Shown in pieces: positions 1 to 64,000 of a DNA stretch of 64,000 bases (positions are counted from its first letter, which is position 1; the number at the start of each line of letters is the position of its first letter). The notes beneath the pieces were generated by a model. That model was not told the DNA's origin and did no database searches. It saw only the letters and a list, made by a program, of their open reading frames with translations. The DNA comes from Solibacillus sp. FSL R7-0668. GTDB lineage: Bacteria; Bacillota; Bacilli; Bacillales_A; Planococcaceae. The stretch is taken from NCBI RefSeq assembly GCF_038006205.1, contig NZ_JBBOUU010000001.1, positions 2,172,001-2,236,000 on the forward strand, given 5' to 3'. The position numbers and the translations under genes are program-made.

Positions 1-19
1 TTGAATTTTTAGGGTGTTT

Positions 20-320
20 ATTGGCTCATAGTTGAGGATGACATGTAGATTCACTCCTCAGTGCATTCAATTCGTTTCAAAAATGCTTTATTGTGTGCGT
101 TTATACTGAATTTAATGGTAAAATACGGTTAATCGAGCATAAAGTTCTGAAAAACGAGCATAAAAATGAAAATTCGAGCATAAATCACGAAAAAACGAGC
201 ATAAATCACGAAAAAACGAGCATAAAAATCAAATATCGAGCATATTTCCACGTAAAGTGGTCATTCATACCGCCTATCTATAAATAATTGTGAATAACAA
301 CCCTAAAATTCGGTGATGAA
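20..320 (-). repeat. Phased-repeat element E1 (TTTATGCTCG subfamily)
   Basis: On the plus strand the core CGAGCAT begins at 134, 155, 175, 196, 217 and 237, a spacing of 20-21 bp. The conserved tail lies at 20-130 and includes GAGGATGACATGTAG. The element is drawn on the minus strand because array then tail reads in that direction. It is an inverted, diverged copy of the element at 11065-11352, including the flank ATAGATAGGCGGTATGAAT. A short open frame at 93-287 is probably not a gene: a 20-21 bp period does not keep a codon phase and no ribosome site is visible. The rest of 1-428 shows no gene. Confidence 0.8.
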
Positions 321-428
321 CCTGTTTATTAGAATCTTTACATAACTTATTAGAACAATCACACTATATATTAGAAGAACCTAAAAAAGAGAGCTACCCA
401 CAATAATATGAGCAGCTCCTTTGCTTGC

Positions 429-653
429 TTATCGCATCATTAAAAAGAACATAATCATTTGCGCTATAGCCGGTATGAATAAGGCGAGTATTAACGAAAG
501 GATTGCCCCCATTTTCGCCTTTTTGATGCGTGTTTCATCCCCTACTTTTAGCTGTTGGAAAAAGGTTAACGTAAAATAAAAGCAGCTAATAAAAAATAGT
601 GGCGGAATGAATGATAACCAGTATACCAAGCCAGATTGACTCATTAGTTCCAT
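429..653 (-). CDS. Small two-helix membrane protein, unknown function
   Basis: Encodes about 74 residues with two hydrophobic segments, around residues 8-30 and 48-72, separated by a short basic linker. I do not recognise the family. The start is placed at the ATG at 653 because a GGGGG ribosome site sits seven bases upstream; an ATG further upstream at 686 lacks one. The gene stands alone between a repeat element and the dehydrogenase gene. It could be a small inner-membrane accessory protein, but nothing in the sequence gives a role. Confidence 0.6.
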   Translation of the reverse strand: MELMSQSGLVYWLSFIPPLFFISCFYFTLTFFQQLKVGDETRIKKAKMGAILSLILALFIPAIAQMIMFFLMMR

Positions 654-795
654 AAGTTTTCCCCCTGCAATCGACATTCTATTCATTGTACCATGAAATC
701 AGCCTCTAAATTTACATTTCTTCTCCATATACAATGACTTCGGAACTTATTCCTCATCTAACTCAAACTTAAATATTTCATTAGAATGATGCACT

Positions 796-828
796 AAAAA
801 AACCGCTAACAAAAGCTTAGCGGTTTTT
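796..828 (-). terminator. Rho-independent terminator of the dehydrogenase gene
   Basis: The stem AACCGCTAA / TTAGCGGTT has an A-rich and a T-rich arm, just downstream of the minus-strand gene ending at 842. The flanking A/T tracts could make it work in both directions. Confidence 0.85.
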
Positions 829-841
829 AAAAATGATTCAA

Positions 842-1735
842 TTAGTTTGATTTCGTAAAGTTCGGGTCTAAGTAGGCTGGGTTCGGATATTTATAGAAGC
901 CTTCTCCTGTCGAAATCCCCATTTTTCCCTGGTCAATCATTTCACGTTTAATTTTTTCAGCAACGAATTTAGCTGCTGGGTCTTTTTCTGCGCGCATTAA
1001 GTTTAAGTTGTACGGCGTTTCCATACCAACAATGTCATAAATTGCGAAAGGTCCGCGTGGTGCGCCTGTTGAAATCATCCAGTTTTTGTCGATTGTTTGT
1101 GGATCGGCAATATCTTTTACCCATAATTCCATTGCGGCTGATAAGAATGGCACTAACAATGTGTTTAAAATATAGCCTGGTTGCTCCTTTTTCAGCACGA
1201 ATGGAATCATCTGAATGGCACGTGCGAAATCCGCTACTTGCTCCACATATTGTACATCTGTACCTGGATGTCCCATAACCTCTGCAGTGTTATTTTGCCA
1301 AATCGAATTAGCAAAGTGTAACGCCAAGAATTTTTCGGGACGCCCCGTAAATGCTGCAAACTGGCTTGGTAATAATGTCGATGAGTTTGATGCAAATACT
1401 GTTTTTTTCGGTGCAACCTTTGCTAAATTCTCATAGAAGCTTTGTTTGATTTCGATACGCTCAGGTACAGCCTCAATTACGAGGTCAGCATCCTTTGTCG
1501 CCGCTGCTAAATCTGTGAAATAAGAAAAACTAGCCAATGCTTTTTCCGCGCGCGCCTCATCTTTAAAATAAGCACCATATGTGTCTTTCAATGCGATCAT
1601 TCGTGTTTTGGCTGCTTCAATTGCGCCTTCATTAATATCATAAACACTTACGTTAAAGCCAAAGAAAGCCGATTGGAATGCGATTTGGCTACCTAAAACA
1701 CCACTACCTGCGATTGTTACATTTTTGAAATTCAT
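842..1735 (-). CDS. 3-hydroxyacyl-CoA dehydrogenase, NAD-binding (3-hydroxybutyryl-CoA dehydrogenase type)
   Basis: This 297-residue protein has the N-terminal Rossmann motif GSGVLGSQIA (residues 10-19) and the ASNSSTL and LHFAN segments expected around the catalytic Ser and His of the family. The C-terminal helical domain follows from about residue 185. Its length matches single-domain HBD/FadB-like enzymes that oxidise L-3-hydroxyacyl-CoA with NAD. The usual HFFNP motif is altered to HFANS, so the substrate may differ. It starts at ATG 1735 after an AGGAGAGG-like site and is divergent from a LuxR-type regulator gene, which may control it (inference). Confidence 0.85.
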   Translation of the reverse strand: MNFKNVTIAGSGVLGSQIAFQSAFFGFNVSVYDINEGAIEAAKTRMIALKDTYGAYFKDEARAEKALASFSYFTDLAAATKDADLVIEAVPERIEIKQSFYENLAKVAPKKTVFASNSSTLLPSQFAAFTGRPEKFLALHFANSIWQNNTAEVMGHPGTDVQYVEQVADFARAIQMIPFVLKKEQPGYILNTLLVPFLSAAMELWVKDIADPQTIDKNWMISTGAPRGPFAIYDIVGMETPYNLNLMRAEKDPAAKFVAEKIKREMIDQGKMGISTGEGFYKYPNPAYLDPNFTKSN

Positions 1736-1865
1736 AAGAACCTCTCCTTTGAAAGAATAGTAATAATATTGCTTATACCTTTATATTAAAGCGCTTTCAT
1801 GTGATATGATACGTATAAACAACGGTTATTTTATAAACAAATTACATATAAATGTAGGTGAAACC

Positions 1866-2950
1866 ATGACACACGAACAATTTCCATATTTGCTATTTTT
1901 AAAAATGTATCGAAGTGACCTGCAAAATGAAGCGACCGCGTACATCGAGAGTATTCCCGATTTAACCGCAATTGAAAAGCGCCAATTTCATCTTATTTCA
2001 ATATCATTTTTGCAATTTTTAGCTAATCAAATGAAGCAGCAACAAGTTAATTTAGAAGCACTCCGATATTGGGTGCGTGTGCATCAGCATAGTTTGCCAG
2101 TTGATAAAACGCGCTATTTTCCAATCACAATGGAACATGTTTTACGTACAGTATTAGATTCAGTTGACCATTCCAACAAAGAAGCCATTTTAGCAACCCA
2201 TGTGGAGATTATGAATCAGAGTATGCGCTCGTTTATGCAATTGCTTGAAAAGCCGATTGCTGCAATCGAATTATCCCAAACTTCATTCAAACAGCTTGAT
2301 GCGTTTAGTATAGATTTGATTCAATTGAATGGTACTGAGGATTTACCATTACTGCTTGTGAAGGCTGAGGAAATTTTTCAATTTAAGCGCTGCATTTTTT
2401 TAGTTACAACCCATGGCTCAATAAATTTTCCGGTGTTATTGGAGCAGATTTGCTAAAAGTCCAACGCATGCAAGGAAATATTGAATTAGAGCCTGTTTTT
2501 GCATTAAAAAAGCCCATTTTCTTAAAGGAACCAGCGCCTTATGTGCAACAGGTTGCCATTGATTTATTTGAGCTTTCCTCCGTCATATTTATTCCGATTG
2601 AATATGAACAGCAGCTATATGGCTGGATATCCTTTGACCAAATGGGTGAAACATTTGAATGTGACAACGAAAAATTGTTTTTACTTGAACAAGCAGGCAA
2701 GCGTCTTGGTATGTACTTGGCTCGCAAACAGCTGCGCAATCAATTGAATCATCGCATACAGCTAAGCGAGAAGGAATATACGATTTTGTATTTGCTTGCG
2801 GAAGGCTATAAAAATAAAGAAATTGCCAGTGTTCTGTTTTTAAGTGAATATACGGTGCGTGATTATGTGCAACGATTAATGGACAAATTACAGGCGAACA
2901 ACCGCACCCAAATTATTTCGACCGCTTTTCGTATGGGGCTGGTGGAATGA
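1866..2950 (+). pseudogene. GAF + LuxR-type HTH regulator, frameshifted in a T7 run
   Basis: Two overlapping frames carry one protein. The first (1866-2456) gives an N-terminal helical domain and the start of a GAF-like domain. The second (from about 2400 to 2950) continues with F-S-G-V-I-G-A-D, completes the GAF domain and ends in a LuxR-family HTH (LSEKEYTILYLLAEGYKNKE). Adding one T to the run of seven near 2394-2401 joins the frames, so a one-base deletion is the simplest reading. The start is ATG 1866 with AGGTG upstream; an earlier in-frame ATG at 1806 lacks a site. It is divergent from the 3-hydroxyacyl-CoA dehydrogenase gene. It may be a true pseudogene, a slippage-controlled gene or a sequencing error. 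Confidence 0.75.
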
Positions 2951-2981
2951 TTTTTCGAAATAACAACTAGAGGAGGTAGCT

Positions 2982-3542
2982 ATGAAACGAATCGTTATTT
3001 TAACAATCGGTCCTACCCATAGTGGAAAAACGACAATTGCGCGGCAGCTTGAACAGGCGTTTCCCCATTTTATTGTCCTCGATCAAGACAAACAGGCGGA
3101 ATTTTTAAATACGCATTATGAAAAGCTTGTACCACAAAGCGGACCAAATACACTGAAATTTCTTATATCTGAAACATTATTGCACTATGCCATTGCCCAA
3201 ACTTCATACAATTTGATTTTGTGCAATAGTAATATCCATAAAGCACCGCGCCAGCAGCTATTAGCACGCTTCTTCCCTGCAGAGCAATTTGTTCGCGTAT
3301 ATATTCACTTTGCTCTTGCACAAGACGTGTTACAAAACCGAATTGACAACACATTACGGGACACAAAGCTATTTCGTGACGTAACTTATACATATGAGGA
3401 ATTGCTAGAAAAACAGCTTCCACAAATCGATTCCCCCACTTGTGATGAGGTAGATTATATTTTGACGATTCATGAACAAACGACAACGCAGCAGTTAGTA
3501 AGTGAAATCGAAATGATTATACATAAGGAGCAATGTACATGA
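2982..3542 (+). CDS. P-loop NTPase / predicted small-molecule kinase
   Basis: The 186-residue product opens with a Walker A loop, GPTHSGKT (residues 10-17), and has an LDQD segment near residue 33, as in AAA_33/zeta-toxin-like kinases that phosphorylate small molecules. The substrate is unknown. An AGGAGG site precedes the ATG. It lies 31 bp after the LuxR-type gene and may be co-transcribed with it. A tiny frame overlaps its stop codon in an ATGA junction. It could equally be a tRNA- or nucleotide-modifying kinase; only the P-loop is certain. Confidence 0.7.
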   Translation: MKRIVILTIGPTHSGKTTIARQLEQAFPHFIVLDQDKQAEFLNTHYEKLVPQSGPNTLKFLISETLLHYAIAQTSYNLILCNSNIHKAPRQQLLARFFPAEQFVRVYIHFALAQDVLQNRIDNTLRDTKLFRDVTYTYEELLEKQLPQIDSPTCDEVDYILTIHEQTTTQQLVSEIEMIIHKEQCT

Positions 3543-3583
3543 CGATAATCGGCGTATGCTTCGATTCGTTCAATCATCAATAG
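3539..3583 (+). CDS. Possible 14-residue translationally coupled peptide
   Basis: An ATG overlaps the TGA of the upstream kinase gene (ATGA) and opens a 14-codon frame ending in TAG at 3581. The same frame continues for another 13 codons to TGA at 3623 with coding-like composition (RQKNAFIEILEQK). It may therefore be the remnant of a slightly longer small gene interrupted by an amber codon. No homology is recognised. Confidence 0.25.
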   Translation: MTIIGVCFDSFNHQ

Positions 3584-3617
3584 CGTCAAAAAAACGCGTT
3601 TATCGAAATACTAGAGC

Positions 3618-3645
3618 AAAAGTGAGATTTCCTCTCGCTTTTTTG
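3618..3645 (+). terminator. Rho-independent terminator
   Basis: AAAAGTGAGA pairs with TCTCGCTTTT (one G-U) across a five-base loop and is followed by a T run. It closes the 1866-3583 transcription unit. Confidence 0.85.
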
Positions 3646-3766
3646 TGTTTTGGAGATATTTTATCAGGTTATGAAACATATATTCATTAAAGAAGCTGTG
3701 AATTGGCGAATCGATTTTAATCGATTCCTATTGATTACAAAAAAATAATCGTTAGAGGTGACATTG

Positions 3767-5023
3767 ATGGATAAACAAAAATCTTCGACAGTAGAATTCA
3801 AACGTAAATTAACGAATGATGTAAAAAGGGAAATTATTGCATTTGCGAATACTCAAGGTGGCGAGCTCTATATTGGTATTGATGATGACGGCTCCGTAGT
3901 AGGTTTAAAAAATGCCAAGAAAGCATTCAAATTGGTTAAGAATACGCTACGTAATAGCATTCAACCAGATATTTCAGGACATAACTGTATAGAACTTGAA
4001 ACAATTGACGACAAAGAAATCATCAAAATTTCTGTGTCACGTGGTACTAAACGTCCCTATCATTTGAAAAATAAAGGAATGAATCCATCCGGTGTATTTA
4101 TTCGCGATGGTAGTTCGATTACAAAGGCATCCGAAGAAAAAATCCGTCAAATGATTCTCGAAACAGATAGCACCCATTTTGAAACAATGCGCAGTATCCA
4201 ACAAGACTTAACATTCCACGATGCGTTAGAAGTATTTAATAAACAGGGGAAAAAGTTTGGTCCGAAGCAGCAACGAAAGCTTGGCTTACTAACAGAGGAC
4301 GGTTATTTTACTAATTTAGGTTTACTTTTTTCGGATCAATGTGAACACAGCATTAAATGTGCACGTTTTTTAGATTCCGATAAAGTCGAAATTCAAGAGC
4401 GCAAAGAGTTTAGCGGGTCGATTTTAACTCAGGTTGAACAAGCCTTAAGCTATATGAATCATTCCTCTCGTAATGACGAGGAACATGAACGCTTCCCTGC
4501 TTATGCTTTACGTGAAGCGTTAATCAATGCCGTTACACACCGTGATTATAGCTATAATGGGAGCATCCTCGTTCACCTATACCAAAACGAAATTGAAATT
4601 ATTTCTGTTGGTGGTTTGGTAAAAGGATTGACGGCCGAGGATATTGAACTTGGCGTTTCACAAAGCCGCAATGCAAAATTAGCGCATGTTTTACACCGGT
4701 TAAAATGGATGGAAAAGTACGGTACTGGCTTGCAATGTATGGTTGAAAGCTACAAAGATAGCACAGTGTCACCTACTTGGCAAATCGGACCGAATGCCTT
4801 TGTTGTGACATTACCGAAAAAACCATTACTAGTAGTGCAAACGGAAGATGAACCTTTGACGGCTTGGTTGTCCCATCACCCTGAATTTTCAGCAAAAGAG
4901 CTCGAAACCTTTTTAAATAAAAGTAAGACAACGGTGCGCAAAATTTTAGATAAGCTCATTGTAGCCAATCAAATTGAACGCATCGGACATGGACCGAAAA
5001 CAAAATATCAAATTATCAATTGA
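3767..5023 (+). CDS. AlbA_2-domain / HATPase-like putative transcriptional regulator
   Basis: The 418-residue protein has an N-terminal AlbA_2 (Schlafen-like) domain at about 1-125, with EFKRKL and GGELYIGIDDDG motifs. A central GHKL-type ATP-binding region follows, with REALINAVTHRDYSYNG at about 245 and EKYGTGL near 325. The C-terminus (about 365-418) is a winged-helix segment. The family is usually annotated as ATP-binding DNA-binding regulators of unknown signal. The start is ATG 3767 behind AGAGGTG; a GTG at 3758 lies inside that site. It is monocistronic, between two terminators. Confidence 0.75.
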   Translation: MDKQKSSTVEFKRKLTNDVKREIIAFANTQGGELYIGIDDDGSVVGLKNAKKAFKLVKNTLRNSIQPDISGHNCIELETIDDKEIIKISVSRGTKRPYHLKNKGMNPSGVFIRDGSSITKASEEKIRQMILETDSTHFETMRSIQQDLTFHDALEVFNKQGKKFGPKQQRKLGLLTEDGYFTNLGLLFSDQCEHSIKCARFLDSDKVEIQERKEFSGSILTQVEQALSYMNHSSRNDEEHERFPAYALREALINAVTHRDYSYNGSILVHLYQNEIEIISVGGLVKGLTAEDIELGVSQSRNAKLAHVLHRLKWMEKYGTGLQCMVESYKDSTVSPTWQIGPNAFVVTLPKKPLLVVQTEDEPLTAWLSHHPEFSAKELETFLNKSKTTVRKILDKLIVANQIERIGHGPKTKYQIIN

Positions 5024-5030
5024 GTGCTCA

Positions 5031-5054
5031 CCTCACGTTATTTTTTACGTGAGG
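5031..5054. terminator. Bidirectional terminator between convergent genes
   Basis: CCTCACGT and ACGTGAGG form a perfect stem around a T-rich loop, between genes ending at 5023 (+) and 5071 (-). Confidence 0.8.
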
Positions 5055-5070
5055 TTATTTTGTTGCAGCA

Positions 5071-5445
5071 CTACTTTTTCTCCACCACTAAATACCGATT
5101 ATCCTTCACTGAATAATCACCGTATTCCCTACTTAATGTGACGGAGCTTAGCTTCTTTTTATCATTGACAAAGACAATTTTAAAATTCGACTCCAGCACT
5201 TCTCCACCACCGAAACCCATCGAAATGCCGAGCGATTCTTCCATCATTTCCGTTGTTGTATAAGGACCGAATGCAACAGCCTTTGTCCATTCAAAATTCG
5301 TGACTTTGGTTAAATCAATCGTTGTTTCCCCTTGTTCCAGAAAATTAATTAATTTCCCTCTATCCACAGTATATTGTGAAGCATTAAATGCCCAATAAAA
5401 AATGACACCGACTATAAGTGCAACGCTTATAATAAAATATTTCAT
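5071..5445 (-). CDS. Membrane-anchored hypothetical protein
   Basis: About 124 residues: one N-terminal membrane segment (residues 3-20), then a soluble domain with a conserved-looking GFGGGE stretch. The start is ATG 5445, because GGAG lies seven to eight bases upstream; an in-frame ATG at 5460 precedes that site. It is the second gene of a pair with 5479-5973. The family was not recognised. The layout suggests an exported, anchored domain facing the outside. Confidence 0.6.
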   Translation of the reverse strand: MKYFIISVALIVGVIFYWAFNASQYTVDRGKLINFLEQGETTIDLTKVTNFEWTKAVAFGPYTTTEMMEESLGISMGFGGGEVLESNFKIVFVNDKKKLSSVTLSREYGDYSVKDNRYLVVEKK

Positions 5446-5478
5446 AATAACTCCAATCAAAAGTATTAATTACTCGAA

Positions 5479-5973
5479 CTATTGATGCCATTCCATTAAG
5501 TAAACTTTTTTGTATGCTTGACTGTAAACGCCAATAATATAATCATTGCCACCATTTTCTGCTTGATGAAAATAATAATCCCCTACCGAAAATTCGACCG
5601 GATGCTCATCAAATGCTTCGCGAATAGCTATCTGTGTTTCTTTATCACTTAGATGCGTATCGATTGTATTGGCTATAAAACGATTGACCTTGCCTAAAAT
5701 AACCTTCTCATTTTGAGCTGTAATCTCAGTGAAGTTTGCTTCGTTCGCTTCAGGTAGCTCCTGTTCATAAAGCATCACCGAATACCATTCGCCGTCTCCG
5801 CGCGCTGGATATTTTGTTGCCCAAACCTTCTCGAAACGTTGTGGCTCTGGTAATGGAACACCCCATCTTTCCTCATAACTTTCCACAATTTCAAGCATCG
5901 TTGGCTCTGGCCAAGGCTTGAAAATAAAATAGAGAGTAATGAATAGACAGCCCATTATTAGTACCCTTTTCAC
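5479..5973 (-). CDS. Exported hypothetical protein
   Basis: A 164-residue product with an N-terminal signal-anchor (residues 1-20) and a soluble region rich in acidic and aromatic residues. It starts at GTG 5973 with GGAGT nine bases upstream. The gap to the downstream gene is 33 bp, so both are likely on one transcript. There is a Cys at residue 9 but no convincing lipobox. No known family was recognised. Confidence 0.6.
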   Translation of the reverse strand: MKRVLIMGCLFITLYFIFKPWPEPTMLEIVESYEERWGVPLPEPQRFEKVWATKYPARGDGEWYSVMLYEQELPEANEANFTEITAQNEKVILGKVNRFIANTIDTHLSDKETQIAIREAFDEHPVEFSVGDYYFHQAENGGNDYIIGVYSQAYKKVYLMEWHQ

Positions 5974-6114
5974 TTGCTTACACTCCTTTTACATAGGTAC
6001 GTATTTTAATGTAGAAAGTTCCATTCGGTCCTATCGTTGTTACTTAAACTATTTAAAAACGGAATCCTATTTTCCAGTGCGTCGTCTTTACTATAGATGA
6101 AATGGGGGGATTTC

Positions 6115-6687
6115 ATGAATCTTGGGCTACGGTTCATTGAATTAATCGTATTTTTAGTCACGGCTATTTTGACCGTCATTTTAGCAATTCAACTCATTCG
6201 ATATTCCTTTAAGAAAATACCTTTTCCTAAAAAACTGACGATGGCAACCGCTGCAGGGCCCACGTTATTACTCGCAATTTTTATTTACATTCAATATTTC
6301 TTTACGTTTGGGCTCATTGAAAAAGATAATATGCAACCAGGTGTGGGACCGATCTTTTCCCTTAATGAAACCTATGCTGCAACGGTCTATTATGAACCTT
6401 ATGGTGGCGTTTTAGGTGGGGTCAATGTGTGGATGGAGGTAAAAAACGAAAAAGAGGATTCCACAAAAATTGTTTATTATGCCGATGCGAAAAGCGAAGT
6501 TGTTGTTCATTGGGAAGATGATACAACACTAGCGATTACCAATGTTGATCCTAATGATCCTAATGATCCAAATATAAATCGAAACATAACCTTAAAAATT
6601 GAACACGAAATATATCATGAGAACGGCTTGGCTTGTCAGAGCTTGTTATTGTTGAGTAGCTATGAAACTTGTTATCAATATGAATGA
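6115..6687 (+). CDS. DUF5412-like membrane protein
   Basis: About 190 residues with two N-terminal membrane segments (roughly 5-30 and 42-65) and an extracellular domain. That domain contains YYEPYGGVLGGVNVWMEV, which resembles DUF5412 proteins of Bacillus. The start is ATG 6115 with a GGGGGG site; an upstream in-frame ATG overlaps that site. Near residue 150 a tandem nine-base unit encodes NDPNDPN, a place where slippage could change length. Function is unknown. Confidence 0.6.
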   Translation: MNLGLRFIELIVFLVTAILTVILAIQLIRYSFKKIPFPKKLTMATAAGPTLLLAIFIYIQYFFTFGLIEKDNMQPGVGPIFSLNETYAATVYYEPYGGVLGGVNVWMEVKNEKEDSTKIVYYADAKSEVVVHWEDDTTLAITNVDPNDPNDPNINRNITLKIEHEIYHENGLACQSLLLLSSYETCYQYE

Positions 6688-6730
6688 AATTTCGTTAAAA
6701 GTTCACGTATAGGGATGGAGGTCAAATACT

Positions 6731-6979
6731 TTGAAAATCAAGACGTTTATTCTCGGTGTTATCTTTGTATATCTATTGATTAGCCTTCCTACGATGCTAG
6801 GGATTGGGTATGTGATTGATTGGGTTTCAGAAGCAACCTTACTACAAAAGTTTAAGGAATACGTGATTAAAGGGCTTACAAATAACGATCTTATCAAAAT
6901 ATTAATTTCAATAATCTCCAGTGCTATCTTAAGCCTGATTCTATTTAAGCGCAAAGCAAATACAAGTAAGTGGATTTGA
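6731..6979 (+). CDS. Small two-helix membrane protein
   Basis: 82 residues starting at TTG 6731 behind GGAGGT. It has hydrophobic segments at about 4-30 and 55-73 with a basic C-terminus (FKRKAN). It follows the DUF5412-like gene by 43 bp and is probably co-transcribed. Family not recognised. Confidence 0.55.
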   Translation: MKIKTFILGVIFVYLLISLPTMLGIGYVIDWVSEATLLQKFKEYVIKGLTNNDLIKILISIISSAILSLILFKRKANTSKWI

Positions 6980-7081
6980 GGTCTTTTGTTATGTACTTCT
7001 AAGCATTTCAAATGTTCATAGTAACAAAATTATTAAGTGGATTTTAAACAGTGTGAATTATCGATTATCCTGCATACTAAA

Positions 7082-7108
7082 AGGCGCTACCTGTTTTTGG
7101 TAACGCCT
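7082..7108 (-). terminator. Terminator of the sigma/DUF4179 operon
   Basis: AGGCGCTACC pairs with GGTAACGCCT with one mismatch, eight bases past the stop at 7116. Confidence 0.75.
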
Positions 7109-7115
7109 CTTCGTC

Positions 7116-8372
7116 CTATTTTACATCTAGTTCAAAACGTTCTAACACTTCAAGCTTTGGCATCTCCAACAAACTCACGTAAACATCTCCGCCAGTATCT
7201 TGGTATGTTAACTCATACTCATTTGGTCCCACTGCATGTACATACTCCGTCACAAGGCTCTCGCCAGCGCGATTTTGCACGTGTACACTAGGGTCGAAAT
7301 CATAATCAAACGCAAACGAACTCTCTACCTTAAACGTTAACGTACGCAAATGATCCTTTTCCACAATATCCGTTATAACAAGCTCACCCATTTTGCCAAA
7401 TGAAATACGTTGCGGCAATGTTTTGCTTAATCGTTTGTTAATTTCATTTCGTTCGTAAATGAGTGGCTCGTAATATAGTTGCACCACCATTTTACTTACA
7501 TCATCCGCTAATGGTTCAATAATATATTTAAATTCCGGCGCATCCGATTCCCCTCCTGTGTTAAAGTCCAAAACTTTTAGAGGCATGCCCTGTTGATCGG
7601 TAATGGTTGCCTTTAATCGTTGCTCCCCCATCAACATCGTGGTAAAGTTTGCAGCAAAACGCATTTTTAATACTGTTGAAGTGTTAGATGTCTTAAGCTC
7701 TATCACTTCATAATCAATGCCGTCCACTTGCCCTTGTTGATTGGTGGCAATCGTTTTTTCATTGTTCGCAACTTTTTGTATTGGTGTTGTGATCTGCCAA
7801 TCCCCCTTAATCCCCTCGATATATCGAATTTGAATGTTTACCTCAAAGGCATCCGGTAATTCTTCCTCAAAATCTAATTCCCATAACCCCCGATAGCCTG
7901 TGTCACTTTCTAATTCCCGTAAACCTTCAGCCTGATTCACAAGATTACCATCTACGTAAATATATAACGGATAAATATCACGAAATTCGTCCATTGAAAA
8001 AATGACATGCATCCGTTCCCCATCAAAAACGATTTCCTCAAAGGTTACCGTAATATCTGAACTCGTCACCGATTCATTTAACACAATCTTATTCGCATCA
8101 GACAACGCCACTTGAAGTCCGATATCCTGCTGTTCAATATCGTAATAAAGGTTACCGATAATCGGGACCGTCGCTAGTACACGTGCCACGGAAGGAGAAA
8201 TATAGCCTGAGAGAAGCACGAGAACTAGGGTTGAAACAAGCCCTAATACGAGTTTCATCATACGTTTTGGGCGTTTCTTCACATTTGCCTGCACACCAAT
8301 CATAATCGCTGCATCCAATTTGTCGAGTGGTACATCGATTTGCTCTATTGCTTTTTTAATATTGTTCTCCAT
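7116..8372 (-). CDS. DUF4179-domain protein, probable membrane anti-sigma factor
   Basis: The 418-residue protein has a short cytoplasmic N-terminus, one membrane segment at about residues 39-61 and a large extracytoplasmic part. The layout matches DUF4179/DUF5643 proteins that accompany ECF sigma factors in Bacillales. The cytoplasmic stub probably binds the sigma factor encoded just upstream; this is inference from context. Its ATG at 8372 (AAAGGGGGA upstream) lies 17 bp inside the end of the sigma gene, so translation is likely coupled. The ligand or stress sensed is unknown. Confidence 0.75.
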   Translation of the reverse strand: MENNIKKAIEQIDVPLDKLDAAIMIGVQANVKKRPKRMMKLVLGLVSTLVLVLLSGYISPSVARVLATVPIIGNLYYDIEQQDIGLQVALSDANKIVLNESVTSSDITVTFEEIVFDGERMHVIFSMDEFRDIYPLYIYVDGNLVNQAEGLRELESDTGYRGLWELDFEEELPDAFEVNIQIRYIEGIKGDWQITTPIQKVANNEKTIATNQQGQVDGIDYEVIELKTSNTSTVLKMRFAANFTTMLMGEQRLKATITDQQGMPLKVLDFNTGGESDAPEFKYIIEPLADDVSKMVVQLYYEPLIYERNEINKRLSKTLPQRISFGKMGELVITDIVEKDHLRTLTFKVESSFAFDYDFDPSVHVQNRAGESLVTEYVHAVGPNEYELTYQDTGGDVYVSLLEMPKLEVLERFELDVK

Positions 8373-8886
8373 AGTGACTTCCCCCTTTTAACACATATTT
8401 TTTTAACTGCTGGATGGCTCTATGTAAATTCGTTTTGACCGTTCCCTCAGGACATTGCAGCAGTTGAGCAATTTCTCTCACTGGTAAGTCTTGATAATAT
8501 TTCAGTATAATAACCGCTTTATATTTTTCATCAAGCTGCTCAATCGCCTCAAGTAAATCGAGTTTTTCATCGATTGCGGGCTCATTCACTATTTCAGTGA
8601 TTGGCTGTTCCATATAGATGATTTTGTTCTTTTTTCGAATGCTTTCAAGTGCTGTGTTTATGCAGATTTTTGTCAACCATGTAGAAAAATAAGCTGGCTC
8701 CTTCACCGTGCTAATGCTGGCAAATGCCCGCGCCACCGTTTCCTGTACAACATCCAATGCATCATTCTCATTTTTCATATATAGATATGCCATATTATAA
8801 ATTTTGAGCTTTTCGTGTTGTAGCAATTCCACAAAGGCCTTTTCATTGCCTTTTTGTGCTTTCTTCAATAAAGATTTTTGCGTCAA
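8356..8886 (-). CDS. ECF-type RNA polymerase sigma factor
   Basis: About 176 residues. Region 2 is at roughly 5-75 (MKNENDALDVVQETVARAF), a charged linker follows, and region 4 is at about 115-170 (LPVREIAQLLQCPEGTVKTN). The length fits the ECF group. The TTG at 8886 is preferred because AGGTGGGAGG precedes it and the protein then begins at region 2. An ATG at 8961 would add 25 residues without a ribosome site. It overlaps the DUF4179 gene, forming a sigma/anti-sigma pair. Self-regulation is expected but I could not identify a clear promoter. Confidence 0.8.
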   Translation of the reverse strand: MTQKSLLKKAQKGNEKAFVELLQHEKLKIYNMAYLYMKNENDALDVVQETVARAFASISTVKEPAYFSTWLTKICINTALESIRKKNKIIYMEQPITEIVNEPAIDEKLDLLEAIEQLDEKYKAVIILKYYQDLPVREIAQLLQCPEGTVKTNLHRAIQQLKKYVLKGGSHYGEQY

Positions 8887-9108
8887 CGTCCTCCCACCTT
8901 TCTTACTTGTTAGATGTACTTCACTACCAAAACGTTTCAAATTTTTGAATAAATTTACCATAAATAAAAACCAGCGCTTCTCAGATTATTTACCAATGTT
9001 CGCCTTTTCATTGTACTTTCAGGAATTTAAAACTGTTTCGCAATTTATAATGTTCATATTCTCTGTATTACCAACTCGCTCATTTTGAGGGACAGCTTTA
9101 AAACACCA

Positions 9109-9141
9109 AATAACCCCACACTTCTACAATGTGAGGTTATT
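9109..9141 (-). terminator. Terminator of the 9176-11002 operon
   Basis: AATAACCCCACA pairs with TGTGAGGTTATT with one mismatch, downstream of the stop at 9176. Confidence 0.65.
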
Positions 9142-9175
9142 CCTATAATTTTCTTATCAATAATGTAGCACACGC

Positions 9176-9976
9176 TTAACATTGCACTTCATACATCCGC
9201 ATCTCCCGTAAATCCCCGTGATAATTCACCGCACCCTGCTTAATTAATGTCAGCAAACGATATTCAATCCACGTATCATGAATATCATGCTCACTAAAGC
9301 CCAGCACATGACCGATTAGGCGCGGCGCTCGAATAAATTCTTCGTTCATTTCCTGCTGGAGCTCCTTTAAATACTGCAAAATCAGCGCATCATCCCGCGT
9401 TTCGACATCCTCTAAAATTTCGCCACGATGCCATGTACGAAGAAGTGAACTCCCCTGCATCAATTGTTTAGCTTGTGTGGAAAAATGTGCGATTTGCTGC
9501 GTCGATAGCTGGTCATACTGCTTTTCATGAAGCATGGTGCGCATTTTCTCAGCGCTTATTTCACCAGAATGTCGAATGAGCTGTTGGAGATTGCGTTCAT
9601 GATGTAGAAACAGCATATTTTCAGTTGTATTACAATGAAAAATAGCACAATTATTGTTAGCAAGCACATGACAAACAATACGCAAACCAAATTGCTCCGC
9701 AGCATTTTCACTTGCCTAAATAAGAACGGACTCCCCTTCAGCAACGGCTTCCAATTGCTTGATGGCCTGTTCAAAACGAGATGTCCAGTCCAAACCATCG
9801 ATTCGAAATGCCCGCTCTAGCCAAGCTGCGCGTGCATTCAAGCCTGCTGTCGTGAATAATCCCTGAATCGGTCCCTCACCTAAAAAATTTGGGAACGCAA
9901 TGATTTCAGCCTTATCCTTTTTAAAGGCAAACCTCATCGAACCCGCAGCTGATTCGCCGAAAATAATATGAATCAT
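9176..9976 (-). pseudogene. DUF1835/DUF3658 protein interrupted by an in-frame amber codon
   Basis: Reading from ATG 9976 (AGGAGG upstream) gives an N-terminal DUF1835-like domain, MIHIIFGESAAGSMRFAF onward. It halts at TAG (9716-9718) immediately after VLI. The same frame then continues without a gap, ASENAAEQFGLRIVCH, through a DUF3658-like C-terminal domain to 9176. The family typically has Trp at this point, so TGG to TAG is the likely change. Both halves are otherwise intact at about 266 codons in all. Function of the family is unknown. It lies in an operon with two upstream genes. Confidence 0.8.
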
Positions 9977-10003
9977 CGAACTTCCTCCTTAATCAAAGTA
10001 CAA

Positions 10004-10483
10004 CTAAACCAATTGCACACGTATATATTCCTCTCCCTCAATTTCTTGTAATTGAGCAAGATTGAGTTCGTTTATGGAAATCGTATGCTTTTTAAGCTTT
10101 GGTAGCGGGTAATCCCCTGCCCAAAAGCGTAGTAATTCCACATTTTGCTTCGGCGAAAGCTGTTCTTTAATATATTGTAATAGATCGCTTAAAAAGTCCG
10201 CATTCCAATTTCCTTCGACGCCATAGATGAATGCTTTGTCACTATAATGCGCTAAATCATAGGGCGGAATTTCCCACTGAAAAACATGCAATTTGCCGAA
10301 AGCTGCTTCATCCGGCGCATGTAAAATTTGCACGTCATCATCCATCGAGTGCCAAGGTTGCTCTGGGAAATGCTCCGAAATCGGATACATTTTTTTCATT
10401 TCACGTACCGTTACATAGTCAATCCCGGTACAATCTACTTCATTCATTTTTTTGTCTGCCACGAATATGCTGTATAATGTCAT
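10004..10483 (-). CDS. Hypothetical cytoplasmic protein
   Basis: 159 residues, soluble and acidic, with no membrane segment or signal peptide. Trp and His are common in the middle (QPWHSMDDD, HVFQWEIPPYD). It starts at ATG 10483 after GAGGGGACAG. It sits three bases after the lipoprotein gene and 27 bp before the DUF1835 gene, so the three form one operon. I do not recognise the family. Confidence 0.6.
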   Translation of the reverse strand: MTLYSIFVADKKMNEVDCTGIDYVTVREMKKMYPISEHFPEQPWHSMDDDVQILHAPDEAAFGKLHVFQWEIPPYDLAHYSDKAFIYGVEGNWNADFLSDLLQYIKEQLSPKQNVELLRFWAGDYPLPKLKKHTISINELNLAQLQEIEGEEYIRVQLV

Positions 10484-10486
10484 CGT

Positions 10487-11002
10487 TTACTGTCCCCTCA
10501 TATCCTTAAATGACGCACCTGCTGGTATTATTTCAGTTTGCCAGCGCCCGTCTTTATTTTTCCATCCAACCTCTAATTCATAGTTGCTCACAATGTCTCG
10601 GATTTGCTCTTTTGTAAAATCCTTCGTATATAATACAAGGCGGAATGAGTCTCGTTCGAAACTACCATTTCTAAAATTGCTTCCTTTTCCATCGCCATTC
10701 ATAAATCTAATTCCACCCTCAAACCTAACTGCATCCATTAATTGACCAATAGTATCATTAGGCGCCACCGTTAGTTTATCGAATTTTTTACCATTTCGTA
10801 CCTGATAATCGAAGACAAGTGTCGCATAGTTTTGCTTAATCTCTTGTTCTGTAAAATTGGTCGTACGTTCCATTAACAATTTAAATTCCTTGTCATTGAC
10901 ATCCTGCAATTCAAATAATAATTCATCATCTAATGTTGGCTCCTTTTGTCCACAGCCTGCGAGCACAAGCAGGCATAGCAGTGTGAAAATGAACTTTTTC
11001 AT
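10487..11002 (-). CDS. Lipoprotein, first gene of a three-gene operon
   Basis: 171 residues with a signal peptide and the lipobox LAGC (Cys 17), so the mature protein should be anchored to the outer face of the membrane. The rest is a small alpha/beta-looking domain. A decayed relative lies at 12932-13375: both share the DEL...L.E.L opening and a C-terminal FR.V.......T..... YLE/ELE pattern. An AGGTGATT site precedes the ATG. Function unknown. Confidence 0.7.
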   Translation of the reverse strand: MKKFIFTLLCLLVLAGCGQKEPTLDDELLFELQDVNDKEFKLLMERTTNFTEQEIKQNYATLVFDYQVRNGKKFDKLTVAPNDTIGQLMDAVRFEGGIRFMNGDGKGSNFRNGSFERDSFRLVLYTKDFTKEQIRDIVSNYELEVGWKNKDGRWQTEIIPAGASFKDMRGQ

Positions 11003-11064
11003 CCAATCACCTCTACATCATTGTCATTTATTTACCAATTCAATGCAAGAGCTCTACAATAATT

Positions 11065-11352
11065 GCTTCATCACCGAAACAAGGGGCAGACTCTTAAAAT
11101 CTTCTATAGATAGGCGGTATGAATAACCACTTCACGTGGAAATTTGCTTGATATTCGATTTTTATGCTCGGTTTTATGTGATTTGTGATCGAATTTTCAA
11201 TTTTATGCTCGGTTTTTGATATTTGTGCTCGATTAACCGTATTTTACCATTATTTACAGTATAAACGCACATAATAAAGTATTTTGAAACGAATTGAACG
11301 CACAGAGGAGTGAATCTGCATGTCATCCCCAACCTATAGTGATGAGCCATAA
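11065..11352 (+). repeat. Phased-repeat element E2 (TTTATGCTCG subfamily)
   Basis: Core units end at 11150 (degenerate), 11170, 11191, 11211 and 11231, again 20-21 bp apart. The tail at 11232-11352 includes CATGTCATCCCCAACC. The whole block is a reverse-complement copy of element E1 at 20-320, with differences scattered along it. It lies between two minus-strand transcription units and holds no convincing gene. Confidence 0.8.
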
Positions 11353-11411
11353 CAATGCACAAAAAAACACGTAAAATCCAATGGATTCTACATGCCTTTT
11401 TCGTACAATTA

Positions 11412-11636
11412 TTATTTTTTCTTAATGGTAATCGTCCAAGATGCTTCGCCGAGTTGCTCATAGTTTGTTACTTCGTGCCCATCTTCTGCTGCCCAGCGTG
11501 GAATAGATTCTGTGCCTTGTGTGCAGTCGAATTGGACTTCTAACTCATCGCCAGAGCTTAATTCTTTAATGGCTTCTTTTGCTTCGATTAATGGGAATGG
11601 ACAAACCATCCCTAATACTTCTAATGTTTTTTTCAT
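11412..11636 (-). CDS. TusA/SirA-like sulfurtransferase
   Basis: A 74-residue protein with the family CPFP motif (Cys 12), the persulfide-carrying cysteine of TusA-like proteins, and a second Cys at 38. It starts at ATG 11636 after GGGAGAG. It lies 12 bp behind a YeeE/YedE-type transporter gene, a standard pairing in which the transporter brings in thiosulfate or another sulfur anion and the TusA protein handles the sulfane sulfur. The partnership is inferred from context. Confidence 0.88.
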   Translation of the reverse strand: MKKTLEVLGMVCPFPLIEAKEAIKELSSGDELEVQFDCTQGTESIPRWAAEDGHEVTNYEQLGEASWTITIKKK

Positions 11637-11648
11637 GTTTTTCTCTCC

Positions 11649-12701
11649 CTAATTACGCACAACTGCACGTTGTTTTGCCGGACGCACGAATACAAAATAA
11701 GATGCTGTCCATGTACCTAAAATCATAAATGCTAATGCAATCCAGCCAGACCAAGTCATCATGGCCGTCATGACTAGCCCGTTACCGATTGAGCAGCCAC
11801 CTGCAAGACTTGCGCCGAAGCCCATTAAAATACCGCCCGCTGAAGATCGTACAACTGTTTTTGAGTCCGGTGTACGTAAACGGAACTCGCCGCTCATTTT
11901 TGCTGCGAAATACGAGCCAAATAAAATACCTAAAACTAAGAACACACCCCAGTTAAGGATATCTAAATTCCCTGACACTAAAAATTGTAAAATGTTTGCA
12001 GAAGGTGTAGTCACCCCAAGTCCGAAAATACGCCCTGTTGCTGCACTTAATGGCCATGCGACGGTTGCAATTAAGCCGATTAAAGCCGCAGATGCATATG
12101 GATTCCAACGTTTTTCGAATAAAATATGGGCTAATCCAGATTTTTTCGGCTTTAAGCTTGGAATTTTCACGCGTGGCTTACGTAATTCACGGAACACAAT
12201 AAATGCTACTAATGCCACAAACGGAATGACTAAAAACCAAACATTAATGCCAAATGTATTGGCAATTGAATCCGTCCCAACAACTGGTGACCGTGCATCC
12301 ACTGTAAATTGTGCTAAAGGACCTGATTTCATTATTGCTGCCATTAACATATAGAATGCTAATGCAATCCAGCTTCCAATTAACCCTTCACCTGCACGAT
12401 ACCAAGTACCTGTCGCACAGCCACCCGCTAAAATAATCCCGATACCAAAAACAAATGCCCCTGCAATCGTTGCCCATAATGACAACTGCCCTGCTTGGTA
12501 TTCAAAGGCACCTGCTTCGATCAATACAAACACACCAACTGCTTGCACCGCAATGGCTACAAGCAACGCGTAAAACATACGATTATCTTTTGCGATATAC
12601 ATATCACGGAAACCGCCTGTTAAGCAGAAACGCCCACGCTGCATCACAAAACCTAATAAAGCACCACAAAGGATGCCCGTTAAAGCCATTTGTAACATCA
12701 T
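11649..12701 (-). CDS. YeeE/YedE (TsuA-type) thiosulfate uptake transporter
   Basis: This 350-residue membrane protein has two related halves. Each carries the family signature: GFVMQRGRFCLTGGFRD at about 18-34 with GGCATGTWYR at about 93, and later GGCSIGNG at about 303. The conserved cysteines correspond to those that relay thiosulfate through the TsuA pore. The length fits the long two-domain form. It starts at ATG 12701 after GGGGGAGAG and is followed by the TusA-like gene. A palindrome at 12719-12745 may be an operator for a persulfide-responsive CsoR/CstR-type repressor. Confidence 0.87.
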   Translation of the reverse strand: MMLQMALTGILCGALLGFVMQRGRFCLTGGFRDMYIAKDNRMFYALLVAIAVQAVGVFVLIEAGAFEYQAGQLSLWATIAGAFVFGIGIILAGGCATGTWYRAGEGLIGSWIALAFYMLMAAIMKSGPLAQFTVDARSPVVGTDSIANTFGINVWFLVIPFVALVAFIVFRELRKPRVKIPSLKPKKSGLAHILFEKRWNPYASAALIGLIATVAWPLSAATGRIFGLGVTTPSANILQFLVSGNLDILNWGVFLVLGILFGSYFAAKMSGEFRLRTPDSKTVVRSSAGGILMGFGASLAGGCSIGNGLVMTAMMTWSGWIALAFMILGTWTASYFVFVRPAKQRAVVRN

Positions 12702-12718
12702 CTCTCCCCCTAAACGTC

Positions 12719-12745
12719 AATACCTAGTTATTCAATAGGTTTATA
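12719..12745 (-). promoter_or_regulatory. Possible CstR-like operator upstream of the thiosulfate transporter
   Basis: An imperfect inverted repeat, AATACCTA then TAGGTTTAT, lies 18-44 bp upstream of the transporter start. CstR-type sites are A/T-flanked palindromes with a C/G-rich centre (ATACC...GGTAT). The match is partial, so this is a suggestion only. Confidence 0.3.
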
Positions 12746-12931
12746 CTACAATAATTTTTTATTCCCTTACAAGTAGATTGGAATCAAATCATCATTTTCA
12801 TATCTTATTAGTTGGTTTTTACGTTTAAAGAAGAAAATTATTGTTTGAAAATTTCGTTAGCATTTATTTGTTATTAAAAAAGCAGCTCACAAATAAAACG
12901 CGCATTCAAACGAACACACGGTCAGAATCAT

Positions 12932-13375
12932 TTACTCTTTATATTGTAAAAATTTATCTAAGTAGACCTTCTCTTTTTCAACAATGCCTTGCAAATTTTC
13001 ATAGGTTATTTCTAGGTAAACATTGCTAAGCGCAGCCTGTAATTCAGCTTCCGTAATATTTTTTGCATTAAACACAACGCGGAATTCATCATGGATAAAG
13101 TCTTCCGAGTCATTCATCTGAGACCAACCGTTTCCTGTTGAATACACAGCTTCACCAAAATTATCTTGAAAGAAATCAATCCAATGCTGCGATAACTCGG
13201 CTTGAACTTTTTCACCAGGTAATTTACTTACATGATAGCTATATAACAATACTTTATAGTCTTTTTTAACTGTTGTTCAGGAGTAAGCTTGTCATTGTTC
13301 AAAAATAGGTCATTTTCTATTAACTCACCTACTAGAATAATTAGTTCATCTGCAAGATCAGAATATATAAATTAG
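12932..13375 (-). pseudogene. Decayed paralogue of the lipoprotein at 10487-11002
   Basis: The minus strand holds two frames. The first (about 13375-13265) reads SDLADELIILVGELIEND and on to LTPEQQLKK. The second (13249-12932) reads DYKVLLYSYHVSKLPGEK to LDKFLQYKE. They join if the A6 run near 13266 had one more A. The joined protein resembles the lipoprotein at 10487-11002 but lacks a signal peptide and a start codon, since its 5' side abuts the terminator at 13387-13413. The 105-codon TTG frame has no ribosome site. I treat this as a truncated, frameshifted remnant. Confidence 0.65.
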
Positions 13376-13386
13376 AAAACGCAAAA

Positions 13387-13413
13387 AACCTCACTTTTCT
13401 ACTCCGTGAGGTT
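13387..13413 (-). terminator. Terminator of the pentapeptide-repeat gene
   Basis: AACCTCAC pairs with GTGAGGTT, with a T run on the minus strand, 28 bp past the stop at 13441. Confidence 0.85.
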
Positions 13414-13440
13414 ATGTATCTCATTTTTCTATCGACACTA

Positions 13441-14076
13441 CTAATCTTTAATAACTAACCCCATTAACGTTGAAAAAAGAATAGCTTGTGAAGTGGATAC
13501 GATACATCCTTTTAAAGCTTCAATTGAAATCGTTAAATCCTCAAAACTTGAAGAACTGATGTCTATACCCTTAAGTGACGTGTCCTCAAAGCTCGCTTCA
13601 TTTAAATTACAATAATTAAACTCAACTTTTTTTAACTTACAATCATAAAAGTCCGCATTTTGCAGCGAATTCTCCTGAAAAACCACTTTTTCAAGCTTTG
13701 AACCACCAAAGCTCGACATATTCAAAATCGAGTTCTCAAATTTTACATTTCCAATGGATGATTCCGAGAAATTACTGCCAAGCAATTTACAATTAATGAA
13801 TTCCACTCGATGAATCGACGCTTTCGTAAGATTGACATTGGATAAATCACAGTTTTCAAATCGCACATCCAGCAAATCCATTTTACTGAAATCTGTATGG
13901 ATGAATGTGCAATTCTTAATAATAGAACGATAAAGTTGCATATGGTCTACCGATTCATCAGAAAAATCTGCTCCTGTTATCAGGCTATTTTCGTGTATTG
14001 GGTCCTCCTCATAATACAAATCATGGAATCTTTTCTCCGTTAACTCTATCGGGATTTTTGGACGATCAATTTTCAT
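13441..14076 (-). CDS. Pentapeptide-repeat protein
   Basis: About 211 residues. From about residue 35 to 185 it shows repeated A/S-N/D-F/L-x-x units (GADFSDES, TDFSKMDLLDVRF, SNFSESSIGNVKF, ADFYDCKLKKVEF). These fold as a right-handed quadrilateral beta-helix. Family members such as Qnr mimic DNA and protect gyrase, but most have no known role, and this one lacks an obvious Qnr assignment. The start is ATG 14076 with GAAAGAAGG upstream; a GTG/ATG further upstream has none. Monocistronic. Confidence 0.8.
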   Translation of the reverse strand: MKIDRPKIPIELTEKRFHDLYYEEDPIHENSLITGADFSDESVDHMQLYRSIIKNCTFIHTDFSKMDLLDVRFENCDLSNVNLTKASIHRVEFINCKLLGSNFSESSIGNVKFENSILNMSSFGGSKLEKVVFQENSLQNADFYDCKLKKVEFNYCNLNEASFEDTSLKGIDISSSSFEDLTISIEALKGCIVSTSQAILFSTLMGLVIKD

Positions 14077-14224
14077 AAGCTGCCTTCTTTCAATCATTTT
14101 TGACTAATATTTTCTTCAGTATAGCGCATTTTCTCCAGCATCTATGACATTTTAGAAATCCGCTTCATTCTATAGTCATTCCACCGATAATAAAAGTAAA
14201 TATTTTACACATTCGGAGGTTCAT

Positions 14225-14596
14225 ATGAATATACATTTCGGAAGTCATAACCATTATAGCACTCTAAAAAAAGAGGGCTCGAATTGCTTAGCGGATGCTT
14301 TATTTTTAGATCAAAACAAAAAATCAAAAGCTGCCTACGAAATCAAAAAAGAAAACGGCTATATTCGCCATTACGTTACGAAAGCAAACGGTGAAAAAGT
14401 GATAATCCAAGAAACAAAGTTACCAAAATCAAAGAAAAACGAACAAAGCGCTGGTGATGTAAAGGATATGGTCACGGAAATGATGATGAACCAGCTAACA
14501 AAAACGCTGGATAAAGAACCGTTCAATAAAATTCATAAAACGGGCTTAGCCGCTCAAAAGGAAAAGCAGCTCGAAAAATATGCGACAAGTATTTAG
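14225..14596 (+). CDS. Hypothetical basic cytoplasmic protein
   Basis: 123 residues, Lys-rich and hydrophilic, predicted mostly helical, starting at ATG 14225 behind GGAGGT. The N-terminus has an HFGSHNHYS stretch. No membrane segment or recognised domain is present. Confidence 0.55.
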   Translation: MNIHFGSHNHYSTLKKEGSNCLADALFLDQNKKSKAAYEIKKENGYIRHYVTKANGEKVIIQETKLPKSKKNEQSAGDVKDMVTEMMMNQLTKTLDKEPFNKIHKTGLAAQKEKQLEKYATSI

Positions 14597-14665
14597 TATT
14601 ATTCAATACGCAAGTGTTTTCTGTGTAATATTAGGTTAAAACAAATTCGAAATGTGGAGGGGAAC

Positions 14666-14929
14666 ATGACGAACAATTCGAGTTTAATGAAGTTAAGCGG
14701 GATTTTATCGATAATTGGGATTGTCCTCATTTTAGGCAGTGGCTGGATGGGTAAAACATTCAGTAATCTATGGCTTCAAGCAAATGGAGGCAGTGTGGAT
14801 ACTCAAATTTTTCTTTTTATGCTGAATAGTTTCCGCAATAGTGTCCTTTTGATCGGTGGTATTATGTTTGCGGTTTGTTTACCAACTACTATTTATGCTT
14901 GGTATCAATCGTTGGAGAAATCAGACTGA
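14666..14929 (+). CDS. Small two-helix membrane protein
   Basis: 87 residues with hydrophobic segments at about 8-28 and 54-78. The start is ATG 14666, because GGAGGGG lies five bases upstream and an in-frame GTG at 14654 overlaps that site. Family unknown. A terminator follows at once. Confidence 0.6.
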   Translation: MTNNSSLMKLSGILSIIGIVLILGSGWMGKTFSNLWLQANGGSVDTQIFLFMLNSFRNSVLLIGGIMFAVCLPTTIYAWYQSLEKSD

Positions 14930-14933
14930 AACG

Positions 14934-14968
14934 AAGCCAGCTGGGATTCACTACCGTCCAGCTGGCTT
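14934..14968 (+). terminator. Hairpin after the 14666 gene
   Basis: AAGCCAGCTGG and CCAGCTGGCTT form a perfect 11-bp stem. The following T tract is weak, so efficiency is uncertain. Confidence 0.6.
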
Positions 14969-15031
14969 ATTGTTACTCCACTGCGCCTACCATATGTTAT
15001 AATTTGTAAAACTCAATCACGGAGGCACTTT

Positions 15032-15331
15032 ATGAAAATTATTAAACTTTCTTTTCTGTCACTATTTATTGGGTTACTTTTAATTTCACATGCCACACCT
15101 GAAATGGCGATTCGCTGGCATGTCTTTTTTATGGGTCACCCGATTTCCGCTATTAAAGCTGACATTGTCCCGTATGAATATAGTAATAATCAGCTAGTTG
15201 AATTAGACAATTCACAAGGCTTTGAAATGATCAACCCGCCAATTGAACGTGGAACTCAGGGTGAATTAGATACGTATATCGTGTCAAAAAAATGGTTGTT
15301 TTACTTTGCTAAATTTGAAAGAGATATTTAG
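15032..15331 (+). CDS. Hypothetical exported or membrane-anchored protein
   Basis: 99 residues: an N-terminal hydrophobic segment (5-20) that could be a signal anchor, then a short soluble region. It starts at ATG 15032 after GGAGGC. No family recognised. Confidence 0.55.
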   Translation: MKIIKLSFLSLFIGLLLISHATPEMAIRWHVFFMGHPISAIKADIVPYEYSNNQLVELDNSQGFEMINPPIERGTQGELDTYIVSKKWLFYFAKFERDI

Positions 15332-15402
15332 GAACTGGGAATCCCCCTTCTACCATCAAGACATACAAACCGATTAATGATATCAACCTAACAAAACGAT
15401 GC

Positions 15403-15810
15403 TCAAACAAATCTTATATTTTTCTTAATAACCGTTTCAACCAACGAAAAAATTACACCTGCCACACTAAACAGAAGAATTGAGGTAATAATACTTAGAT
15501 TAAATTCTTCTACAAACCGCGCATCATAGATGATTTCAAAAAATAATGCCCCTATTCCCCCTCCGAAAAAAGTAAATAGAATCATTTTGATCGCTGGTTT
15601 TTTTAAATATTTACTGATGAGAAAGGTTAGAGGTAAAAATGAAATGGGATATAACATGACAATTAAAGATACGTCAATAAATAATAAAGGACCAAAATAT
15701 TCCGATGTCATTATTTTATTCCCTTCTATTAGTTCTACGCCAAATGCTGCACAGGAAAAGAACAGTACAAATGGTATCCACATGATTAAACTATGATAAA
15801 AATTTTTCAT
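15403..15810 (-). CDS. Four-helix membrane protein, unknown function
   Basis: 135 residues with four hydrophobic segments (about 8-27, 42-66, 74-93, 107-126) and a basic tail. It starts at ATG 15810 after AAAGGTGG. No catalytic or transport motif was recognised. Confidence 0.6.
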   Translation of the reverse strand: MKNFYHSLIMWIPFVLFFSCAAFGVELIEGNKIMTSEYFGPLLFIDVSLIVMLYPISFLPLTFLISKYLKKPAIKMILFTFFGGGIGALFFEIIYDARFVEEFNLSIITSILLFSVAGVIFSLVETVIKKNIRFV

Positions 15811-15903
15811 CTTCCACCTTTTCTTAACGAATTAATCTATTTATGATATCAAGTTTCATCCAACTTTAAAAGCCTACTCGCAAGCATACAAGTAGGCAGA
15901 AAT

Positions 15904-16332
15904 TTATGTTTTTCTCAATGGTCGCTCCCTCGGCGTGACATTAATAATATAGTAACCAATAATTAAAATTAATATAACTGCCGCAAAAATGAGTGTGTCC
16001 ATTGCAGACTCATGCTCGACGATAATGAGTCGCAGCATTGCCGTTATCCCAATATACATAAAATAACGAAGCGGGAAGTGATAATCCTCTTTAAAGTATT
16101 TCACAATCATCGTGATGAACTCAAAGTACAGGAAGAATACGAGAATTTTTGCTAAAAAATATTTGTATTCCTGCTTTTCACCAGCAACAATAAACTTTAA
16201 AAATTCCACCATTTCAATTATGAGCATGACGCATAAAGCTAACGCAAGCACCGTTAAACCAACATTCAAAATCATTTGCAACACTCTCGGAATCACTTCT
16301 TTAAATGGCTTCGGATCCGTTAAACGCTTCAT
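15904..16332 (-). CDS. psiE: PsiE-family membrane protein
   Basis: 142 residues with four membrane segments. Motifs match PsiE proteins: FLKFIVAGEKQ near 45-57, FFLYFEFITMIVKYFKEDYHFPLRYFMYIGITAMLR-type central region, and I.VEHE near 100. PsiE was named for induction by phosphate starvation in E. coli; its biochemical role is unknown. It starts at ATG 16332 after GGAGGTG and is monocistronic. No phosphate-box motif was recognised upstream. Confidence 0.78.
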   Translation of the reverse strand: MKRLTDPKPFKEVIPRVLQMILNVGLTVLALALCVMLIIEMVEFLKFIVAGEKQEYKYFLAKILVFFLYFEFITMIVKYFKEDYHFPLRYFMYIGITAMLRLIIVEHESAMDTLIFAAVILILIIGYYIINVTPRERPLRKT

Positions 16333-16424
16333 TAAGACGCACCTCCAGACGGTATATTTTCAGATTATTCCATCATTTGGTGAATGTCAATTTTGTAAGC
16401 GATTACTATTTTGAAATTTTTTTC

Positions 16425-16585
16425 TGGGGGTATGCGGTTTAATCGAATGGGAAATGGGGATTTTTGGGGATTCGCAAATATCTGTTGAATTTCGCAAATA
16501 ACCCCGAAATTTCGCAAATAAAACACATTTATCGCAAATATTTCGGAAATTTCGCAAATAAAATTCAAAAGTCGCAAATATCTCT
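16425..16585 (-). repeat. Phased-repeat element E3 (ATTTGCGA subfamily)
   Basis: On the plus strand TCGCAAAT begins at 16472, 16492, 16512, 16532, 16552 and 16572, exactly 20 bp apart six times. Read on the minus strand the array is followed by ATCCCCAAAAATCCCC and TTAAACCGCAT, matching the tail of E6. The CATCCCC block of the tail is not evident, so the tail looks truncated. The spacer CTTTTGAATTT also occurs at the same place in E5 and, with change, in E6. Confidence 0.85.
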
Positions 16586-16682
16586 CCCGCCGCACAAAGC
16601 AGATTGGCCGAGCTCACCAAATTCATAGAGAAATGACAGTGATGAGCTTTAAAATCCCGTGACGAAAAGTCGTTTCATCCCT

Positions 16683-17282
16683 TTACATTCTTTTCTTCAC
16701 TATCAATTGAAGAACTTTACTTCTCCCGTTATGACCAATGCCTTCCACTCGCTCTACTTCTACACATGCGAAATGAAGGATTTCATGTTGGCTTGCCCAA
16801 TTCTTTAGTGCGGATTCGTTGTATAAGTAGTCGATATCCTTTGGGCCACCAGTTTGATAGCGCAATTGTGCATCTTCATACACTTCCATTAAAAAGATAC
16901 CCCCCGCCTTTAATGAACCCACAATTTTATCTAACACTTCGGATTGATCCGCTTTAGCAAAATGGCCAAAAATCATGACCGCTCCGTCATATACATTTTC
17001 TTCTAAAGTGTCTTGAATTAAATCTTTTAGCTCTGTCTTCACCTGTACATCCTGTGACTTCGCTAATGCTGCCGTTTTCTGTAACCCTTCCTGTGCATAA
17101 TCAAATGCCGTCACATCATGCCCCTTTGCTGCTAAAAAAACGGCATTTCGGCCTTCACCTTCCGCATAACAGGCAATCTGTTTCGATTGTCCAAAGACAT
17201 TTACTTGTTGCTCTACAAATGCATTCGGTTTCGTTCCGTAAAAATACGTAGCTGATTTGAATTTTTCATCCCACTGGTTCAT
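16683..17282 (-). CDS. Class I SAM-dependent methyltransferase (TehB-like)
   Basis: About 199 residues with a Rossmann-type SAM site: CYAEGEGRNAVFLAAKGHDV (about 38-57, motif I with an E-G-E-G-R loop), then FDYAQEG as the acidic loop. Related proteins of this length are annotated as tellurite-resistance or thiol methyltransferases. The substrate cannot be read from sequence. The start is ATG 17282; an ATG at 17291 lies too near the AAAGGA site. The gene follows trxA across a terminator. Confidence 0.75.
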   Translation of the reverse strand: MNQWDEKFKSATYFYGTKPNAFVEQQVNVFGQSKQIACYAEGEGRNAVFLAAKGHDVTAFDYAQEGLQKTAALAKSQDVQVKTELKDLIQDTLEENVYDGAVMIFGHFAKADQSEVLDKIVGSLKAGGIFLMEVYEDAQLRYQTGGPKDIDYLYNESALKNWASQHEILHFACVEVERVEGIGHNGRSKVLQLIVKKRM

Positions 17283-17326
17283 CTTAAACATTCCTTTCGC
17301 TATCTAAAACTGATTTTGTATAAAAA

Positions 17327-17356
17327 GGGTGTCCCAAAATTTCTTTTCGGACACCC
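17327..17356 (-). terminator. Terminator of trxA
   Basis: GGGTGTCC and GGACACCC pair perfectly. On the minus strand the hairpin follows the trxA stop by 11 bp. Confidence 0.85.
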
Positions 17357-17367
17357 TCTTCACATTT

Positions 17368-17682
17368 TTATTTATTGTCGTTAATGAACTCGATTAACGC
17401 TTCTTTTGGCATAAAGCCTGCTGTTTTTGCCTTCACTTCTCCGTCTACAAATAATAACAGAGATGGAATCGACATAATGCCATATTGTCCAGCTGTCACT
17501 TGGTTTTCATCTACATCTACTTTTACGATTTTTACTTCGTGACCGATTTCTGCATCTAATTGCTCAAGGACTGGCGCAATCATTTGACATGGTCCGCACC
17601 AAGGAGCCCAAAAGTCGACTAATACCGCTCCCTCTAAAATTTCCTTTTCAAATGTTTGATCTGTTGCATGTACAATTGCCAT
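17368..17682 (-). CDS. trxA: Thioredoxin
   Basis: The 104-residue protein has the active site WCGPC (residues 28-32) in the context [18 protein letters not shown] and the cis-Pro segment MSIPSLLLF at about 73-81. Length and motifs are those of the main thioredoxin, which reduces protein disulfides with electrons from thioredoxin reductase. It starts at ATG 17682 after AGGAGG. A palindrome about 100 bp upstream could be a regulatory site. Confidence 0.95.
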
Positions 17683-17784
17683 ACGTATAGCCTCCTAAAA
17701 TTTTTAATATTTCATGACGAAATCATTTATTTGCTCACTTATGCTGTGAACAATATGTGTTCTATAAGTAGCTTATTTATAATA

Positions 17785-17802
17785 TATACCCCGGTAGGTA
17801 TA
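17785..17802 (-). promoter_or_regulatory. TATACC-N6-GGTATA palindrome upstream of trxA
   Basis: A perfect six-base inverted repeat with a CCGGTA centre lies about 100 bp upstream of trxA. It resembles the general shape of CstR/CsoR-family operators, but the centre is not the usual one. No other structure was seen in 17683-17924. Confidence 0.35.
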
Positions 17803-17924
17803 ATTTCAAGTAAATTGTCCTCACTTTTTGATAGCTGGCAAATTCTTAATAGCCATTGGGAACTGGGCCTGCACGATGTGGCGTTCTCCCCGCAGTCCCC
17901 ACAATTTAAATCGGATTGTTACAT

Positions 17925-18557
17925 TTATCGATTGTGAATAGTAATCTGAGTAGTCTCTAGCCCTAGTCGTTGTTTCAATTCTTCCGTAATTGTCAATGTA
18001 AAAGTCGCCCCTTCCGCTACATCTACATATTTATGATGGATTCCTGTGACAACGGTGCCATCTGTAACCGTTGTTTCAGTAGGTTTACCATTCAGTTTTA
18101 AATGTTCCATATAATCGCCACTTAATTTCCCTTGCATAAAGATTTCATTGGGTAACACTTGATAGACGGGCTGCCCTTCTGTCAACGAAATCTCAATTGA
18201 ATTTTCTTGTATTTCAACAATACCATTTGGCAGAACCGTTACGTCATTTACTTGCAGTTGATAGTCCCATAACTTAATTGCTACCTCTTGTAATTGAGCA
18301 TCGCTATAGCCTTCCATCAGGTCATTCATCAATTGCTTATAAAAATCCGCTTCCTCTTTCTTATAGTTCAAATCTGTTTGAATCTGCTCCAACTCTGCCT
18401 GAAGTGCCTCATTCTGCTTTTCTAATGTGTCAATTTCAGCGCTTTGTTGTTCTGAAGGCTGTGTCAAAGCATTTACTTCATCATTATTTTTTGAGTTATT
18501 ATCTGAGCAAGCAGAGAGAAAAAACATAAGGCCTAAGCATCCGATTATTCTTTTCAC
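17925..18557 (-). CDS. Coiled-coil lipoprotein, unknown function
   Basis: 210 residues with a signal peptide and lipobox LSAC (Cys 17). A hydrophilic linker and a coiled-coil stretch follow at about 40-75 (DTLEKQNEALQAELEQIQ), then a C-terminal domain of beta character. It starts at GTG 18557 with AAAGGG about ten bases upstream. Likely anchored outside the membrane. No family recognised. Confidence 0.65.
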   Translation of the reverse strand: MKRIIGCLGLMFFLSACSDNNSKNNDEVNALTQPSEQQSAEIDTLEKQNEALQAELEQIQTDLNYKKEEADFYKQLMNDLMEGYSDAQLQEVAIKLWDYQLQVNDVTVLPNGIVEIQENSIEISLTEGQPVYQVLPNEIFMQGKLSGDYMEHLKLNGKPTETTVTDGTVVTGIHHKYVDVAEGATFTLTITEELKQRLGLETTQITIHNR

Positions 18558-18688
18558 CTAATTCACACCCTTTGATTTACATTATTTAACTAAATATACC
18601 AATTGTATTACCTCCTAGCAACCTACGTTCCATTTTCTTCGTCGTTATTGAAAAGTTGTGCTATATTCAAAGTGTCAGGAGTGAGTTG

Positions 18689-19108
18689 ATGAAGAAGTTT
18701 TTAACAATTACCGCAATGATTCTTATTATTCTAGGAGCAGCTGGCTATGCTGTGTGGCTTTTTGGGACCAATATTGCTTCAGAAAAAATAATCGAAAAAG
18801 TGGAAGCTACTTTGGATGACGAAAATCTACAAGAAGTAAAATCCTATATCGAGAACGATTCGCAGGTTCAAGAAATTGTACGCGAGGCAGCAACGATAAA
18901 TCCCGATACCCTGCCCTTCCAAACGAAGGAAGAAGCGACACGTCTGTTAATAACAAAAGTGGGCGTTAATCGTTTACTTGCTATTCAGGAACAAGCGCAA
19001 AACGGTTCCATGAGTAAGGATGACGTATTATCCGAAATTGAAGGTACACTATCTGAAGAAGAAATTTCCGCTTTAAAATATGTTTTATATAAGGAACTGA
19101 ATAAGTAA
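18689..19108 (+). CDS. Membrane-anchored hypothetical protein
   Basis: About 139 residues: an N-terminal membrane segment (residues 4-24) and an acidic helical domain, with the repeated idea EVKSYIENDSQVQEIVREA and a C-terminal DDVLSEIEGTLSEEEISALK. The start is ATG 18689 behind AGGAGTGA; an upstream in-frame start lacks a site. Family not recognised. Confidence 0.6.
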   Translation: MKKFLTITAMILIILGAAGYAVWLFGTNIASEKIIEKVEATLDDENLQEVKSYIENDSQVQEIVREAATINPDTLPFQTKEEATRLLITKVGVNRLLAIQEQAQNGSMSKDDVLSEIEGTLSEEEISALKYVLYKELNK

Positions 19109-19131
19109 TACTTACATTTGTAAGGTAGAAA

Positions 19132-19161
19132 GGCTCGATTCCAAATTAGCGGAATCGAGCC
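19132..19161 (+). terminator. Terminator between convergent genes
   Basis: GGCTCGATTC and GAATCGAGCC form a perfect 10-bp stem followed by GTTTTTAT. Confidence 0.88.
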
Positions 19162-19199
19162 TGTTTTTATTTTGTTTCCAACCATTCATTTGAAACGAT

Positions 19200-20381
19200 C
19201 TATTCAAATCGTTTTCTCACACAACTAAAGTAGATTGCAGACAGTAGTAAAAGTACCCCTGCACCAATGAAGAGCCATTGTACAGAGATGATAGTTGCTA
19301 ACGCCCCAGCTAACAAGGTTGATAAGCCAAATAGTAGCGATGTTAAAACACCTTGGGCACTATACACTTTTATGAGCTGATCATCTGTTGCCTTTAATTG
19401 AAGCCATGTGCCAAGTAGGATCCCTTTGAATTGGTCAAAAACACCAAATAATGCGCTTAATAGTAGTGCTACGACCGCCACTTCGTTTAATCCAAATGCT
19501 AACAGTACAAGCGCAACGGCGAATGATGAAATGATCACAATGTTTTTTAAATTTCTCTCAAAAACTTGTTCGAATTTGGTACAAATAAAGCCACCGATTA
19601 GCAAGCCCATAAAGAAAGCAGTATTAATATACCCCCACCATGCCTCAGATGCATGTAATACATCGGCAACAAAAAGATACATAATAGCTGCAACCCAAAC
19701 GACATTTGCAATGGATTCAAAAATAATCATTACGTGAATTGTACGGAAGGAATGATTTTCCCAAATCAAACTAAATCCCTCCGTTAATTGTTGTTTTTTC
19801 GTAACGTTCTTTTTTCTTTCGAATGGCTTGGAATCTTTTATGAGAATAATAAATAGGGTCGATAGGACAAATAATAGCAACGTCATCCAAATGACCATTT
19901 CTCCACTTGTCGCTGCCACAAGTATCCCACCAAGTGCCCAACCACCAAGCTGTGTCAATTCATTCAGCATGGATAAAATACCATTTGCCCGTAGAAGCTG
20001 TCCCTTTTCTACGATTCGAGGGAGAAGCGCGGTGCTAGCTGGAAGTGCAAGCCCATCTAAAAAAGCAACCGTAAAAATGATGATGAATATAAAAAATAAT
20101 GATAATTGAAAAAGTGATGCTACTGCCAAAATCAACAACAAAATTGTTTTGAATGCTTGTGAAATGACAAGCAATTGTTTTAGGCGGTAACGATTGAATA
20201 GCAGTGGTGCAAGACTGCTACTAATCATGCGACCAGTCATATTTAAAAATGGTAATAATGCCATATAGAATGGCGATTCGCTTGCTTGATATAAAATAGA
20301 AATTAACCCAACAATATATAAAACGTCACCTAAATTTGCGAATAGCTGACTAATCCATAAAAAATGAAACGATTTTCTCAT
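19200..20381 (-). CDS. MFS transporter, probable drug efflux
   Basis: About 393 residues with twelve hydrophobic segments and a central cytoplasmic loop near 185-200 (KDSKPFERKKNVTKKQQL). It resembles the macrolide-efflux-like MFS group (MFS_3). The FLDGLALPASTALLPRIV region (about 108-125) is typical of that group. The start is ATG 20381, with AAAGGG eight bases upstream; a GTG two codons earlier is too close. Substrate unknown, and a role in multidrug export is inference from family. Confidence 0.75.
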   Translation of the reverse strand: MRKSFHFLWISQLFANLGDVLYIVGLISILYQASESPFYMALLPFLNMTGRMISSSLAPLLFNRYRLKQLLVISQAFKTILLLILAVASLFQLSLFFIFIIIFTVAFLDGLALPASTALLPRIVEKGQLLRANGILSMLNELTQLGGWALGGILVAATSGEMVIWMTLLLFVLSTLFIILIKDSKPFERKKNVTKKQQLTEGFSLIWENHSFRTIHVMIIFESIANVVWVAAIMYLFVADVLHASEAWWGYINTAFFMGLLIGGFICTKFEQVFERNLKNIVIISSFAVALVLLAFGLNEVAVVALLLSALFGVFDQFKGILLGTWLQLKATDDQLIKVYSAQGVLTSLLFGLSTLLAGALATIISVQWLFIGAGVLLLLSAIYFSCVRKRFE

Positions 20382-20534
20382 CTTCACTACCCTTTCTTGT
20401 AAAAAAAATTAAAAGGTAGTTAAACTTACACTCGTATCTCCTCCAAGTCATTCCTTGTATCATGATCGAATAGGTACATAATTGACTCACTTGATTCACA
20501 ATAAATAACATTTTAGTTTTGGTAGGAAGATGAA

Positions 20535-20766
20535 TCATCACCATACGTTGGGGATGACTTGTAGTTTCATTTAATATGATTTAAAACCGAGGAAATATTG
20601 GGTATTTTCGGGCACTCGCACGGAAATAGGCTAAAATCGCACGCATTTCTCAAAAAACGCACGTAAATTTAAAATATCGCACGTATCTGGCGTAAAACCG
20701 CACATAAACCTGGAAAATTCGCACGTAAACCTGGAAAATTCGCACGTAAACTCAAAAATCGTTATA
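20535..20766 (-). repeat. Phased-repeat element E4 (TTTACGTGCG subfamily)
   Basis: On the plus strand the core CGCACG (one copy CGCACA) begins at 20617, 20638, 20658, 20678, 20699, 20720 and 20741, spaced 20 or 21 bp. The tail at 20535-20610 includes ATCACCATACGTTGGGG and ATGACTTGTAG. That is the same block as in E2 (CATCCCCAAC) and E6 (TATGGTGATGA), but with a different core sequence. No gene is present. Confidence 0.8.
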
Positions 20767-20986
20767 CTCTAGAAACTAGCATTTTCTACAAAGTTTAAAC
20801 ATTCTTACAAGAATAACCACTTTCACAAAAAATAACAAGTACTTATTGAAAACTTTACTTATCAGCAGTATATTCTAAAGAAATTAATGTACTTTCATTT
20901 TGAATACATCCATTCGAAATCATTATTTTTTTCATTGCATCATTATCATTCCAGTGATACCTAAGTAGGATTTTGCTTTGATTTCA
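20767..20986. other. Intergenic stretch without a visible gene
   Basis: AT-rich sequence between element E4 and the zinc-ribbon gene. I see no ribosome site with a long frame, no strong hairpin and no repeat core. Confidence 0.5.
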
Positions 20987-21214
20987 CTATTTGTGATTTA
21001 ATGGGGTTTCTGGTCGTTTGGCGCAATATTTGCAAGTAGGATCACCACAATTTGATTCCATCCAACGATTACATTTATCACAAAAATAACTATCAAAATC
21101 ATCGTAATATACTAAATTAAACTTGCATTTGGGACAGAATTTATCCGTTTCAATTTGACCATAAAATTCAAAATCCCCTATCCTCACCTTGCCGCATGCC
21201 TCTGTTATGTTCAT
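20987..21214 (-). CDS. Small zinc-ribbon protein
   Basis: About 75 residues with three CxxC/CxxxC-type pairs: FCPKCKF, FCDKCNRW and DPTCKYC. These would bind one or two zinc ions. The start is ATG 21214 with GGAGGG seven bases upstream; an in-frame start at 21229 overlaps it. The protein is acidic apart from the metal sites. Partner unknown. Confidence 0.65.
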   Translation of the reverse strand: MNITEACGKVRIGDFEFYGQIETDKFCPKCKFNLVYYDDFDSYFCDKCNRWMESNCGDPTCKYCAKRPETPLNHK

Positions 21215-21380
21215 TAAAACCCTCCACAAAACTATTTAAACAACATTTATGTAATTGAATATTAATTTAACATATATTAGGTACACCACCAAATCAAGGT
21301 TTCGATGCGATTAATGTATCTTCATTTTGCTTTATGCGTCTATAATTATAGAAATTCCTAACACAAAAGGGGTGAAATAA

Positions 21381-21644
21381 TTGAAAAAAGTCATATTTGG
21401 AATAACTAGTCTCGTTTTCGTATTCTTAATAATCTATTATTTAGTTCCTACTATAATAATGAACGATGTAAAAAGTAAGGTAATTGAAAAAAATTCGGGC
21501 ATCGAAAACATTGTAACGATCAATCAAACAGGTGCATGGGGAGAATGGTTTCTAGAATTTGTATTAGTTGTTGAAATAGAGGGACAGCCATTTCGTATTT
21601 GGGTAGATCGTAGCGGAGATATTACAGATAAGGAGCAGCTATAA
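21381..21644 (+). CDS. Membrane-anchored hypothetical protein
   Basis: 87 residues beginning at TTG 21381 behind AAAGGGGTG. One N-terminal membrane segment (4-25) is followed by a small extracellular domain (INQTGAWGEWFLEFVLVVE, IWVDRSGDIT). The family is common in Bacillales as uncharacterised short proteins; I cannot name it. Confidence 0.55.
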   Translation: MKKVIFGITSLVFVFLIIYYLVPTIIMNDVKSKVIEKNSGIENIVTINQTGAWGEWFLEFVLVVEIEGQPFRIWVDRSGDITDKEQL

Positions 21645-21683
21645 TTCAGTTGAAAATGCTGCCCCTTTATTCAATCTTTTGCC

Positions 21684-22526
21684 TCACACACTTTCTACCG
21701 TTTCCTTCACAAACGCTTCAAATTGCTCCAGCTCTTCAATATAAGGATTGTGATTGGATTGTTCAAATACGGTTAACTGTGCATGTGGTAACAATTTGGC
21801 TATTTCATATGTAAACTCAATTGGACATTGTGCATCATAGCGGCCGCCAAATATATAGCTTTGAATCGTAATGTTTGCTAATGCTGAACGAACATCATAA
21901 TTTTTCACTTCTACTTTTCTAAAATAATCAAGCGCTGGACCGACTGTTTTGCCACTGTTCGGAAGGGATAGTGTCAGCTTTAATTTTTCCTCATTGTAAT
22001 ACGACATTAATGACCATTCATACGAGAGCTTTTGGCGTTGTTCCACAGGTGTAGCGGGGTTATTTAAGAGCTCCATAATTTCTATGATGCGCGCAAAATT
22101 CGGATTGTCCGCGCAATACATGCTTTCAGGGTGACTTGCATAAGCCTTACTCGCCGCTGTACAGCCCGCAATTATTTTCGTTAAAGCGTGTGGTGCTAAA
22201 ATCGCATATTGTAATGCCAGCATGCCACCTGTAGAATGCCCGGCAAATGCCCATTTTTCAAAGCCTAATGCCTCGCGAATTGCCTCTAAATCCTTGATGA
22301 TTTCTGAAAAAGCCATTTGATTATCTGCTGTGACTGGTGATGAATTTCCTGCACCGCGCACATTGATTAAAAACACCACATAATGCGCTGTAAACGGATT
22401 GGCAAATAAATTGCCCCGTGCATCAAATTGTGAAAAATAATGCGTAATTGCAAGAGGTGCACCTTGCCCTTTTGTAAAATATTCAAATGTTCCACGCTTG
22501 GTTTCAATGATATGCTGTTTCCACAT
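21684..22526 (-). CDS. Alpha/beta hydrolase
   Basis: 280 residues with the nucleophile elbow GHSTGG (Ser at about 96), an acid in FGGRYDAQCP (about 228-237) and the final His in QSNHNPY (about 257-263). The oxyanion motif is near residue 28. It resembles proline iminopeptidase-like hydrolases, but the substrate is not deducible. It starts at ATG 22526 after AGAAGGCGAG. The GNAT gene upstream on the same strand ends 28 bp away and may share a transcript. Confidence 0.8.
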   Translation of the reverse strand: MWKQHIIETKRGTFEYFTKGQGAPLAITHYFSQFDARGNLFANPFTAHYVVFLINVRGAGNSSPVTADNQMAFSEIIKDLEAIREALGFEKWAFAGHSTGGMLALQYAILAPHALTKIIAGCTAASKAYASHPESMYCADNPNFARIIEIMELLNNPATPVEQRQKLSYEWSLMSYYNEEKLKLTLSLPNSGKTVGPALDYFRKVEVKNYDVRSALANITIQSYIFGGRYDAQCPIEFTYEIAKLLPHAQLTVFEQSNHNPYIEELEQFEAFVKETVESV

Positions 22527-22554
22527 AGACTCGCCTTCTTTTCTTAAAATAGTA

Positions 22555-23076
22555 TTACGATAATTTTTCTAACACCGTATCCACACTGTTCCACACATAC
22601 ACTTCTTCGTCGATTGGTACTCCATCAAACGTAATTGAAATGGTTTTCAAATACTCCGCGCCGTAGTATTTGTAAAACTCACGTGACGTATTGTCTGCTA
22701 ATACCTCGACATATACTTTATGAAAGCCTTGATCTTTAAATGTATGCATGATCTGTTTTAATAAAAGCTTTCCGACGCCCTTCCCTTGCCACTGTTCTAA
22801 TAAATAAATGGCCGATAAATCGGTAGCACCCGGCTCTGTATTTGTATCGCGCTTTTCCCCTACAACAAAGCCGATAATTTCCTCGTTTTCCTCTGCAACA
22901 AATACATTTCTAGCAGGATTGGCCAAATTATTTTGCCAAAGCGTTGTCCGTTGTTCATAGCTTAGCTTGTCTAAAAAGCTTTGTGGAATAATATTTTTAT
23001 AGGTCGTGCGCCAGCTATCCACATGTACTTTTGCGATATTGGGTGCATCTTCTTGTTTTGCTGTTCGAATGATCAT
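22555..23076 (-). CDS. GNAT-family N-acetyltransferase
   Basis: About 173 residues with the acetyl-CoA loop QGKGVGKLLL at about 109-118 and a preceding LSAIYLLEQW strand. The substrate is unknown; the overall form is RimI-like. The start is ATG 23076, seven bases after GGGGGA. An ATG two codons upstream is too close to that site. Upstream of the alpha/beta hydrolase on the same strand. Confidence 0.8.
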   Translation of the reverse strand: MIIRTAKQEDAPNIAKVHVDSWRTTYKNIIPQSFLDKLSYEQRTTLWQNNLANPARNVFVAEENEEIIGFVVGEKRDTNTEPGATDLSAIYLLEQWQGKGVGKLLLKQIMHTFKDQGFHKVYVEVLADNTSREFYKYYGAEYLKTISITFDGVPIDEEVYVWNSVDTVLEKLS

Positions 23077-23152
23077 ATCCATTCCCCCTCTAAGTTTGTT
23101 ACATTTGATAATTTACAGAATTTATACGATAATCCGAGTGCATTTTTGCTTT

Positions 23153-23638
23153 TTATTTCCAAACAGTATCTAATTTATCTGAATAGAAATCTATTGCTTT
23201 TTTATATTTAAGTATTTCATCATCCGTTGTTGTATTAATTAAACAGTTAAGTAATAATTCCATTGCTTTGGTATGTTCATTCAAATTATATAACGTCATC
23301 GAATAAAATGTCTGAATAGCCCTGTTATTTGGGAATAATTCAATTCCCTTTAAAAATACATTTTTTGATTTTTCATATTCTCCTAATGTCCTATACGTAC
23401 TCCCTAATCCTAATAAAGCTCCTTCTAATTCCTTCGAAGACAAGCCTAATTGAATACTTTTCTCATAAAAGGGGACTGCCTGTAATTCTTTTCCTAATAA
23501 ATCAAAACTCCAGGCACATTGATAGTTAATCGATGCATTTTCAGGGAAATCCTGCACTAGTTCCAGTAGTAATTCATTAGATTCTTTATAATTTCCATTT
23601 TCCCGTAAATCAATTGCTTTTTCTAATCTTATTCCCAC
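23153..23638 (-). CDS. Tetratricopeptide-repeat protein
   Basis: 161 residues forming four TPR-like helical hairpins (GNYKESNELLLELVQDFPEN, GKELQAVPFYEKSIQLG, GEYEKSKNVFLKGIELFPNN, NEHTKAMELLLNCL). The protein is probably a small cytoplasmic adaptor. It starts at GTG 23638 after AGGGGGAC. Partner unknown. Confidence 0.7.
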   Translation of the reverse strand: MGIRLEKAIDLRENGNYKESNELLLELVQDFPENASINYQCAWSFDLLGKELQAVPFYEKSIQLGLSSKELEGALLGLGSTYRTLGEYEKSKNVFLKGIELFPNNRAIQTFYSMTLYNLNEHTKAMELLLNCLINTTTDDEILKYKKAIDFYSDKLDTVWK

Positions 23639-23726
23639 AATCCCCGTCCCCCTTTTGTTTTAAGCACTGTAAATTTCATAAATCAAATTGAACCGCAATA
23701 GCAAATTCGCTTATTTCAACCATTTT

Positions 23727-24014
23727 TTATATAAAGAAATTTGAGATCACCAATCCGATAGGAATCATTATCCAGAGTAAAAGCCCACCAAATACTATTT
23801 TTATATAAGACGTATTTTCTAATTTTCCTTTAGAAGAGGTTTTCCAAATCAATAATGCACAAATTGCCCAGATTAGAAAAGTGAAAAAGAATGCTGGCAT
23901 AATCGAATTCGCATCGCCTATTGCACCCTCCGCAAAGAACCAAGAAATTAAAAATGCAACAATACCACTTAAGATGATATTCCCCAAAACTAAAGTTCCT
24001 TTTATTTTGACCAC
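23727..24014 (-). CDS. Three-helix membrane protein, unknown function
   Basis: 95 residues with hydrophobic segments at about 8-28, 36-57 and 72-94. It opens at GTG 24014, which lies very near an AAAAGGGG site, so the start is uncertain. No family recognised. Confidence 0.5.
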   Translation of the reverse strand: MVKIKGTLVLGNIILSGIVAFLISWFFAEGAIGDANSIMPAFFFTFLIWAICALLIWKTSSKGKLENTSYIKIVFGGLLLWIMIPIGLVISNFFI

Positions 24015-24084
24015 CCCTTTTTATCTTTATTGTTAGTATACAGTTTATCTACCCATAATTTCACATATATTCAGATAATTTATG

Positions 24085-24170
24085 GAGTTCCCCCAACAAT
24101 CAACGAAATAGTTGAACAAAATGGCTCGGAGGATCTAATTATTCGCTTTAAAATGGATGTTTTGTTTTAG
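24085..24170 (+). pseudogene. Possible gene fragment
   Basis: An open frame reads VPPTINEIVEQNGSEDLIIR and ends at TAG 24168 after FKMDVLF. The composition looks coding but there is no start codon or ribosome site and the upstream part is missing. It may be a remnant of a lost gene. The rest of 24015-24260 shows nothing else. Confidence 0.25.
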
Positions 24171-24260
24171 CATGTTTTCACTTACCGATTTTCCCCCTGA
24201 GTTTTCAGCGCGATGTAAGGTAAGTGAAAATTATTTATGCCAAACGAATAGAACGCCTAA

Positions 24261-24285
24261 AAGCCTGCACATCACATGCAGGCTT
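24261..24285 (-). terminator. Terminator of the glutaminase gene
   Basis: AAGCCTGCA and TGCAGGCTT pair perfectly, four bases past the stop at 24290 on the minus strand. Confidence 0.85.
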
Positions 24286-24289
24286 CTTC

Positions 24290-25210
24290 TCATAAACAAA
24301 ATAACTCATACTGCTTCGACATTTCTGTTAAAAAATCAATGCCCGCAACACTGTTGCCAACATCATCAATTGCTGGTCCATAAAGTCCAATCCCAATCGG
24401 CCCCTTTAATTGCTCAATTTCTCCCTCTTTTACGACGGCAATAATGGCACCAGATACCCCACTTTTGGCTGGTAAACCAACGAATGCAGCGAATTTCCCT
24501 GAAAAATTGTACATGCCACATGTCATCATTAATGCTTTGGCAATATTGATTACTTGTTTGCTGCACACGGCTTCACTGTTTTGACCATTTGTCGCTAAAT
24601 ACAACGCGATTTTTGCTAAATCTGAAGCATTCACTGAAATCGAACAAAGCTGTAAATAGACTTGGAGCGCTTCTTCAACATCGGATTTTAAAAAGCCATT
24701 TGCCTGTAAAATGTAGGCAATGGCACGGTTATAATCAGCAGAATGATATTCTGACATAAATACTTCATTATTGACCGATACTTGTTTGCTTAATATTTTT
24801 TCTATGAAAGCAGTTACGGATTTTACCCGCTCAAACATTGATTCCCCGGGCAATAAAGAGGCTATAGTAATTGCACCTGCGTTAATCATCGGATTGAACG
24901 GCTTGTTATTGTTACTTTCAAGGCGCACAATCGAGTTAAATGAATCTCCTGTTGGCTCGACATCTACATAACGCATGATTTCCTCTATCCCATGATGATT
25001 TGCTGCTACCATAAAACTTAGCACCTTAACAACACTTTGAAGCGTAAACGTTTTTTTGCAATCTCCAAGCTCGATTTGTTCGTTCATTGACATGAGGCTC
25101 ACCGCAAGCATGGTTGGATCTTCTTTGGCTAATGCTGGGATGTAAGATGCTGCATTCCCTTTATGCGTCATTTGTTGTGCATGTTCATATATTTTTTGAA
25201 TGTTTTTCAT
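24290..25210 (-). CDS. glsA: Glutaminase A
   Basis: 306 residues, the usual bacterial length. The serine-dependent catalytic motif S-V-V-K is at about 59-62. The family segments FNPMINAGAI (about 104-113), SEYHSADYNRAIAY and GLPAKSGVSGAIIAVV (about 255-270) are present. The enzyme converts L-glutamine to glutamate and ammonia in the cytoplasm. It starts at ATG 25210 behind a weak AGAAG site and is monocistronic. The match is strong throughout. Confidence 0.92.
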   Translation of the reverse strand: MKNIQKIYEHAQQMTHKGNAASYIPALAKEDPTMLAVSLMSMNEQIELGDCKKTFTLQSVVKVLSFMVAANHHGIEEIMRYVDVEPTGDSFNSIVRLESNNNKPFNPMINAGAITIASLLPGESMFERVKSVTAFIEKILSKQVSVNNEVFMSEYHSADYNRAIAYILQANGFLKSDVEEALQVYLQLCSISVNASDLAKIALYLATNGQNSEAVCSKQVINIAKALMMTCGMYNFSGKFAAFVGLPAKSGVSGAIIAVVKEGEIEQLKGPIGIGLYGPAIDDVGNSVAGIDFLTEMSKQYELFCL

Positions 25211-25424
25211 TTATCTTCTTGCTAATCAAAATAATTAGCTTCCCCCTCGCAATATTTTTAACTTTGGCGTTTATTAGGCATTCAAATTGTGTTAGTTAAT
25301 GATGGTAGAAAAGATATTTTACTAAAGAGACAAATGTATTTTTACATTATGATTTTCTCCATTTTCACGATTTTCATTATACTGTATAATTTTAACAAAC
25401 AAAGATAATTAATGGAGAAAAAAC

Positions 25425-25871
25425 TTGAAAATGAATTCATATCAGTTTATCGATTTTTTAGTAATTCATGAGCATGAAATGGACAACTATTCACCGATTG
25501 CAGGTTCCTATGCTATCGTAAAATGTTCAGGTAAATTTTTAATTTGCTATAACAAGTGGCGTAATCAATGGGAATTCCCTGCTGGTAAACGAGAATTACA
25601 TGAATCAGCTAAGCAATGTGCGATGCGTGAGCTTTACGAGGAAACTGGGCAAATAGTTTACGATCTTAGATTTATAGGTTTAGTTAAATCGAAAAATGAC
25701 TTAAGCGGTAAACTGAAATTTAATCCTGTGTACATGACGGAAGTTCAAACATTGCAACCATTTATTAAAAATGATGAAATCGAAAAAACTATGCTTTGGG
25801 ATATGACTGAGGAAATAAATCCTTTCGATAGCCTTGATAAAGCTTTCATTCCCTATTTACTCGATTTATAA
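25425..25871 (+). CDS. NUDIX hydrolase
   Basis: 148 residues with a Nudix box from GKRELHESAKQCAMREL to YEETGQ (about 53-75), only slightly altered from GX5EX7REUXEEXGU. The family hydrolyses nucleoside diphosphate-linked compounds. The start is TTG 25425 with GGAG seven bases upstream. It is followed after 13 bp by a GNAT gene and then a MccF-like peptidase gene, probably one operon. Confidence 0.82.
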   Translation: MKMNSYQFIDFLVIHEHEMDNYSPIAGSYAIVKCSGKFLICYNKWRNQWEFPAGKRELHESAKQCAMRELYEETGQIVYDLRFIGLVKSKNDLSGKLKFNPVYMTEVQTLQPFIKNDEIEKTMLWDMTEEINPFDSLDKAFIPYLLDL

Positions 25872-25884
25872 AGGAGAATAGTAG

Positions 25885-26364
25885 GTGACTTTAAAACTGA
25901 CTGAATCAACACAGCAGGAAGCACCCACCCTATTGGCAATTCAAAAACAAGCGTTTCAAGCGGATTTATTAACATATGAAGACATCACTTCAAGTCCTGT
26001 GAATGAAACGCTGGAACGTTTACACTTTAAAATCCAACAGTTCGAACACTTTACAATTTGGGTAGATAAGGAAATTATTGGTGGCATTGATATTCGCAAG
26101 CTAGCAAATAGCCATTACCGTCTCAACCGAATTTTTATTGCCGATGCTTTTCAAAATAAAGGACTCGGTTCACAAATTATGCAGCTTATTGAAGATAAAT
26201 TCCCTGATGCCCGGAGTTGGACACTTGATACGCCGCATTTAAATACGCGGAATCATCATTTTTATGAAAAATTAGGCTATGTCAAAGTCGGTGAACATCA
26301 AATTTCTGATAAGTTAACACTGTTTGATTATGAAAAAGTCATGTCAACATTTAAAGAAAGTTAG
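25885..26364 (+). CDS. GNAT-family N-acetyltransferase
   Basis: 159 residues with the acetyl-CoA loop QNKGLGSQIMQL at about 91-102 and the RIFIADAF strand before it. The C-terminal FYEKLGYVKVGEH is typical of the fold. It starts at GTG 25885 with AAGGAGA upstream. Middle gene of the NUDIX-GNAT-MccF-like run. Substrate unknown. Confidence 0.82.
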   Translation: MTLKLTESTQQEAPTLLAIQKQAFQADLLTYEDITSSPVNETLERLHFKIQQFEHFTIWVDKEIIGGIDIRKLANSHYRLNRIFIADAFQNKGLGSQIMQLIEDKFPDARSWTLDTPHLNTRNHHFYEKLGYVKVGEHQISDKLTLFDYEKVMSTFKES

Positions 26365-26373
26365 GTGAATGAA

Positions 26374-27363
26374 ATGTTTCAGCCATTACAAAAAGGTGAT
26401 AAAATCGGTATTTTTTCTTCATCATACCCTGCAACCGTATTCGAAAAAAAACGTTACACGCGTGCGAAAGCTTTTTTGGAAGAAAAGGGGTTTGAAATTG
26501 TTGAAGGAAGTTTAACGGGGAAGGAAGATTTCTATCGATCTGGTACTCCAAAGGCCCGCGCTGAAGAATTGAATGCCCTTTTACGAGACCCTTCCATCAA
26601 AATGATCATGTCTACGATTGGTGGGACAAACTCAAACAGTCTACTACCTTATATCGATTATGAGGCATTTCGATACGCACCTAAAATGGTTGTTGGGTAT
26701 TCAGACACAACGGCGATTTTACTAGCACTCTTTGCGAAAACAAATATCCCAACCTTTTATGGACCAGCTCTCATTCCTTCTTTTGGTGAGTTTGAGCCGC
26801 TTGTTCACGATACGTACGATTATTTCGAACGCTATTTTTGTCATCCCATTCTACCGTATACGATTAAAAAATCCGCCTTTTGGTCAGATGAAAGACTTAA
26901 CTGGCTTGAATATGAAAAGCCAAAAACACTTTATGAAAATGAATGGATTGCAGTTAATGAAGGCATCGTCGAAGGACGCTTAATCGGTGGAAATAACAAC
27001 ACGATGTACGGCTTTATCGGCACCCCGTATTTCCCTGAAATCAAGCATGGTGACATTTTGCTTATTGAAGATTCACTAAAAGATGCAGCAACTGTTGAAA
27101 AGAACATTGCCATGCTGAAGCTACACGGCATTTTTGATAAGGTAGCTGCAATCATTCTCGGGAAGCATGAGCTTTTTGATGATGAGGGCACTGGCAGAAC
27201 ATCGCTTGATCTGCTTTTAGAGCAGCTTGATGGCAAATCCATTCCGATTTTAGCAGAAGTGGATTGTTCACATACGCACCCAATGTTTCCATTAGCGATC
27301 GGTAAAAAGATTCGTGTCAATACGTTTGAAAAAACAATTACTTGTATTGAGCGTTGGCTGTAA
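26374..27363 (+). CDS. S66-family peptidase (LD-carboxypeptidase / MccF-like)
   Basis: About 329 residues with the S66 signatures: an early GIFSSSYPA strand, STIGGTNSNSLLPYIDY (about 90-106), GYSDTT (about 118-123, with the nucleophile Ser), and a C-terminal catalytic Glu/His region (LLIEDS, HTHPMFPLAIG). GGTNSN is nearer to MccF, which cleaves the toxic nucleotide from microcin C-like compounds, than to murein LD-carboxypeptidase; the choice is inference. The start is ATG 26374 with AGGTGA upstream, rather than GTG 26365 inside that site. Confidence 0.8.
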   Translation: MFQPLQKGDKIGIFSSSYPATVFEKKRYTRAKAFLEEKGFEIVEGSLTGKEDFYRSGTPKARAEELNALLRDPSIKMIMSTIGGTNSNSLLPYIDYEAFRYAPKMVVGYSDTTAILLALFAKTNIPTFYGPALIPSFGEFEPLVHDTYDYFERYFCHPILPYTIKKSAFWSDERLNWLEYEKPKTLYENEWIAVNEGIVEGRLIGGNNNTMYGFIGTPYFPEIKHGDILLIEDSLKDAATVEKNIAMLKLHGIFDKVAAIILGKHELFDDEGTGRTSLDLLLEQLDGKSIPILAEVDCSHTHPMFPLAIGKKIRVNTFEKTITCIERWL

Positions 27364-27427
27364 ATATAAGGAACTAACTCTTTTTCAAAACGTCTTTTGT
27401 AAATAATAGACAAAAGGAGTTGTGAAT

Positions 27428-27892
27428 GTGGGTTATATCATGAATTTACGTAAAAAAATTGGCACCGACCCGATTATTATGGTTGGTGCCCGTGTATTAA
27501 TTTTCAATGAACATGACGAGCTATTAATGCAGCACCGAATTGACAATAGCTGTTGGGGTTTAGCAGGCGGCTCAATGGAATTAGGTGAAACGTTAGAAGA
27601 AGTTGCCTTACGTGAAATGTATGAGGAAACAGGTCTCACTGCACATCATTTAAAGCTATTTGCTATTTTCTCTGGCAAAGAATTTTACTATCAATATCCA
27701 CATGGTGACGAAGTGTATATCGTCTCGACAGCCTATATATGTACTGACTATAGTGGTGTCTTGCGCTGTGATCCTGAAGAAGTGAAAGATTTACAATTCT
27801 TTCATTTAGATGCGCTGCCGGAGCATATCAGCCCACCAGATGTCGTGGTGATTCGGGAGTATTTAGGGAAGTTGAACGAGGAAGGTGGTTGA
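27428..27892 (+). CDS. NUDIX hydrolase
   Basis: About 154 residues with a full Nudix box, GGSMELGETLEEVALREM then YEETG (about 40-62). Strands before and after fit the fold. The start is GTG 27428, eight bases after GGAG; a GTG at 27422 is too close. The small membrane gene at 27897 follows within five bases. Confidence 0.85.
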   Translation: MGYIMNLRKKIGTDPIIMVGARVLIFNEHDELLMQHRIDNSCWGLAGGSMELGETLEEVALREMYEETGLTAHHLKLFAIFSGKEFYYQYPHGDEVYIVSTAYICTDYSGVLRCDPEEVKDLQFFHLDALPEHISPPDVVVIREYLGKLNEEGG

Positions 27893-27896
27893 AAAC

Positions 27897-28082
27897 ATGC
27901 TCATGATGATTATTTTTTTACCAGCACTTTTAGCTATTTGCTTATTTTATGCGTACGCAAACTTGATTCAGAAAATGATTGATAAACGACAAACGCGTGA
28001 TCAAAAACGATTATGTGCAGCACTCACCTTTTTATTCGTTGCGGTTTTGATGTTTTGTATTTTGATGATACTTGGAGGCTAA
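27897..28082 (+). CDS. Small two-helix membrane protein
   Basis: 61 residues with hydrophobic segments at about 3-22 and 42-59 around a basic loop (DKRQTRDQKR). The start is ATG 27897 with GGAAGGTGG upstream. It probably shares the NUDIX transcript. Function unknown. Confidence 0.55.
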   Translation: MLMMIIFLPALLAICLFYAYANLIQKMIDKRQTRDQKRLCAALTFLFVAVLMFCILMILGG

Positions 28083-28100
28083 ATTGCGAGATATGAAAAA

Positions 28101-28134
28101 AACCAACCCTCTGAAATTTATCAGAAAGTTGGTT
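28101..28134 (-). terminator. Terminator of the repeat-containing exported protein gene
   Basis: AACCAAC...CTGA pairs with TCAG...GTTGGTT around a short internal loop. The minus-strand side continues into TTTTTTT. Confidence 0.75.
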
Positions 28135-28169
28135 ACTTCAACTAATTGGGAGCCCTTAAAATTTACTAA

Positions 28170-28586
28170 TTATTTAGCTTCTGTTGATGGTACTACTGGC
28201 ACTGCTTCTACCGATTTGCTTTGTTCTTCAAGCTGTGCCTTTAATTCATCGACTGTAATACCTTGTTCTTTAGCTAGCTCTTCTAAGCTAAGTGCTTCAC
28301 TTGAATTTGTCATGCCACCAGCGTTTTCAGCTGTGTTTGACACCATTGCACCTTCTGCTTGCACAGAATCCGTTACACTAGCTGCCTCTGTTAGCTTGCC
28401 TTCTTTTTCAAGCTGTGCAATTAATTCATCGACTGTGATGCCTTGCTCCGTTGCCATCTCTTCTAAGTTGACCGGTTCACTAGACTGTGCAGCGCCCCAC
28501 ATATCTGTATTACTCGCAGCATAAGCTGAGCCTGCAACGATTGATAAGCCGAACACCATTGACGTCACTACTGTTTTTTTCTTCAT
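28170..28586 (-). CDS. Exported protein with two EQGITVDEL repeats
   Basis: 138 residues with a signal peptide (1-24, cleavage after AYA). Two near-identical helical units follow: LEEMATEQGITVDELIAQLE at about 41-60 and LEELAKEQGITVDELKAQLE at about 100-119. The linker is Ala/Ser/Thr-rich. The units look like small helix-turn-helix peptide-binding or oligomerising modules, with no recognised family. An AGGAGG site precedes ATG 28586. It lies directly downstream of a two-component system and may be its target (inference). Confidence 0.65.
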   Translation of the reverse strand: MKKKTVVTSMVFGLSIVAGSAYAASNTDMWGAAQSSEPVNLEEMATEQGITVDELIAQLEKEGKLTEAASVTDSVQAEGAMVSNTAENAGGMTNSSEALSLEELAKEQGITVDELKAQLEEQSKSVEAVPVVPSTEAK

Positions 28587-28710
28587 TTTTATTTCCTCCT
28601 ACCAGGTTTTAGTCTCCAAATAGAATGTGGTAGCCCTACCTGTTCTATTGGATATCACCACTATAAAACAACCGGTGTTAAATTCATGTTAAGAGGAATC
28701 CGCGCTTATC

Positions 28711-29868
28711 CTATGCTTGCTCAAGAAAAATTTGGAAGCACGTGCACGTCCCACCAGCTTCATTGCTTGTCACTGTAATTTTCCCATTGTGCTTGTTAAT
28801 AATCCCCTCCACAATGGCTAGCCCTAAGCCCGAGCCCCCCATTGCACGAGAGCGTGATTGATCGACCCGATAAAACGGCTCAAAAATATTCTTAATTTCC
28901 TCATCTGAAATACCAATGCCCGTATCCTTTATTGCCACCATAATTTGATGATCCCTTGATTGAACTTGGATGTTTACCGCGCCGCCAGCATGATTATATT
29001 TAATCCCATTTTCCACAATATTATAAAACGCGCGATAAAGTAAATCGATATTTCCTAGTACTTTGTGATCCTCGCCTTCCAAATAAAGCTGAATCTCCTT
29101 TTCATCCGCAATCGGTGAAAGTTCAGCCACCACCTCTTGTAAAATCGCCTTCAAATGAATGGTTTCCTTCTCAAATTCATCATTCATATTGGTCATTTCT
29201 AATAAGGTCACGACAAGCTCGGATAATCTCTTTGTTTGCTTTTCAAAAATAGTAATTAGCTCATCATATTGTTCGATAGAATGGGTATTTTTCTTTTTAA
29301 ATACGTCGATTTTTGTTGTTAAAACCGCGAGTGGCGTTCGGAGCTCATGTGCTGCATCGGCAGAGAAACGCCTTTGCATCATAAATGCAGCGTTTAGTTT
29401 ATCCATCATTTCATTAAACGATTGTGTTAGTTCCGCAATCTCATCATGTGTTGGTGGTATGTCCATCGATTCAGATAAATTATGCACCGTTCGATTCTGA
29501 ATTTGACGGTTCAACGTCGTGAGCGGCTTTAGTACCTTGCCCGATACATAGTAAGTCAATGTGCCACCGACAACAATGACGACAAGCATATACAGCATAC
29601 TTTCAAACTGAAAATCCGTTCTTGCTTCTTGTGCATTGATCGACGGAGTAAGGGGCATTTCACTTGATGTTGTTTGGAAGCTGTCCATTGCCTCCCCTTT
29701 CTTATCCACCTGTTGAGCCGGCGTTGAAGAGGTAGCAACTGCATCAATTTTTGTCGCCATATTGCCAGCAGACAGATTGAGAATGACCGTAAGCCCAACA
29801 CAGCAAAGGGTTAGCAAAATGACCATCATTGCCGTAAGTCGTAGCCGTATGGGCATTTGTTTAAACAT
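28711..29868 (-). CDS. Two-component sensor histidine kinase
   Basis: 385 residues: membrane segments at about 13-33 and 90-112 bound a short extracellular part. A HAMP linker (about 113-165), the DHp box DAAHELRTPLAV with the phospho-accepting His at about 175, and an ATPase domain with N (VENGIKYN), G1 (DTGIGI) and G2 (GGSGLGLAI) boxes follow. It partners the response regulator immediately upstream, whose stop overlaps its start (TAATG). The stimulus is unknown. Confidence 0.88.
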   Translation of the reverse strand: MFKQMPIRLRLTAMMVILLTLCCVGLTVILNLSAGNMATKIDAVATSSTPAQQVDKKGEAMDSFQTTSSEMPLTPSINAQEARTDFQFESMLYMLVVIVVGGTLTYYVSGKVLKPLTTLNRQIQNRTVHNLSESMDIPPTHDEIAELTQSFNEMMDKLNAAFMMQRRFSADAAHELRTPLAVLTTKIDVFKKKNTHSIEQYDELITIFEKQTKRLSELVVTLLEMTNMNDEFEKETIHLKAILQEVVAELSPIADEKEIQLYLEGEDHKVLGNIDLLYRAFYNIVENGIKYNHAGGAVNIQVQSRDHQIMVAIKDTGIGISDEEIKNIFEPFYRVDQSRSRAMGGSGLGLAIVEGIINKHNGKITVTSNEAGGTCTCFQIFLEQA

Positions 29869-30551
29869 TAGTTATCACCCACATTTTTCGACATATAGTA
29901 GCCCTCTCCAATCTTTGTACGGATTGGATCATACTCTAAAAGCGCCTTCACTTTTTTTCTTAAGGTTGCGATATGCACTCGAATCGCGCCACTAAAGCTA
30001 TCCGCACTAGCATCCCAAACATGCTCAATCAATTCTTCTTGACTGACCACCTTTTCCTGATGAAGCAGGAAATATTCAAGCAATGCCAATTCTTTTTTCG
30101 TCAGGTTTAGTTCATTTTTACCGACAAAGACCATTCGTTTTGATAAATCCATACTTATATCCCCGCAAGCTAAACGGTTATTTTCCTGTACAAATTTGCG
30201 CCGGATTAAATTTCGGATTCGTGCCTCCAATTCCGCAAAGGCAAATGGTTTTGTTAAATAATCGTTCGCCCCGATGTCTAATCCTTTGACTTTATCAAGT
30301 ACACTGCCCCTTGCACTAAGAATGAGCACTTTTACGTCATTATTATGTGCTCGAATTTTTTCTAGCACCTCAAAGCCGTCCATTTTAGGCAGATTGATAT
30401 CCAATAATATTAAATCATAGTCGCCAACGTAGGCCAGCTCATACGCATCATCGCCATTACTACAAGTATCGACTGCATAGCCTTCGATTCGAAGCCCCTC
30501 TGTAATCGCCTCCTGTAAATCGATTTCATCTTCCACTACAAGTATTCTCAT
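29868..30551 (-). CDS. OmpR-family response regulator
   Basis: 227 residues. The receiver domain has acidic residues EDE near 7-9, the phospho-acceptor in LILLDINLP (Asp about 51) and K in LTKPFAF (about 101). A winged-helix DNA-binding domain occupies about 130-222 and ends GEGYYM. It starts at ATG 30551 after AGAGGTG. Encoded with the kinase downstream in one operon; the target genes are not obvious apart from the nearby exported protein. Confidence 0.9.
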   Translation of the reverse strand: MRILVVEDEIDLQEAITEGLRIEGYAVDTCSNGDDAYELAYVGDYDLILLDINLPKMDGFEVLEKIRAHNNDVKVLILSARGSVLDKVKGLDIGANDYLTKPFAFAELEARIRNLIRRKFVQENNRLACGDISMDLSKRMVFVGKNELNLTKKELALLEYFLLHQEKVVSQEELIEHVWDASADSFSGAIRVHIATLRKKVKALLEYDPIRTKIGEGYYMSKNVGDN

Positions 30552-30649
30552 ATCGTAAACACCTCTATTGTTTAGTTTACCATGATGCGTGTTAAATCTT
30601 TGTTAAGTAGAAGTGGCGGAATCTGAATTGGTCGTATAGCCCCAATGCC

Positions 30650-30997
30650 TTAATCAACCATACTGGCACGAATTTTTTTTGGAATCATCACGACTTTTGT
30701 AGTTAAATCAACAGAGCCAAAGCTTTCATCAATGCATTCATCCCAGTATTCTAGATGCTTTATATCGATCCAATGAGTTGAATCATCAACATTCGCTCCA
30801 CCTTCTCCATGAACGGAATACCAATATAAATACTCTTCACCATTCAAAATTTCATGAAAAATCGTTTCCACATACATTTTTTCACCTTCAAGTGTAACAA
30901 GTACATCTTCCATATGCGCATTCAAAAAATTTAACCATTCTTGCACTTTGGCAGTTTTACCAGGCTTTACACGATAGCGCGTCAATTCCACATTCAT
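30650..30997 (-). CDS. DUF6176-like protein
   Basis: 115 residues, soluble, beginning MNVELTRYRVKPGKT. It has the pattern of DUF6176 proteins (dimeric alpha/beta-barrel-like, with a conserved W-S/Y-V-H segment: YWYSVHGEGG). The start is ATG 30997 with GGGGGA upstream. It lies 12 bp after the DUF2087 gene and is probably co-transcribed. Function unknown; the family name is from memory. Confidence 0.6.
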   Translation of the reverse strand: MNVELTRYRVKPGKTAKVQEWLNFLNAHMEDVLVTLEGEKMYVETIFHEILNGEEYLYWYSVHGEGGANVDDSTHWIDIKHLEYWDECIDESFGSVDLTTKVVMIPKKIRASMVD

Positions 30998-31009
30998 CTA
31001 AGTATCCCC

Positions 31010-31747
31010 CTATTTCTTCACCCAATATTCCGAACCGTCATTACTGCGCTCCATAAAGCCGTACTCAATTAAATGCCGGCGCAATGAGACAAAATCGACA
31101 TGGACGGTTTTTAATATTTCATTTACTTCTTTTTCAGCATAATGTTTGTCCGTTTCAAAGCGCTTTAAAATATGCTGCAATAGAATCAGCTTTTTCTTTT
31201 CCTTACTTGGAATCGTATCAATCCCACCATCTAACCCATTTTTGAAATACGTTGCTAACACCTTTTCACGTTCATTTTCTTCAATCCCATAACGTTCATC
31301 CACTTGTCTCGCCCCTTTATGAATCGCGTAGTGCTCTGGATTTTTCATGAGCTGCATTAACGCGATAAAAATTTTGGCTTGCTTTTCCTTTTCACGTAGC
31401 TTAAATCGATGCTGTCGAACCGTTGAGACACTCGTCAAATTACTCGCTGCGACAATTTCCTGATCCGACTTTCCTTCAAAAAAGTATTGCAGCATATCAA
31501 TTTGCACATCGGATAAGCCCGTCACCTTTTTATCAAGCGCCAGCAACGCATGAAATGGTGAACGATGTACTTGTTCTAGATGCTTTTTCATCATGCCCTC
31601 CGCTGTGAAAAAGCGCCCCTCATATGGAAATACTTCATGTGCATCATATTGCTGTGAGCAAAATAAGCATTCATAACAATCCTCGCGCAGTTCATAGCCC
31701 TTCTCCAACACATCAACCGAAATATTCTGAATATCCAAATTAATCAC
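31010..31747 (-). CDS. DUF2087 / HTH-domain transcriptional regulator
   Basis: 245 residues. The N-terminus has a CxxC pair (CYECLFC) and a later H-x4-H (KKHLEQVHR), suggesting a zinc-finger-like site. LSDVQIDMLQYFFEGKSDQE and following (about 77-115) is a LuxR-like HTH. The C-terminal DUF2087 domain spans about 170-245 (HVDFVSLRRHLIEYGFMER). A GTG at 31747 lies within AGAGGTG; a TTG three codons later is an alternative start. Confidence 0.72.
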   Translation of the reverse strand: MINLDIQNISVDVLEKGYELREDCYECLFCSQQYDAHEVFPYEGRFFTAEGMMKKHLEQVHRSPFHALLALDKKVTGLSDVQIDMLQYFFEGKSDQEIVAASNLTSVSTVRQHRFKLREKEKQAKIFIALMQLMKNPEHYAIHKGARQVDERYGIEENEREKVLATYFKNGLDGGIDTIPSKEKKKLILLQHILKRFETDKHYAEKEVNEILKTVHVDFVSLRRHLIEYGFMERSNDGSEYWVKK

Positions 31748-31914
31748 CTCTACAAAAATTTATACTATATATTTATTTAATTGTAAACAAAATTAAAATA
31801 ATTTTAATTATAATAAACAAAATGTTATTTCGTTTATAAATTCAAAGTGTCGTTTCTAAAATAATAAATATGGGGGTGATTTATCTAATCATCTTCTGTA
31901 TCGCTTCGATGTGT

Positions 31915-32090
31915 GGGGAGTTATTTGCGACTTTTGAGTTTTATTTGCGAAATTTCCGGTATATTTGCGATTTCCATAGGTTATTTGCGAAATTATGAAG
32001 ATATTTGCGATTTTTAACATATATTTGCGACTACCTAAAAATATCCACCACTTTTTAATAAAACCGCAAGTCATGCTCAACTTAAGGTAA
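31915..32090 (+). repeat. Phased-repeat element E5 (ATTTGCGA subfamily)
   Basis: ATTTGCGA begins at 31923, 31943, 31963, 31983, 32003 and 32023, exactly 20 bp apart. The tail ACCTAAAAATATCCACCAC, TTTAATAAAACCGCAAGTC and ATGCTCAACTTAAGG parallels that of E6. The five spacers match those of E6 in order (CTTTTGAGTTT against CTTTTGGATTT, AATTATGAAGAT against AAATATGAAGAT). The two arrays therefore descend from one ancestor rather than arising independently. Confidence 0.88.
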
Positions 32091-32151
32091 AGGCCCCATA
32101 ACATTCCATATTTTGTTATACTATTCATTAACAATATTTAGGGGGTTTACT

Positions 32152-33018
32152 ATGACCACTTCTGAACAGCTTACAATTGATCAATTAGAAGAAGCGGCAG
32201 CCTTTATTGCCGCGCTAAACACTAACAAGAAGTTTCATATTGGATTTTGTGATACGGAAATAGAAGATATTTTAAACGACCTACACGAGGATTTTATCGT
32301 AGAAAACCAAGTGAATATCTTTGTTTCGCGTCATGCAGGTCATATTACAGGACTCGTAGGTTTTGATATTTACGACGGAATTGGCGAAGTTTGGGGACCG
32401 TTTTCAAGTGAACAGCATGCCGAAAACCAGCTACAGCTTTGGCATTTTGCGACTGCAAAAATTGATGAAATCAGGAAATTTATATTTTTTATTAATAAAG
32501 AAAATACATTTCAGCAGCAATTTATGGATACAATTGAGGCAAAAAAATCGAGTGACGAATTGTATTTAAAACTTGCAAAAGCAACTTTTCAGCCTGTTGA
32601 AGCGGTTGAAAGCAAGCCCTATTCTAAACAGGATTTCGCACAATTTGAAGCCATTCATTCACAGGAATTCCCGAATACATATTATAGTGCGAAAACAATT
32701 GTAGTAAAGCTTCATCACAGCGCGAATCAGCTTGTTATATTGAAGGAAAATCATAGAGTACAAGGCTATGCCTACTTTGAAACCGATGACACGCAACAAT
32801 CTTCGCATTTAGAATTTATAGCAATTGCACCGGACTACCGCGGGCAAGGTCTTGGCAAACAGCTTTTAAATGAGGCGTTAACACTGATTTTTAAAAATGA
32901 AGCCATTACGCAAGTGACATTAACGGTAAATAATACGAACACGGAAGCCAATCGCCTCTATTATCAAACCGGCTTTCAAAAGGTTGATGCGCTTGTGAGT
33001 TATCTACTTACATTTTAG
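32152..33018 (+). CDS. GNAT-family protein with two acetyltransferase-like domains
   Basis: About 288 residues. The C-terminal half carries the acetyl-CoA loop RGQGLGKQLLNEAL at about 231-244 and FIAIAPDY before it. The N-terminal half looks like a degenerate GNAT (GEVWGPFS). The start is ATG 32152 after GGGGG. The next gene begins 15 bp downstream with an alpha/beta hydrolase, then a DUF2785 gene, so a three-gene operon is likely. Confidence 0.78.
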   Translation: MTTSEQLTIDQLEEAAAFIAALNTNKKFHIGFCDTEIEDILNDLHEDFIVENQVNIFVSRHAGHITGLVGFDIYDGIGEVWGPFSSEQHAENQLQLWHFATAKIDEIRKFIFFINKENTFQQQFMDTIEAKKSSDELYLKLAKATFQPVEAVESKPYSKQDFAQFEAIHSQEFPNTYYSAKTIVVKLHHSANQLVILKENHRVQGYAYFETDDTQQSSHLEFIAIAPDYRGQGLGKQLLNEALTLIFKNEAITQVTLTVNNTNTEANRLYYQTGFQKVDALVSYLLTF

Positions 33019-33033
33019 AACGGAGAGTTAACG

Positions 33034-33846
33034 ATGTGGACAATTTATGGAGATACGACCAGTTCAATGGCGATAGTTGCCATCCCTGCTTTAGGTGAGC
33101 GGAAAGAAATGTTTATTCATCTGGCAAATGAAATGAACAATATAAAATGGATTGTTTTTGATTTACCCGGTAGTCATAAGCAACGACAAGCAGATGATTC
33201 AATACCAACATTTTGTAAATTAATCAATGAGGTTTTGATGGATCAGCAAATAAAACAAGCCCATTTTATCGGAAATTCATTGGGCGCATGGGCGATTCAA
33301 GCATTCGCTACCATGTTCCCACATAAGGTTCAGTCACTTGTGTTATTAGACGGTGGGCATTATTTTTTAGGGGAATGTGGTGAGGAACACGAAGACATAG
33401 AACTTGCTTCCAATATTGAATCTTTCGAGGATATCCATAGCGCAGTTCATGAATTAGCTCATTCTATGACCCATTTGGAAAAGGAAGCATATGAGAATTT
33501 TGAACAATATTTTTTAGGAAATTATATTTTACATAATGGCTTTTATGCACATCATTGTGACGAAATAGCCTACAATTCTCTTTCTAAAGAACTTTTGACT
33601 AAAAATTACTGTTTAAAACAAGCTGAAATTCCGATACAGCTTGTTATAGCTGATGCTTCAGCAGATGATTTTTCTAAATCAAAAGCACATGATTTTATAA
33701 AGCAATTCCTCCATGCCCATGTTTGCTTTCTTGAACATGGACAACATTATTTACCATTAACAAACACGACAAAACTTGCTGCTATATTGAGAAGTTTTTA
33801 TGAACTATATTCAGGAGGAATATTCAAAAATGAATCAACCTATTAA
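33034..33846 (+). CDS. Alpha/beta hydrolase
   Basis: 270 residues with the nucleophile elbow GNSLGA (Ser at about 84) and VIADAS (about 207-212) for the acid. The terminal His is in EHGQHYLPL (about 233-241). It resembles small esterase/MhpC-like hydrolases, substrate unknown. It starts at ATG 33034 after GGAGAG and overlaps the downstream DUF2785 gene by 17 bp. Confidence 0.8.
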   Translation: MWTIYGDTTSSMAIVAIPALGERKEMFIHLANEMNNIKWIVFDLPGSHKQRQADDSIPTFCKLINEVLMDQQIKQAHFIGNSLGAWAIQAFATMFPHKVQSLVLLDGGHYFLGECGEEHEDIELASNIESFEDIHSAVHELAHSMTHLEKEAYENFEQYFLGNYILHNGFYAHHCDEIAYNSLSKELLTKNYCLKQAEIPIQLVIADASADDFSKSKAHDFIKQFLHAHVCFLEHGQHYLPLTNTTKLAAILRSFYELYSGGIFKNESTY

Positions 33847-34636
33847 AGTACTAGAACAAATAAGTAATAAATCATTTAATCCTAACTTTGAAAATCTAGA
33901 TCAATTACTCTCTTATATGTTAAACAATATCGGTAATCCCGATCCATACATTCGAGATACCCTCATTTACAGCGGCTTTTGCGAGCTCATTTTAAATGAT
34001 CATCTTACGGATTCACAGCTTATTTTCATTGCGGAAACTTGTTGTGATGATGCGCATCTTTATTTCAACATCAACGAACAGCAAAGTGATGCGGTGCTGA
34101 CGCGTTCCTTTTCAGCACTTGCTATTCAACTCGTGTTATACAAAGACCAAAGCGAACGATTTTTACCGCAACCATTGGCAATACAAATACTCACTAAAAG
34201 CATCGATTACTTAAAATTCGAGTACGATTACCGTGGTTATATTGAAAACAAGGGCTGGGCGCATAGTGTGGCACACGGGAGTGATTTACTTGCTCGGGCG
34301 GTTTCCCATCCCTTATTTGATGAAGTTTCCTCATTAGATGCCGTGCTTACTATCGTGCAAAAATGTTTGCAAACCGATTATGCCTATATCGACGAGGAAG
34401 ACGAGCGCATGATGCCTATTTTCGATGCCTTATGCGAAAAAGGGCTTTCCGACGATTCTTTAAAATATTGGCTTCAAAAGTTACAGCAATCAAGACATGA
34501 AGATGATTTAAAGCATTATCGCATGCATTGGAATATTAAAAAATTCATGTATACGCTTTTTGCCCATTGCGTTCGAAACGGAAAAAATGAGCAAACAACG
34601 AACTGGATTTATTCGGAATATATTTGTGTGAAATAA
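33830..34636 (+). CDS. DUF2785 protein
   Basis: About 268 residues, largely helical. It holds the DUF2785 hallmarks YRGYIENKGWAHSVAHGSDL at about 135-154 and IRDTLIYSGF near 40. The family function is unknown. The start is ATG 33830 with AGGAGG upstream, inside the end of the hydrolase gene, so translation is probably coupled. Confidence 0.72.
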   Translation: MNQPIKVLEQISNKSFNPNFENLDQLLSYMLNNIGNPDPYIRDTLIYSGFCELILNDHLTDSQLIFIAETCCDDAHLYFNINEQQSDAVLTRSFSALAIQLVLYKDQSERFLPQPLAIQILTKSIDYLKFEYDYRGYIENKGWAHSVAHGSDLLARAVSHPLFDEVSSLDAVLTIVQKCLQTDYAYIDEEDERMMPIFDALCEKGLSDDSLKYWLQKLQQSRHEDDLKHYRMHWNIKKFMYTLFAHCVRNGKNEQTTNWIYSEYICVK

Positions 34637-34700
34637 TATTTGAAGCGCTTATTTGTAGCTATATAACATCGTTGTATACGCTCATTTTGAGAAAAAATTA

Positions 34701-34738
34701 CCAACTGACTTTAATCAATATCGATTAAAGACAGTTGG
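34701..34738. terminator. Bidirectional terminator between convergent units
   Basis: CCAACTG-ACTTTAATC pairs with GATTAAAG-CAGTTGG with one unpaired base. The minus-strand arm continues into TAATTTTTTC. Confidence 0.85.
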
Positions 34739-34791
34739 TGTATTTGCTATTTTTCAATTTACTATAAAAAAAGTTCCGACTATCAGACATT

Positions 34792-35151
34792 TCATTCAAA
34801 TAATTCATCATCTGAAATATCCCAATTCGCTGCTTTTTGATAAATTTCTTTATCTTCATCTGTCGCAAAATCTTTGAAATCATGCTTTTTTACGCCGTTC
34901 GCTTCAGCCTTACGTATGCGCTCTCCCATTTTCAGCTCAATAATTTCCTCTTGCAGCATCGCAATTGCTTCTTTCATTAACTGATAATCCTCGATTGATA
35001 ATAAAACCGAATCTGGTTTGTTGTTTTCAAGAATTAGTCGTGGCGCTATTTTTGCACTTTTTCTTAAACCTGAAAAATTACGAGCAGCTTCAGAAGCAGC
35101 AATTAATTGTTCAATACCAAACCCTTCGTTAAATGCTTGCATCTTTGCCAT
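34792..35151 (-). CDS. Phd/YefM-like antitoxin, no adjacent toxin
   Basis: 119 residues. The segment FSGLRKSAKIAPRLILENNK to SVLLSIEDYQLMKEAI (about 26-66) matches the DNA-binding half of Phd/YefM antitoxins. The C-terminal region is acidic (DISDDELFE), as expected for a toxin-binding tail. It starts at ATG 35151 after GGAGGG. No RelE/Doc-like gene lies on either side, so it is an orphan regulator or its toxin was lost. Confidence 0.68.
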   Translation of the reverse strand: MAKMQAFNEGFGIEQLIAASEAARNFSGLRKSAKIAPRLILENNKPDSVLLSIEDYQLMKEAIAMLQEEIIELKMGERIRKAEANGVKKHDFKDFATDEDKEIYQKAANWDISDDELFE

Positions 35152-35410
35152 TGTGTTGCCCTCCTCATACTTTGCTTACTGTAAATACATCATATTATAG
35201 CGTAAAGTTTCATGTTTTTTTATACATAAATTTCAAGTTTCTGAATGACATTAGCTCTTCGGTATTGGCAAAACGGTTGAAGTATAGCCTATTTTGCAAA
35301 GAAACAACATAAATCATTCCTAAACTATCGCAAAGGTCGTTTCTTTCATTTAATATGAATTTAATAACATTGAAAATTCAAAACTTTTTAATTAAATCGG
35401 AGGCAATCAA

Positions 35411-36316
35411 ATGACCGTATTAAGCGCAACGAATGTAACGAAAAGGTTTGGCCGTTTCACCGCATTAGATGGTGTCAATATGGAATTGAAGAAAGGAGAG
35501 GTTTTTGGATTTATTGGTCCGAATGGTGCCGGAAAATCAACCGCGATTCGTGTGCTGCTCGGTATTTTAAAGGCGACGGAAGGAGACGTAAAAATTTTTG
35601 GGCTGGATGCTTGGAAGGATGCCGTTGAAATCCATAATCGCATTGCCTATGTACCGGGAGATGTCAATTTATGGCCGAACTTAACGGGTGGTGAGGTCAT
35701 TGATTTATTGATGAAAATGCGTGGTGCAATCGATAAAGGCCGACTACAAGCGCTGATTGAAAAATTCAATCTCGACACGACTAAAAAATGCCGAACGTAT
35801 TCAAAAGGAAATCGCCAAAAAGTAGCGTTAATTGCGGCCTTTGCCTCAGATGCAGACCTCTATATTTTAGATGAGCCGACTTCAGGGCTGGACCCATTAA
35901 TGGAAATGATTTTTCAGCAATGTGTGCTCGATGCCAAAAAAGCAGGGAAAACCGTTTTACTGTCCAGCCATATTTTATCTGAGGTTGAAAAGCTATGTGA
36001 CCGAGTCGGCATTATTCGCCAAGGGAAAATGATTGAAACCGGTACATTAGAGGAGCTACGCCATTTAACACGTACCAATTTCTTTATCGAAACAAAACAA
36101 CCGGTAACAGACCTAGCCACGATAAAAGGTGTCTATAATATTCAAAAGCAAGAGCGCGTGCTTACGTTCCAAACGGATTCGGATGCACTCGATGCGGTCA
36201 TTAAGCATATTAGCTCATTTGGTATTGTTCGATTAGAAAGCGCACCGCCCACTTTGGAGGATTTATTCATGCGTCATTATGAGGAGAGCTCTGATGAATC
36301 AGGGGGTGTTTCATAA
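35411..36316 (+). CDS. ABC transporter ATP-binding protein
   Basis: 301 residues with Walker A GPNGAGKST (about 36-44), the Q-loop region near 82, a YSKGNRQK signature (about 133-140), Walker B LYILDEPTSGLDP (about 153-165) and the H-loop in LLSSHIL. A C-terminal extension (about 215-300) follows, as in multidrug exporters. It starts at ATG 35411 after GGAGG and abuts the permease gene (TAATG). It powers the exporter encoded downstream. Confidence 0.9.
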   Translation: MTVLSATNVTKRFGRFTALDGVNMELKKGEVFGFIGPNGAGKSTAIRVLLGILKATEGDVKIFGLDAWKDAVEIHNRIAYVPGDVNLWPNLTGGEVIDLLMKMRGAIDKGRLQALIEKFNLDTTKKCRTYSKGNRQKVALIAAFASDADLYILDEPTSGLDPLMEMIFQQCVLDAKKAGKTVLLSSHILSEVEKLCDRVGIIRQGKMIETGTLEELRHLTRTNFFIETKQPVTDLATIKGVYNIQKQERVLTFQTDSDALDAVIKHISSFGIVRLESAPPTLEDLFMRHYEESSDESGGVS

Positions 36317-37920
36317 TGGCGAAGCATTTGTATAAAAATACAGGGCAATTAGTGCGTAGTATGATGAAAAGAGACCGGATTCGTCTTCCTATTTGGATTG
36401 GCTCTTTGACACTGCTGACATTTACGGTTGCTCTTTCATTTTCAGAGCTTTTCCCTACGAAGCAAGAGCAGCAGGCATTAGCGGAAACGATGAAAAATCC
36501 TGCAATGACGGCGATGGTAGGTCCTGGATATGGCCTAGAAAATTATACGGCTGGCGCTATGATGGCCCATCAAATGCTACTTTTTACAGCGATAGCCGTT
36601 GCCATTATGAGCATTTTACAGGTGACGCGCCATACAAGAGCAGCTGAAGAGGATGGGCAAATTGAAATGATCCGCTCCCTTCCAACAGGGCGTTTATCTC
36701 CTTTACTCGCCGCCATGCTCGTATTATTTGCTACAAATATTGTGTTAGCGTTTGTCATTGGTTTTGGATTATCGGCTTTCACGATTGAAGGCATGAGCTT
36801 AGAAGGTTCACTGTTATTTGGTGCTGCTTTAGGGGCTACAGGTCTTTTTTTCACCGCGCTTACCGCCGTATTTGCGCAGCTTTCAGAAAGTTCTCGCGGG
36901 ACAATTGGTTTATCCTTTGGCGTATTAATTTTCGCTTACCTCCTACGTGCGATTGGAGATATTAGCAATGAAACACTGTCTTGGCTTTCCCCATTTGGTT
37001 GGGTAGTCGGCTCACAAGTATTTGTCAATAATGTTTGGTGGCCCATTGCACTTACGGTTGGAATCACCATCCTTCTTGCACTGCTCGCGCTTTATTTAAA
37101 TGCGACCCGTGATTTAGGTGCCGGCTTACTACCAGCCAAGCCAGGGAGCGCGCATGCATCCGCCTTTTTGCAAGGTCCACTTGGATTACTGCTCAAACTG
37201 CAGCGAACAGCACTCATTGCATGGGCAATCGGCATTTTTATACTCGGTGCCTCCTATGGCTCGGTGTTAGGTGATTTAGAATCCTTTATGGAAGACATTG
37301 ATATTATGGGCGAAATTTTAGCACCGATGAAAGGCGGCTCATTAACAGAGCAATTTGTGATGATGATTCTTTCGATTATGGCCATGCTCTGTACCATTCC
37401 CGTTTTGATGACCACGCTCAAGCTCATTGGAGAAGAACGAAAGAAACGTACGGAGCATTTTCTCAGTCGCGCCATCTCTCGTACACGGTTAATGGGCAGT
37501 GCCTTAATCATTTCGATACTGACGAGCTTTGGCATGCTGTCACTTGCTGCGATTGGACTTTGGTCAGCGAGTGCCGTCGTTTTGAAAGATGGGATTTCAT
37601 TCGGTGACATTTTCAGTGGGGCCATCGTTTATTTCCCTGCGCTTTGGGTGATGATTGGACTTGCGGTACTGCTCATTGGCGTGCTACCAAGAGCAACAGG
37701 CTTTATTTGGCTCTACTTAACGTATTCCTTCCTCGTTGATTATTTACAAGGGCTGCTAAATTTACCGCAATGGATGCGTGATATCACGCCATACGGGCAT
37801 ATCCCTCAATATCCGATGGAAGATCTGAATGTATGGACACTAGCTGTTCTATTCTTCATCGGCGCTGGTCTTATGCTGATTGGTTTTATTGGCTATAATC
37901 GACGGGATATTGAAGGGTAA
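36316..37920 (+). CDS. ABC transporter permease (multidrug/antibiotic exporter type)
   Basis: 534 residues with about twelve membrane segments. A Gly-rich MVGPGYGLENYTAGAMM loop near 57-75 and ATRDLGAGLLPAKPGS near 264-279 are typical of the long permeases paired with ABC-2-type ATPases in Bacillales and actinobacteria. The substrate is not deducible; related systems export antibiotics. It overlaps the stop of the ATPase gene. Confidence 0.82.
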   Translation: MAKHLYKNTGQLVRSMMKRDRIRLPIWIGSLTLLTFTVALSFSELFPTKQEQQALAETMKNPAMTAMVGPGYGLENYTAGAMMAHQMLLFTAIAVAIMSILQVTRHTRAAEEDGQIEMIRSLPTGRLSPLLAAMLVLFATNIVLAFVIGFGLSAFTIEGMSLEGSLLFGAALGATGLFFTALTAVFAQLSESSRGTIGLSFGVLIFAYLLRAIGDISNETLSWLSPFGWVVGSQVFVNNVWWPIALTVGITILLALLALYLNATRDLGAGLLPAKPGSAHASAFLQGPLGLLLKLQRTALIAWAIGIFILGASYGSVLGDLESFMEDIDIMGEILAPMKGGSLTEQFVMMILSIMAMLCTIPVLMTTLKLIGEERKKRTEHFLSRAISRTRLMGSALIISILTSFGMLSLAAIGLWSASAVVLKDGISFGDIFSGAIVYFPALWVMIGLAVLLIGVLPRATGFIWLYLTYSFLVDYLQGLLNLPQWMRDITPYGHIPQYPMEDLNVWTLAVLFFIGAGLMLIGFIGYNRRDIEG

Positions 37921-37935
37921 TCCGATTTTAAAAAA

Positions 37936-37970
37936 ATCTAGCAATTCCCTTGTTCATGGGATTGCTAGAT
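37936..37970 (-). terminator. Terminator of bdhA
   Basis: ATCTAGCAAT-CCC pairs with GGGATTGCTAGAT with one bulged T. The minus-strand side runs into TTTTTTT. It also lies between convergent genes. Confidence 0.82.
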
Positions 37971-37985
37971 TGATTGAAGTGCTTC

Positions 37986-39035
37986 TTACATTTCTCCGCT
38001 TAATTCTACTAAAATTTTAGCTTGCGTTTTATCATTCGTTAAGGCTTCAAAGCCGCCTTCAACTATGTTATCTAACTTAATTTGAGAAGTTACAATACCT
38101 TGTGGTTTTAATTGACCTGTACCCATTAAATCCACTGTTTGTTGGAATGTTGTTGGTGAATAAGCAATTGTTGAAGTTACTTTTACCCCAGTATTTGTTA
38201 ACATCATTGGATTCCACTCAATTGGGCGAGCAAAAATTGATACAATAACAACCGTACCACGTGCTTTTGTTACGTCGATTGAAGATTTAAATGTTGGACC
38301 TACGCCAGCAACTTCAAATGTTACATCTACGCCATCTGGCACTTCATTACGAACTGCTTCTGACGGGTTAACTTGTCCTGAATTAAAGATATGTGTTGCA
38401 CCTAATTCTTTCGCTTTTCCTAAACGATAATCCGATAAATCGAAAACTAGGATTTTACTAGCGCCAGCTGCTTTGGCTGCAATAATTGTTAATAAGCCAA
38501 TTGGACCTGCACCAAATACAGCTACCGTGTCACCAAATTTCATATCGGCTTCTTTTACAGCTTGAACTGCTACTGCTGTAGGCTCTACTAAAGCACCATC
38601 TTGAAGAGATAATGTTTCTGGTAATTTATAAATATTGGCCTCAGGAGCATTCGCGAATGTAGCAAAACCACCGTCACCATGTAAACCAATGAAACTAAAA
38701 CCATCGTAAATATCTACATCTTCATGTTTGATACCATGAGTGAGTGTTGGGTTTACGACTACGCGATCGCCTACTTTATATTTTGTTACATCTTTACCTA
38801 CTGCTTCAATCACACCCGCAAATTCGTGCCCCATAGTTAATGGTGCAATTTCCCCTGTTAATTCATCAGGAGCGTTTACTGGTACGAAAACTGGTCCTTC
38901 TTGATATTCGTGTAAATCAGATCCACAAATACCTGCCCATGCTACACGAACGGTTACTTCGTTATTTTTAAGAGCTTTTAACTCTGCTTCTTCAACACGA
39001 ATATCCTTAACCCCATGCCATACTGCTGCTTTCAT
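37986..39035 (-). CDS. bdhA: (R,R)-butanediol dehydrogenase-like zinc alcohol dehydrogenase
   Basis: 349 residues of the zinc-dependent medium-chain dehydrogenase family. It has the catalytic zinc site C37 in GICGSDLHEY and H71-E72 in GHEFAG, and the NAD loop GAGPIGLL at about 175-182. The region that carries four structural cysteines in many members lacks them, as in butanediol/acetoin reductases. The likely reaction interconverts acetoin and 2,3-butanediol. It starts at ATG 39035 behind GGAGG and is monocistronic. Confidence 0.85.
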   Translation of the reverse strand: MKAAVWHGVKDIRVEEAELKALKNNEVTVRVAWAGICGSDLHEYQEGPVFVPVNAPDELTGEIAPLTMGHEFAGVIEAVGKDVTKYKVGDRVVVNPTLTHGIKHEDVDIYDGFSFIGLHGDGGFATFANAPEANIYKLPETLSLQDGALVEPTAVAVQAVKEADMKFGDTVAVFGAGPIGLLTIIAAKAAGASKILVFDLSDYRLGKAKELGATHIFNSGQVNPSEAVRNEVPDGVDVTFEVAGVGPTFKSSIDVTKARGTVVIVSIFARPIEWNPMMLTNTGVKVTSTIAYSPTTFQQTVDLMGTGQLKPQGIVTSQIKLDNIVEGGFEALTNDKTQAKILVELSGEM

Positions 39036-39309
39036 TTTTCATTCCTCCAACTACATCATATGTGTTAATCGTTTTAAACAATAAGGCTATTCCATTGCCT
39101 TACATTGCATATAGTAATACTGTGTTTTAAGAAAAACAATCATTTTGTTTACCTTTTTTCTGTATTAATACAGTTTTTTACTAGTAGAAATGAATGATAT
39201 CAATGGTCAATCTATTGAAAAAAATATTAAAATATTTTTTGGACAATAACTTTCTAACTGTATTCATACACATCTAGTTTTTTGAGAATTTTTAGGAGAT
39301 CCTGGCCAC

Positions 39310-39456
39310 ATGTTATATTTGAATGACATAAAAATAGCACCTCCCTCTATCGTACCGGAGATGCCTGATAGTTTTTATGCTTTGTTGAATGATGAGCTTA
39401 CATATCCACGTGAAGTGCTAAATAATACCCAGATTACAACAGCTGAGCTCATGTAA
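39310..39456 (+). CDS. Small hypothetical protein (48 residues)
   Basis: An open frame with AGGAGA upstream starts at ATG 39310 and reads MLYLNDIKIAPPSIVPEMPD onward to TTAELM, ending in TAA at 39454. The same frame goes on for 13 codons (SIMQNPIYKSPTK) to TAG at 39496. A CAA-to-TAA change may therefore have shortened a 62-residue protein. It is not shadowed by any larger gene. The remainder of 39036-39309 holds only AT-rich sequence. Confidence 0.45.
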   Translation: MLYLNDIKIAPPSIVPEMPDSFYALLNDELTYPREVLNNTQITTAELM

Positions 39457-39533
39457 TCTATTATGCAAAATCCGATATATAAAAGTCCCACTAAATAGGT
39501 AGGCTAGACGTCTATTGCTTTTTGCATTTCCAA

Positions 39534-40247
39534 TTATTTCACTATATCTTGCCCATCCCGCCTTACCCAAACCGTGTCATCTTTTGTAATTTGCACAATA
39601 TCAATATTTCCGCCAACTGTTTGCTGCTCCTTACTTTTATCCACGTTTTCTTTCATCACTTCCGCAATGACGTTATAAGTAAACGCAATGAGCTCGTCGT
39701 TACTTTTTTGTATGAGTGCGGCTGCCATCTCGTCATAACTTATTGTTGGATGTTGCTCGCTACATTTAATCATACTCCTAAAAATTTGCTCATGGTCACT
39801 CCCGCTAAATCTAAAACCGTACTCATCTATAGGAATTGGGTAATTTTTAATATGCTCGCCGTTTTTGAATTCCATTGATACGAACACTAATTTCCCTTCC
39901 TCCGCTCCACCTAAATGGATTTGAGTCGTAAATCCCACAAAATAACTGCAAAATTTCCTGATGACATATTCAATCGTATCAGCGATTGTCATGTTTTTAC
40001 TATTCGGATAATGCGCCAAGCCGTAAACGATATCATTAATATCCATATAGCGAGAAATTATCTCGTTCGTTTCTTTATTGAAAATCACACGCGTTAAGCT
40101 GCCAGAAAAAGAAATCGCCACTTTATTCGGTAAAATGAATATTTTCCGACATTGATCATTGTGGACTGGGCTATTTTTTCTTGATGCCCTACTATCAATT
40201 GCCATAATGATGGAATCCTTGCCCTTTATGTTTAACGCCACAGTCAC
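39534..40247 (-). CDS. Proteasome-fold Ntn-hydrolase candidate
   Basis: 237 residues opening MTVALNIKGKDSIIMAIDSR. With Met removed, Thr becomes the N-terminal residue. Asp then falls at position 17, and a Lys in CRKIF at position 34, close to the Thr1/Asp17/Lys33 triad of proteasome beta and HslV subunits. A following AISFSGS strand and a C-terminal NIDIVQITKDD also suit the fold. It is not HslV by length or sequence. It starts at GTG 40247 with AAAGGGG upstream and is monocistronic. Substrate and assembly are unknown. Confidence 0.65.
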   Translation of the reverse strand: MTVALNIKGKDSIIMAIDSRASRKNSPVHNDQCRKIFILPNKVAISFSGSLTRVIFNKETNEIISRYMDINDIVYGLAHYPNSKNMTIADTIEYVIRKFCSYFVGFTTQIHLGGAEEGKLVFVSMEFKNGEHIKNYPIPIDEYGFRFSGSDHEQIFRSMIKCSEQHPTISYDEMAAALIQKSNDELIAFTYNVIAEVMKENVDKSKEQQTVGGNIDIVQITKDDTVWVRRDGQDIVK

Positions 40248-40370
40248 TAAACCATTCCCCTTTCTCAGAAGGTATGGCTATTTTATGATTGAGCGTCAAT
40301 AAATATCATCAAGTCTATACTGGAGCAAGTGAAATTGCTCACTATTCAGGTGAGCTTCCCCCTCTACTCC

Positions 40371-40709
40371 TCACCATAGCATAGCGTTTGTTTCCCTAAT
40401 TTGCTTTTGCAATCTCATTCTGACAACAAAATAGATTAGAAAACTAATAAAAGCTCCAAGCGCAGCTGCATTGCCTGATAAAAAATAAGGTGGAAGCAGT
40501 ACTAACCCAGCAATCATATTGTAGGAATAGAAAAGAATAATGCCAACTAATGCACCATTCAGTATGCCTAGCTGTGTCATTAATTTTTGTTTGATTGCAC
40601 GATTCATGGAAGAATTTTGGATTTTTCGTTTATATTCAGTGTGTTTAAAATAGGCAAAAATGAAAGCGACAATAATAGCAATAACGACGAAAATTTCTAT
40701 TATGTTCAT
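40371..40709 (-). CDS. YtpI-like membrane protein
   Basis: 112 residues with three membrane segments (about 3-20, 47-66, 74-96) and a basic loop KHTEYKRKIQNSSMNRAIKQK. Size and layout recall the YtpI family of Bacillus, function unknown. It starts at ATG 40709 after AGGAGG. The family assignment is tentative. Confidence 0.5.
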   Translation of the reverse strand: MNIIEIFVVIAIIVAFIFAYFKHTEYKRKIQNSSMNRAIKQKLMTQLGILNGALVGIILFYSYNMIAGLVLLPPYFLSGNAAALGAFISFLIYFVVRMRLQKQIRETNAMLW

Positions 40710-40843
40710 ATTAACCTCCTAGATATATCCTTTATGTAAATTATATCGTATTTAGAAATAATTTGCAGACTCATAATTATTCATCTATAATAATTTTTAT
40801 AAACGGACGTATGAAAAGATGTTTTGTTGAAAGAAGTGTTGAA

Positions 40844-41476
40844 ATGAGTACGTATTTTGCATATGTCATGATCGGACTGGCCATTGCAATGCCTGTTGGT
40901 GCGATGACGGTGGAAATGACAAAGCAAGGATTGAAAAATGGATTTTTACATGGCTGGGCAGTTGGCATTGGCGGGATGACCATTGATGCATTATTAATTG
41001 TGGCGCTCTATTTAGGTTTAGCAAAATTTTTAGCGTTGCCCTATATTCAAATGCCACTATGGATTATTGGCGCAATCTTCTTATTTATGCTTGCCTATGA
41101 TTCCATAAAAAATGCAGATAAGGATATTAGTTTAGCCGGTGAAAAAGTGCAAAAATCATTTTTCTCCACCTATCGAAATGGTTTACTAGTGGCGGTATCG
41201 CCTGGTAATTTAGTGTTTTGGATTTCCGTATTTGGCGCTGTTTTAGCGGATTCCTATGCGGTGAACGGGGCAACTCAATTTCTCGTTGTGGCATTAGGAA
41301 TCTTATCAGGGATTTTGCTGCATGATATTGGCTTACTGACCCTTGTTTCTTTAACAAGAAAAGTGATGAATCGAAATATGATTAAATGGACTTCGATCAT
41401 GGCAGGAATTCTATTATTCGGATTCGCCTGTTATTTTCTTTATGAATTTTATGTGGATGTTAAAAATTTCATCTAA
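40844..41476 (+). CDS. LysE/RhtB-family exporter
   Basis: About 210 residues with six membrane segments and the LysE-type opening IGLAIAMPVGAMTVEMTKQG, plus SPGNLVFWISVFG (about 132-144). The family exports amino acids or related small molecules. The start is given as ATG 40844, which places the first helix at residue 5. In-frame starts at 40763 and 40811 would add residues with no better site. A structured region follows. Confidence 0.75.
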   Translation: MSTYFAYVMIGLAIAMPVGAMTVEMTKQGLKNGFLHGWAVGIGGMTIDALLIVALYLGLAKFLALPYIQMPLWIIGAIFLFMLAYDSIKNADKDISLAGEKVQKSFFSTYRNGLLVAVSPGNLVFWISVFGAVLADSYAVNGATQFLVVALGILSGILLHDIGLLTLVSLTRKVMNRNMIKWTSIMAGILLFGFACYFLYEFYVDVKNFI

Positions 41477-41483
41477 TGTTTGA

Positions 41484-41697
41484 GAGGGGGTGTCCGAGAA
41501 GTGATTCTGGGACACCCCCTTGCGCCGAGGATGGAGGCCAGCACGATGCTGGTCATGAATGCGTTGTCACACGACGTGACGGTTTTAGCATTTGTACCTA
41601 TTTCAACCACCGCGAAAAGCAGCCTGCAGCGGATAATTAATACACGAACGAAGCACTGCGCTAAAAGTATTTACTTTTGGCGCAGCCCCCTCTTTTT
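41484..41697 (+). ncRNA. Candidate structured RNA, GC-richer than its surroundings
   Basis: Four stems follow one another: GGGGGTGTCC with GGGACACCCCC (about 41485-41519); GCCAGCA (41537-41543) with TGCTGGT (41547-41553); GTCAC with GTGAC (41566-41580); and CTGCGCTAAAAGTA (41656-41669) with TACTTTTGGCGCAG (41672-41685). The last runs into CCCCCTCTTTTTATG and looks like a terminator. The first may simply end the LysE transcript. A 73-codon frame across the region is not convincing. No known RNA family is recognised. Confidence 0.4.
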
Positions 41698-41787
41698 ATG
41701 ATATTCAAATATGTTTTTACAATAATTTATACAGGCTATATCCAATAAAAATGATTGGGGTTATTAAAGGTTCATTGATTTCTATCC

Positions 41788-42165
41788 TTAAAAACTCGTG
41801 CTATTATCTATAGGTGTATTTTCACCATTAACTAGGATAATTACTGTATCATACTCTGCATCGCCACGAGTAATTTTATATACGTACTGTTTTAATGCAT
41901 TCCCTTCTTGTTTTACACTATCTAACTTTATGTTTAATACGTTCTCTCTTTTTTCAAGTTCGGCTGTAACTGTCTCTGTAGAATGAAATATAATATAAGT
42001 GTTGTCCTTATCACTATCATAAATTGATTGCAGTGTGTAATCAGTGTCAATCAGAGCTTGTATTCTATTCGGAACATTTTGAATTTCACTAATGCTTAAT
42101 TCAGATGGAGTACAGGCTGCTACGATTATTGTGACAACTAACATTAAAGGAAATAATTTTTTCAT
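41788..42165 (-). CDS. Lipoprotein, paralogue of the one at 59244-59630
   Basis: 125 residues with a signal peptide and lipobox VAAC (Cys 18). The mature domain aligns with the 128-residue lipoprotein at 59244: IQALIDT against VQALVDI, STETVTAELE against ATGTVSVDLE, VLNIKL against ILNVQI, and a final YDTVIILVNGE against YETIHIFENGK. A small beta-rich domain of unknown role. It starts at ATG 42165 after GAGGAA. Confidence 0.65.
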   Translation of the reverse strand: MKKLFPLMLVVTIIVAACTPSELSISEIQNVPNRIQALIDTDYTLQSIYDSDKDNTYIIFHSTETVTAELEKRENVLNIKLDSVKQEGNALKQYVYKITRGDAEYDTVIILVNGENTPIDNSTSF

Positions 42166-42209
42166 TTTAAATTCCTCATTTCATTAGTAATTTGATTAGC
42201 TTAAAATAT

Positions 42210-42503
42210 TTAAACCTCACTAATCCCCATTGCTAGTAATAATAGATAAGCCGCAGCTAAAACGGCTACATTTGGGGTTAACCCGACCAATCCGATAAAT
42301 AATTTGCTGATGCGTCGTTTGGACATCCACGCTGATATGACAGCAAGTACAATGCCGATAATGGACAAAATGCCGAAAATAGCAATGATTAAATAAACAT
42401 CCGCATTAGGTCCTCTTAGTATAAAAAACGCAATGATACTTACGAGCACGGGCAAGATTGATAACATCCCTAAGATGGTACCTGTTTTACTGTTATCCAC
42501 CAT
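42210..42503 (-). CDS. Three-helix membrane protein
   Basis: About 97 residues with hydrophobic segments at about 10-28, 36-58 and 74-92. The start is ATG 42503 with GGGGGG five bases upstream; an in-frame start at 42533 precedes it. Nothing identifies a function. Confidence 0.55.
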   Translation of the reverse strand: MVDNSKTGTILGMLSILPVLVSIIAFFILRGPNADVYLIIAIFGILSIIGIVLAVISAWMSKRRISKLFIGLVGLTPNVAVLAAAYLLLLAMGISEV

Positions 42504-42569
42504 GATTCCCCCCATATCTACTTTTACTCGCAACAGCTGTTAGAGTGCCTATCCCTCACTAAGCCTCCG

Positions 42570-42959
42570 TTAGTTCAGTAAAAGGTCTAGTAGTTCATTT
42601 GCTTGTTTATTGTTGATTTTATAGTTGTCGCGTACATCACTAACGAAAAGTGTTATGTTTTTCCTAAAATTTTCATAAACATATAAAACTTCTATCTGAC
42701 CGTCTTTATACTTCAGTTGAATTTTGTAATAGTATTTATATTCCATTTCGTAATCACCGGTAACACGATTTGACCGATTAAGGATTCTAGTAATGGGCTT
42801 TATTTTTTCTTTATCAGTAGTGATTTTCCCATCATTAATTGGTTCATCATATTGTTGTATCGTTATACTTTGAATGCCTGAAAATCCGTTATAGAAAAAT
42901 GAAAATACTAATACAACGATAAGAATAGCGATAGACGGGTAGATAATCGTTTTTTTCAT
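42570..42959 (-). CDS. Membrane-anchored hypothetical protein
   Basis: About 129 residues: one N-terminal membrane segment (4-22), then a soluble domain with EYKYYYKIQLKYKDGQIEVL near its centre. The start is ATG 42959 after GAGGGG; an earlier in-frame start at 43004 overlaps the upstream lipoprotein gene. It sits 41 bp behind that gene and is probably co-transcribed. Confidence 0.55.
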   Translation of the reverse strand: MKKTIIYPSIAILIVVLVFSFFYNGFSGIQSITIQQYDEPINDGKITTDKEKIKPITRILNRSNRVTGDYEMEYKYYYKIQLKYKDGQIEVLYVYENFRKNITLFVSDVRDNYKINNKQANELLDLLLN

Positions 42960-43000
42960 TAAATTTCCCCTCACAGAAGTCCAGGGTAGTTGGAGTCGAT

Positions 43001-43507
43001 TCAAAAATCTTGAACATTTATCACAAGTTCATCAAACAATTCCTCATCAAAATAAACGGCTAATTTCCAGATGCCACTTGTAGGAAACAGCATTTGCGAG
43101 GGAATGTGAGAATCGGCACCATTATTAGGGCTAATGGAAATATCAGAGTATTGCCATACGGTTTCATTATCCATTAATAATACCGGCTGCTCTTTTCCCT
43201 TTGCGTCCGTGCCAACTATTTTAAAATCACCGCTAATTATCTCGGGATTTCCCCAAAGATGCCACATATACTTATTTGCCTGATTGGCGATAATCGGTTC
43301 TGCCACTGCCTCCCCTTTTTTACCCGTTCCAACTAAAAAGCCGATTTTCCCCTCTTTCCCTAGTAGCAAATACTCTCCATCTGTCCCATCACTTAAGGTA
43401 ACGGGTAATGCAAAAGTAGAATTAACCTCCAGCGTTTCACTGTTTTCACAACCAACGAGGATTGCTAATAAAACGAACGAAATCAACAGCATAAGCTTAT
43501 TTCTCAC
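43001..43507 (-). CDS. Lipoprotein with an extracellular domain
   Basis: 168 residues with a signal peptide and lipobox LVGC (Cys 20). The domain ends GIWKLAVYFDEELFDELVINV, which resembles the DUF4871-like or Ig-like tails of Bacillus lipoproteins. It contains an HLWGNPE segment near 104-110. It starts at GTG 43507 after GGGGGAATT. Function unknown. Confidence 0.6.
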   Translation of the reverse strand: MRNKLMLLISFVLLAILVGCENSETLEVNSTFALPVTLSDGTDGEYLLLGKEGKIGFLVGTGKKGEAVAEPIIANQANKYMWHLWGNPEIISGDFKIVGTDAKGKEQPVLLMDNETVWQYSDISISPNNGADSHIPSQMLFPTSGIWKLAVYFDEELFDELVINVQDF

Positions 43508-43751
43508 AGAATTCCCCCTTTTTTTGAATGTAGGATTTGATTATTAGGAATTAAATTGTGATTCGCAAATATATTACACATATCCAATTCACTTGTGCAG
43601 ACCTCATGCACATCCGCTCACTTGTGCCCTTCAAGTCATCATAGAAAATAGAAAGCCACTGTCTCCTCGGTAATACTTATGATAACATTAACATAATTAT
43701 CCAAAAACAACCGCTTTATGCGATGATTTTTCTCAGGGAGTGAACGAGCAT

Positions 43752-44726
43752 ATGGAATTTCAAGAGCTACAGCCATTTATCGAAAAAACATGGAATATTA
43801 CCATACAAGACGTGACAACGATTCGTAATGCAGACAAGCATATTTTTGAAATCAACACGTCCGCGCAATCGTATATTTTAAAAGGGGAAAAGCAAATAGT
43901 GCAGGAAGTCGAAGCCTATTGTCAGTTTGCCAATGCTCTTCAAAATGCACTTCCAGTTTCCGCTTATTTGCCAACAACCAATTTAAACTTCGCGGCACAA
44001 AAGAATGATTTTGTTTATACGCTTGAGCAAAAAGGCATGGGGGAAGAAATTCAGCAGCTAAACGATGCACAAATCGAAGCAATGGGCGCGCTGCTTGGTA
44101 AATTGCATGCCTATTCATTAAAACATCAATTAGCCTTACAAAAAGCAACATCCTGGTCGATGTTTGGCGGCAATGCAACAATGGCAATTGGCGACTATGA
44201 TGAAAATGAATTAAGCTTTCTCGATTTTAAAAAAGCATTTCAGCATGACGAAGCCTTTCCAGCCATTGAACAATTGTATAATGCACATCGAAGCTTATTA
44301 AAGCAGCATTGGGCTACTTTACCAAAGGCCGCAACACAAGGTGACTTTTGCTATTACAATATGCTATTTGAAAATAATAATATTAGCGCCATTTTTGATT
44401 TCAATCTAGCCGGTGATGAGGTTTTAGTAAATGAATGTATCGCGGCAGCCATTTATTGTTGCTGGCATACGGCGTACCAAGGGAAGCTTTGCGCAGAGGA
44501 AAGATATCAATTATTCATAAATGCCTATCAGCAATTCCGGCCATGGACTTCGTTAGAATTTGACCTTGCCTCACCCCTTTTTGCCATCATCCGCGCCTTT
44601 CGCTACGACCGTGTTGAACAAGGCATTGCCAACAGCGCACAGCATGAACAATTTTTACAACAAACGAAGGGGATTTTAGACACCGACCATTCAAAACTAA
44701 TCATGAGCATGGAGGACTATAAATGA
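43752..44726 (+). CDS. APH-fold phosphotransferase-like protein
   Basis: About 324 residues of the choline/aminoglycoside kinase fold. The N-lobe has YILKGEKQIVQEVEAYCQFA. The C-lobe has a variant catalytic loop TQGDFCYYNMLF (about 199-210), where the usual H-G-D is Q-G-D, and the metal motif IFDFNLAG (about 220-227). It may phosphorylate a small alcohol or amine; the substrate is unknown. The start is ATG 43752 with AGGGAG upstream. The lipoprotein gene begins within its last codons (ATGA). Confidence 0.75.
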   Translation: MEFQELQPFIEKTWNITIQDVTTIRNADKHIFEINTSAQSYILKGEKQIVQEVEAYCQFANALQNALPVSAYLPTTNLNFAAQKNDFVYTLEQKGMGEEIQQLNDAQIEAMGALLGKLHAYSLKHQLALQKATSWSMFGGNATMAIGDYDENELSFLDFKKAFQHDEAFPAIEQLYNAHRSLLKQHWATLPKAATQGDFCYYNMLFENNNISAIFDFNLAGDEVLVNECIAAAIYCCWHTAYQGKLCAEERYQLFINAYQQFRPWTSLEFDLASPLFAIIRAFRYDRVEQGIANSAQHEQFLQQTKGILDTDHSKLIMSMEDYK

Positions 44727-45121
44727 AGTCATTTTTTTCGGTTATTCTTTTGATTGGGTTTTTCCTCCTTTCCGGCTGTTCTGACGCCAAGACACAAACG
44801 CTCGAAATGTTTTTTAACGACGCGGACATTCAAACGATTGACAAAGTCATCCTTGTCGATGGATCTACAGGCTATTCAAAAACAATGACTGATTCGGAGC
44901 AAATTGATGAGTTTATCGCTTTGATTAAGGACATCCTTTATACGCCACAGAAAAACCAAGAAGAACGCTCTGGCTGGAGATATGGTATTAAGGTTGTGGA
45001 TGGGGAGAAAGAATTTGGTTTTTCATTAATGCAAATTGGTGAAACATATTATGATTCGGAGCCAGATATTCACCCGATTGTGGATGCCTATTATCAAAAT
45101 TTAGACATTGAAGAAAAATAA
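44723..45121 (+). CDS. Lipoprotein, unknown function
   Basis: 132 residues with a signal peptide and lipobox LSGC (Cys 19). The mature part is a compact domain (KVILVDGSTGYSKTMTDSEQ near 39-58). It overlaps the APH-like gene by four bases and is likely translated from the same message. Confidence 0.65.
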   Translation: MKSFFSVILLIGFFLLSGCSDAKTQTLEMFFNDADIQTIDKVILVDGSTGYSKTMTDSEQIDEFIALIKDILYTPQKNQEERSGWRYGIKVVDGEKEFGFSLMQIGETYYDSEPDIHPIVDAYYQNLDIEEK

Positions 45122-45151
45122 TTAGGCTCGTTTTGCCTATTGCTTTATTAC

Positions 45152-45188
45152 AAAAAGACAATTCCCACTTGATTGGCATTGTCTTTTT
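45152..45188 (+). terminator. Terminator of the APH-lipoprotein unit
   Basis: AAAAAGACAAT and ATTGTCTTTTT pair perfectly around a 15-base loop. Confidence 0.82.
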
Positions 45189-45226
45189 CCCCTTTGGTAA
45201 TCCGCTAAAAATTATTCTTCCCCCTC

Positions 45227-45259
45227 GTTCATCCTCCGTTCATATTCGTTTTTTATACT
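45227..45259 (+). promoter_or_regulatory. HssR-type direct repeat and -10 box of hrtBA
   Basis: GTTCATCCT (45227-45235), two bases, then GTTCATATT (45238-45246): an 11-bp-period direct repeat. It matches the known HssR recognition pattern GTTCATATT-N2-GTTCATATT. TATACT at 45254-45259 serves as -10, so the repeat occupies the -35 side, as expected for activation. Confidence 0.85.
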
Positions 45260-45289
45260 AAGTACATCAAGTCAACGGAGGTTTTAGAT

Positions 45290-46318
45290 ATGAATTTAGC
45301 TTTTAAAGAAATGAAAAAAAATAAGAGTAAATTTTTGATTTTTGGCGCTATCGTTTTTTTAATTAGTGCCCTTACTTTTATGATTGCCGGATTGGCGAAC
45401 GGGCTTTCGCAGGACAATGCCGCCCTTATTAAGGAAATGCCAGATGGACATTTTTATATGGCAACGGATGCCGAGGATAATTATGCATTATCCACCATTT
45501 CACCCGAGCAGCAAGACAGCATTTTAAATAAGTATGAAGATGCAACAGCCCTGTCGATTCAAATGGGGATTTTCTTTAATGAAGAGGGTAAACAGCAAAG
45601 TGTGGCCTTTGCAACAACAAGTGATTCCGAGCAATTTCCACAAGTCAACAAAGGCGAAATTATTGTCGATCAATCGTTACAAGAAGATGGCTATGAAATT
45701 GGTGATATTTTAACAAATAATCAATATAGCGGGCAGTGGAAAATTGTTGGCTTTTCAGAGCAAACGAAATTCAACCATGCGGCGGTAGCCTTTATTCATC
45801 CAGATAATTTTGCCGAAATGTATCGCACATTCGATAAGCAATTAATGTATATGCCGGGGGATGCAGCGGCAATTGATGGACTGACTGCCTACTCGAACAA
45901 GGATTTTTTAAATACGATTCCAAGTTATTCAGCAGAGCAATTAAGCTTAAATTTAATTATTTGGTTTTTAGTCGTTATTAGCGGTTTACTGTTTGCGATT
46001 TTCTTCTATATGATGAACATTCAAAAAACAGGCCTATTCGGTATTTTAAAAGCAATCGGTGTTAAAACAAAAACGTTATTCGTCATGATGTGGGTACAAA
46101 TGCTATTCATTACAGCTTTGGCACTCCTACTATCAATGGGCTTAAGTCAGCTCATTCAACAAATTGCGCCAGCAGGTATGCCGTTCCATTTAACACTTGA
46201 TACGACATTGCTATTTGCGGTAATTTTCTTAGTAATCGGCTTTATTGGTGCAACACTATCAGGCTTACAAATTAAAAAAATTCAGCCACTTCAGGCCATT
46301 CAGCAAGGAGAGATGTAA
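45290..46318 (+). CDS. hrtB: Heme efflux ABC transporter permease
   Basis: 342 residues in the FtsX/MacB permease layout: one N-terminal helix (about 17-38), a large extracellular domain and three C-terminal helices. The C-terminal FFYMMNIQKTGLFGILKAIG at about 238-257 and GLANGL near 41 closely match staphylococcal HrtB. With HrtA it removes toxic heme from the membrane. It starts at ATG 45290 after GGAGG, directly downstream of an HssR-type box. The ATPase gene starts two bases after its stop. Confidence 0.87.
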   Translation: MNLAFKEMKKNKSKFLIFGAIVFLISALTFMIAGLANGLSQDNAALIKEMPDGHFYMATDAEDNYALSTISPEQQDSILNKYEDATALSIQMGIFFNEEGKQQSVAFATTSDSEQFPQVNKGEIIVDQSLQEDGYEIGDILTNNQYSGQWKIVGFSEQTKFNHAAVAFIHPDNFAEMYRTFDKQLMYMPGDAAAIDGLTAYSNKDFLNTIPSYSAEQLSLNLIIWFLVVISGLLFAIFFYMMNIQKTGLFGILKAIGVKTKTLFVMMWVQMLFITALALLLSMGLSQLIQQIAPAGMPFHLTLDTTLLFAVIFLVIGFIGATLSGLQIKKIQPLQAIQQGEM

Positions 46319-46319
46319 G

Positions 46320-47000
46320 ATGGAAATGTTTAAATTACAGCAAATCAAAAAAACCTTCTCCTTTGGGGATCAGGAAGAAGTCATTTTAAAAAATGTTGAT
46401 TTAACCTTAAATAAAGGGGAATTAACGGCTTTAGTTGGTGCATCAGGCTCTGGGAAAAGTACATTATTAACCATTGCGGCCGGCTTACAGGATGCAACAG
46501 ACGGACAAATTTTCTTTAATAATCAAGACTTAGCTAAATTATCCGCCGAGCAAATGCGTGCCATTCGTGCCAAAAAATTCGGCTTTGTGTTCCAGTTTTC
46601 ACATCTTGTCCCCTTTTTAACAGTGGAAGAACAGCTGACATTAATGCTAGATGTGGCTGAAAAAAAGGTCAATAAAGCTGAGGTTACGCGTGTCTTACAG
46701 CTTGTCGATATGGAACATCGCAGAAATGCCTACCCCTCTTCCCTATCCGGCGGTGAAAAGCAGCGTGTTGCCATTGCCCGCGCCATCATTCATCAGCCTG
46801 AAATTATTTTTGCTGATGAACCGACAGCGAGCCTGGATTCGAAGCGCACAGAGGAAATTATGGCGCTATTAAAAAATTTAACAAAAGAGCTCAATTTAAC
46901 AACTTTACTTGTCACACATGACCAAGAAGTGCTACATTTTGTAGATAATATCGTAACGATGCAAGACGGAGAAATAATTCAAGCTCCAGTCAAGGCGTAA
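46320..47000 (+). CDS. hrtA: Heme efflux ABC transporter ATP-binding protein
   Basis: About 226 residues with Walker A GASGSGKST (about 39-47), the HrtA-like Q-loop segment FQFSHLVPFL (about 90-99), signature LSGGEKQRVAIARA and Walker B FADEPTASLD. These match HrtA of the heme-regulated transporter. The start is ATG 46320, two bases after the permease stop, with AAGGAG upstream. An ATG in another context at 46245 lies inside hrtB and is not used. Confidence 0.88.
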   Translation: MEMFKLQQIKKTFSFGDQEEVILKNVDLTLNKGELTALVGASGSGKSTLLTIAAGLQDATDGQIFFNNQDLAKLSAEQMRAIRAKKFGFVFQFSHLVPFLTVEEQLTLMLDVAEKKVNKAEVTRVLQLVDMEHRRNAYPSSLSGGEKQRVAIARAIIHQPEIIFADEPTASLDSKRTEEIMALLKNLTKELNLTTLLVTHDQEVLHFVDNIVTMQDGEIIQAPVKA

Positions 47001-47036
47001 CGATGTCAAATTTTATACGATGAGGTGTTTTTATAA

Positions 47037-47711
47037 ATGACAACTCTCCTAATAGTAGATGACGACCCAAAAGTTCGGGAAGTCATCTCCATTTATTTTT
47101 CACAAATTGGCTATACCATTGTTCAGGCTCAGCACGGCGTTGAAGCGCTCGAAAAATTAAAAGCGGGACAAATTGATGTAGCAATCGTTGATGTGATGAT
47201 GCCCTATTTAAATGGTATTGACGTTGTAAAGGAAATTCGACGACGGTATAATTTGCCGGTGATTTTACTAACGGCAAAAGGACAAATTGAGGATAAAGAA
47301 CAAGGCTACCGTGCTGGAACAGATGATTATGTCGTGAAGCCGGTCGATCCAAAAGAGCTGCAATTTCGTGTGGAGACATTATTGCGGCGCTATGACACGA
47401 CCCCTACAGAGAGTTTGCAAATGGGGCCACTGACGATTCATCCAAAGCGCTATGAAATTCAAATTGGCGAGCAAACATTACTATTTCCATTGAAGGAATT
47501 CGAGCTATTAAGCTTTCTTGTGGCAAATCAAGGGCAGGTTTTAACGCGTGAGCAAATTATTGAGGAAGTTTGGGATCTGGATTTTGCGGGAGATGAACGT
47601 ACGGTGGATGTGCATATTAAACGTTTACGCGCGCGACTGTCCCAATTAGCACCGGAGCTTCATATTAAAACTGTTCGCGGTGTTGGTTATTCCATTGAGG
47701 TAAGCAAATGA
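47037..47711 (+). CDS. hssR: Heme response regulator
   Basis: 224 residues: a receiver domain with VDDDPKVREV, phospho-acceptor in VAIVDVMMP (Asp about 52) and K in VVKPVDP. An OmpR-type winged helix follows (about 125-222), with DERTVDVHIKRLRARL and VRGVGYSIEV. It is encoded directly after hrtBA and before the kinase, and the cluster has the HssR-type direct repeat. It should activate hrtBA when heme accumulates. Confidence 0.88.
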   Translation: MTTLLIVDDDPKVREVISIYFSQIGYTIVQAQHGVEALEKLKAGQIDVAIVDVMMPYLNGIDVVKEIRRRYNLPVILLTAKGQIEDKEQGYRAGTDDYVVKPVDPKELQFRVETLLRRYDTTPTESLQMGPLTIHPKRYEIQIGEQTLLFPLKEFELLSFLVANQGQVLTREQIIEEVWDLDFAGDERTVDVHIKRLRARLSQLAPELHIKTVRGVGYSIEVSK

Positions 47712-49087
47712 AAACATTGTATACGAAATTCGTCGTCACAACGATTGCTATAATAATTTTTAGTAGTTTAACGGCTTTTTTCCTTTCGAATTTATATTAT
47801 CAATCTTCATTAAAGCCTCAAAACGATGCAAAAACAACCGGCCTTGCTGTGGAAATGGTGCAATATATCGAAGCACATCCAGAGCTCCCCTTACAAGATT
47901 ACTTACAGCATAGTGCGGCGACTGGCTATCACATTATACTAATTGATAGCCAGTTTAACACTTCTATGTACGGGGAGCCTTTTCGTGACACGTCGCTTGA
48001 CCAAACAACCTTGGAAATGGTGCTGAATGGGAACATCTATCACGGTATCGCAGAGTTTCCACATCAAACATTTGTCACAGGCTTTTTTGCCAATGAGGTG
48101 AAAAATTCGATTGGCGTACCTTTACAATATGGGAATGAAACCTATGCCTTCTTCTTAAGACCGAATATTAAGCTTGCCTTTAACGAAATGCATTATCTAT
48201 TTGCTGCGCTCATCATCTTTACGATTTTGCTAAGTATTATTCTCGTATTATTGAGTACGAAATTCATCGTAAAGCCAATTAAAAAATTGAAAGCAGCTAC
48301 ATCTTCCATCGCCAACGGGAATTATAATATTCAATTAGCTACTCGCAAAGATGAGTTTGGCCAGCTGTCGGAAAGCTTTATGCATATGGCCAATAAGCTG
48401 TCTTATGTAGATGAACAGCGCAAGGAATTCATCTCGAATATTTCGCATGATATTCAGTCCCCTTTATCGAATATTAAAGGCTTTATGACATTAATCGAAA
48501 AAGAATATCATCTTGATACACCTTATACAGCTTCGATTCATGCGGAGATTGATCGACTTTCAACGCTAACAAATCAATTATTACAGCTGACGACATTGGA
48601 TCAACAGGAACGTAGCGCCACATTCAAAAGCTATTCATTGGACGAGCAGCTCCAAAAGCTCATTCACCAATACCAATGGCAATTTCAGCAAAAGGAGCTT
48701 ATGGCTAGTTATTCCCTACCCGCAACAATGATTTACGGCGATAGTGAATTATTAAATATGGTGTGGGATAACTTACTGTCCAATGCCATTAAATATACCA
48801 ACGAATTTGGTATGATTAGCATTCAAATACAGCAAAATTCAGATAGTATTTCAGTCATTTTCCGTGATAGCGGCATTGGGATTCCCGAACAGGAGAAGCA
48901 GCGCATTTTCGATCGCTTTTACCGCGTCGATTCTGCCAGAACACGCACAATCGAAGGGACAGGCCTAGGCTTAGCGATCGTCCAACAAATCGTTCAACTG
49001 CATAATGGCACCATTGATGTAGAAAGTACACTCGGTGAAGGGACAATAATTACAGTGACGATTCCGCAGCATGACACGAATGACTAG
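47708..49087 (+). CDS. hssS: Heme sensor histidine kinase
   Basis: 459 residues: membrane helices at about 9-29 and 165-187 flank an extracellular domain. That domain has YGEPFRDTSL, IYHGIAEF and FVTGFFANEVKNSIGVPL, all close to HssS. HAMP, the DHp box SNISHDIQSPLSNI and the ATPase boxes (DNLLSNAIKYTN, DSGIGI, GTGLGLAI) follow. It overlaps the hssR stop by four bases (ATGA). A second, broken copy lies at 51367-52733. Confidence 0.88.
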   Translation: MKTLYTKFVVTTIAIIIFSSLTAFFLSNLYYQSSLKPQNDAKTTGLAVEMVQYIEAHPELPLQDYLQHSAATGYHIILIDSQFNTSMYGEPFRDTSLDQTTLEMVLNGNIYHGIAEFPHQTFVTGFFANEVKNSIGVPLQYGNETYAFFLRPNIKLAFNEMHYLFAALIIFTILLSIILVLLSTKFIVKPIKKLKAATSSIANGNYNIQLATRKDEFGQLSESFMHMANKLSYVDEQRKEFISNISHDIQSPLSNIKGFMTLIEKEYHLDTPYTASIHAEIDRLSTLTNQLLQLTTLDQQERSATFKSYSLDEQLQKLIHQYQWQFQQKELMASYSLPATMIYGDSELLNMVWDNLLSNAIKYTNEFGMISIQIQQNSDSISVIFRDSGIGIPEQEKQRIFDRFYRVDSARTRTIEGTGLGLAIVQQIVQLHNGTIDVESTLGEGTIITVTIPQHDTND

Positions 49088-49101
49088 TTGTAAAATTATG
49101 T

Positions 49102-49130
49102 TTGAATTTCACCTCATAACATGCCATAAT
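49102..49130 (+). promoter_or_regulatory. SigA-type promoter of the ABC-F leader
   Basis: TTGAAT at 49102-49107, a 17-base spacer, and CATAAT at 49125-49130. Transcription would begin near 49137, just upstream of the leader peptide. Confidence 0.65.
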
Positions 49131-49136
49131 AGCATT

Positions 49137-49324
49137 ATCTAATTTGAAGGGACGATGAATGGCCAATGAATTTATAATTCTATTTTACACGTAAAATGTA
49201 TACGCATTTTCACTTAAAATAGGATTAGTCTGCCCATTTATACTACCTTGATAATGCCGTTTTTTCGGCTTATTTACGTATACCTACTAATCCTTCTGAT
49301 GATTCAGGAGGATTTTTTTATTTG
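49137..49324 (+). promoter_or_regulatory. Ribosome-mediated transcription attenuator of the ABC-F gene
   Basis: Four pairing segments are visible. Segment 1, AATTCTATTTTA (49176-49187, inside the leader peptide), pairs over 12 bp with segment 2, TAAAATAGGATT (49215-49226). Segment 2, AGGATTAGT (49221-49229), can instead pair with segment 3, ACTAATCCT (49286-49294), helped by GTATACG (49198-49204) with CGTATAC (49277-49283). Segment 3 otherwise forms a terminator, AATCCTTCTG with CAGGAGGATT (49289-49314), followed by T5. Stalling on the leader would cover segment 1, free segment 2 and prevent termination. Confidence 0.8.
49159..49194 (+). CDS. Leader peptide MANEFIILFYT of the ABC-F attenuator
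   Basis: An 11-codon frame with GAAGGG eight to ten bases upstream, ending in TAA at 49192. Its 3' half overlaps pairing segment 1 of the attenuator. A four-codon frame (49155-49169) overlaps it in another phase and is an alternative. Translation by a drug-stalled ribosome is the expected trigger. Confidence 0.65.
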   Translation: MANEFIILFYT

Positions 49325-49368
49325 AATAATGCGTATACTTTCAAATTTAATCTTTGGAGGTATGCTGA

Positions 49369-50823
49369 ATGCCAATAGAAATGAAACATGTAACGTTTAG
49401 CTATGACACATTAGATCAAGCACTTTTTTATGATGTAAATCTGACATTTGATACGAAATGGAAATTAGGGCTGATTGGGCGCAATGGTCGTGGGAAAACG
49501 ACGCTACTACAATTATTGATGAACAAGCGCCCATTTAGTGGAGAAATTTTTAGCGACGAGGAATTTGTTTATTTCCCACAAACGATTCACGATCCGACAA
49601 ACATTACCTATTATGCAATTGATGAAGTGACGCCAGTGGAATTGTGGCAATTGGAGCGTGAATGTCAGCTGCTTGGACTAGGTAAAGAGCTGTTATGGCA
49701 GCCGTTTGAGCAGCTTTCAGGTGGTGAGCAAACGAAAGTATTACTTGCCGCGCTGTTTTGCGATGATAGCCGATTCCCCCTACTTGACGAACCAACGAAT
49801 CATCTTGATATGAAAGCCCGTACTACTGTTGCGAATTATTTAAAAAGGAAAAAGGGCTTTATCGTTGTTAGCCATGACCGCGCGTTTGTTGATGAAGTAG
49901 TAGATCATCTGTTAGTTATTGAAAAGAGCGACTTGAAGCTCTATAAAGGCGATTTCACAACCTATGAGCAGCAAAAGAAACTACAAGATGAATTCGAAAT
50001 GGAGCATAATCGTTCGTTAAAATCAGAAATCGACCGCCTACAAAAAACGGCGCGAGAAAAAGCCGATTGGGCGAATCAACGTGAAAAACCTTCTGGAAAC
50101 GACCCATTTGGTAACGCCATCGCCAAACGCATGAATAAACGGGCTAAAGCCATCGAAAAGCGCACAACTGAAAAAGTGGAAGAAAAAACAAAGCTACTAA
50201 AAAATATCGAAACGGTCAGCGATTTAACGATCAACTGCCAGTTCAGCCACCGTAACCCAGTGCTGCGTGTAAGGAATTTTACATTAAGCTATGACGGTAT
50301 TCCCCTTTTCAAACCACTCACGTTTGAAGTTCTACAAGGTGAGCAAGTGGCGATTGTTGGACCTAATGGTAGTGGCAAAACGTCGCTATTATCGTATTTG
50401 CAAGGAACATTTACCGGCGAAGTACATGGTGAAGTTACGATGCCTCAAGGACTGACACAAAGCGCAATTCGCCAGCAGCATCAAGACAATGTTGGGGTGC
50501 TGAAGGATTTCGCGGATACACAAAGCATTGATTACACATTATTTTTAAATAACTTACGCATTTTAGGTTTTGGTCGTGATGTATTTAATGTTGCCATTGA
50601 GCAGATGAGTAATGGCCAGCAGAAAAAGGTTGAATTCTCAAAATCACTTGGCTTGCCTGCCGAACTGTATATCTGGGATGAGCCGCTGAACTACTTAGAT
50701 GTCTTTAATCAGCAGCAAATCGAGGCCATGCTTACACGTTTTAAGCCAACACTGCTATTCGTTGAGCATGATTATTCCTTTGTAAAGTCTGTTGCGACGA
50801 AGATTATCACACTAGAAAATTAA
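49369..50823 (+). CDS. ABC-F ribosomal protection protein (Lsa/VmlR-like)
   Basis: 484 residues with two ATPase domains and no membrane segment. Domain 1 has GRNGRGKTT (about 36-44), LSGGEQTK and LLDEPTNHLD. A charged helical linker (about 200-285, QREKPSGNDPFGNAIAKRMN) follows, the interdomain arm that reaches the ribosome. Domain 2 has GPNGSGKTS, a degenerate MSNGQQKK signature and IWDEPLNYLD. This pattern fits the Lsa/Vga/VmlR group, which displaces lincosamides, pleuromutilins and streptogramin A from the ribosome. It starts at ATG 49369 after GGAGG. The attenuator upstream supports drug-inducible expression. Confidence 0.85.
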   Translation: MPIEMKHVTFSYDTLDQALFYDVNLTFDTKWKLGLIGRNGRGKTTLLQLLMNKRPFSGEIFSDEEFVYFPQTIHDPTNITYYAIDEVTPVELWQLERECQLLGLGKELLWQPFEQLSGGEQTKVLLAALFCDDSRFPLLDEPTNHLDMKARTTVANYLKRKKGFIVVSHDRAFVDEVVDHLLVIEKSDLKLYKGDFTTYEQQKKLQDEFEMEHNRSLKSEIDRLQKTAREKADWANQREKPSGNDPFGNAIAKRMNKRAKAIEKRTTEKVEEKTKLLKNIETVSDLTINCQFSHRNPVLRVRNFTLSYDGIPLFKPLTFEVLQGEQVAIVGPNGSGKTSLLSYLQGTFTGEVHGEVTMPQGLTQSAIRQQHQDNVGVLKDFADTQSIDYTLFLNNLRILGFGRDVFNVAIEQMSNGQQKKVEFSKSLGLPAELYIWDEPLNYLDVFNQQQIEAMLTRFKPTLLFVEHDYSFVKSVATKIITLEN

Positions 50824-50847
50824 ATTTCAAAAACTATATACCCATAC

Positions 50848-50882
50848 TAAAAGCCTACTTATTTTTCGCAAGTAGGCTTTTA
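50848..50882. terminator. Bidirectional terminator
   Basis: TAAAAGCCTACTT and AAGTAGGCTTTTA form a 13-bp stem between convergent genes ending at 50823 and 50888. Confidence 0.88.
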
Positions 50883-50887
50883 GGCGT

Positions 50888-51289
50888 TTATTTGTCCTCC
50901 ACTGCCTTCAGTGTAAAGGTAATCCAAATAAAAATAACATAGCTAATTAATAAAATCGAACCGCCAACGATGAAGAAAATCATTGTGAATGTTTCGTTGA
51001 AGTTAAATGGATTGACATTGTAAAACAGCATGCCGACCGTTAAGCCAATTGTTCCTAGCACTGCTGTCCAACCATGCAAATGCACTAATTTTTTTGATTT
51101 CACAGTAAATGTTCGATAAAACAATGCCCAAACAGCAAGTGATAGCCAGCCGACAACAAGGATATGTGCGTGTACAGGGCGCAATGCATAGTTCCCACTG
51201 CCTGACATATCTGAACCAATGACCGCACCAATTAATCCAAAAATTGCGGCTAAACGAATGTAATGAATACTCCACTTTTTCTCTACCAT
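50888..51289 (-). CDS. Small heme-copper-oxidase subunit I-like membrane protein
   Basis: About 133 residues with four membrane segments. The motif RPVHAHILVVGWLSLAVWAL (about 38-57) resembles the H-x-H heme-ligand helix of cytochrome oxidase/NorB subunit I, but the protein is far shorter than a catalytic subunit. It may bind heme or be a regulatory relative. The start is ATG 51289 with GGAGGG upstream. Immediately upstream are a direct repeat like the HssR box and a broken hssRS pair, suggesting heme-linked control. Confidence 0.65.
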   Translation of the reverse strand: MVEKKWSIHYIRLAAIFGLIGAVIGSDMSGSGNYALRPVHAHILVVGWLSLAVWALFYRTFTVKSKKLVHLHGWTAVLGTIGLTVGMLFYNVNPFNFNETFTMIFFIVGGSILLISYVIFIWITFTLKAVEDK

Positions 51290-51321
51290 ATAAATACCCT
51301 CCATAAAATTGATTTATAGAA

Positions 51322-51354
51322 AGTATAGAATGCGTATCTGAACTCAATCTGAAC
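51322..51354 (-). promoter_or_regulatory. HssR2-type direct repeat and -10 box
   Basis: On the minus strand GTTCAGATT, two bases, then GTTCAGATA (51354-51335): the same 11-bp period as the HssR box upstream of hrtB, with a different core (GTTCAGAT against GTTCATAT). TATACT follows at 51327-51322. It lies between the end of the second kinase gene and the oxidase-like gene. Confidence 0.7.
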
Positions 51355-51366
51355 AAGCAGGAATTT

Positions 51367-52733
51367 TCAATAAATCGGAAATGTTAATGTAAATTTCGTA
51401 CCCACGCCCTTTTCACTTTGCACAGCAATTGTTCCATCATGCATATCCACCACCTGCTTCACGATAACAAGCCCTAAACCCGTGCCCGTTGTCGATCTTG
51501 CTTCATCCCCCCGGTAAAATGGCTCAAAAATCCGCGTGATCTGTTCCTCACTAATACCTTGCCCCTCATCTTGAATGACGAGCTCGATTTCTTTGTCACA
51601 CACTTTTCCTATCACATTAATTTCCGTGTTTGCCTCGCTATATTTCACCGCATTACTTAGTAAATTGTCGATGGCATGGACGATAAATGGCTCACTGCCG
51701 TACATTTCTAGTGACTCAAGGTCCAGCCAGACAGAAATATTTTTTCGCTGAAGCAAAAACTGTTGCTCACTCACAATCTGTTTGACAATGGCGTCAAGCA
51801 GGAGCTTTTCTTTTTGCTCTGCTAGCTTTGTTGCACTTTGCCATAATAAGAGCTGCTTCGTTAAATGCGATAGCCGCTCACTTTCTCGCTCAATAATTTC
51901 CCCATAGTGCTTCGTGCGCGCAGCATCTGCATTTTGCTGCTGAATAAGTGACGCGTAGCCACTAATACTTTGCAGTGGCGTTTGAAAATCATGCGACACA
52001 TTGCGAATAAACTCTTTACGAATTTCCCGCTGCTTTTTTAATTCCTTCGTCATTAAGTTAAAATTCGTCGCGAGCTGGCCGATTTCATCTGCACGATCTA
52101 TATCAATATGCGCATCAAAATTTTCTGAGGCGACTAATTTTGTTGCTTTTGATAGGCGCTGAATCGGTTTGACTAAGTACCACGCCGCTAAAATCATTGC
52201 AATAATACTTACAGCTGGAATAAAAATGAAAAATCCGCCAATAATAAAGTGCATTTCACTAAATAAGAGCTTAATATCTAAACGCATAAACAAGGCATAT
52301 TTTTGCCCTTCATATTCAAATGGCAGCCCAACTGTATTTTTCAAATCATTTGAAAAATAGCCTGTAATGAAGAGCTGCTGTGGGTATTCCCAACTCCGTG
52401 ATATATTTCGCCAGCTAAAACGCGGTCGATTTCAGCTGTTGCTAACTCCTTTAATCGGTATTCCTCCCCATAAAAGGCACGATTTCCAACTTCATCTGCT
52501 AAATAAATTTGATAGCCAATTTGACCAAGCTGCGTTAAATACGCGTCTAGCGAGTCTGGCGTGTGCGTTTCAATGTATGTTGTAATATCAGTTGCAATCT
52601 GGACGTAATTGGCATCGTTTTTTTCCTTCATCACCTGGTGGTAAAATGCGTTCGTTATTAAAAAACTAAACATGGCGCTAATGACAAAGGTCGCCAGTGT
52701 AAAGATAATAAATTTACTGTAGAGTGTTTTCAT
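51367..52733 (-). pseudogene. Second HssS-like sensor kinase, frameshifted
   Basis: The first frame begins MKTLYSKFIIFTLATFVISA at ATG 52733 and covers the first helix and half of the sensor domain, to GEIYHGV. It then runs out of frame near 52400. A second frame resumes PQQLFITGYFSNDLKNTVGL and covers the second helix, HAMP, DHp (NVSHDFQTPLQS), and ATPase boxes (DEGQGI, GTGLGLVIV) to 51367. One missing base near 52405 explains the break. All domains are otherwise intact. The sensor domain is clearly HssS-like (FYGEEYRL, YHG). Confidence 0.8.
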
Positions 52734-53392
52734 GAATGACCTCAGTTTGATAGCCGACATTGCGAATCGTTTTAATGGACACATTGCTTTGTAAGCGCGT
52801 CAATTTTTCTCGTAGGCGCTTAATATGGGTGTTTAATGTGTCATCACTCACAATATCCCCCCCATACAAGCTCCATAATATGGGCGCGTTCATATACACG
52901 GCTTCGGCTACATAAAAGCTCTAGCAGCTCAAATTCTTTATTCGGCAGCACAATGGAAATATGTCCTTTGGCAACCTCAAACTGTGCTCGATTTAATGTT
53001 AAATCACCTATTTCTAACTTGGCAATCGTTAATTTATCGTAACGTCGCAAAATCGCCTGCACCCGAAAAAGCAGTTCCTCGGATTCAAATGGCTTGACAA
53101 TGTAATCATCCGCACCTGCCGAAAACCCTTCCCGCTTATCCTGTAATTGGCCTCGCGCGGTAAGCAGTAGCACCGGTATTTCCCAATCTTCCTTTAAACG
53201 CTTCGTCAATTCAAAGCCGTTTAAAACTGGCATCATCACATCAACAACAGCAATATCCACCGTTTCGTCCATCAAATCCAGTGCCTCTCCCCCGTTGCTC
53301 GCCATAATTGTTTCATAATGCCATTGCTTAAAATATGTCGCCAATAAATTTAATATTGCTTCATCATCATCGACTAATAAAATCTTTCTCAT
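52714..53392 (-). pseudogene. Second HssR-like response regulator, frameshifted in a G7 run
   Basis: The main frame runs from ATG 53392 through the receiver (VDDDEAILNL, VVDVMMP, VKPFES) and most of the winged helix to MELVWG. There a run of seven G (plus-strand C7 near 52857-52863) shifts it to a stop. With six G the frame continues GDIVSDDTLNTHIKRLREKL and on to VGYQTEV, ending at 52714. The kinase ATG lies 20 bp inside this end. The distal frame is open only if the indel is corrected. Confidence 0.8.
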
Positions 53393-53721
53393 CTATGCCA
53401 GTCTCCCTTTTCGAGTTGTGCACTGGGCGCAAATACAATAAGAATCGCGCTTATTACTGCTAAATCTATTTTTCACATTAGCATGACAAAATTTGGATTG
53501 CAACTTCCATCTAAGCATTTTTTGCATTTAGTTGGATATACTATGCTCGATGCCATTATCAACTATATCAAAATAATAAATTAGGCAATGTAAAGTGACA
53601 TCTTTTAAAAGAAGTATTTTTCATACACCTTTGTGTCTATTTCGTTAAAGATGTATTTTGTATATTGCTTTAAAAAAGGAATAGGCATATATTTTAGTTA
53701 TCACGAAAGGACGTGTTCAGC
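53393..53721. promoter_or_regulatory. Divergent intergenic region upstream of hmp
   Basis: No gene is visible. The stretch is very AT-rich. GATGTATTTTGTATATTGC at about 53648-53666 is a loose dyad that could be an NsrR-type site, as expected for nitric-oxide control of hmp in Bacillales, but the match is weak. AAAGGA precedes the hmp start. Confidence 0.3.
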
Positions 53722-54930
53722 ATGTTAGACAAACATACAATCGACGTTATTAAATCAACAGTACCCGTTTTAGAAGTACACGGCGTAGCCATTACCAAAA
53801 CTTTTTATAGTAATTTATTTAAAGACAATCCGGGTTTATTAAATATTTTCAACCATACAAACCAATCACAAGGTCGTCAACAAACGGCATTAGCCAATAC
53901 GGTATATGCCGCTGCCAAACATATCGACAACTTAGAGCCAATCGTTCCTGTTGTTGTACAAATTGCACATAAGCATGTAAGTCTGGGCGTTTTACCAGAG
54001 CATTACCCAATCGTTGGGAAATATTTACTTGCAGCAATTAAAGAAGTATTAGGCGATGCCGCAACAGATGAAATTATCGAGGCATGGGGCAAAGCATACG
54101 GGGTGATTGCGGACATCTTCATTTCTGTTGAAGAGGATTTATACAAGGCAGCTGAGAATAGTGGCGGCTGGCGTGCATTTAAGCAATTCAAAATAGCGCG
54201 CACAGAAGAAGAAAGTGATGAAGTAACATCCTTCTACTTTGTACCTGTGGACGGCTCAAAAGTACCAGCGTATAAGGCGGGGCAATATGTATCGCTCCGT
54301 GTAACAGTACCTGGTGAAGAATACATGCTAAATCGCCAATATACATTATCTCAACCAAGCAATGCACAGGAATTCCGTATTTCTGTCAAGCGTGAAAATG
54401 CTGATCATGTAAAGGGGAAAGTATCCAACTTCCTACATGACGCCGCTGTTGGCACGATTGTTGATATCAGTAATCCAGCAGGTGTTTTCATTTACGAGCC
54501 GACACAAGCACCTGTGTTATTCATAAGTGGCGGGATTGGTGTAACGCCTTTAAACGCAATGTTCCAATCAATCGACCACAAGGAAAATGTAGCATTCATC
54601 CAATGTGCTCGTAACGAAAAGGTTTTGGCATTCCACGAGGATATCCAAAACAAAATGAACGCATTAAATGGTCCAACTGGCTTAAAGAAACTATTTAGCG
54701 CATTCAAAAAAGACAGTAACGCACATCATAAAGTATTATACTCAGATAACAATGAGTTCATTAATGCTAATGTATTACGTCCGACTTTAGCAAAGGATAC
54801 ACAAGTCTATCTGTGCGGACCTGTGCCATTTTTAGAAGCATCGATTAACGCATTACATGAATGCAACATACCTGACAGCCAAATTCACTTTGAATTCTTC
54901 GGCCCAGCGATGCAATTGAATACAAAATAA
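53722..54930 (+). CDS. hmp: Flavohemoglobin (nitric oxide dioxygenase)
   Basis: About 402 residues in three domains. The globin covers about 1-140, with proximal His in IAHKHVSLGV. The FAD-binding barrel covers about 150-255, with YKAGQYVSLR and LNRQYTLS. The NAD-binding domain runs from about 265, with SGGIGVTPL and YLCGPVPFLE. The enzyme converts nitric oxide to nitrate using NAD(P)H and O2. The start is ATG 53722; a GTG three codons earlier is closer to the ribosome site. It lies beside the heme-sensing genes. Confidence 0.93.
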   Translation: MLDKHTIDVIKSTVPVLEVHGVAITKTFYSNLFKDNPGLLNIFNHTNQSQGRQQTALANTVYAAAKHIDNLEPIVPVVVQIAHKHVSLGVLPEHYPIVGKYLLAAIKEVLGDAATDEIIEAWGKAYGVIADIFISVEEDLYKAAENSGGWRAFKQFKIARTEEESDEVTSFYFVPVDGSKVPAYKAGQYVSLRVTVPGEEYMLNRQYTLSQPSNAQEFRISVKRENADHVKGKVSNFLHDAAVGTIVDISNPAGVFIYEPTQAPVLFISGGIGVTPLNAMFQSIDHKENVAFIQCARNEKVLAFHEDIQNKMNALNGPTGLKKLFSAFKKDSNAHHKVLYSDNNEFINANVLRPTLAKDTQVYLCGPVPFLEASINALHECNIPDSQIHFEFFGPAMQLNTK

Positions 54931-54974
54931 AAATCGAAAAAGTATACTAGGGCACTCATTTCTTTGTGCTAGGA

Positions 54975-55165
54975 AAGATATTTGCGACTTTTGGATTTTA
55001 TTTGGGAAAAATCTAGGATATTTGCGATATTCTAAAGTTATTTGCGAAAATATGAAGATATTTGCGATTTTCTCCATATATTTGCGAATACCCAAAAATA
55101 CCCATTATCATTTAATAAAACGGCATGCTATCCCCAATTTATGGTGATGACATGCCGTTTTTGTG
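54975..55165 (+). repeat. Phased-repeat element E6 (ATTTGCGA subfamily)
   Basis: ATTTGCGA begins at 54980, 55000 (changed to ATTTGGGA), 55020, 55040, 55060 and 55080, exactly 20 bp apart. The tail ATACCCAAAAATACCCATT, AAAACGGCATG and CTATCCCCAATTTATGG follows, then a terminator-like closing hairpin. Spacers match E5 in order. It lies between hmp and the Rpn-family gene. Confidence 0.88.
55117..55163 (+). terminator. Hairpin closing element E6
   Basis: AAAACGGCATG (55117-55127) pairs with CATGCCGTTTT (55151-55161) around the conserved TATCCCCAATTTATGGTGAT block, and T residues follow. It could end an RNA made from the array, the hmp message, or the convergent Rpn transcript. Confidence 0.65.
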
Positions 55166-55217
55166 GGTATGCAATTTACATAGGAAAAGACAGTAGCTTC
55201 CTAATTAGCTTTCCCCA

Positions 55218-56210
55218 TCACTTCTCTTCCAAACACGCACTTCGAATTGCTTTTACTTCCTTAACCGTTTGCTTGGCAACATTGGCAATCACCTCATCGG
55301 TAAAGCCATTTTCGATTAAGCTGATAATTATTTGTTTAATGCCTTGTTCTATTCCTTTTTCTATTCCTCGTTCAATCCCTAACTCTATCCCTTCTCGGCG
55401 CTCCATTTCCAAAATCCCGGCCAATGTTGGGGGTAAATCTTCTTTATAGGATTCTAACATGATTGCATCCTCCTTTCGTATTTCTGTGCGCATTTCTTGT
55501 TGTAGCTTCTCTGACATTTCCTTTGGGAGTCTCAATAGGTAATCGACAAAATAAAGCAACGCACTCATTTCTTTACGGTTGATATTTTTCAAGGACCAAA
55601 CCTCTCGCAATAAGGCTCGTTTGTAGTTGCTTCGCAGGCTCATCTTTTTATTCGAGCGATTCATGTAAATTGAGGCTAGTAGCGCTTTACTAAATAATTT
55701 TGGTGAATTTTTTAACTCTTCTTCGTCAAAATCCGCAATTACATATTTATTAAAAGTATATGATAATTCTGTGCCGAAATACAAATAGTTGTACGTGTTT
55801 GTACTAATTTTACTTGGCCTAGTAAACAGTACAATCGCAACAATTTTCTTGTCGTAACGATCAAAAATGCGGTAGTAATATTGGAACATGCGCTGTGGGA
55901 AATCCTCGGAATCATTGGTTTGCACTTCAGTATGCACCAGCACCCACTGTTCCTGTCCATTTTTTAATTGAACCTTCGCAATTTGGTCGGCCATTTTGCG
56001 CCCTTTTCGTTCGTCAATAATTTCTTTGAAAAGCTCTTGTTGCAAAAAATCGATGGGCTTCGAAAAGTCGACTTCCGAATGAAATTCTGGTAAGAAAAAC
56101 AACAAAAAATCTTCAAACAAATCCGCAATTACCTTTTTCCATAAATCATCCTGGTTGACATGCATCTGGACATAATCTATTGGCTTTTCTAACACTTGCG
56201 ATAGTACCAA
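55218..56210 (-). CDS. Rpn-family recombination-promoting nuclease/putative transposase
   Basis: 330 residues with a PD-(D/E)XK nuclease fold: LFKEIIDERKGRKMADQIAK, then WVLVHTEVQ at about 88-96 as the catalytic strand, followed by QRMFQYYYRIFDRY. The C-terminus (about 270-295) has the tandem turns GIELGIERGIEKGIEQGIK typical of the family. Rpn proteins are DNA endonucleases tied to recombination and, in some cases, phage defence through a short in-frame product; that last point is family knowledge. It starts at TTG 56210 with GGAGGGGAGG upstream. Confidence 0.78.
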   Translation of the reverse strand: MVLSQVLEKPIDYVQMHVNQDDLWKKVIADLFEDFLLFFLPEFHSEVDFSKPIDFLQQELFKEIIDERKGRKMADQIAKVQLKNGQEQWVLVHTEVQTNDSEDFPQRMFQYYYRIFDRYDKKIVAIVLFTRPSKISTNTYNYLYFGTELSYTFNKYVIADFDEEELKNSPKLFSKALLASIYMNRSNKKMSLRSNYKRALLREVWSLKNINRKEMSALLYFVDYLLRLPKEMSEKLQQEMRTEIRKEDAIMLESYKEDLPPTLAGILEMERREGIELGIERGIEKGIEQGIKQIIISLIENGFTDEVIANVAKQTVKEVKAIRSACLEEK

Positions 56211-56442
56211 TGAATAACCTCCCCTCCATTTTTATAAGCATAGCCAATTTTAATAGAAAAATCAAAGTGCGTTTTGAGCTGAAAAGCCGCTAGAAACAGC
56301 CGAAATAGACGGTTTGATAGGTTTATGAATTGCAAAGTGACAGTTTCGCGTGTAAAGTATTGCGAAAAAAATTTTTTGAGCGTAGTTTCTATTGATCTAT
56401 CGTGCACAGGATGCAAACGATGATTTTATTTAAAAAGATCAT

Positions 56443-56862
56443 TTAGTCTCTACTCACATAGGTTCCACCAATGAAATCATGAATGCCTCTCTTGTCTTCG
56501 CGAAAGATAACCATAAGTCCACTAATTATTACTGAAAGTCCAAAGGTAGCCAATACAACGATAAATTTACCAACCACTTCTCGCATAATCATATTAAGTA
56601 TTGTAACGTTTTCATCGTCGTTAAAACGTTTGATTTTAATCTTGCAAATTCGCTTACCGATGATGTAGCCGCCCCATAAAACCGGGAGTACCGTCAAATA
56701 CAAAGTATATAAAAGCTGAAAAGTTAATCCATTCGTCCATTCACTAGAATAATTACCGTTCATAATATAAAACACGATACCAAGTAGTGACGAAATAATA
56801 AAAAAATCAATAATACTTGCTAAAAACCTTATAACAAATCCTGCTGGTCTCTTTGAATTCAT
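56443..56862 (-). CDS. RDD-family membrane protein
   Basis: 139 residues with three to four membrane segments and the family pattern: an early RFLASIIDFFII (R..A..ID), a central GGYIIGKRICKIKI, and REVVGKF near 90. RDD proteins are small membrane proteins; some are ion antiporters. It starts at ATG 56862 after GGAGG and is monocistronic or paired with the small gene upstream. Confidence 0.75.
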   Translation of the reverse strand: MNSKRPAGFVIRFLASIIDFFIISSLLGIVFYIMNGNYSSEWTNGLTFQLLYTLYLTVLPVLWGGYIIGKRICKIKIKRFNDDENVTILNMIMREVVGKFIVVLATFGLSVIISGLMVIFREDKRGIHDFIGGTYVSRD

Positions 56863-56903
56863 CTAATTCCTCCAATGAAATTAAGTACTAAGTCCACTTC
56901 TAT

Positions 56904-57089
56904 CTACTTACCTTTATTTTTGATAATTAAATATGTACATACTGCCACTACGCTTGCTAAATACAAAACTGAGAAACCGATAAAACCTAAATAGGAACTT
57001 CCGATTTCAGGTGCACCCGAACTAAAAATATTTGAGAGAAAGATACTTAATATAAGCCCTATTAATAATGTTCCAATCCCGATACCCAA
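56904..57089 (-). CDS. Small two-helix membrane protein
   Basis: 61 residues with hydrophobic segments at about 3-24 and 31-56. It opens at TTG 57089, 17 bases after GGAGG, which is far for a ribosome site, so the start is uncertain. Unknown family; possibly co-transcribed with the RDD gene. Confidence 0.45.
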   Translation of the reverse strand: MGIGIGTLLIGLILSIFLSNIFSSGAPEIGSSYLGFIGFSVLYLASVVAVCTYLIIKNKGK

Positions 57090-57146
57090 TCATTTCAAAA
57101 TATCCACCTCCCTTTGATTTCAATAGCATAATTTTTATATCCCCTT

Positions 57147-57992
57147 CTAAAAAGCTATCGATTCACGATACCACCTCGGCACAACGCGCGTAAATCCATC
57201 ATGGTCTGCAGTAAAACGGTTGGCATGTTGTAATAAATTTGCGCCATCCTCCATCTGCTGTCCCCACACAATAGCCGAAAACACACTCATCGCTAAATAG
57301 AGTGCGTATAGCTCCCAGAACGCCTCGCTCGGCTGCCCTCCATAATAGCCCTCAAGCAAGCCTTTGCAAAACGGCACACTGAGTTCAGCACTAAACATCC
57401 CAAGCTTGATAAAATCATGCACAGGATCGCCGTAATCAAAGTTACCGAAATCAATAACGCCGTTGTAGTGCCCATCACGCACAATCAAATTCGGTAGATG
57501 AAAATCATCGTGCTGCAATACACTCGGGCGGTATTTCATCAAATGGATTCGCTCCTCAATAAACTGCATAATTTGCGTATCCCCTTCAATTTTCAATGGC
57601 AGTTCCTGATAACGCGCTATGTATCGGCGATATTTCGCGACCTGACCTTCATACCAAGTATTTTCACTCGCCTCAATCGTATGAATTTTACGTAAGTCCG
57701 CACTTGCTACAACACCAAGATCATACTGTTGCTGAGCGGATAGTGTATGTATTGCTTCTTCCCCATCGATTCCTTCTATAAAAGACGTCATCATTTTGCC
57801 TGTCTCAATTGTAATCGGCTTCGCACAAGTTACACCACGTCGATATACCTCTTTCATAACCGCATATTCTCGTTCTTTACGTTCCTGATTATCAAACAAG
57901 TGGACCACTACTTTTTCATCATTCAACTCTGCAACATATTTTTTATCCTTCGAAAAGCCTTTCGTAATATCATAGAGCTTTGTTTCGGTCAT
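57147..57992 (-). CDS. Aminoglycoside phosphotransferase-family protein
   Basis: About 281 residues of the APH fold: an N-lobe with VVVHLFDNQERKEREYAVMK, the catalytic loop LQHDDFHLPNLIV (about 188-200) and the metal motif VIDFGNFDYGDP (about 209-220). The substrate is unknown, and relatives act on small alcohols as well as antibiotics. The start is ATG 57992 with GGGGGGGAAGGG upstream; the frame remains open further upstream without a site. The upstream gene ends 40 bp away on the same strand. Confidence 0.8.
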   Translation of the reverse strand: MTETKLYDITKGFSKDKKYVAELNDEKVVVHLFDNQERKEREYAVMKEVYRRGVTCAKPITIETGKMMTSFIEGIDGEEAIHTLSAQQQYDLGVVASADLRKIHTIEASENTWYEGQVAKYRRYIARYQELPLKIEGDTQIMQFIEERIHLMKYRPSVLQHDDFHLPNLIVRDGHYNGVIDFGNFDYGDPVHDFIKLGMFSAELSVPFCKGLLEGYYGGQPSEAFWELYALYLAMSVFSAIVWGQQMEDGANLLQHANRFTADHDGFTRVVPRWYRESIAF

Positions 57993-58032
57993 CCCTTCCC
58001 CCCCAATGTCTTTCAATAGAATTATTGAATAC

Positions 58033-58512
58033 TCACATCGAAATTTCTTTATTGCCATTACGTTCTTCAAAAAATTGTTTATAAATAGCGGATACTTCGA
58101 TTTTCTCTGGCCGTATCCAGCAGTCTCGCATATCATGAAGAATATCATAGTCGAGCAAGTTGAATAGACGCATTTGTGCCGTATTACATAGTTGACCTCG
58201 CTTGTTTTGATACGTCATATCTTGTTCCCATTTTGCATAGCTCTCTAATAATTCAACCGCATCCATCACACGATAATTCATACCAATCGCTTCAGTAGCC
58301 ATCTCTATTTGGATCGATGGATAGTTTGAGTCATGCAATAATTCATCAATGATTGATTGAAATACAAGAGGCTCTTGGGCTAGTTCTTTAAAAACCTCGC
58401 GTGTAAGCTTTGAATAGCTTTCTCCTGACTCCTCAAAACGGTGCAGTTCATTCAGTTTTTCAACCTCATTCATTAACTGAATAATCGTTGTTATGTATTT
58501 GCTTCTCTTCAT
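58033..58512 (-). CDS. Hypothetical helical cytoplasmic protein
   Basis: 159 residues, acidic and largely helical, with no membrane segment. It starts at ATG 58512 behind AAGGG. Its first 26 codons lie inside the 1,222-bp duplication and occur again at 61294-61370 as a truncated copy. Family not recognised. It probably shares a transcript with the APH gene downstream. Confidence 0.6.
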   Translation of the reverse strand: MKRSKYITTIIQLMNEVEKLNELHRFEESGESYSKLTREVFKELAQEPLVFQSIIDELLHDSNYPSIQIEMATEAIGMNYRVMDAVELLESYAKWEQDMTYQNKRGQLCNTAQMRLFNLLDYDILHDMRDCWIRPEKIEVSAIYKQFFEERNGNKEISM

Positions 58513-58758
58513 TTCACAAAATCCCTTCTGCCAAAGCTGAATATGCTTGGTAAATGATGTTAGATATGCTTATAGCTATAGTTTATCATGCCAAAATATG
58601 CTCCAGTGTAGGAAAAATGAAAATCCATTACAGCAAAGCAGAAGCGTCATAAAAATTATCCGCAATTAAAAAAACTGCAAGCCCTTTGAAAGTCTAGGTT
58701 GGAATAACATCCCATCATATACTATTTTGAGATTTATTTTATAATGGAGGTGAGTATT

Positions 58759-59082
58759 TTGACATATTATTCGCGACAAAATAGAATGCCTATGCCTGGG
58801 CAGCAATTTGGTCCTCCCCCATTGGCTAGACAACCATTTGGCTATCCAATGCAAAGTCCTTATCAGCCACCGAGGAGTGCTAATTATCCAATGTATCCGC
58901 AAAATCCTTTTCGTTATGGGCAGGGACAGCAGCCTTTTGCGCCCTATCAGCAATTGCCTATGCAACGTCCTGCCGAAAGACCCGATCATTTAAATACGAT
59001 TATCGGTCATATGGGAACTATTAATAATGGGCTGAATATGATTAAGCAAGTTAGTTCGATTATGAGTCTATTTAGAGGTTAG
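58759..59082 (+). CDS. YppG-like Pro/Gln/Tyr-rich protein, left copy
   Basis: About 107 residues. Residues 5-75 are rich in Pro, Gln, Tyr, Met and Gly (MPMPGQQFGPPPLARQPFGY). A short helical C-terminus follows, DHLNTIIGHMGTINNGLNMI. The composition resembles YppG/coat-associated proteins of Bacillus; this is tentative. The start is TTG 58759 with GGAGGTGAG six bases upstream; an ATG at 58744 lies before that site. An identical copy lies at 61617. Confidence 0.6.
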   Translation: MTYYSRQNRMPMPGQQFGPPPLARQPFGYPMQSPYQPPRSANYPMYPQNPFRYGQGQQPFAPYQQLPMQRPAERPDHLNTIIGHMGTINNGLNMIKQVSSIMSLFRG

Positions 59083-59130
59083 TTTTTCACAATAAGTGAA
59101 TTGTCTAGAATATGTTAGCAATTACACCTC

Positions 59131-59160
59131 GGCATATGAAATGAATGGATTTCATATGCC
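59131..59160 (+). terminator. Terminator of the YppG-like gene, left copy
   Basis: GGCATATGAAAT and ATTTCATATGCC pair perfectly, followed by TTTTCTC. Confidence 0.85.
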
Positions 59161-59243
59161 TTTTCTCAATTTGACCATGAATGGTTTTTAGTAGCATGTA
59201 TTTCATAAGTTATGGTAGCTTTATGCTAAGGTAGGTGACAAAA

Positions 59244-59630
59244 ATGAAAAAATGGCTATTCGTACTGACAACCGCCCTATTACTCGCGGCATGTAGTGAA
59301 AAAGAAACACAGGGCCCCACAATTGAAATCGTAGAAAAAGTCAATGAGGACGTGCAAGCATTAGTCGATATTACAGAAGATGATAAATTTGCGTCATTTA
59401 TTTACAGTGCAACTGGCACGAGTTACTTATTACTCAATGCAACAGGCACAGTATCCGTTGACTTAGAGCCAGCAGATACGATTTTAAATGTACAAATTAC
59501 GCAAAAGGACGATCAAACTCCAGATGAAATAGATGATCTTGTCTATGCGCTCGAATTAGATCGTGAATATGAAACGATTCATATCTTTGAAAATGGCAAG
59601 GAAATTGAATTTGAAGTTTGGTATGAGTAA
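59244..59630 (+). CDS. Lipoprotein, left copy
   Basis: 128 residues with a signal peptide and lipobox LAAC (Cys 17). The acidic mature domain is shared with the lipoprotein at 41788-42165. The start is ATG 59244 with AGGTAGGTGA upstream; an ATG/GTG at 59235 would overlap that site. An identical copy lies at 62102-62488. Function unknown. Confidence 0.68.
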   Translation: MKKWLFVLTTALLLAACSEKETQGPTIEIVEKVNEDVQALVDITEDDKFASFIYSATGTSYLLLNATGTVSVDLEPADTILNVQITQKDDQTPDEIDDLVYALELDREYETIHIFENGKEIEFEVWYE

Positions 59631-59671
59631 GGGCACATTGGATTAACCGCGCATACAAAACATACTAACAT

Positions 59672-59716
59672 TAGTAGTACAAACCAAGGCCATGGTTTGT
59701 GCTACTATTTTTTATA
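59672..59716 (+). terminator. Terminator after the left lipoprotein copy
   Basis: TAGTAGTACAAACC (59672-59685) pairs with GGTTTGTGCTACTA (59694-59707), followed by TTTTTT. A second possible pairing, CTACTAT with ATAGTAG, overlaps it. It probably belongs to the native gene rather than to the IS. Confidence 0.75.
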
Positions 59717-59719
59717 GTA

Positions 59720-59895
59720 GAAGTGAAGGAAAGCCGAACAGCCCCTGGGATCATATCAGAATCCGTATTAAAAACCGGCTAACTTCACACCCTTATGTGA
59801 ATCAGTTTAGTATGTTGGGTCCAAGAGATCGTGTATAAGAAAATGGAATCGATAAGGCAATGTGAAGACTTCTATGATTGGCTAAAAAGGAGAAA
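59720..59895 (+). ncRNA. Candidate bridge RNA of the IS110 element
   Basis: IS110-group elements encode a bridge RNA in the region before the recombinase gene. Here about 180 bp precede it and show pairing: AGCC with GGCT around a long arm (about 59737-59785), and TTCACA with TGTGAA (about 59786-59806). No longer gene frame is present. Which loops would hold target and donor guides was not resolved. Confidence 0.45.
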
Positions 59896-59900
59896 TCTTA

Positions 59901-61127
59901 ATGAAACATGTTGTGGCGTTAGATGTAAGTAAAGGAAAAAGTACCGTTGCGATTTATGATCAATATCGACAATGCGAGTTTGAAGGTGAACTCAATCATT
60001 CACGTATTGACTTTGAAAAATTGCATGAACAAATGAAGGAAATTAAAGTGCGAGATGGACAAGCTCCTGAAATTGTTTTCGAAGCAACAGGTGTTTACTC
60101 AAAACCAGTGGAAACATTTTTAATTGATTATGGCTATACATATTGTCGGATGAATCCACTTGAAGCGAACCTACAAATGGCTTCAATGCGCCGAAATAAA
60201 ACAGATATTAGTGACGCGCATGAGCTAGCGAAAACCCATTTTAAAATGGAACGTGAGCCAACTTATGTACAAGATGATTATTATGAACAGATGCGTGGAC
60301 TTACACGTTATTATGACGAGATGGATGAGGAAATCACATTATTAAAAAGCAGAATGCATGCGCTTTTACACCTTAGTTTTCCAGAGCTTGAACAATTGAT
60401 CACACCACGTTCAGCGCTCTTTTTAAACATTGTTCAGTTGTATCCTCATCCAACTTTTTTATTAGCACATTCAAAAATGGTGATTAAAAATCGGTTAAAG
60501 GCCAATACACGAAAAAATTTGTCATTAGCACGTGCTGAGGAAAAAGCTGTGCTATTACTAGAGGCAGCTAGGAATAGTTATCCAGCGATTAAAGAGACCG
60601 ATATTCGCTGCGATCAAATTCGTGATTACGCATCTCGTATATCCGATTTAGTGGAGAAAAAAGAATTACTTGTGAAACAAATGACGAAGATGTCGCAGGA
60701 ACGTAATGAATATCAAGTGCTTCATTCAATTCCTGGTATTGGGGATACAACGGCCTGCCGAATCATTGGTGAACTAGGTGATATAAAACGCTTCAAAAAC
60801 GCGAAACAATTGAATGCATATGTAGGGATTGATATTATGCGCTATCAGTCTGGTAACACACAGTATCGTGACCGCATTAATAAGCGGGGCAATAAAAAGT
60901 TGCGAAAAATCCTTTTCTTTATGATTCAGACAATGATTACATTACGAAAAAAGACAAGGAATCACCTTGTAGATTATTACGATAAATTAAAAACGCAACC
61001 TCAGAGGAAGCCTCACAAGGTCGCGATTATTGCTTGTATCAATAAGTTTCTGAAAATGGCTTTTCAGTTACTGACACAAAACATTCTGTACGATTATGAG
61101 TCCGCACTACCAGCTCAGAAATCGTAA
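59901..61127 (+). CDS. IS110-family transposase (DEDD recombinase)
   Basis: 408 residues. The RuvC-like domain carries D8 (VALDVSKGK), E61 (VFEATGVY), D102 and D105 (KTDISDAHEL), forming the DEDD set. A helix-hairpin-helix segment IPGIGDTTACRIIGELGDI lies at about 277-295. The second domain has the candidate catalytic serine S317 in RYQSGNTQYR. Length and motifs are full, so it looks intact. AAGGAG precedes ATG 59901. Confidence 0.92.
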   Translation: MKHVVALDVSKGKSTVAIYDQYRQCEFEGELNHSRIDFEKLHEQMKEIKVRDGQAPEIVFEATGVYSKPVETFLIDYGYTYCRMNPLEANLQMASMRRNKTDISDAHELAKTHFKMEREPTYVQDDYYEQMRGLTRYYDEMDEEITLLKSRMHALLHLSFPELEQLITPRSALFLNIVQLYPHPTFLLAHSKMVIKNRLKANTRKNLSLARAEEKAVLLLEAARNSYPAIKETDIRCDQIRDYASRISDLVEKKELLVKQMTKMSQERNEYQVLHSIPGIGDTTACRIIGELGDIKRFKNAKQLNAYVGIDIMRYQSGNTQYRDRINKRGNKKLRKILFFMIQTMITLRKKTRNHLVDYYDKLKTQPQRKPHKVAIIACINKFLKMAFQLLTQNILYDYESALPAQKS

Positions 61128-61200
61128 CTACAGTAAATTAACTATAGCATACAGACCTTTCGAAAAAAAGAACATTCGCTAGGTCTCTTTGGTATGCGCA

Positions 61201-61244
61201 ATTTTTTTGTGAGGGTGGGGGTACCCCCACCCTCACAAAAAAAT
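61201..61244. terminator. Perfect 44-bp palindrome
   Basis: Each half is 22 bases, A-T7-GTGAGGGTGGGGGT and its exact complement, meeting at GTAC. The symmetric T and A tracts make it a strong bidirectional terminator. It may mark the right end of the IS or its insertion target. A second hairpin precedes it: GCATAC-AGACCT with AGGTCT and GTATGC (about 61148-61196). Confidence 0.85.
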
Positions 61245-61370
61245 CTATCCAACATACAAATTATTTTCATAAAAACTATTGACTGGAGGTAAGAAACGGT
61301 GCAGTTCATTCAGTTTTTCAACCTCATTCATTAACTGAATAATCGTTGTTATGTATTTGCTTCTCTTCAT
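61245..61370 (-). pseudogene. Truncated 5' copy of the 58033-58512 gene
   Basis: The ATG and first codons (MKRSKYITTIIQLMNEVEKL to HRF) repeat those of the intact gene at 58512. At the duplication boundary the frame passes into LPPVNSFYENNLYVG and stops at 61245. About 41 residues remain; function is unlikely. The sequence GACTGGAGGTAAG just outside the boundary looks like a ribosome site for a gene that has been cut off. Confidence 0.75.
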
Positions 61371-61616
61371 TTCACAAAATCCCTTCTGCCAAAGCTGAAT
61401 ATGCTTGGTAAATGATGTTAGATATGCTTATAGCTATAGTTTATCATGCCAAAATATGCTCCAGTGTAGGAAAAATGAAAATCCATTACAGCAAAGCAGA
61501 AGCGTCATAAAAATTATCCGCAATTAAAAAAACTGCAAGCCCTTTGAAAGTCTAGGTTGGAATAACATCCCATCATATACTATTTTGAGATTTATTTTAT
61601 AATGGAGGTGAGTATT

Positions 61617-61940
61617 TTGACATATTATTCGCGACAAAATAGAATGCCTATGCCTGGGCAGCAATTTGGTCCTCCCCCATTGGCTAGACAACCATTTGGC
61701 TATCCAATGCAAAGTCCTTATCAGCCACCGAGGAGTGCTAATTATCCAATGTATCCGCAAAATCCTTTTCGTTATGGGCAGGGACAGCAGCCTTTTGCGC
61801 CCTATCAGCAATTGCCTATGCAACGTCCTGCCGAAAGACCCGATCATTTAAATACGATTATCGGTCATATGGGAACTATTAATAATGGGCTGAATATGAT
61901 TAAGCAAGTTAGTTCGATTATGAGTCTATTTAGAGGTTAG
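61617..61940 (+). CDS. YppG-like Pro/Gln/Tyr-rich protein, right copy
   Basis: Identical in sequence to the gene at 58759-59082, including its TTG start, GGAGGTGAG site and downstream hairpin. Dosage is therefore doubled unless one copy is silent. It carries the same upstream 320 bp, so the promoter is probably duplicated too. Confidence 0.6.
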   Translation: MTYYSRQNRMPMPGQQFGPPPLARQPFGYPMQSPYQPPRSANYPMYPQNPFRYGQGQQPFAPYQQLPMQRPAERPDHLNTIIGHMGTINNGLNMIKQVSSIMSLFRG

Positions 61941-61988
61941 TTTTTCACAATAAGTGAATTGTCTAGAATATGTTAGCAATTACACCTC

Positions 61989-62018
61989 GGCATATGAAAT
62001 GAATGGATTTCATATGCC
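61989..62018 (+). terminator. Terminator of the YppG-like gene, right copy
   Basis: Same GGCATATGAAAT / ATTTCATATGCC hairpin as at 59131-59160. Confidence 0.85.
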
Positions 62019-62101
62019 TTTTCTCAATTTGACCATGAATGGTTTTTAGTAGCATGTATTTCATAAGTTATGGTAGCTTTATGCTAAGGTAGGTGACAAA
62101 A

Positions 62102-62488
62102 ATGAAAAAATGGCTATTCGTACTGACAACCGCCCTATTACTCGCGGCATGTAGTGAAAAAGAAACACAGGGCCCCACAATTGAAATCGTAGAAAAAGTC
62201 AATGAGGACGTGCAAGCATTAGTCGATATTACAGAAGATGATAAATTTGCGTCATTTATTTACAGTGCAACTGGCACGAGTTACTTATTACTCAATGCAA
62301 CAGGCACAGTATCCGTTGACTTAGAGCCAGCAGATACGATTTTAAATGTACAAATTACGCAAAAGGACGATCAAACTCCAGATGAAATAGATGATCTTGT
62401 CTATGCGCTCGAATTAGATCGTGAATATGAAACGATTCATATCTTTGAAAATGGCAAGGAAATTGAATTTGAAGTTTGGTATGAGTAA
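62102..62488 (+). CDS. Lipoprotein, right copy
   Basis: Identical to the gene at 59244-59630 (lipobox LAAC, Cys 17). Its own terminator is missing, because the duplicated sequence is interrupted 27 bp past the stop by the IS1182-family element, whose internal palindrome could act as a substitute. Confidence 0.68.
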   Translation: MKKWLFVLTTALLLAACSEKETQGPTIEIVEKVNEDVQALVDITEDDKFASFIYSATGTSYLLLNATGTVSVDLEPADTILNVQITQKDDQTPDEIDDLVYALELDREYETIHIFENGKEIEFEVWYE

Positions 62489-62527
62489 GGGCACATTGGA
62501 TTAACCGCGCATACATAACGGGGCTGT

Positions 62528-64000
62528 CTAATAAGTCCCTAAAATAAACAGGTGTAGAAAAACGAGTCGTTTTTCTACACCTGTTTTTGTGTTTTTATCC
62601 AGATCTCTTGAAAGTAGCTGGCGGATGCCCGCTACTTTCAAGAGATTGTGAGCCAATGCCACTATCCCAAATTCTGTGGAAACCTTATCGATGCCCCGCA
62701 GTAAAAATCTGCGGAACGACCGATTGCCCTTGATGTGACCAAAAACACTTTCTACGTCGATTTTACGTTGCGCGTAGATTCGTGATTTCTCTTCACATTC
62801 AAGGGCTACTTTTGCCTTTGCTTTCATTTCTTCAAAAATCGGATTCCATTGTACTTGGCGATTGCCTTTGGCTTTTGTACAGAGCGCCTTCAATGGACAT
62901 TCAGAACAGTCTTCACATTCATAAACTTTTAGACTTTGTTCAAAACCTGAGGCATTTTTTTTATTTAGATATTTTTTAAACGTAACTTTTTGCCCATTTG
63001 GACAAATAAAATGATCTTCTTGTTCGTTGTAAGCCCAATTTTTCGCATGCTTGATATTCTTTTTATAGCTACGTGATTTTTCTTTTAAATACATGCCATA
63101 TGGGATTAAAAAATCGAATCGAGGTTCTATTTCGTCACCTATCGCATAAAGATAATTTTCTTCACTTCCATAACCAGCATCCGCTATGACTGTTTTCGGC
63201 ATCGGCAAACTAGACGCTGCTAATTTCTCTAAGTGTGGAATAAAACAGCGCGTATCAGTTGGACGTTGATGCATGGAGTAAAATAAAATAAATTGATTTT
63301 CTGTAGCCATTTGAACATTGTAAGCTGCTTTTAGTTGCCCATTTTTCATGTGATCATCTTTCATCCGCATAAAAGTTGCGTCATGATCTGTTTTCGAAAA
63401 GCTATTACGGTCACCAAAGATTTCATGTTGTTTTTTGTATTTGTCCAAGCGAGGGAGGAAATCTTCGCGAATTAATTTGAGTGGTTTCTTTAGTACACTA
63501 CGCTGTGAACGGATTTCTTTACGTACAGTGACATTTTCTTCAGCTTCAATTGCGTCTGTTAAGGCATTTACTTGTGCTTCTAATTCCTGCGCTATCGTTT
63601 CTAATTGTGCTGGTGTCGCGTCTTCTTTCAAATTATCGACAGTAGATTGTATGCATTCAGATTCTGTTATTTCTTGAATATGTAGAATGGTTTCTCGAAT
63701 CTTTTCTTTTAGTTTCTCTTCAAAATTTTTAGTCGATTTCTTCCATACAAAAGAATACTTATTGGCATCAGATTCAATTTTTGTGCCATCCAAAAAGTAA
63801 TTTTCCATTGTAATATAGTTTTGTTCGATAAGAAGGTGAATCATTTGTTCAAATAGCGAATCCATCATATTTTTTAATTGATGTGAACGAAAACGATTAA
63901 TTGTACGATGGTCTGGTTTCTGTCCTGCCGCCAACCACATTGCAGGTAAATTCTCATGAAGCAATTTTTCAATCCCACGAGAAGAGTACACCTTTTGTGA
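62528..64000 (-). CDS. IS1182-family transposase (5' end outside window)
   Basis: At least 490 residues, open to the window edge, so the N-terminus is missing. It shows the DDE-type fold of this family: the KPDHRTINRFRSHQL region, YFLDGTKIESDANKYSFVW (first Asp), VIADAGYGSEENYLY (second Asp) and a C-terminal RKIDVESVFGHIKGN (Glu). A zinc-binding cluster CEDCSECPLKALC lies before it. The internal reading frame is intact. The last codons lie in a long palindrome at 62546-62586. Confidence 0.9.
   Translation of the reverse strand, partial: SQKVYSSRGIEKLLHENLPAMWLAAGQKPDHRTINRFRSHQLKNMMDSLFEQMIHLLIEQNYITMENYFLDGTKIESDANKYSFVWKKSTKNFEEKLKEKIRETILHIQEITESECIQSTVDNLKEDATPAQLETIAQELEAQVNALTDAIEAEENVTVRKEIRSQRSVLKKPLKLIREDFLPRLDKYKKQHEIFGDRNSFSKTDHDATFMRMKDDHMKNGQLKAAYNVQMATENQFILFYSMHQRPTDTRCFIPHLEKLAASSLPMPKTVIADAGYGSEENYLYAIGDEIEPRFDFLIPYGMYLKEKSRSYKKNIKHAKNWAYNEQEDHFICPNGQKVTFKKYLNKKNASGFEQSLKVYECEDCSECPLKALCTKAKGNRQVQWNPIFEEMKAKAKVALECEEKSRIYAQRKIDVESVFGHIKGNRSFRRFLLRGIDKVSTEFGIVALAHNLLKVAGIRQLLSRDLDKNTKTGVEKRLVFLHLFILGTY
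62546..62586. terminator. Palindrome at the 3' end of the IS1182-family transposase gene
   Basis: Two 20-base arms (AAACAGGTGTAGAAAAACGA and its complement) flank a single central base. The arms overlap the last codons of the transposase. A second palindrome with arms CTCTTGAAAGTAGC / GCTACTTTCAAGAG is at about 62605-62645. Both may stop transcripts crossing the element end. Confidence 0.8.

Follow-up and report, generated by a model that had tools for sequence, protein, structure and literature searches.

The window analysed here, a stretch of 64,000 nucleotides from Solibacillus sp. FSL R7-0668, contains six intergenic arrays of short direct repeats with a period of about 20 bp and raises the question of what these strictly spaced repeats are and what, if anything, recognizes them. 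A preliminary description of the sequence treated the six arrays as a single family with a common tail, which would be bound by a cooperative DNA-binding protein or else transcribed into a protein-titrating sponge RNA.

Phased arrays in the window

All six elements are present where the preliminary description placed them (Table 1), but they are not one repeat and fall into three core classes: A (TCGCAAATA, three arrays), B (CGCACGTAA, one array) and C (CGAGCATAA, two arrays). The three arrays said to consist of six units with steps of exactly 20 bp, all of class A, do have this structure. The phased arrays of the window exceed chance expectation: in a core-agnostic scan, 18 distinct 6-mers formed phased chains of at least four, compared with none in 20 Markov shuffles; on the real window, six other step ranges yielded no chains each, and a seventh (9-12/19-22) returned the same arrays. 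Among the proteins adjoining the arrays, 10 of 11 were scanned for families; none of these hints at a function, and no replication or partition family was found.

Table 1. Arrays and associated features in the window
Feature	Coordinates	Strand	Description
MITE-like element carrying class C array	23..322	+	ends GGCTCAT..GGTGATGAACC
8-bp direct duplication TGTTTATT	15-22 and 323-330		flanks the 23..322 element; read directly
Class C array	134..245	+	6 units CGAGCATAA, steps 21,20,21,21,20
MITE-like element	11068..11345	-	TIR 11319-11345 (-), right TIR from 11068 (+)
Class C array	11162..11231	-	4 recognisable units and decayed ones towards 11250
Leader GGGGATTTTTGGGGAT	16456..16471	+	immediately 5' of the first core of the 16472..16580 array
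Class A array	16472..16580	+	6 units TCGCAAATA, all steps 20 bp
Left TIR TCATCACCATACGTTGGGGATGACTTG	20535..20561	+	no right end recognised
Class B array	20617..20749	+	7 units, core CGCACGTAA-like, 20-21 bp steps
Class A array	31922..32030	-	6 units, all steps 20 bp; leader from 32031 on + strand
Class A array	54979..55087	-	6 units, all steps 20 bp; one core is TCCCAAATA
Leader	55088..55104	-	reads ATACCCAAAAATACCC on + strand; belongs to the 54979..55087 array
TIR-like sequence TCATCACCATAAATTGGGGATAGCATG	55124..55150	-	within CGGCATG hairpin

The common tail dissolves into two separate things. The ATACCCAAAAATACCC part is a short leader that reads GGGTATTTTTGGGTAT on the array strand and precedes the first core in classes A and B, and the CATG..ATCCCCAA..TATGGTGATGA part is the terminal inverted repeat (TIR) of a MITE-like element, presumably of an ISL3-like type, which is clear in three of the six window elements (11065, 20535 and 54975), degenerate in the element at 20-320 and indistinct in the remaining two. 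Class B and C copies combine this TIR (GGCTCATCACC...) with target duplications that, as read by eye, are perfect over 8 bp in 2172k, 2261k and L089, agree at 7 of 8 positions in 665k and 2333k, and are not clear in three host copies (643k, 713k and 2183k). No autonomous partner of these ends was recognised in the nine stretches searched. The 2.07-kb copy in L109 encompasses two ORFs; their HTH_Tnp_1, HTH_21 and rve domains are read as marking an IS3-type insertion inside this MITE-like copy. The MITE ends were considered as the carrier of all arrays and rejected: the same ends enclose unrelated contents in five sibling genomes and another array in one (G015, L064), and the arrays of G032, Bacillus infantis, G259 and G282 have no shared upstream flanks.

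Core, spacer and lineage-specific words

The strict phasing at about 20 bp, claimed from the window, holds for the whole host genome, where pairs of TCGCAAATA occur 85 times at periods of 19-21 bp versus once at periods of 22-38 bp, the lone pair lying at the edge of an array. The unit consists of a core of 9-10 bp and a spacer of 10-12 bp, with a period of mostly 20-21 bp; the cores are non-palindromic direct repeats of the general form CGNNNNTAAA, most commonly CGCAAATAAA. These dimensions uphold the initial exclusion of CRISPR, with its repeats of at least 24 bp and unique spacers of similar length. For steps of exactly 20 bp, the proposal that all cores lie on one face of the helix is correct only at 10.0 bp per turn; at 10.5 bp, by arithmetic, each unit is rotated by about 34 degrees.

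The cores are under constraint while the spacers drift, faster than the flanks. Pairwise comparison at three sites of genus g8 (six pairs, gap columns excluded, cores placed by likeness to the consensus) gave substitutions at 15 of 310 core, 117 of 255 spacer and 415 of 1730 flank positions, and because L191 and L221 were entered twice and the cores were placed by this likeness, the Fisher p-value does not come from independent data. The signal requires the array: single cores occur in chance numbers and without polarity, with six isolated copies of TCGCAAATA in the 289 kb read against 5.8 expected, three of them leading and three lagging. Duplication also shapes the arrays, as indicated by alternating spacers with a 40-bp period in some of them and by 18-bp steps in some lineages.

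A profile, R1, for which 35 of 58 candidate arrays were used, matched 85 genomes out of 261 from the order, in 12 of 19 genera, at E<=0.001; by hand count, 47 of these 85 genomes have matches at E<=1e-5 among the matches listed. A scan of named genomes returned 43 stretches, with arrays in B. infantis, Robertmurraya, Cytobacillus, Gottfriedia and Metasolibacillus. The preliminary description had allowed for chance or a decaying simple repeat; further copies were found both in the host and in related genomes, and the spacing of about 20 bp is kept. The arrays number in the tens per genome (at least 20 in G032 and at least 31 of class A in G000). A few of the weak R1 matches do not represent arrays, among them L295 (G119) and L301 (G035), which resemble coding sequence.

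The core words are lineage-specific. At the loci read, a single word is used in G150 (CGCAAGTAAA, n=4), G117 (CGCAGATAAA, n=2) and G259 (TCGCAA(A/G)TAA, seven loci), the exceptions being the host genome with classes A, B and C, G132 with two words and G129 with one odd locus. The upstream flanks of the G032, B. infantis, G259 and G282 arrays show no mutual likeness beyond shuffled levels, in a comparison whose script may have taken a second array of L114. The presence of one word at unrelated flanks makes one trans-acting recogniser likelier than the copying of a single unit. The arrays are dispensable at a given site: occupancy is patchy, an array being present at 7 of the 30 loci read for one g8 site and at 3 of the 30 for another.

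Orientation relative to replication and genes

In most of the genomes tested, the arrays point with the replication fork, the host genome being the weaker case. The preliminary description had left orientation relative to replication and genes to be examined genome-wide; outside the host, 51 of 54 arrays in 12 near-closed genomes are co-directional with the fork among the matches listed (32 of 35 at E<=1e-5 in 11 genomes of 1-4 contigs, and 19 of 19 in G032), compared with 47 of 67 nearby genes. For this count the terminus was taken as the antipode, genome lengths were partly rounded, and arrays less than 8% from the antipode were set aside (one at E<=1e-5, three at 1e-3 and one in G032); in this count, the host count and the gap analysis alike, gap labels and match positions were entered by hand. 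With looser cut-offs, the figure outside the host declines to 55 of 64. The polarity extends to convergent and divergent gaps, with fork-directed arrays making up 11 of 11 in four genomes other than the host and 12 of 14 in the host itself. Among the matches listed, host class A arrays are fork-directed in 23 of 31 cases with a skew-based terminus and 24 of 31 with the midpoint, only 8 of 13 in tandem gaps, and the window arrays in 3 of 6. The fragmented genomes G063 and G136 stand outside the polarity count; two of the five arrays on the dnaA contig of G063, the contig to which its figures refer, and the sole array of G136 point against the fork. The three matches that count against polarity include the coding-like L295.

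Outside the host, the arrays mostly adjoin the 3' ends of genes, often after a terminator; the host departs from this rule. With the longest ORFs serving as gene calls in place of a gene finder, 62 arrays outside the host, one per locus, were assigned to 25 convergent, 24 tandem co-oriented, 7 tandem opposed and 4 divergent gaps, with 2 undetermined, and given that orthologous pairs (L173/L174 and L169/L177) are included, these counts are not fully independent. As regards a 3'-end location of the REP/BIME kind, divergent gaps account for those 4 of 60 classified arrays, for 7 of 38 in the named records and for 9 of 27 class A arrays in the host, where 5 others are convergent and 13 tandem. Convergent and divergent gaps are uninformative by geometry, and accordingly orientation relative to the neighbouring genes was judged in tandem gaps only: the array is co-oriented in 24 of 31 cases outside the host, 16 of 20 in the named records and 5 of 13 for host class A. 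In 35 of 50 cases outside the host, versus 5 of 50 controls, a terminator-like hairpin lies between the array and a co-oriented gene upstream of it; the scan overlooks some terminators that are readily recognised on inspection (L173 and L095).

A candidate DNA-binding protein and rival explanations

The reading preferred here, with a probability of about 0.5, is that of polar docking arrays, phased with the helix, to which a candidate chromosomally encoded DNA-binding protein would attach. Of the two proposals in the preliminary description, the candidate cooperative DNA-binding protein is the one that best fits the phase, the core constraint and the chance-level number of isolated cores. Each unit would comprise about one helical turn of conserved core and one turn of free spacer, so that cores would recur every two turns of the duplex; one asymmetric subunit (or dimer) would occupy each core, in head-to-tail contact with the next, and binding would require the whole array rather than a single core. 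The result would be a directional nucleoprotein filament placed to point with the replication fork, the likeliest role of which would be in chromosome organisation or as a direction cue for forks or translocases, rather than at a neighbouring promoter. In a more ambitious version, which is tentative and rather doubtful, a fast-diverging protein with lineage-specific words would mark direction across the chromosome by polar filaments from origin to terminus, the arrays being re-written in each genome to follow its specificity.

No description of these arrays was found among the open-access papers listed, and they look like an undescribed family of candidate docking sites. If the docking reading is true, the relatives of well-studied Bacillus possess an undescribed sequence-specific, direction-aware chromosome element, and intergenic DNA of at least a dozen genera gains a name; the core changes between lineages at constant phase would allow protein-DNA co-evolution to be studied as a natural experiment, and thanks to the two-turn spacing the candidate binder could be found directly by pull-down on a synthetic array.

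It is possible, albeit unlikely, that the arrays are a selfish, self-expanding repeat that grows by slippage or recombination and spreads by transposition or gene conversion, the strand bias stemming from replication-coupled amplification or insertion and not from use. Such a repeat would account for the patchy occupancy, the alternating 40-bp spacers, the 102-bp higher-order repeat in G259, the different unit numbers at apparently orthologous sites (20 in L115 against 42 in L095; 27 in L139 against 15 in L098), the MITE ends and 8-bp duplications that accompany class B and C copies, and the short leaders that arrays have in common above shuffled levels in six genomes (G000, G129, G149, G150, G163 and J37). 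However, it sits poorly with cores that are kept while spacers diverge faster than flanks, with a core that stays the same where the flanks are unrelated (G032, B. infantis, G259 and G282), and with the near-two-turn phase across genera, and slippage alone predicts a different word per locus. No match to plasmids (two queries) or phages (one query) was obtained, which speaks against a selfish repeat and leaves a plasmid or phage origin unsupported, but is weak evidence given that the low-complexity filter was on; a viral scan for two units returned four contigs, only one of which (L160) has a third, imperfect unit, an estimated chance level.

The sponge-RNA alternative, under which read-through or dedicated transcripts with many identical single-stranded sites would titrate an RNA-binding protein, is improbable. 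The single orientation of the direct repeats, the purine-rich spacers of several lineages and the co-orientation with tandem genes outside the host agree with it, but eight arrays have no consistent fold (z-scores from -2.1 to +3.0), a terminator lies ahead of the array in the 35 of 50 cases, polarity tracks replication where genes give no cue, and flexible RNA does not need strict two-turn spacing. Among other RNA identities, a structured small RNA was rejected, there being no stable conserved fold in the eight arrays, as were the known Rfam families, both Rfam hits of the window being located elsewhere.

BIME/REP and STAR are interspersed intergenic repeats, and REPs are palindromic, unlike the direct-repeat cores of the arrays. 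A topological sink like the E. coli BIME, in which the arrays would let DNA be bent or wrapped for gyrase or a nucleoid protein at the ends of genes, where transcription supercoils accumulate, is quite improbable as well: the convergent and 3'-end location outside the host and the A-rich blocks about 10 bp apart inside each 20-bp unit in G000, G032 and B. infantis point in this direction, whereas g8 lineages do not keep the A-block at the spacer end, a specific core of 9-10 bp is more than wrapping requires, replication polarity is unexpected, and the host breaks the location rule.

Loading or orienting sites for the SpoIIIE/SftA/FtsK translocases, as a clustered form of KOPS/SRS, are very improbable: in the passages behind this comparison, KOPS/SRS/AIMS are short, asymmetric, leading-strand-biased motifs with words differing between Firmicutes, features that the leading-strand-polar arrays have in common with them, but they are dispersed single motifs, about one KOPS per 13 kb (PMC5357621), whereas here isolated cores are neither enriched nor polar and the signal resides in phased arrays only, sparse at tens per chromosome.

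Several known systems resemble the proposed docking arrays in part. Plasmid iterons and ParR centromeres have 5-7 direct repeats spaced by about two turns of the helix, all in a single orientation. The arrays, too, are direct repeats about two turns apart; they differ from iterons in being many per chromosome, in a conserved part of only about 10 bp, and in the lack of a Rep family among the 10 neighbours scanned. The candidate binder may be likened to RemA, BldC and LytTR proteins in binding mode only. LytTR proteins bind cooperatively to runs of direct repeats. Cooperative binding to direct-repeat runs is also described for RemA and BldC in the passages drawn on here, where RemA probably wraps DNA round a ring and protects tracts at 10-bp intervals, and where its sites are poorly conserved, in contrast to the array cores (PMC8481266, PMC5859096). 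The TAACTGA repeats of Beggiatoaceae and others are, like the arrays, intergenic runs of one short word with a patchy distribution, and are suspected binding sites; they differ in that they are heptamers whose indels come in steps of 7 nt and which, in the genome studied first, lie for the most part immediately upstream of start codons, and a two-turn phase is not described in the passages behind this comparison (PMC4679880). In Microcystis, eight sets of TAACTGA repeats lie between stop codons, in a common chromosomal orientation, according to the same passages (PMC4679880).

Phased arrays in the host genome and their spread

The 3.99-Mb contig of the host genome, Solibacillus sp. FSL R7-0668, starts at dnaA (identified by Pfam) and includes the window at 2,172,001-2,236,000, in which six phased arrays were found. 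The preliminary description took these for one family of six elements; the six arrays are present, but their cores fall into three classes (A, B and C). The exact 20-bp steps that it reported for three arrays are borne out, all three being class A (core TCGCAAATA), with every step 20 bp. A core-agnostic scan of the window yielded 18 phased 6-mers vs 0 in 20 shuffles, and 0 at six other step ranges, and in the whole host genome exact class A pairs number 85 at periods of 19-21 vs 1 at 22-38. The exact pair pattern delineates 26 class A arrays; the host counts use 31, namely these 26 plus weaker ones from other scans, among the matches listed. Seven of the 31 lie within less than 5% of the contig and six in a second cluster (see the table); class B and C arrays, read in selected stretches, add to both.

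Three class A units, searched against 84,980 species genomes, matched 43 stretches, with sources in Bacillus infantis, Metasolibacillus (two), Robertmurraya korlensis, Cytobacillus eiseniae, Gottfriedia luciferensis, Bacillus sp. J37, AFS041924 and two Bacillaceae/Bacillus bins. A five-unit, sequence-only profile (R1) searched against 261 genomes of the order matched 85 of them, in 12 of 19 genera, at E<=0.001, where at least two weak matches are not arrays; 47 of the 85 matched at E<=1e-5 (hand count). Further copies in related genomes, for which the preliminary description proposed a search, thus exist in other genera in about the same phase, and the weaker loci that were read carry other words at about this phase (CGCAAGTAAA, CGCAGATAAA, CGCAAACAAA, CGCACATAAA, CGCTGATAAA, CGCTCATAA, GAACGCCAATAAA and GTTGCAATTAAA). 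Step length depends on the lineage, being 20 bp, 21 bp or mixed; in one genome, G259, the steps run 21, 21, 21, 39, the last being 21+18 with a variant unit, so that five span 102 bp (mean 20.4). Across lineages, a step spans about two helical turns. The arrays read in the host genome, B. infantis and genus g8 comprise 2-8 units each; those read elsewhere have more, the largest having 53 units in genome G032 and 63 in G259. The G259 arrays (L167, L272-L277), of up to 63 units, consist of copies of a 102-bp higher-order repeat.

Word usage is uniform among the loci read in G150 (CGCAAGTAAA, 4/4), G117 (CGCAGATAAA, 2/2) and G259 (TCGCAA(A/G)TAA, 7/7) and mixed in G129, where one of the five loci is odd, in G132, which has two words, and in the host genome, which has three. 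Upstream flanks compared among arrays within G032, B. infantis, G259 and G282 showed no sharing above shuffled levels; short leaders are common to arrays within the host genome, G129, G149, G150 and G163 and between two J37 arrays. The same word at unrelated places in several genomes argues for its probable recognition in trans rather than the copying of one element.

The array as unit and the mobile-element end

At one g8 intergenic site (46 genomes matched), arrays with four different core words occupy 7 of the 30 loci read, and at a second (44 matched) 3 of 30. In six pairwise comparisons at three g8 sites, with gap columns left out, differences affect 15/310 aligned core positions, 117/255 spacer positions and 415/1730 flank positions. 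Within 289 kb of host sequence, isolated core copies occur at chance number without polarity; hence the unit is the array rather than the single word.

The preliminary description also assigned the arrays a common tail. Its CATG part, clear in three of the six elements, is the inverted-repeat end of a separate element: TCATCACCATAAGTTGGGGATGACATG and its partner are the terminal inverted repeats of a ~280-300 bp element that surrounds class C arrays as well as one array of class B, and perfect 8-bp duplications flank two host copies and one sibling copy (L089). Since the same inverted repeats enclose other sequence in five sibling genomes (and an array in G015), they represent an independent module, which has acquired arrays within this genus. 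The contents in siblings G004, G005, G007, G011 and G012 (L065-L093) are GC-rich (TCCGTTCTGCTACG...) and ~200-650 bp long; these elements constitute a MITE-like family that is abundant in the genus. A REP-like, palindrome-like CGCTTTTCGCTTGCGAAAAGCATCC lies just past the array in two loci and recurs many times across g8 genomes.

Gene context and orientation relative to replication

The 62 arrays outside the host genome occupy 25 convergent, 24 tandem co-oriented, 7 tandem opposed and 4 divergent gaps (2 unclassified), and the 38 classified arrays of the named records 11, 16, 4 and 7, respectively. Host class A arrays (n=27; 5, 5, 8 and 9) lack the preference seen in other genomes. A terminator-like hairpin separates the co-oriented upstream gene from the array in 35/50 cases outside the host vs 5/50 controls. 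This terminator before the array, together with the lack of a consistent RNA fold among eight arrays tested, makes a function at the RNA level a disfavoured explanation.

For polarity, dnaA was located in 28 genomes. In G032, 20/20 arrays among the matches listed point with the fork (19/19 without one near the antipode), as do 32/35 at E<=1e-5 across a further 11 genomes assembled into 1-4 contigs (40/45 at 1e-4, 55/64 at 1e-3); the gene baseline, from stretches of four of these genomes, is 47/67 leading. In convergent and divergent gaps, where neighbouring gene direction gives no cue for array orientation, 11/11 arrays in four other genomes and 12/14 in the host follow the fork. Host class A arrays do so in 24/31 cases if the terminus is at the midpoint, in 23/31 if GC skew is taken to place it near 1.9 Mb, and in 8/13 tandem gaps; the values for classes B and C are 2/4 and 6/8. 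Orientation relative to replication, a check suggested earlier, is thus polar in most of the other genomes tested but weaker in the host, with 3/6 in the window.

A putative binder and known systems

One turn of core plus one turn of free spacer, the single orientation and the silence of single cores suit a protein that binds duplex DNA head to tail, and such a putative protein would assemble along the array. From the polarity, the filament might serve chromosome organisation or provide a direction cue. The ten neighbours of the window arrays scanned revealed no uniting gene family. Cooperative binding to direct repeats is described for RemA and BldC (PMC8481266, PMC5859096). For these arrays they serve as a precedent for such binding rather than as identified binders.

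Searches of an open-access literature collection turned up no description of these arrays. Of the nearest known kinds, KOPS/SRS are likewise polar but dispersed; iterons, which are phased and tied to a replicon origin, share the phasing but differ in that tie; TAACTGA repeats consist of one word, for which no two-turn phase is described; and REP and similar interspersed repeats, unlike the arrays, are palindromic. We file the family as interspersed, iteron-like, replication-oriented arrays with a putative protein binder.

Positions of array clusters and side features
Feature	Reference	Position	Strand
Class A cluster	host contig C1	2.17-2.36 Mb	
Second class A cluster	host contig C1	0.65-0.75 Mb	
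CGCTTTTCGCTTGCGAAAAGCATCC	loci L173 and L174	query 625-655	
Bacillaceae-1 RNA (Rfam)	window	41538-41604	-
ncr1575 (Rfam)	window	49134-49319	+
Duplicated stretch, first copy	window	58501-59800	
Duplicated stretch, second copy	window	61359-62658	

The two Rfam matches are not related to the arrays. The copies of the duplicated stretch are identical at 1200/1300 positions at this offset, and both contain ORFs of equal length (107, 112 and 131 aa).
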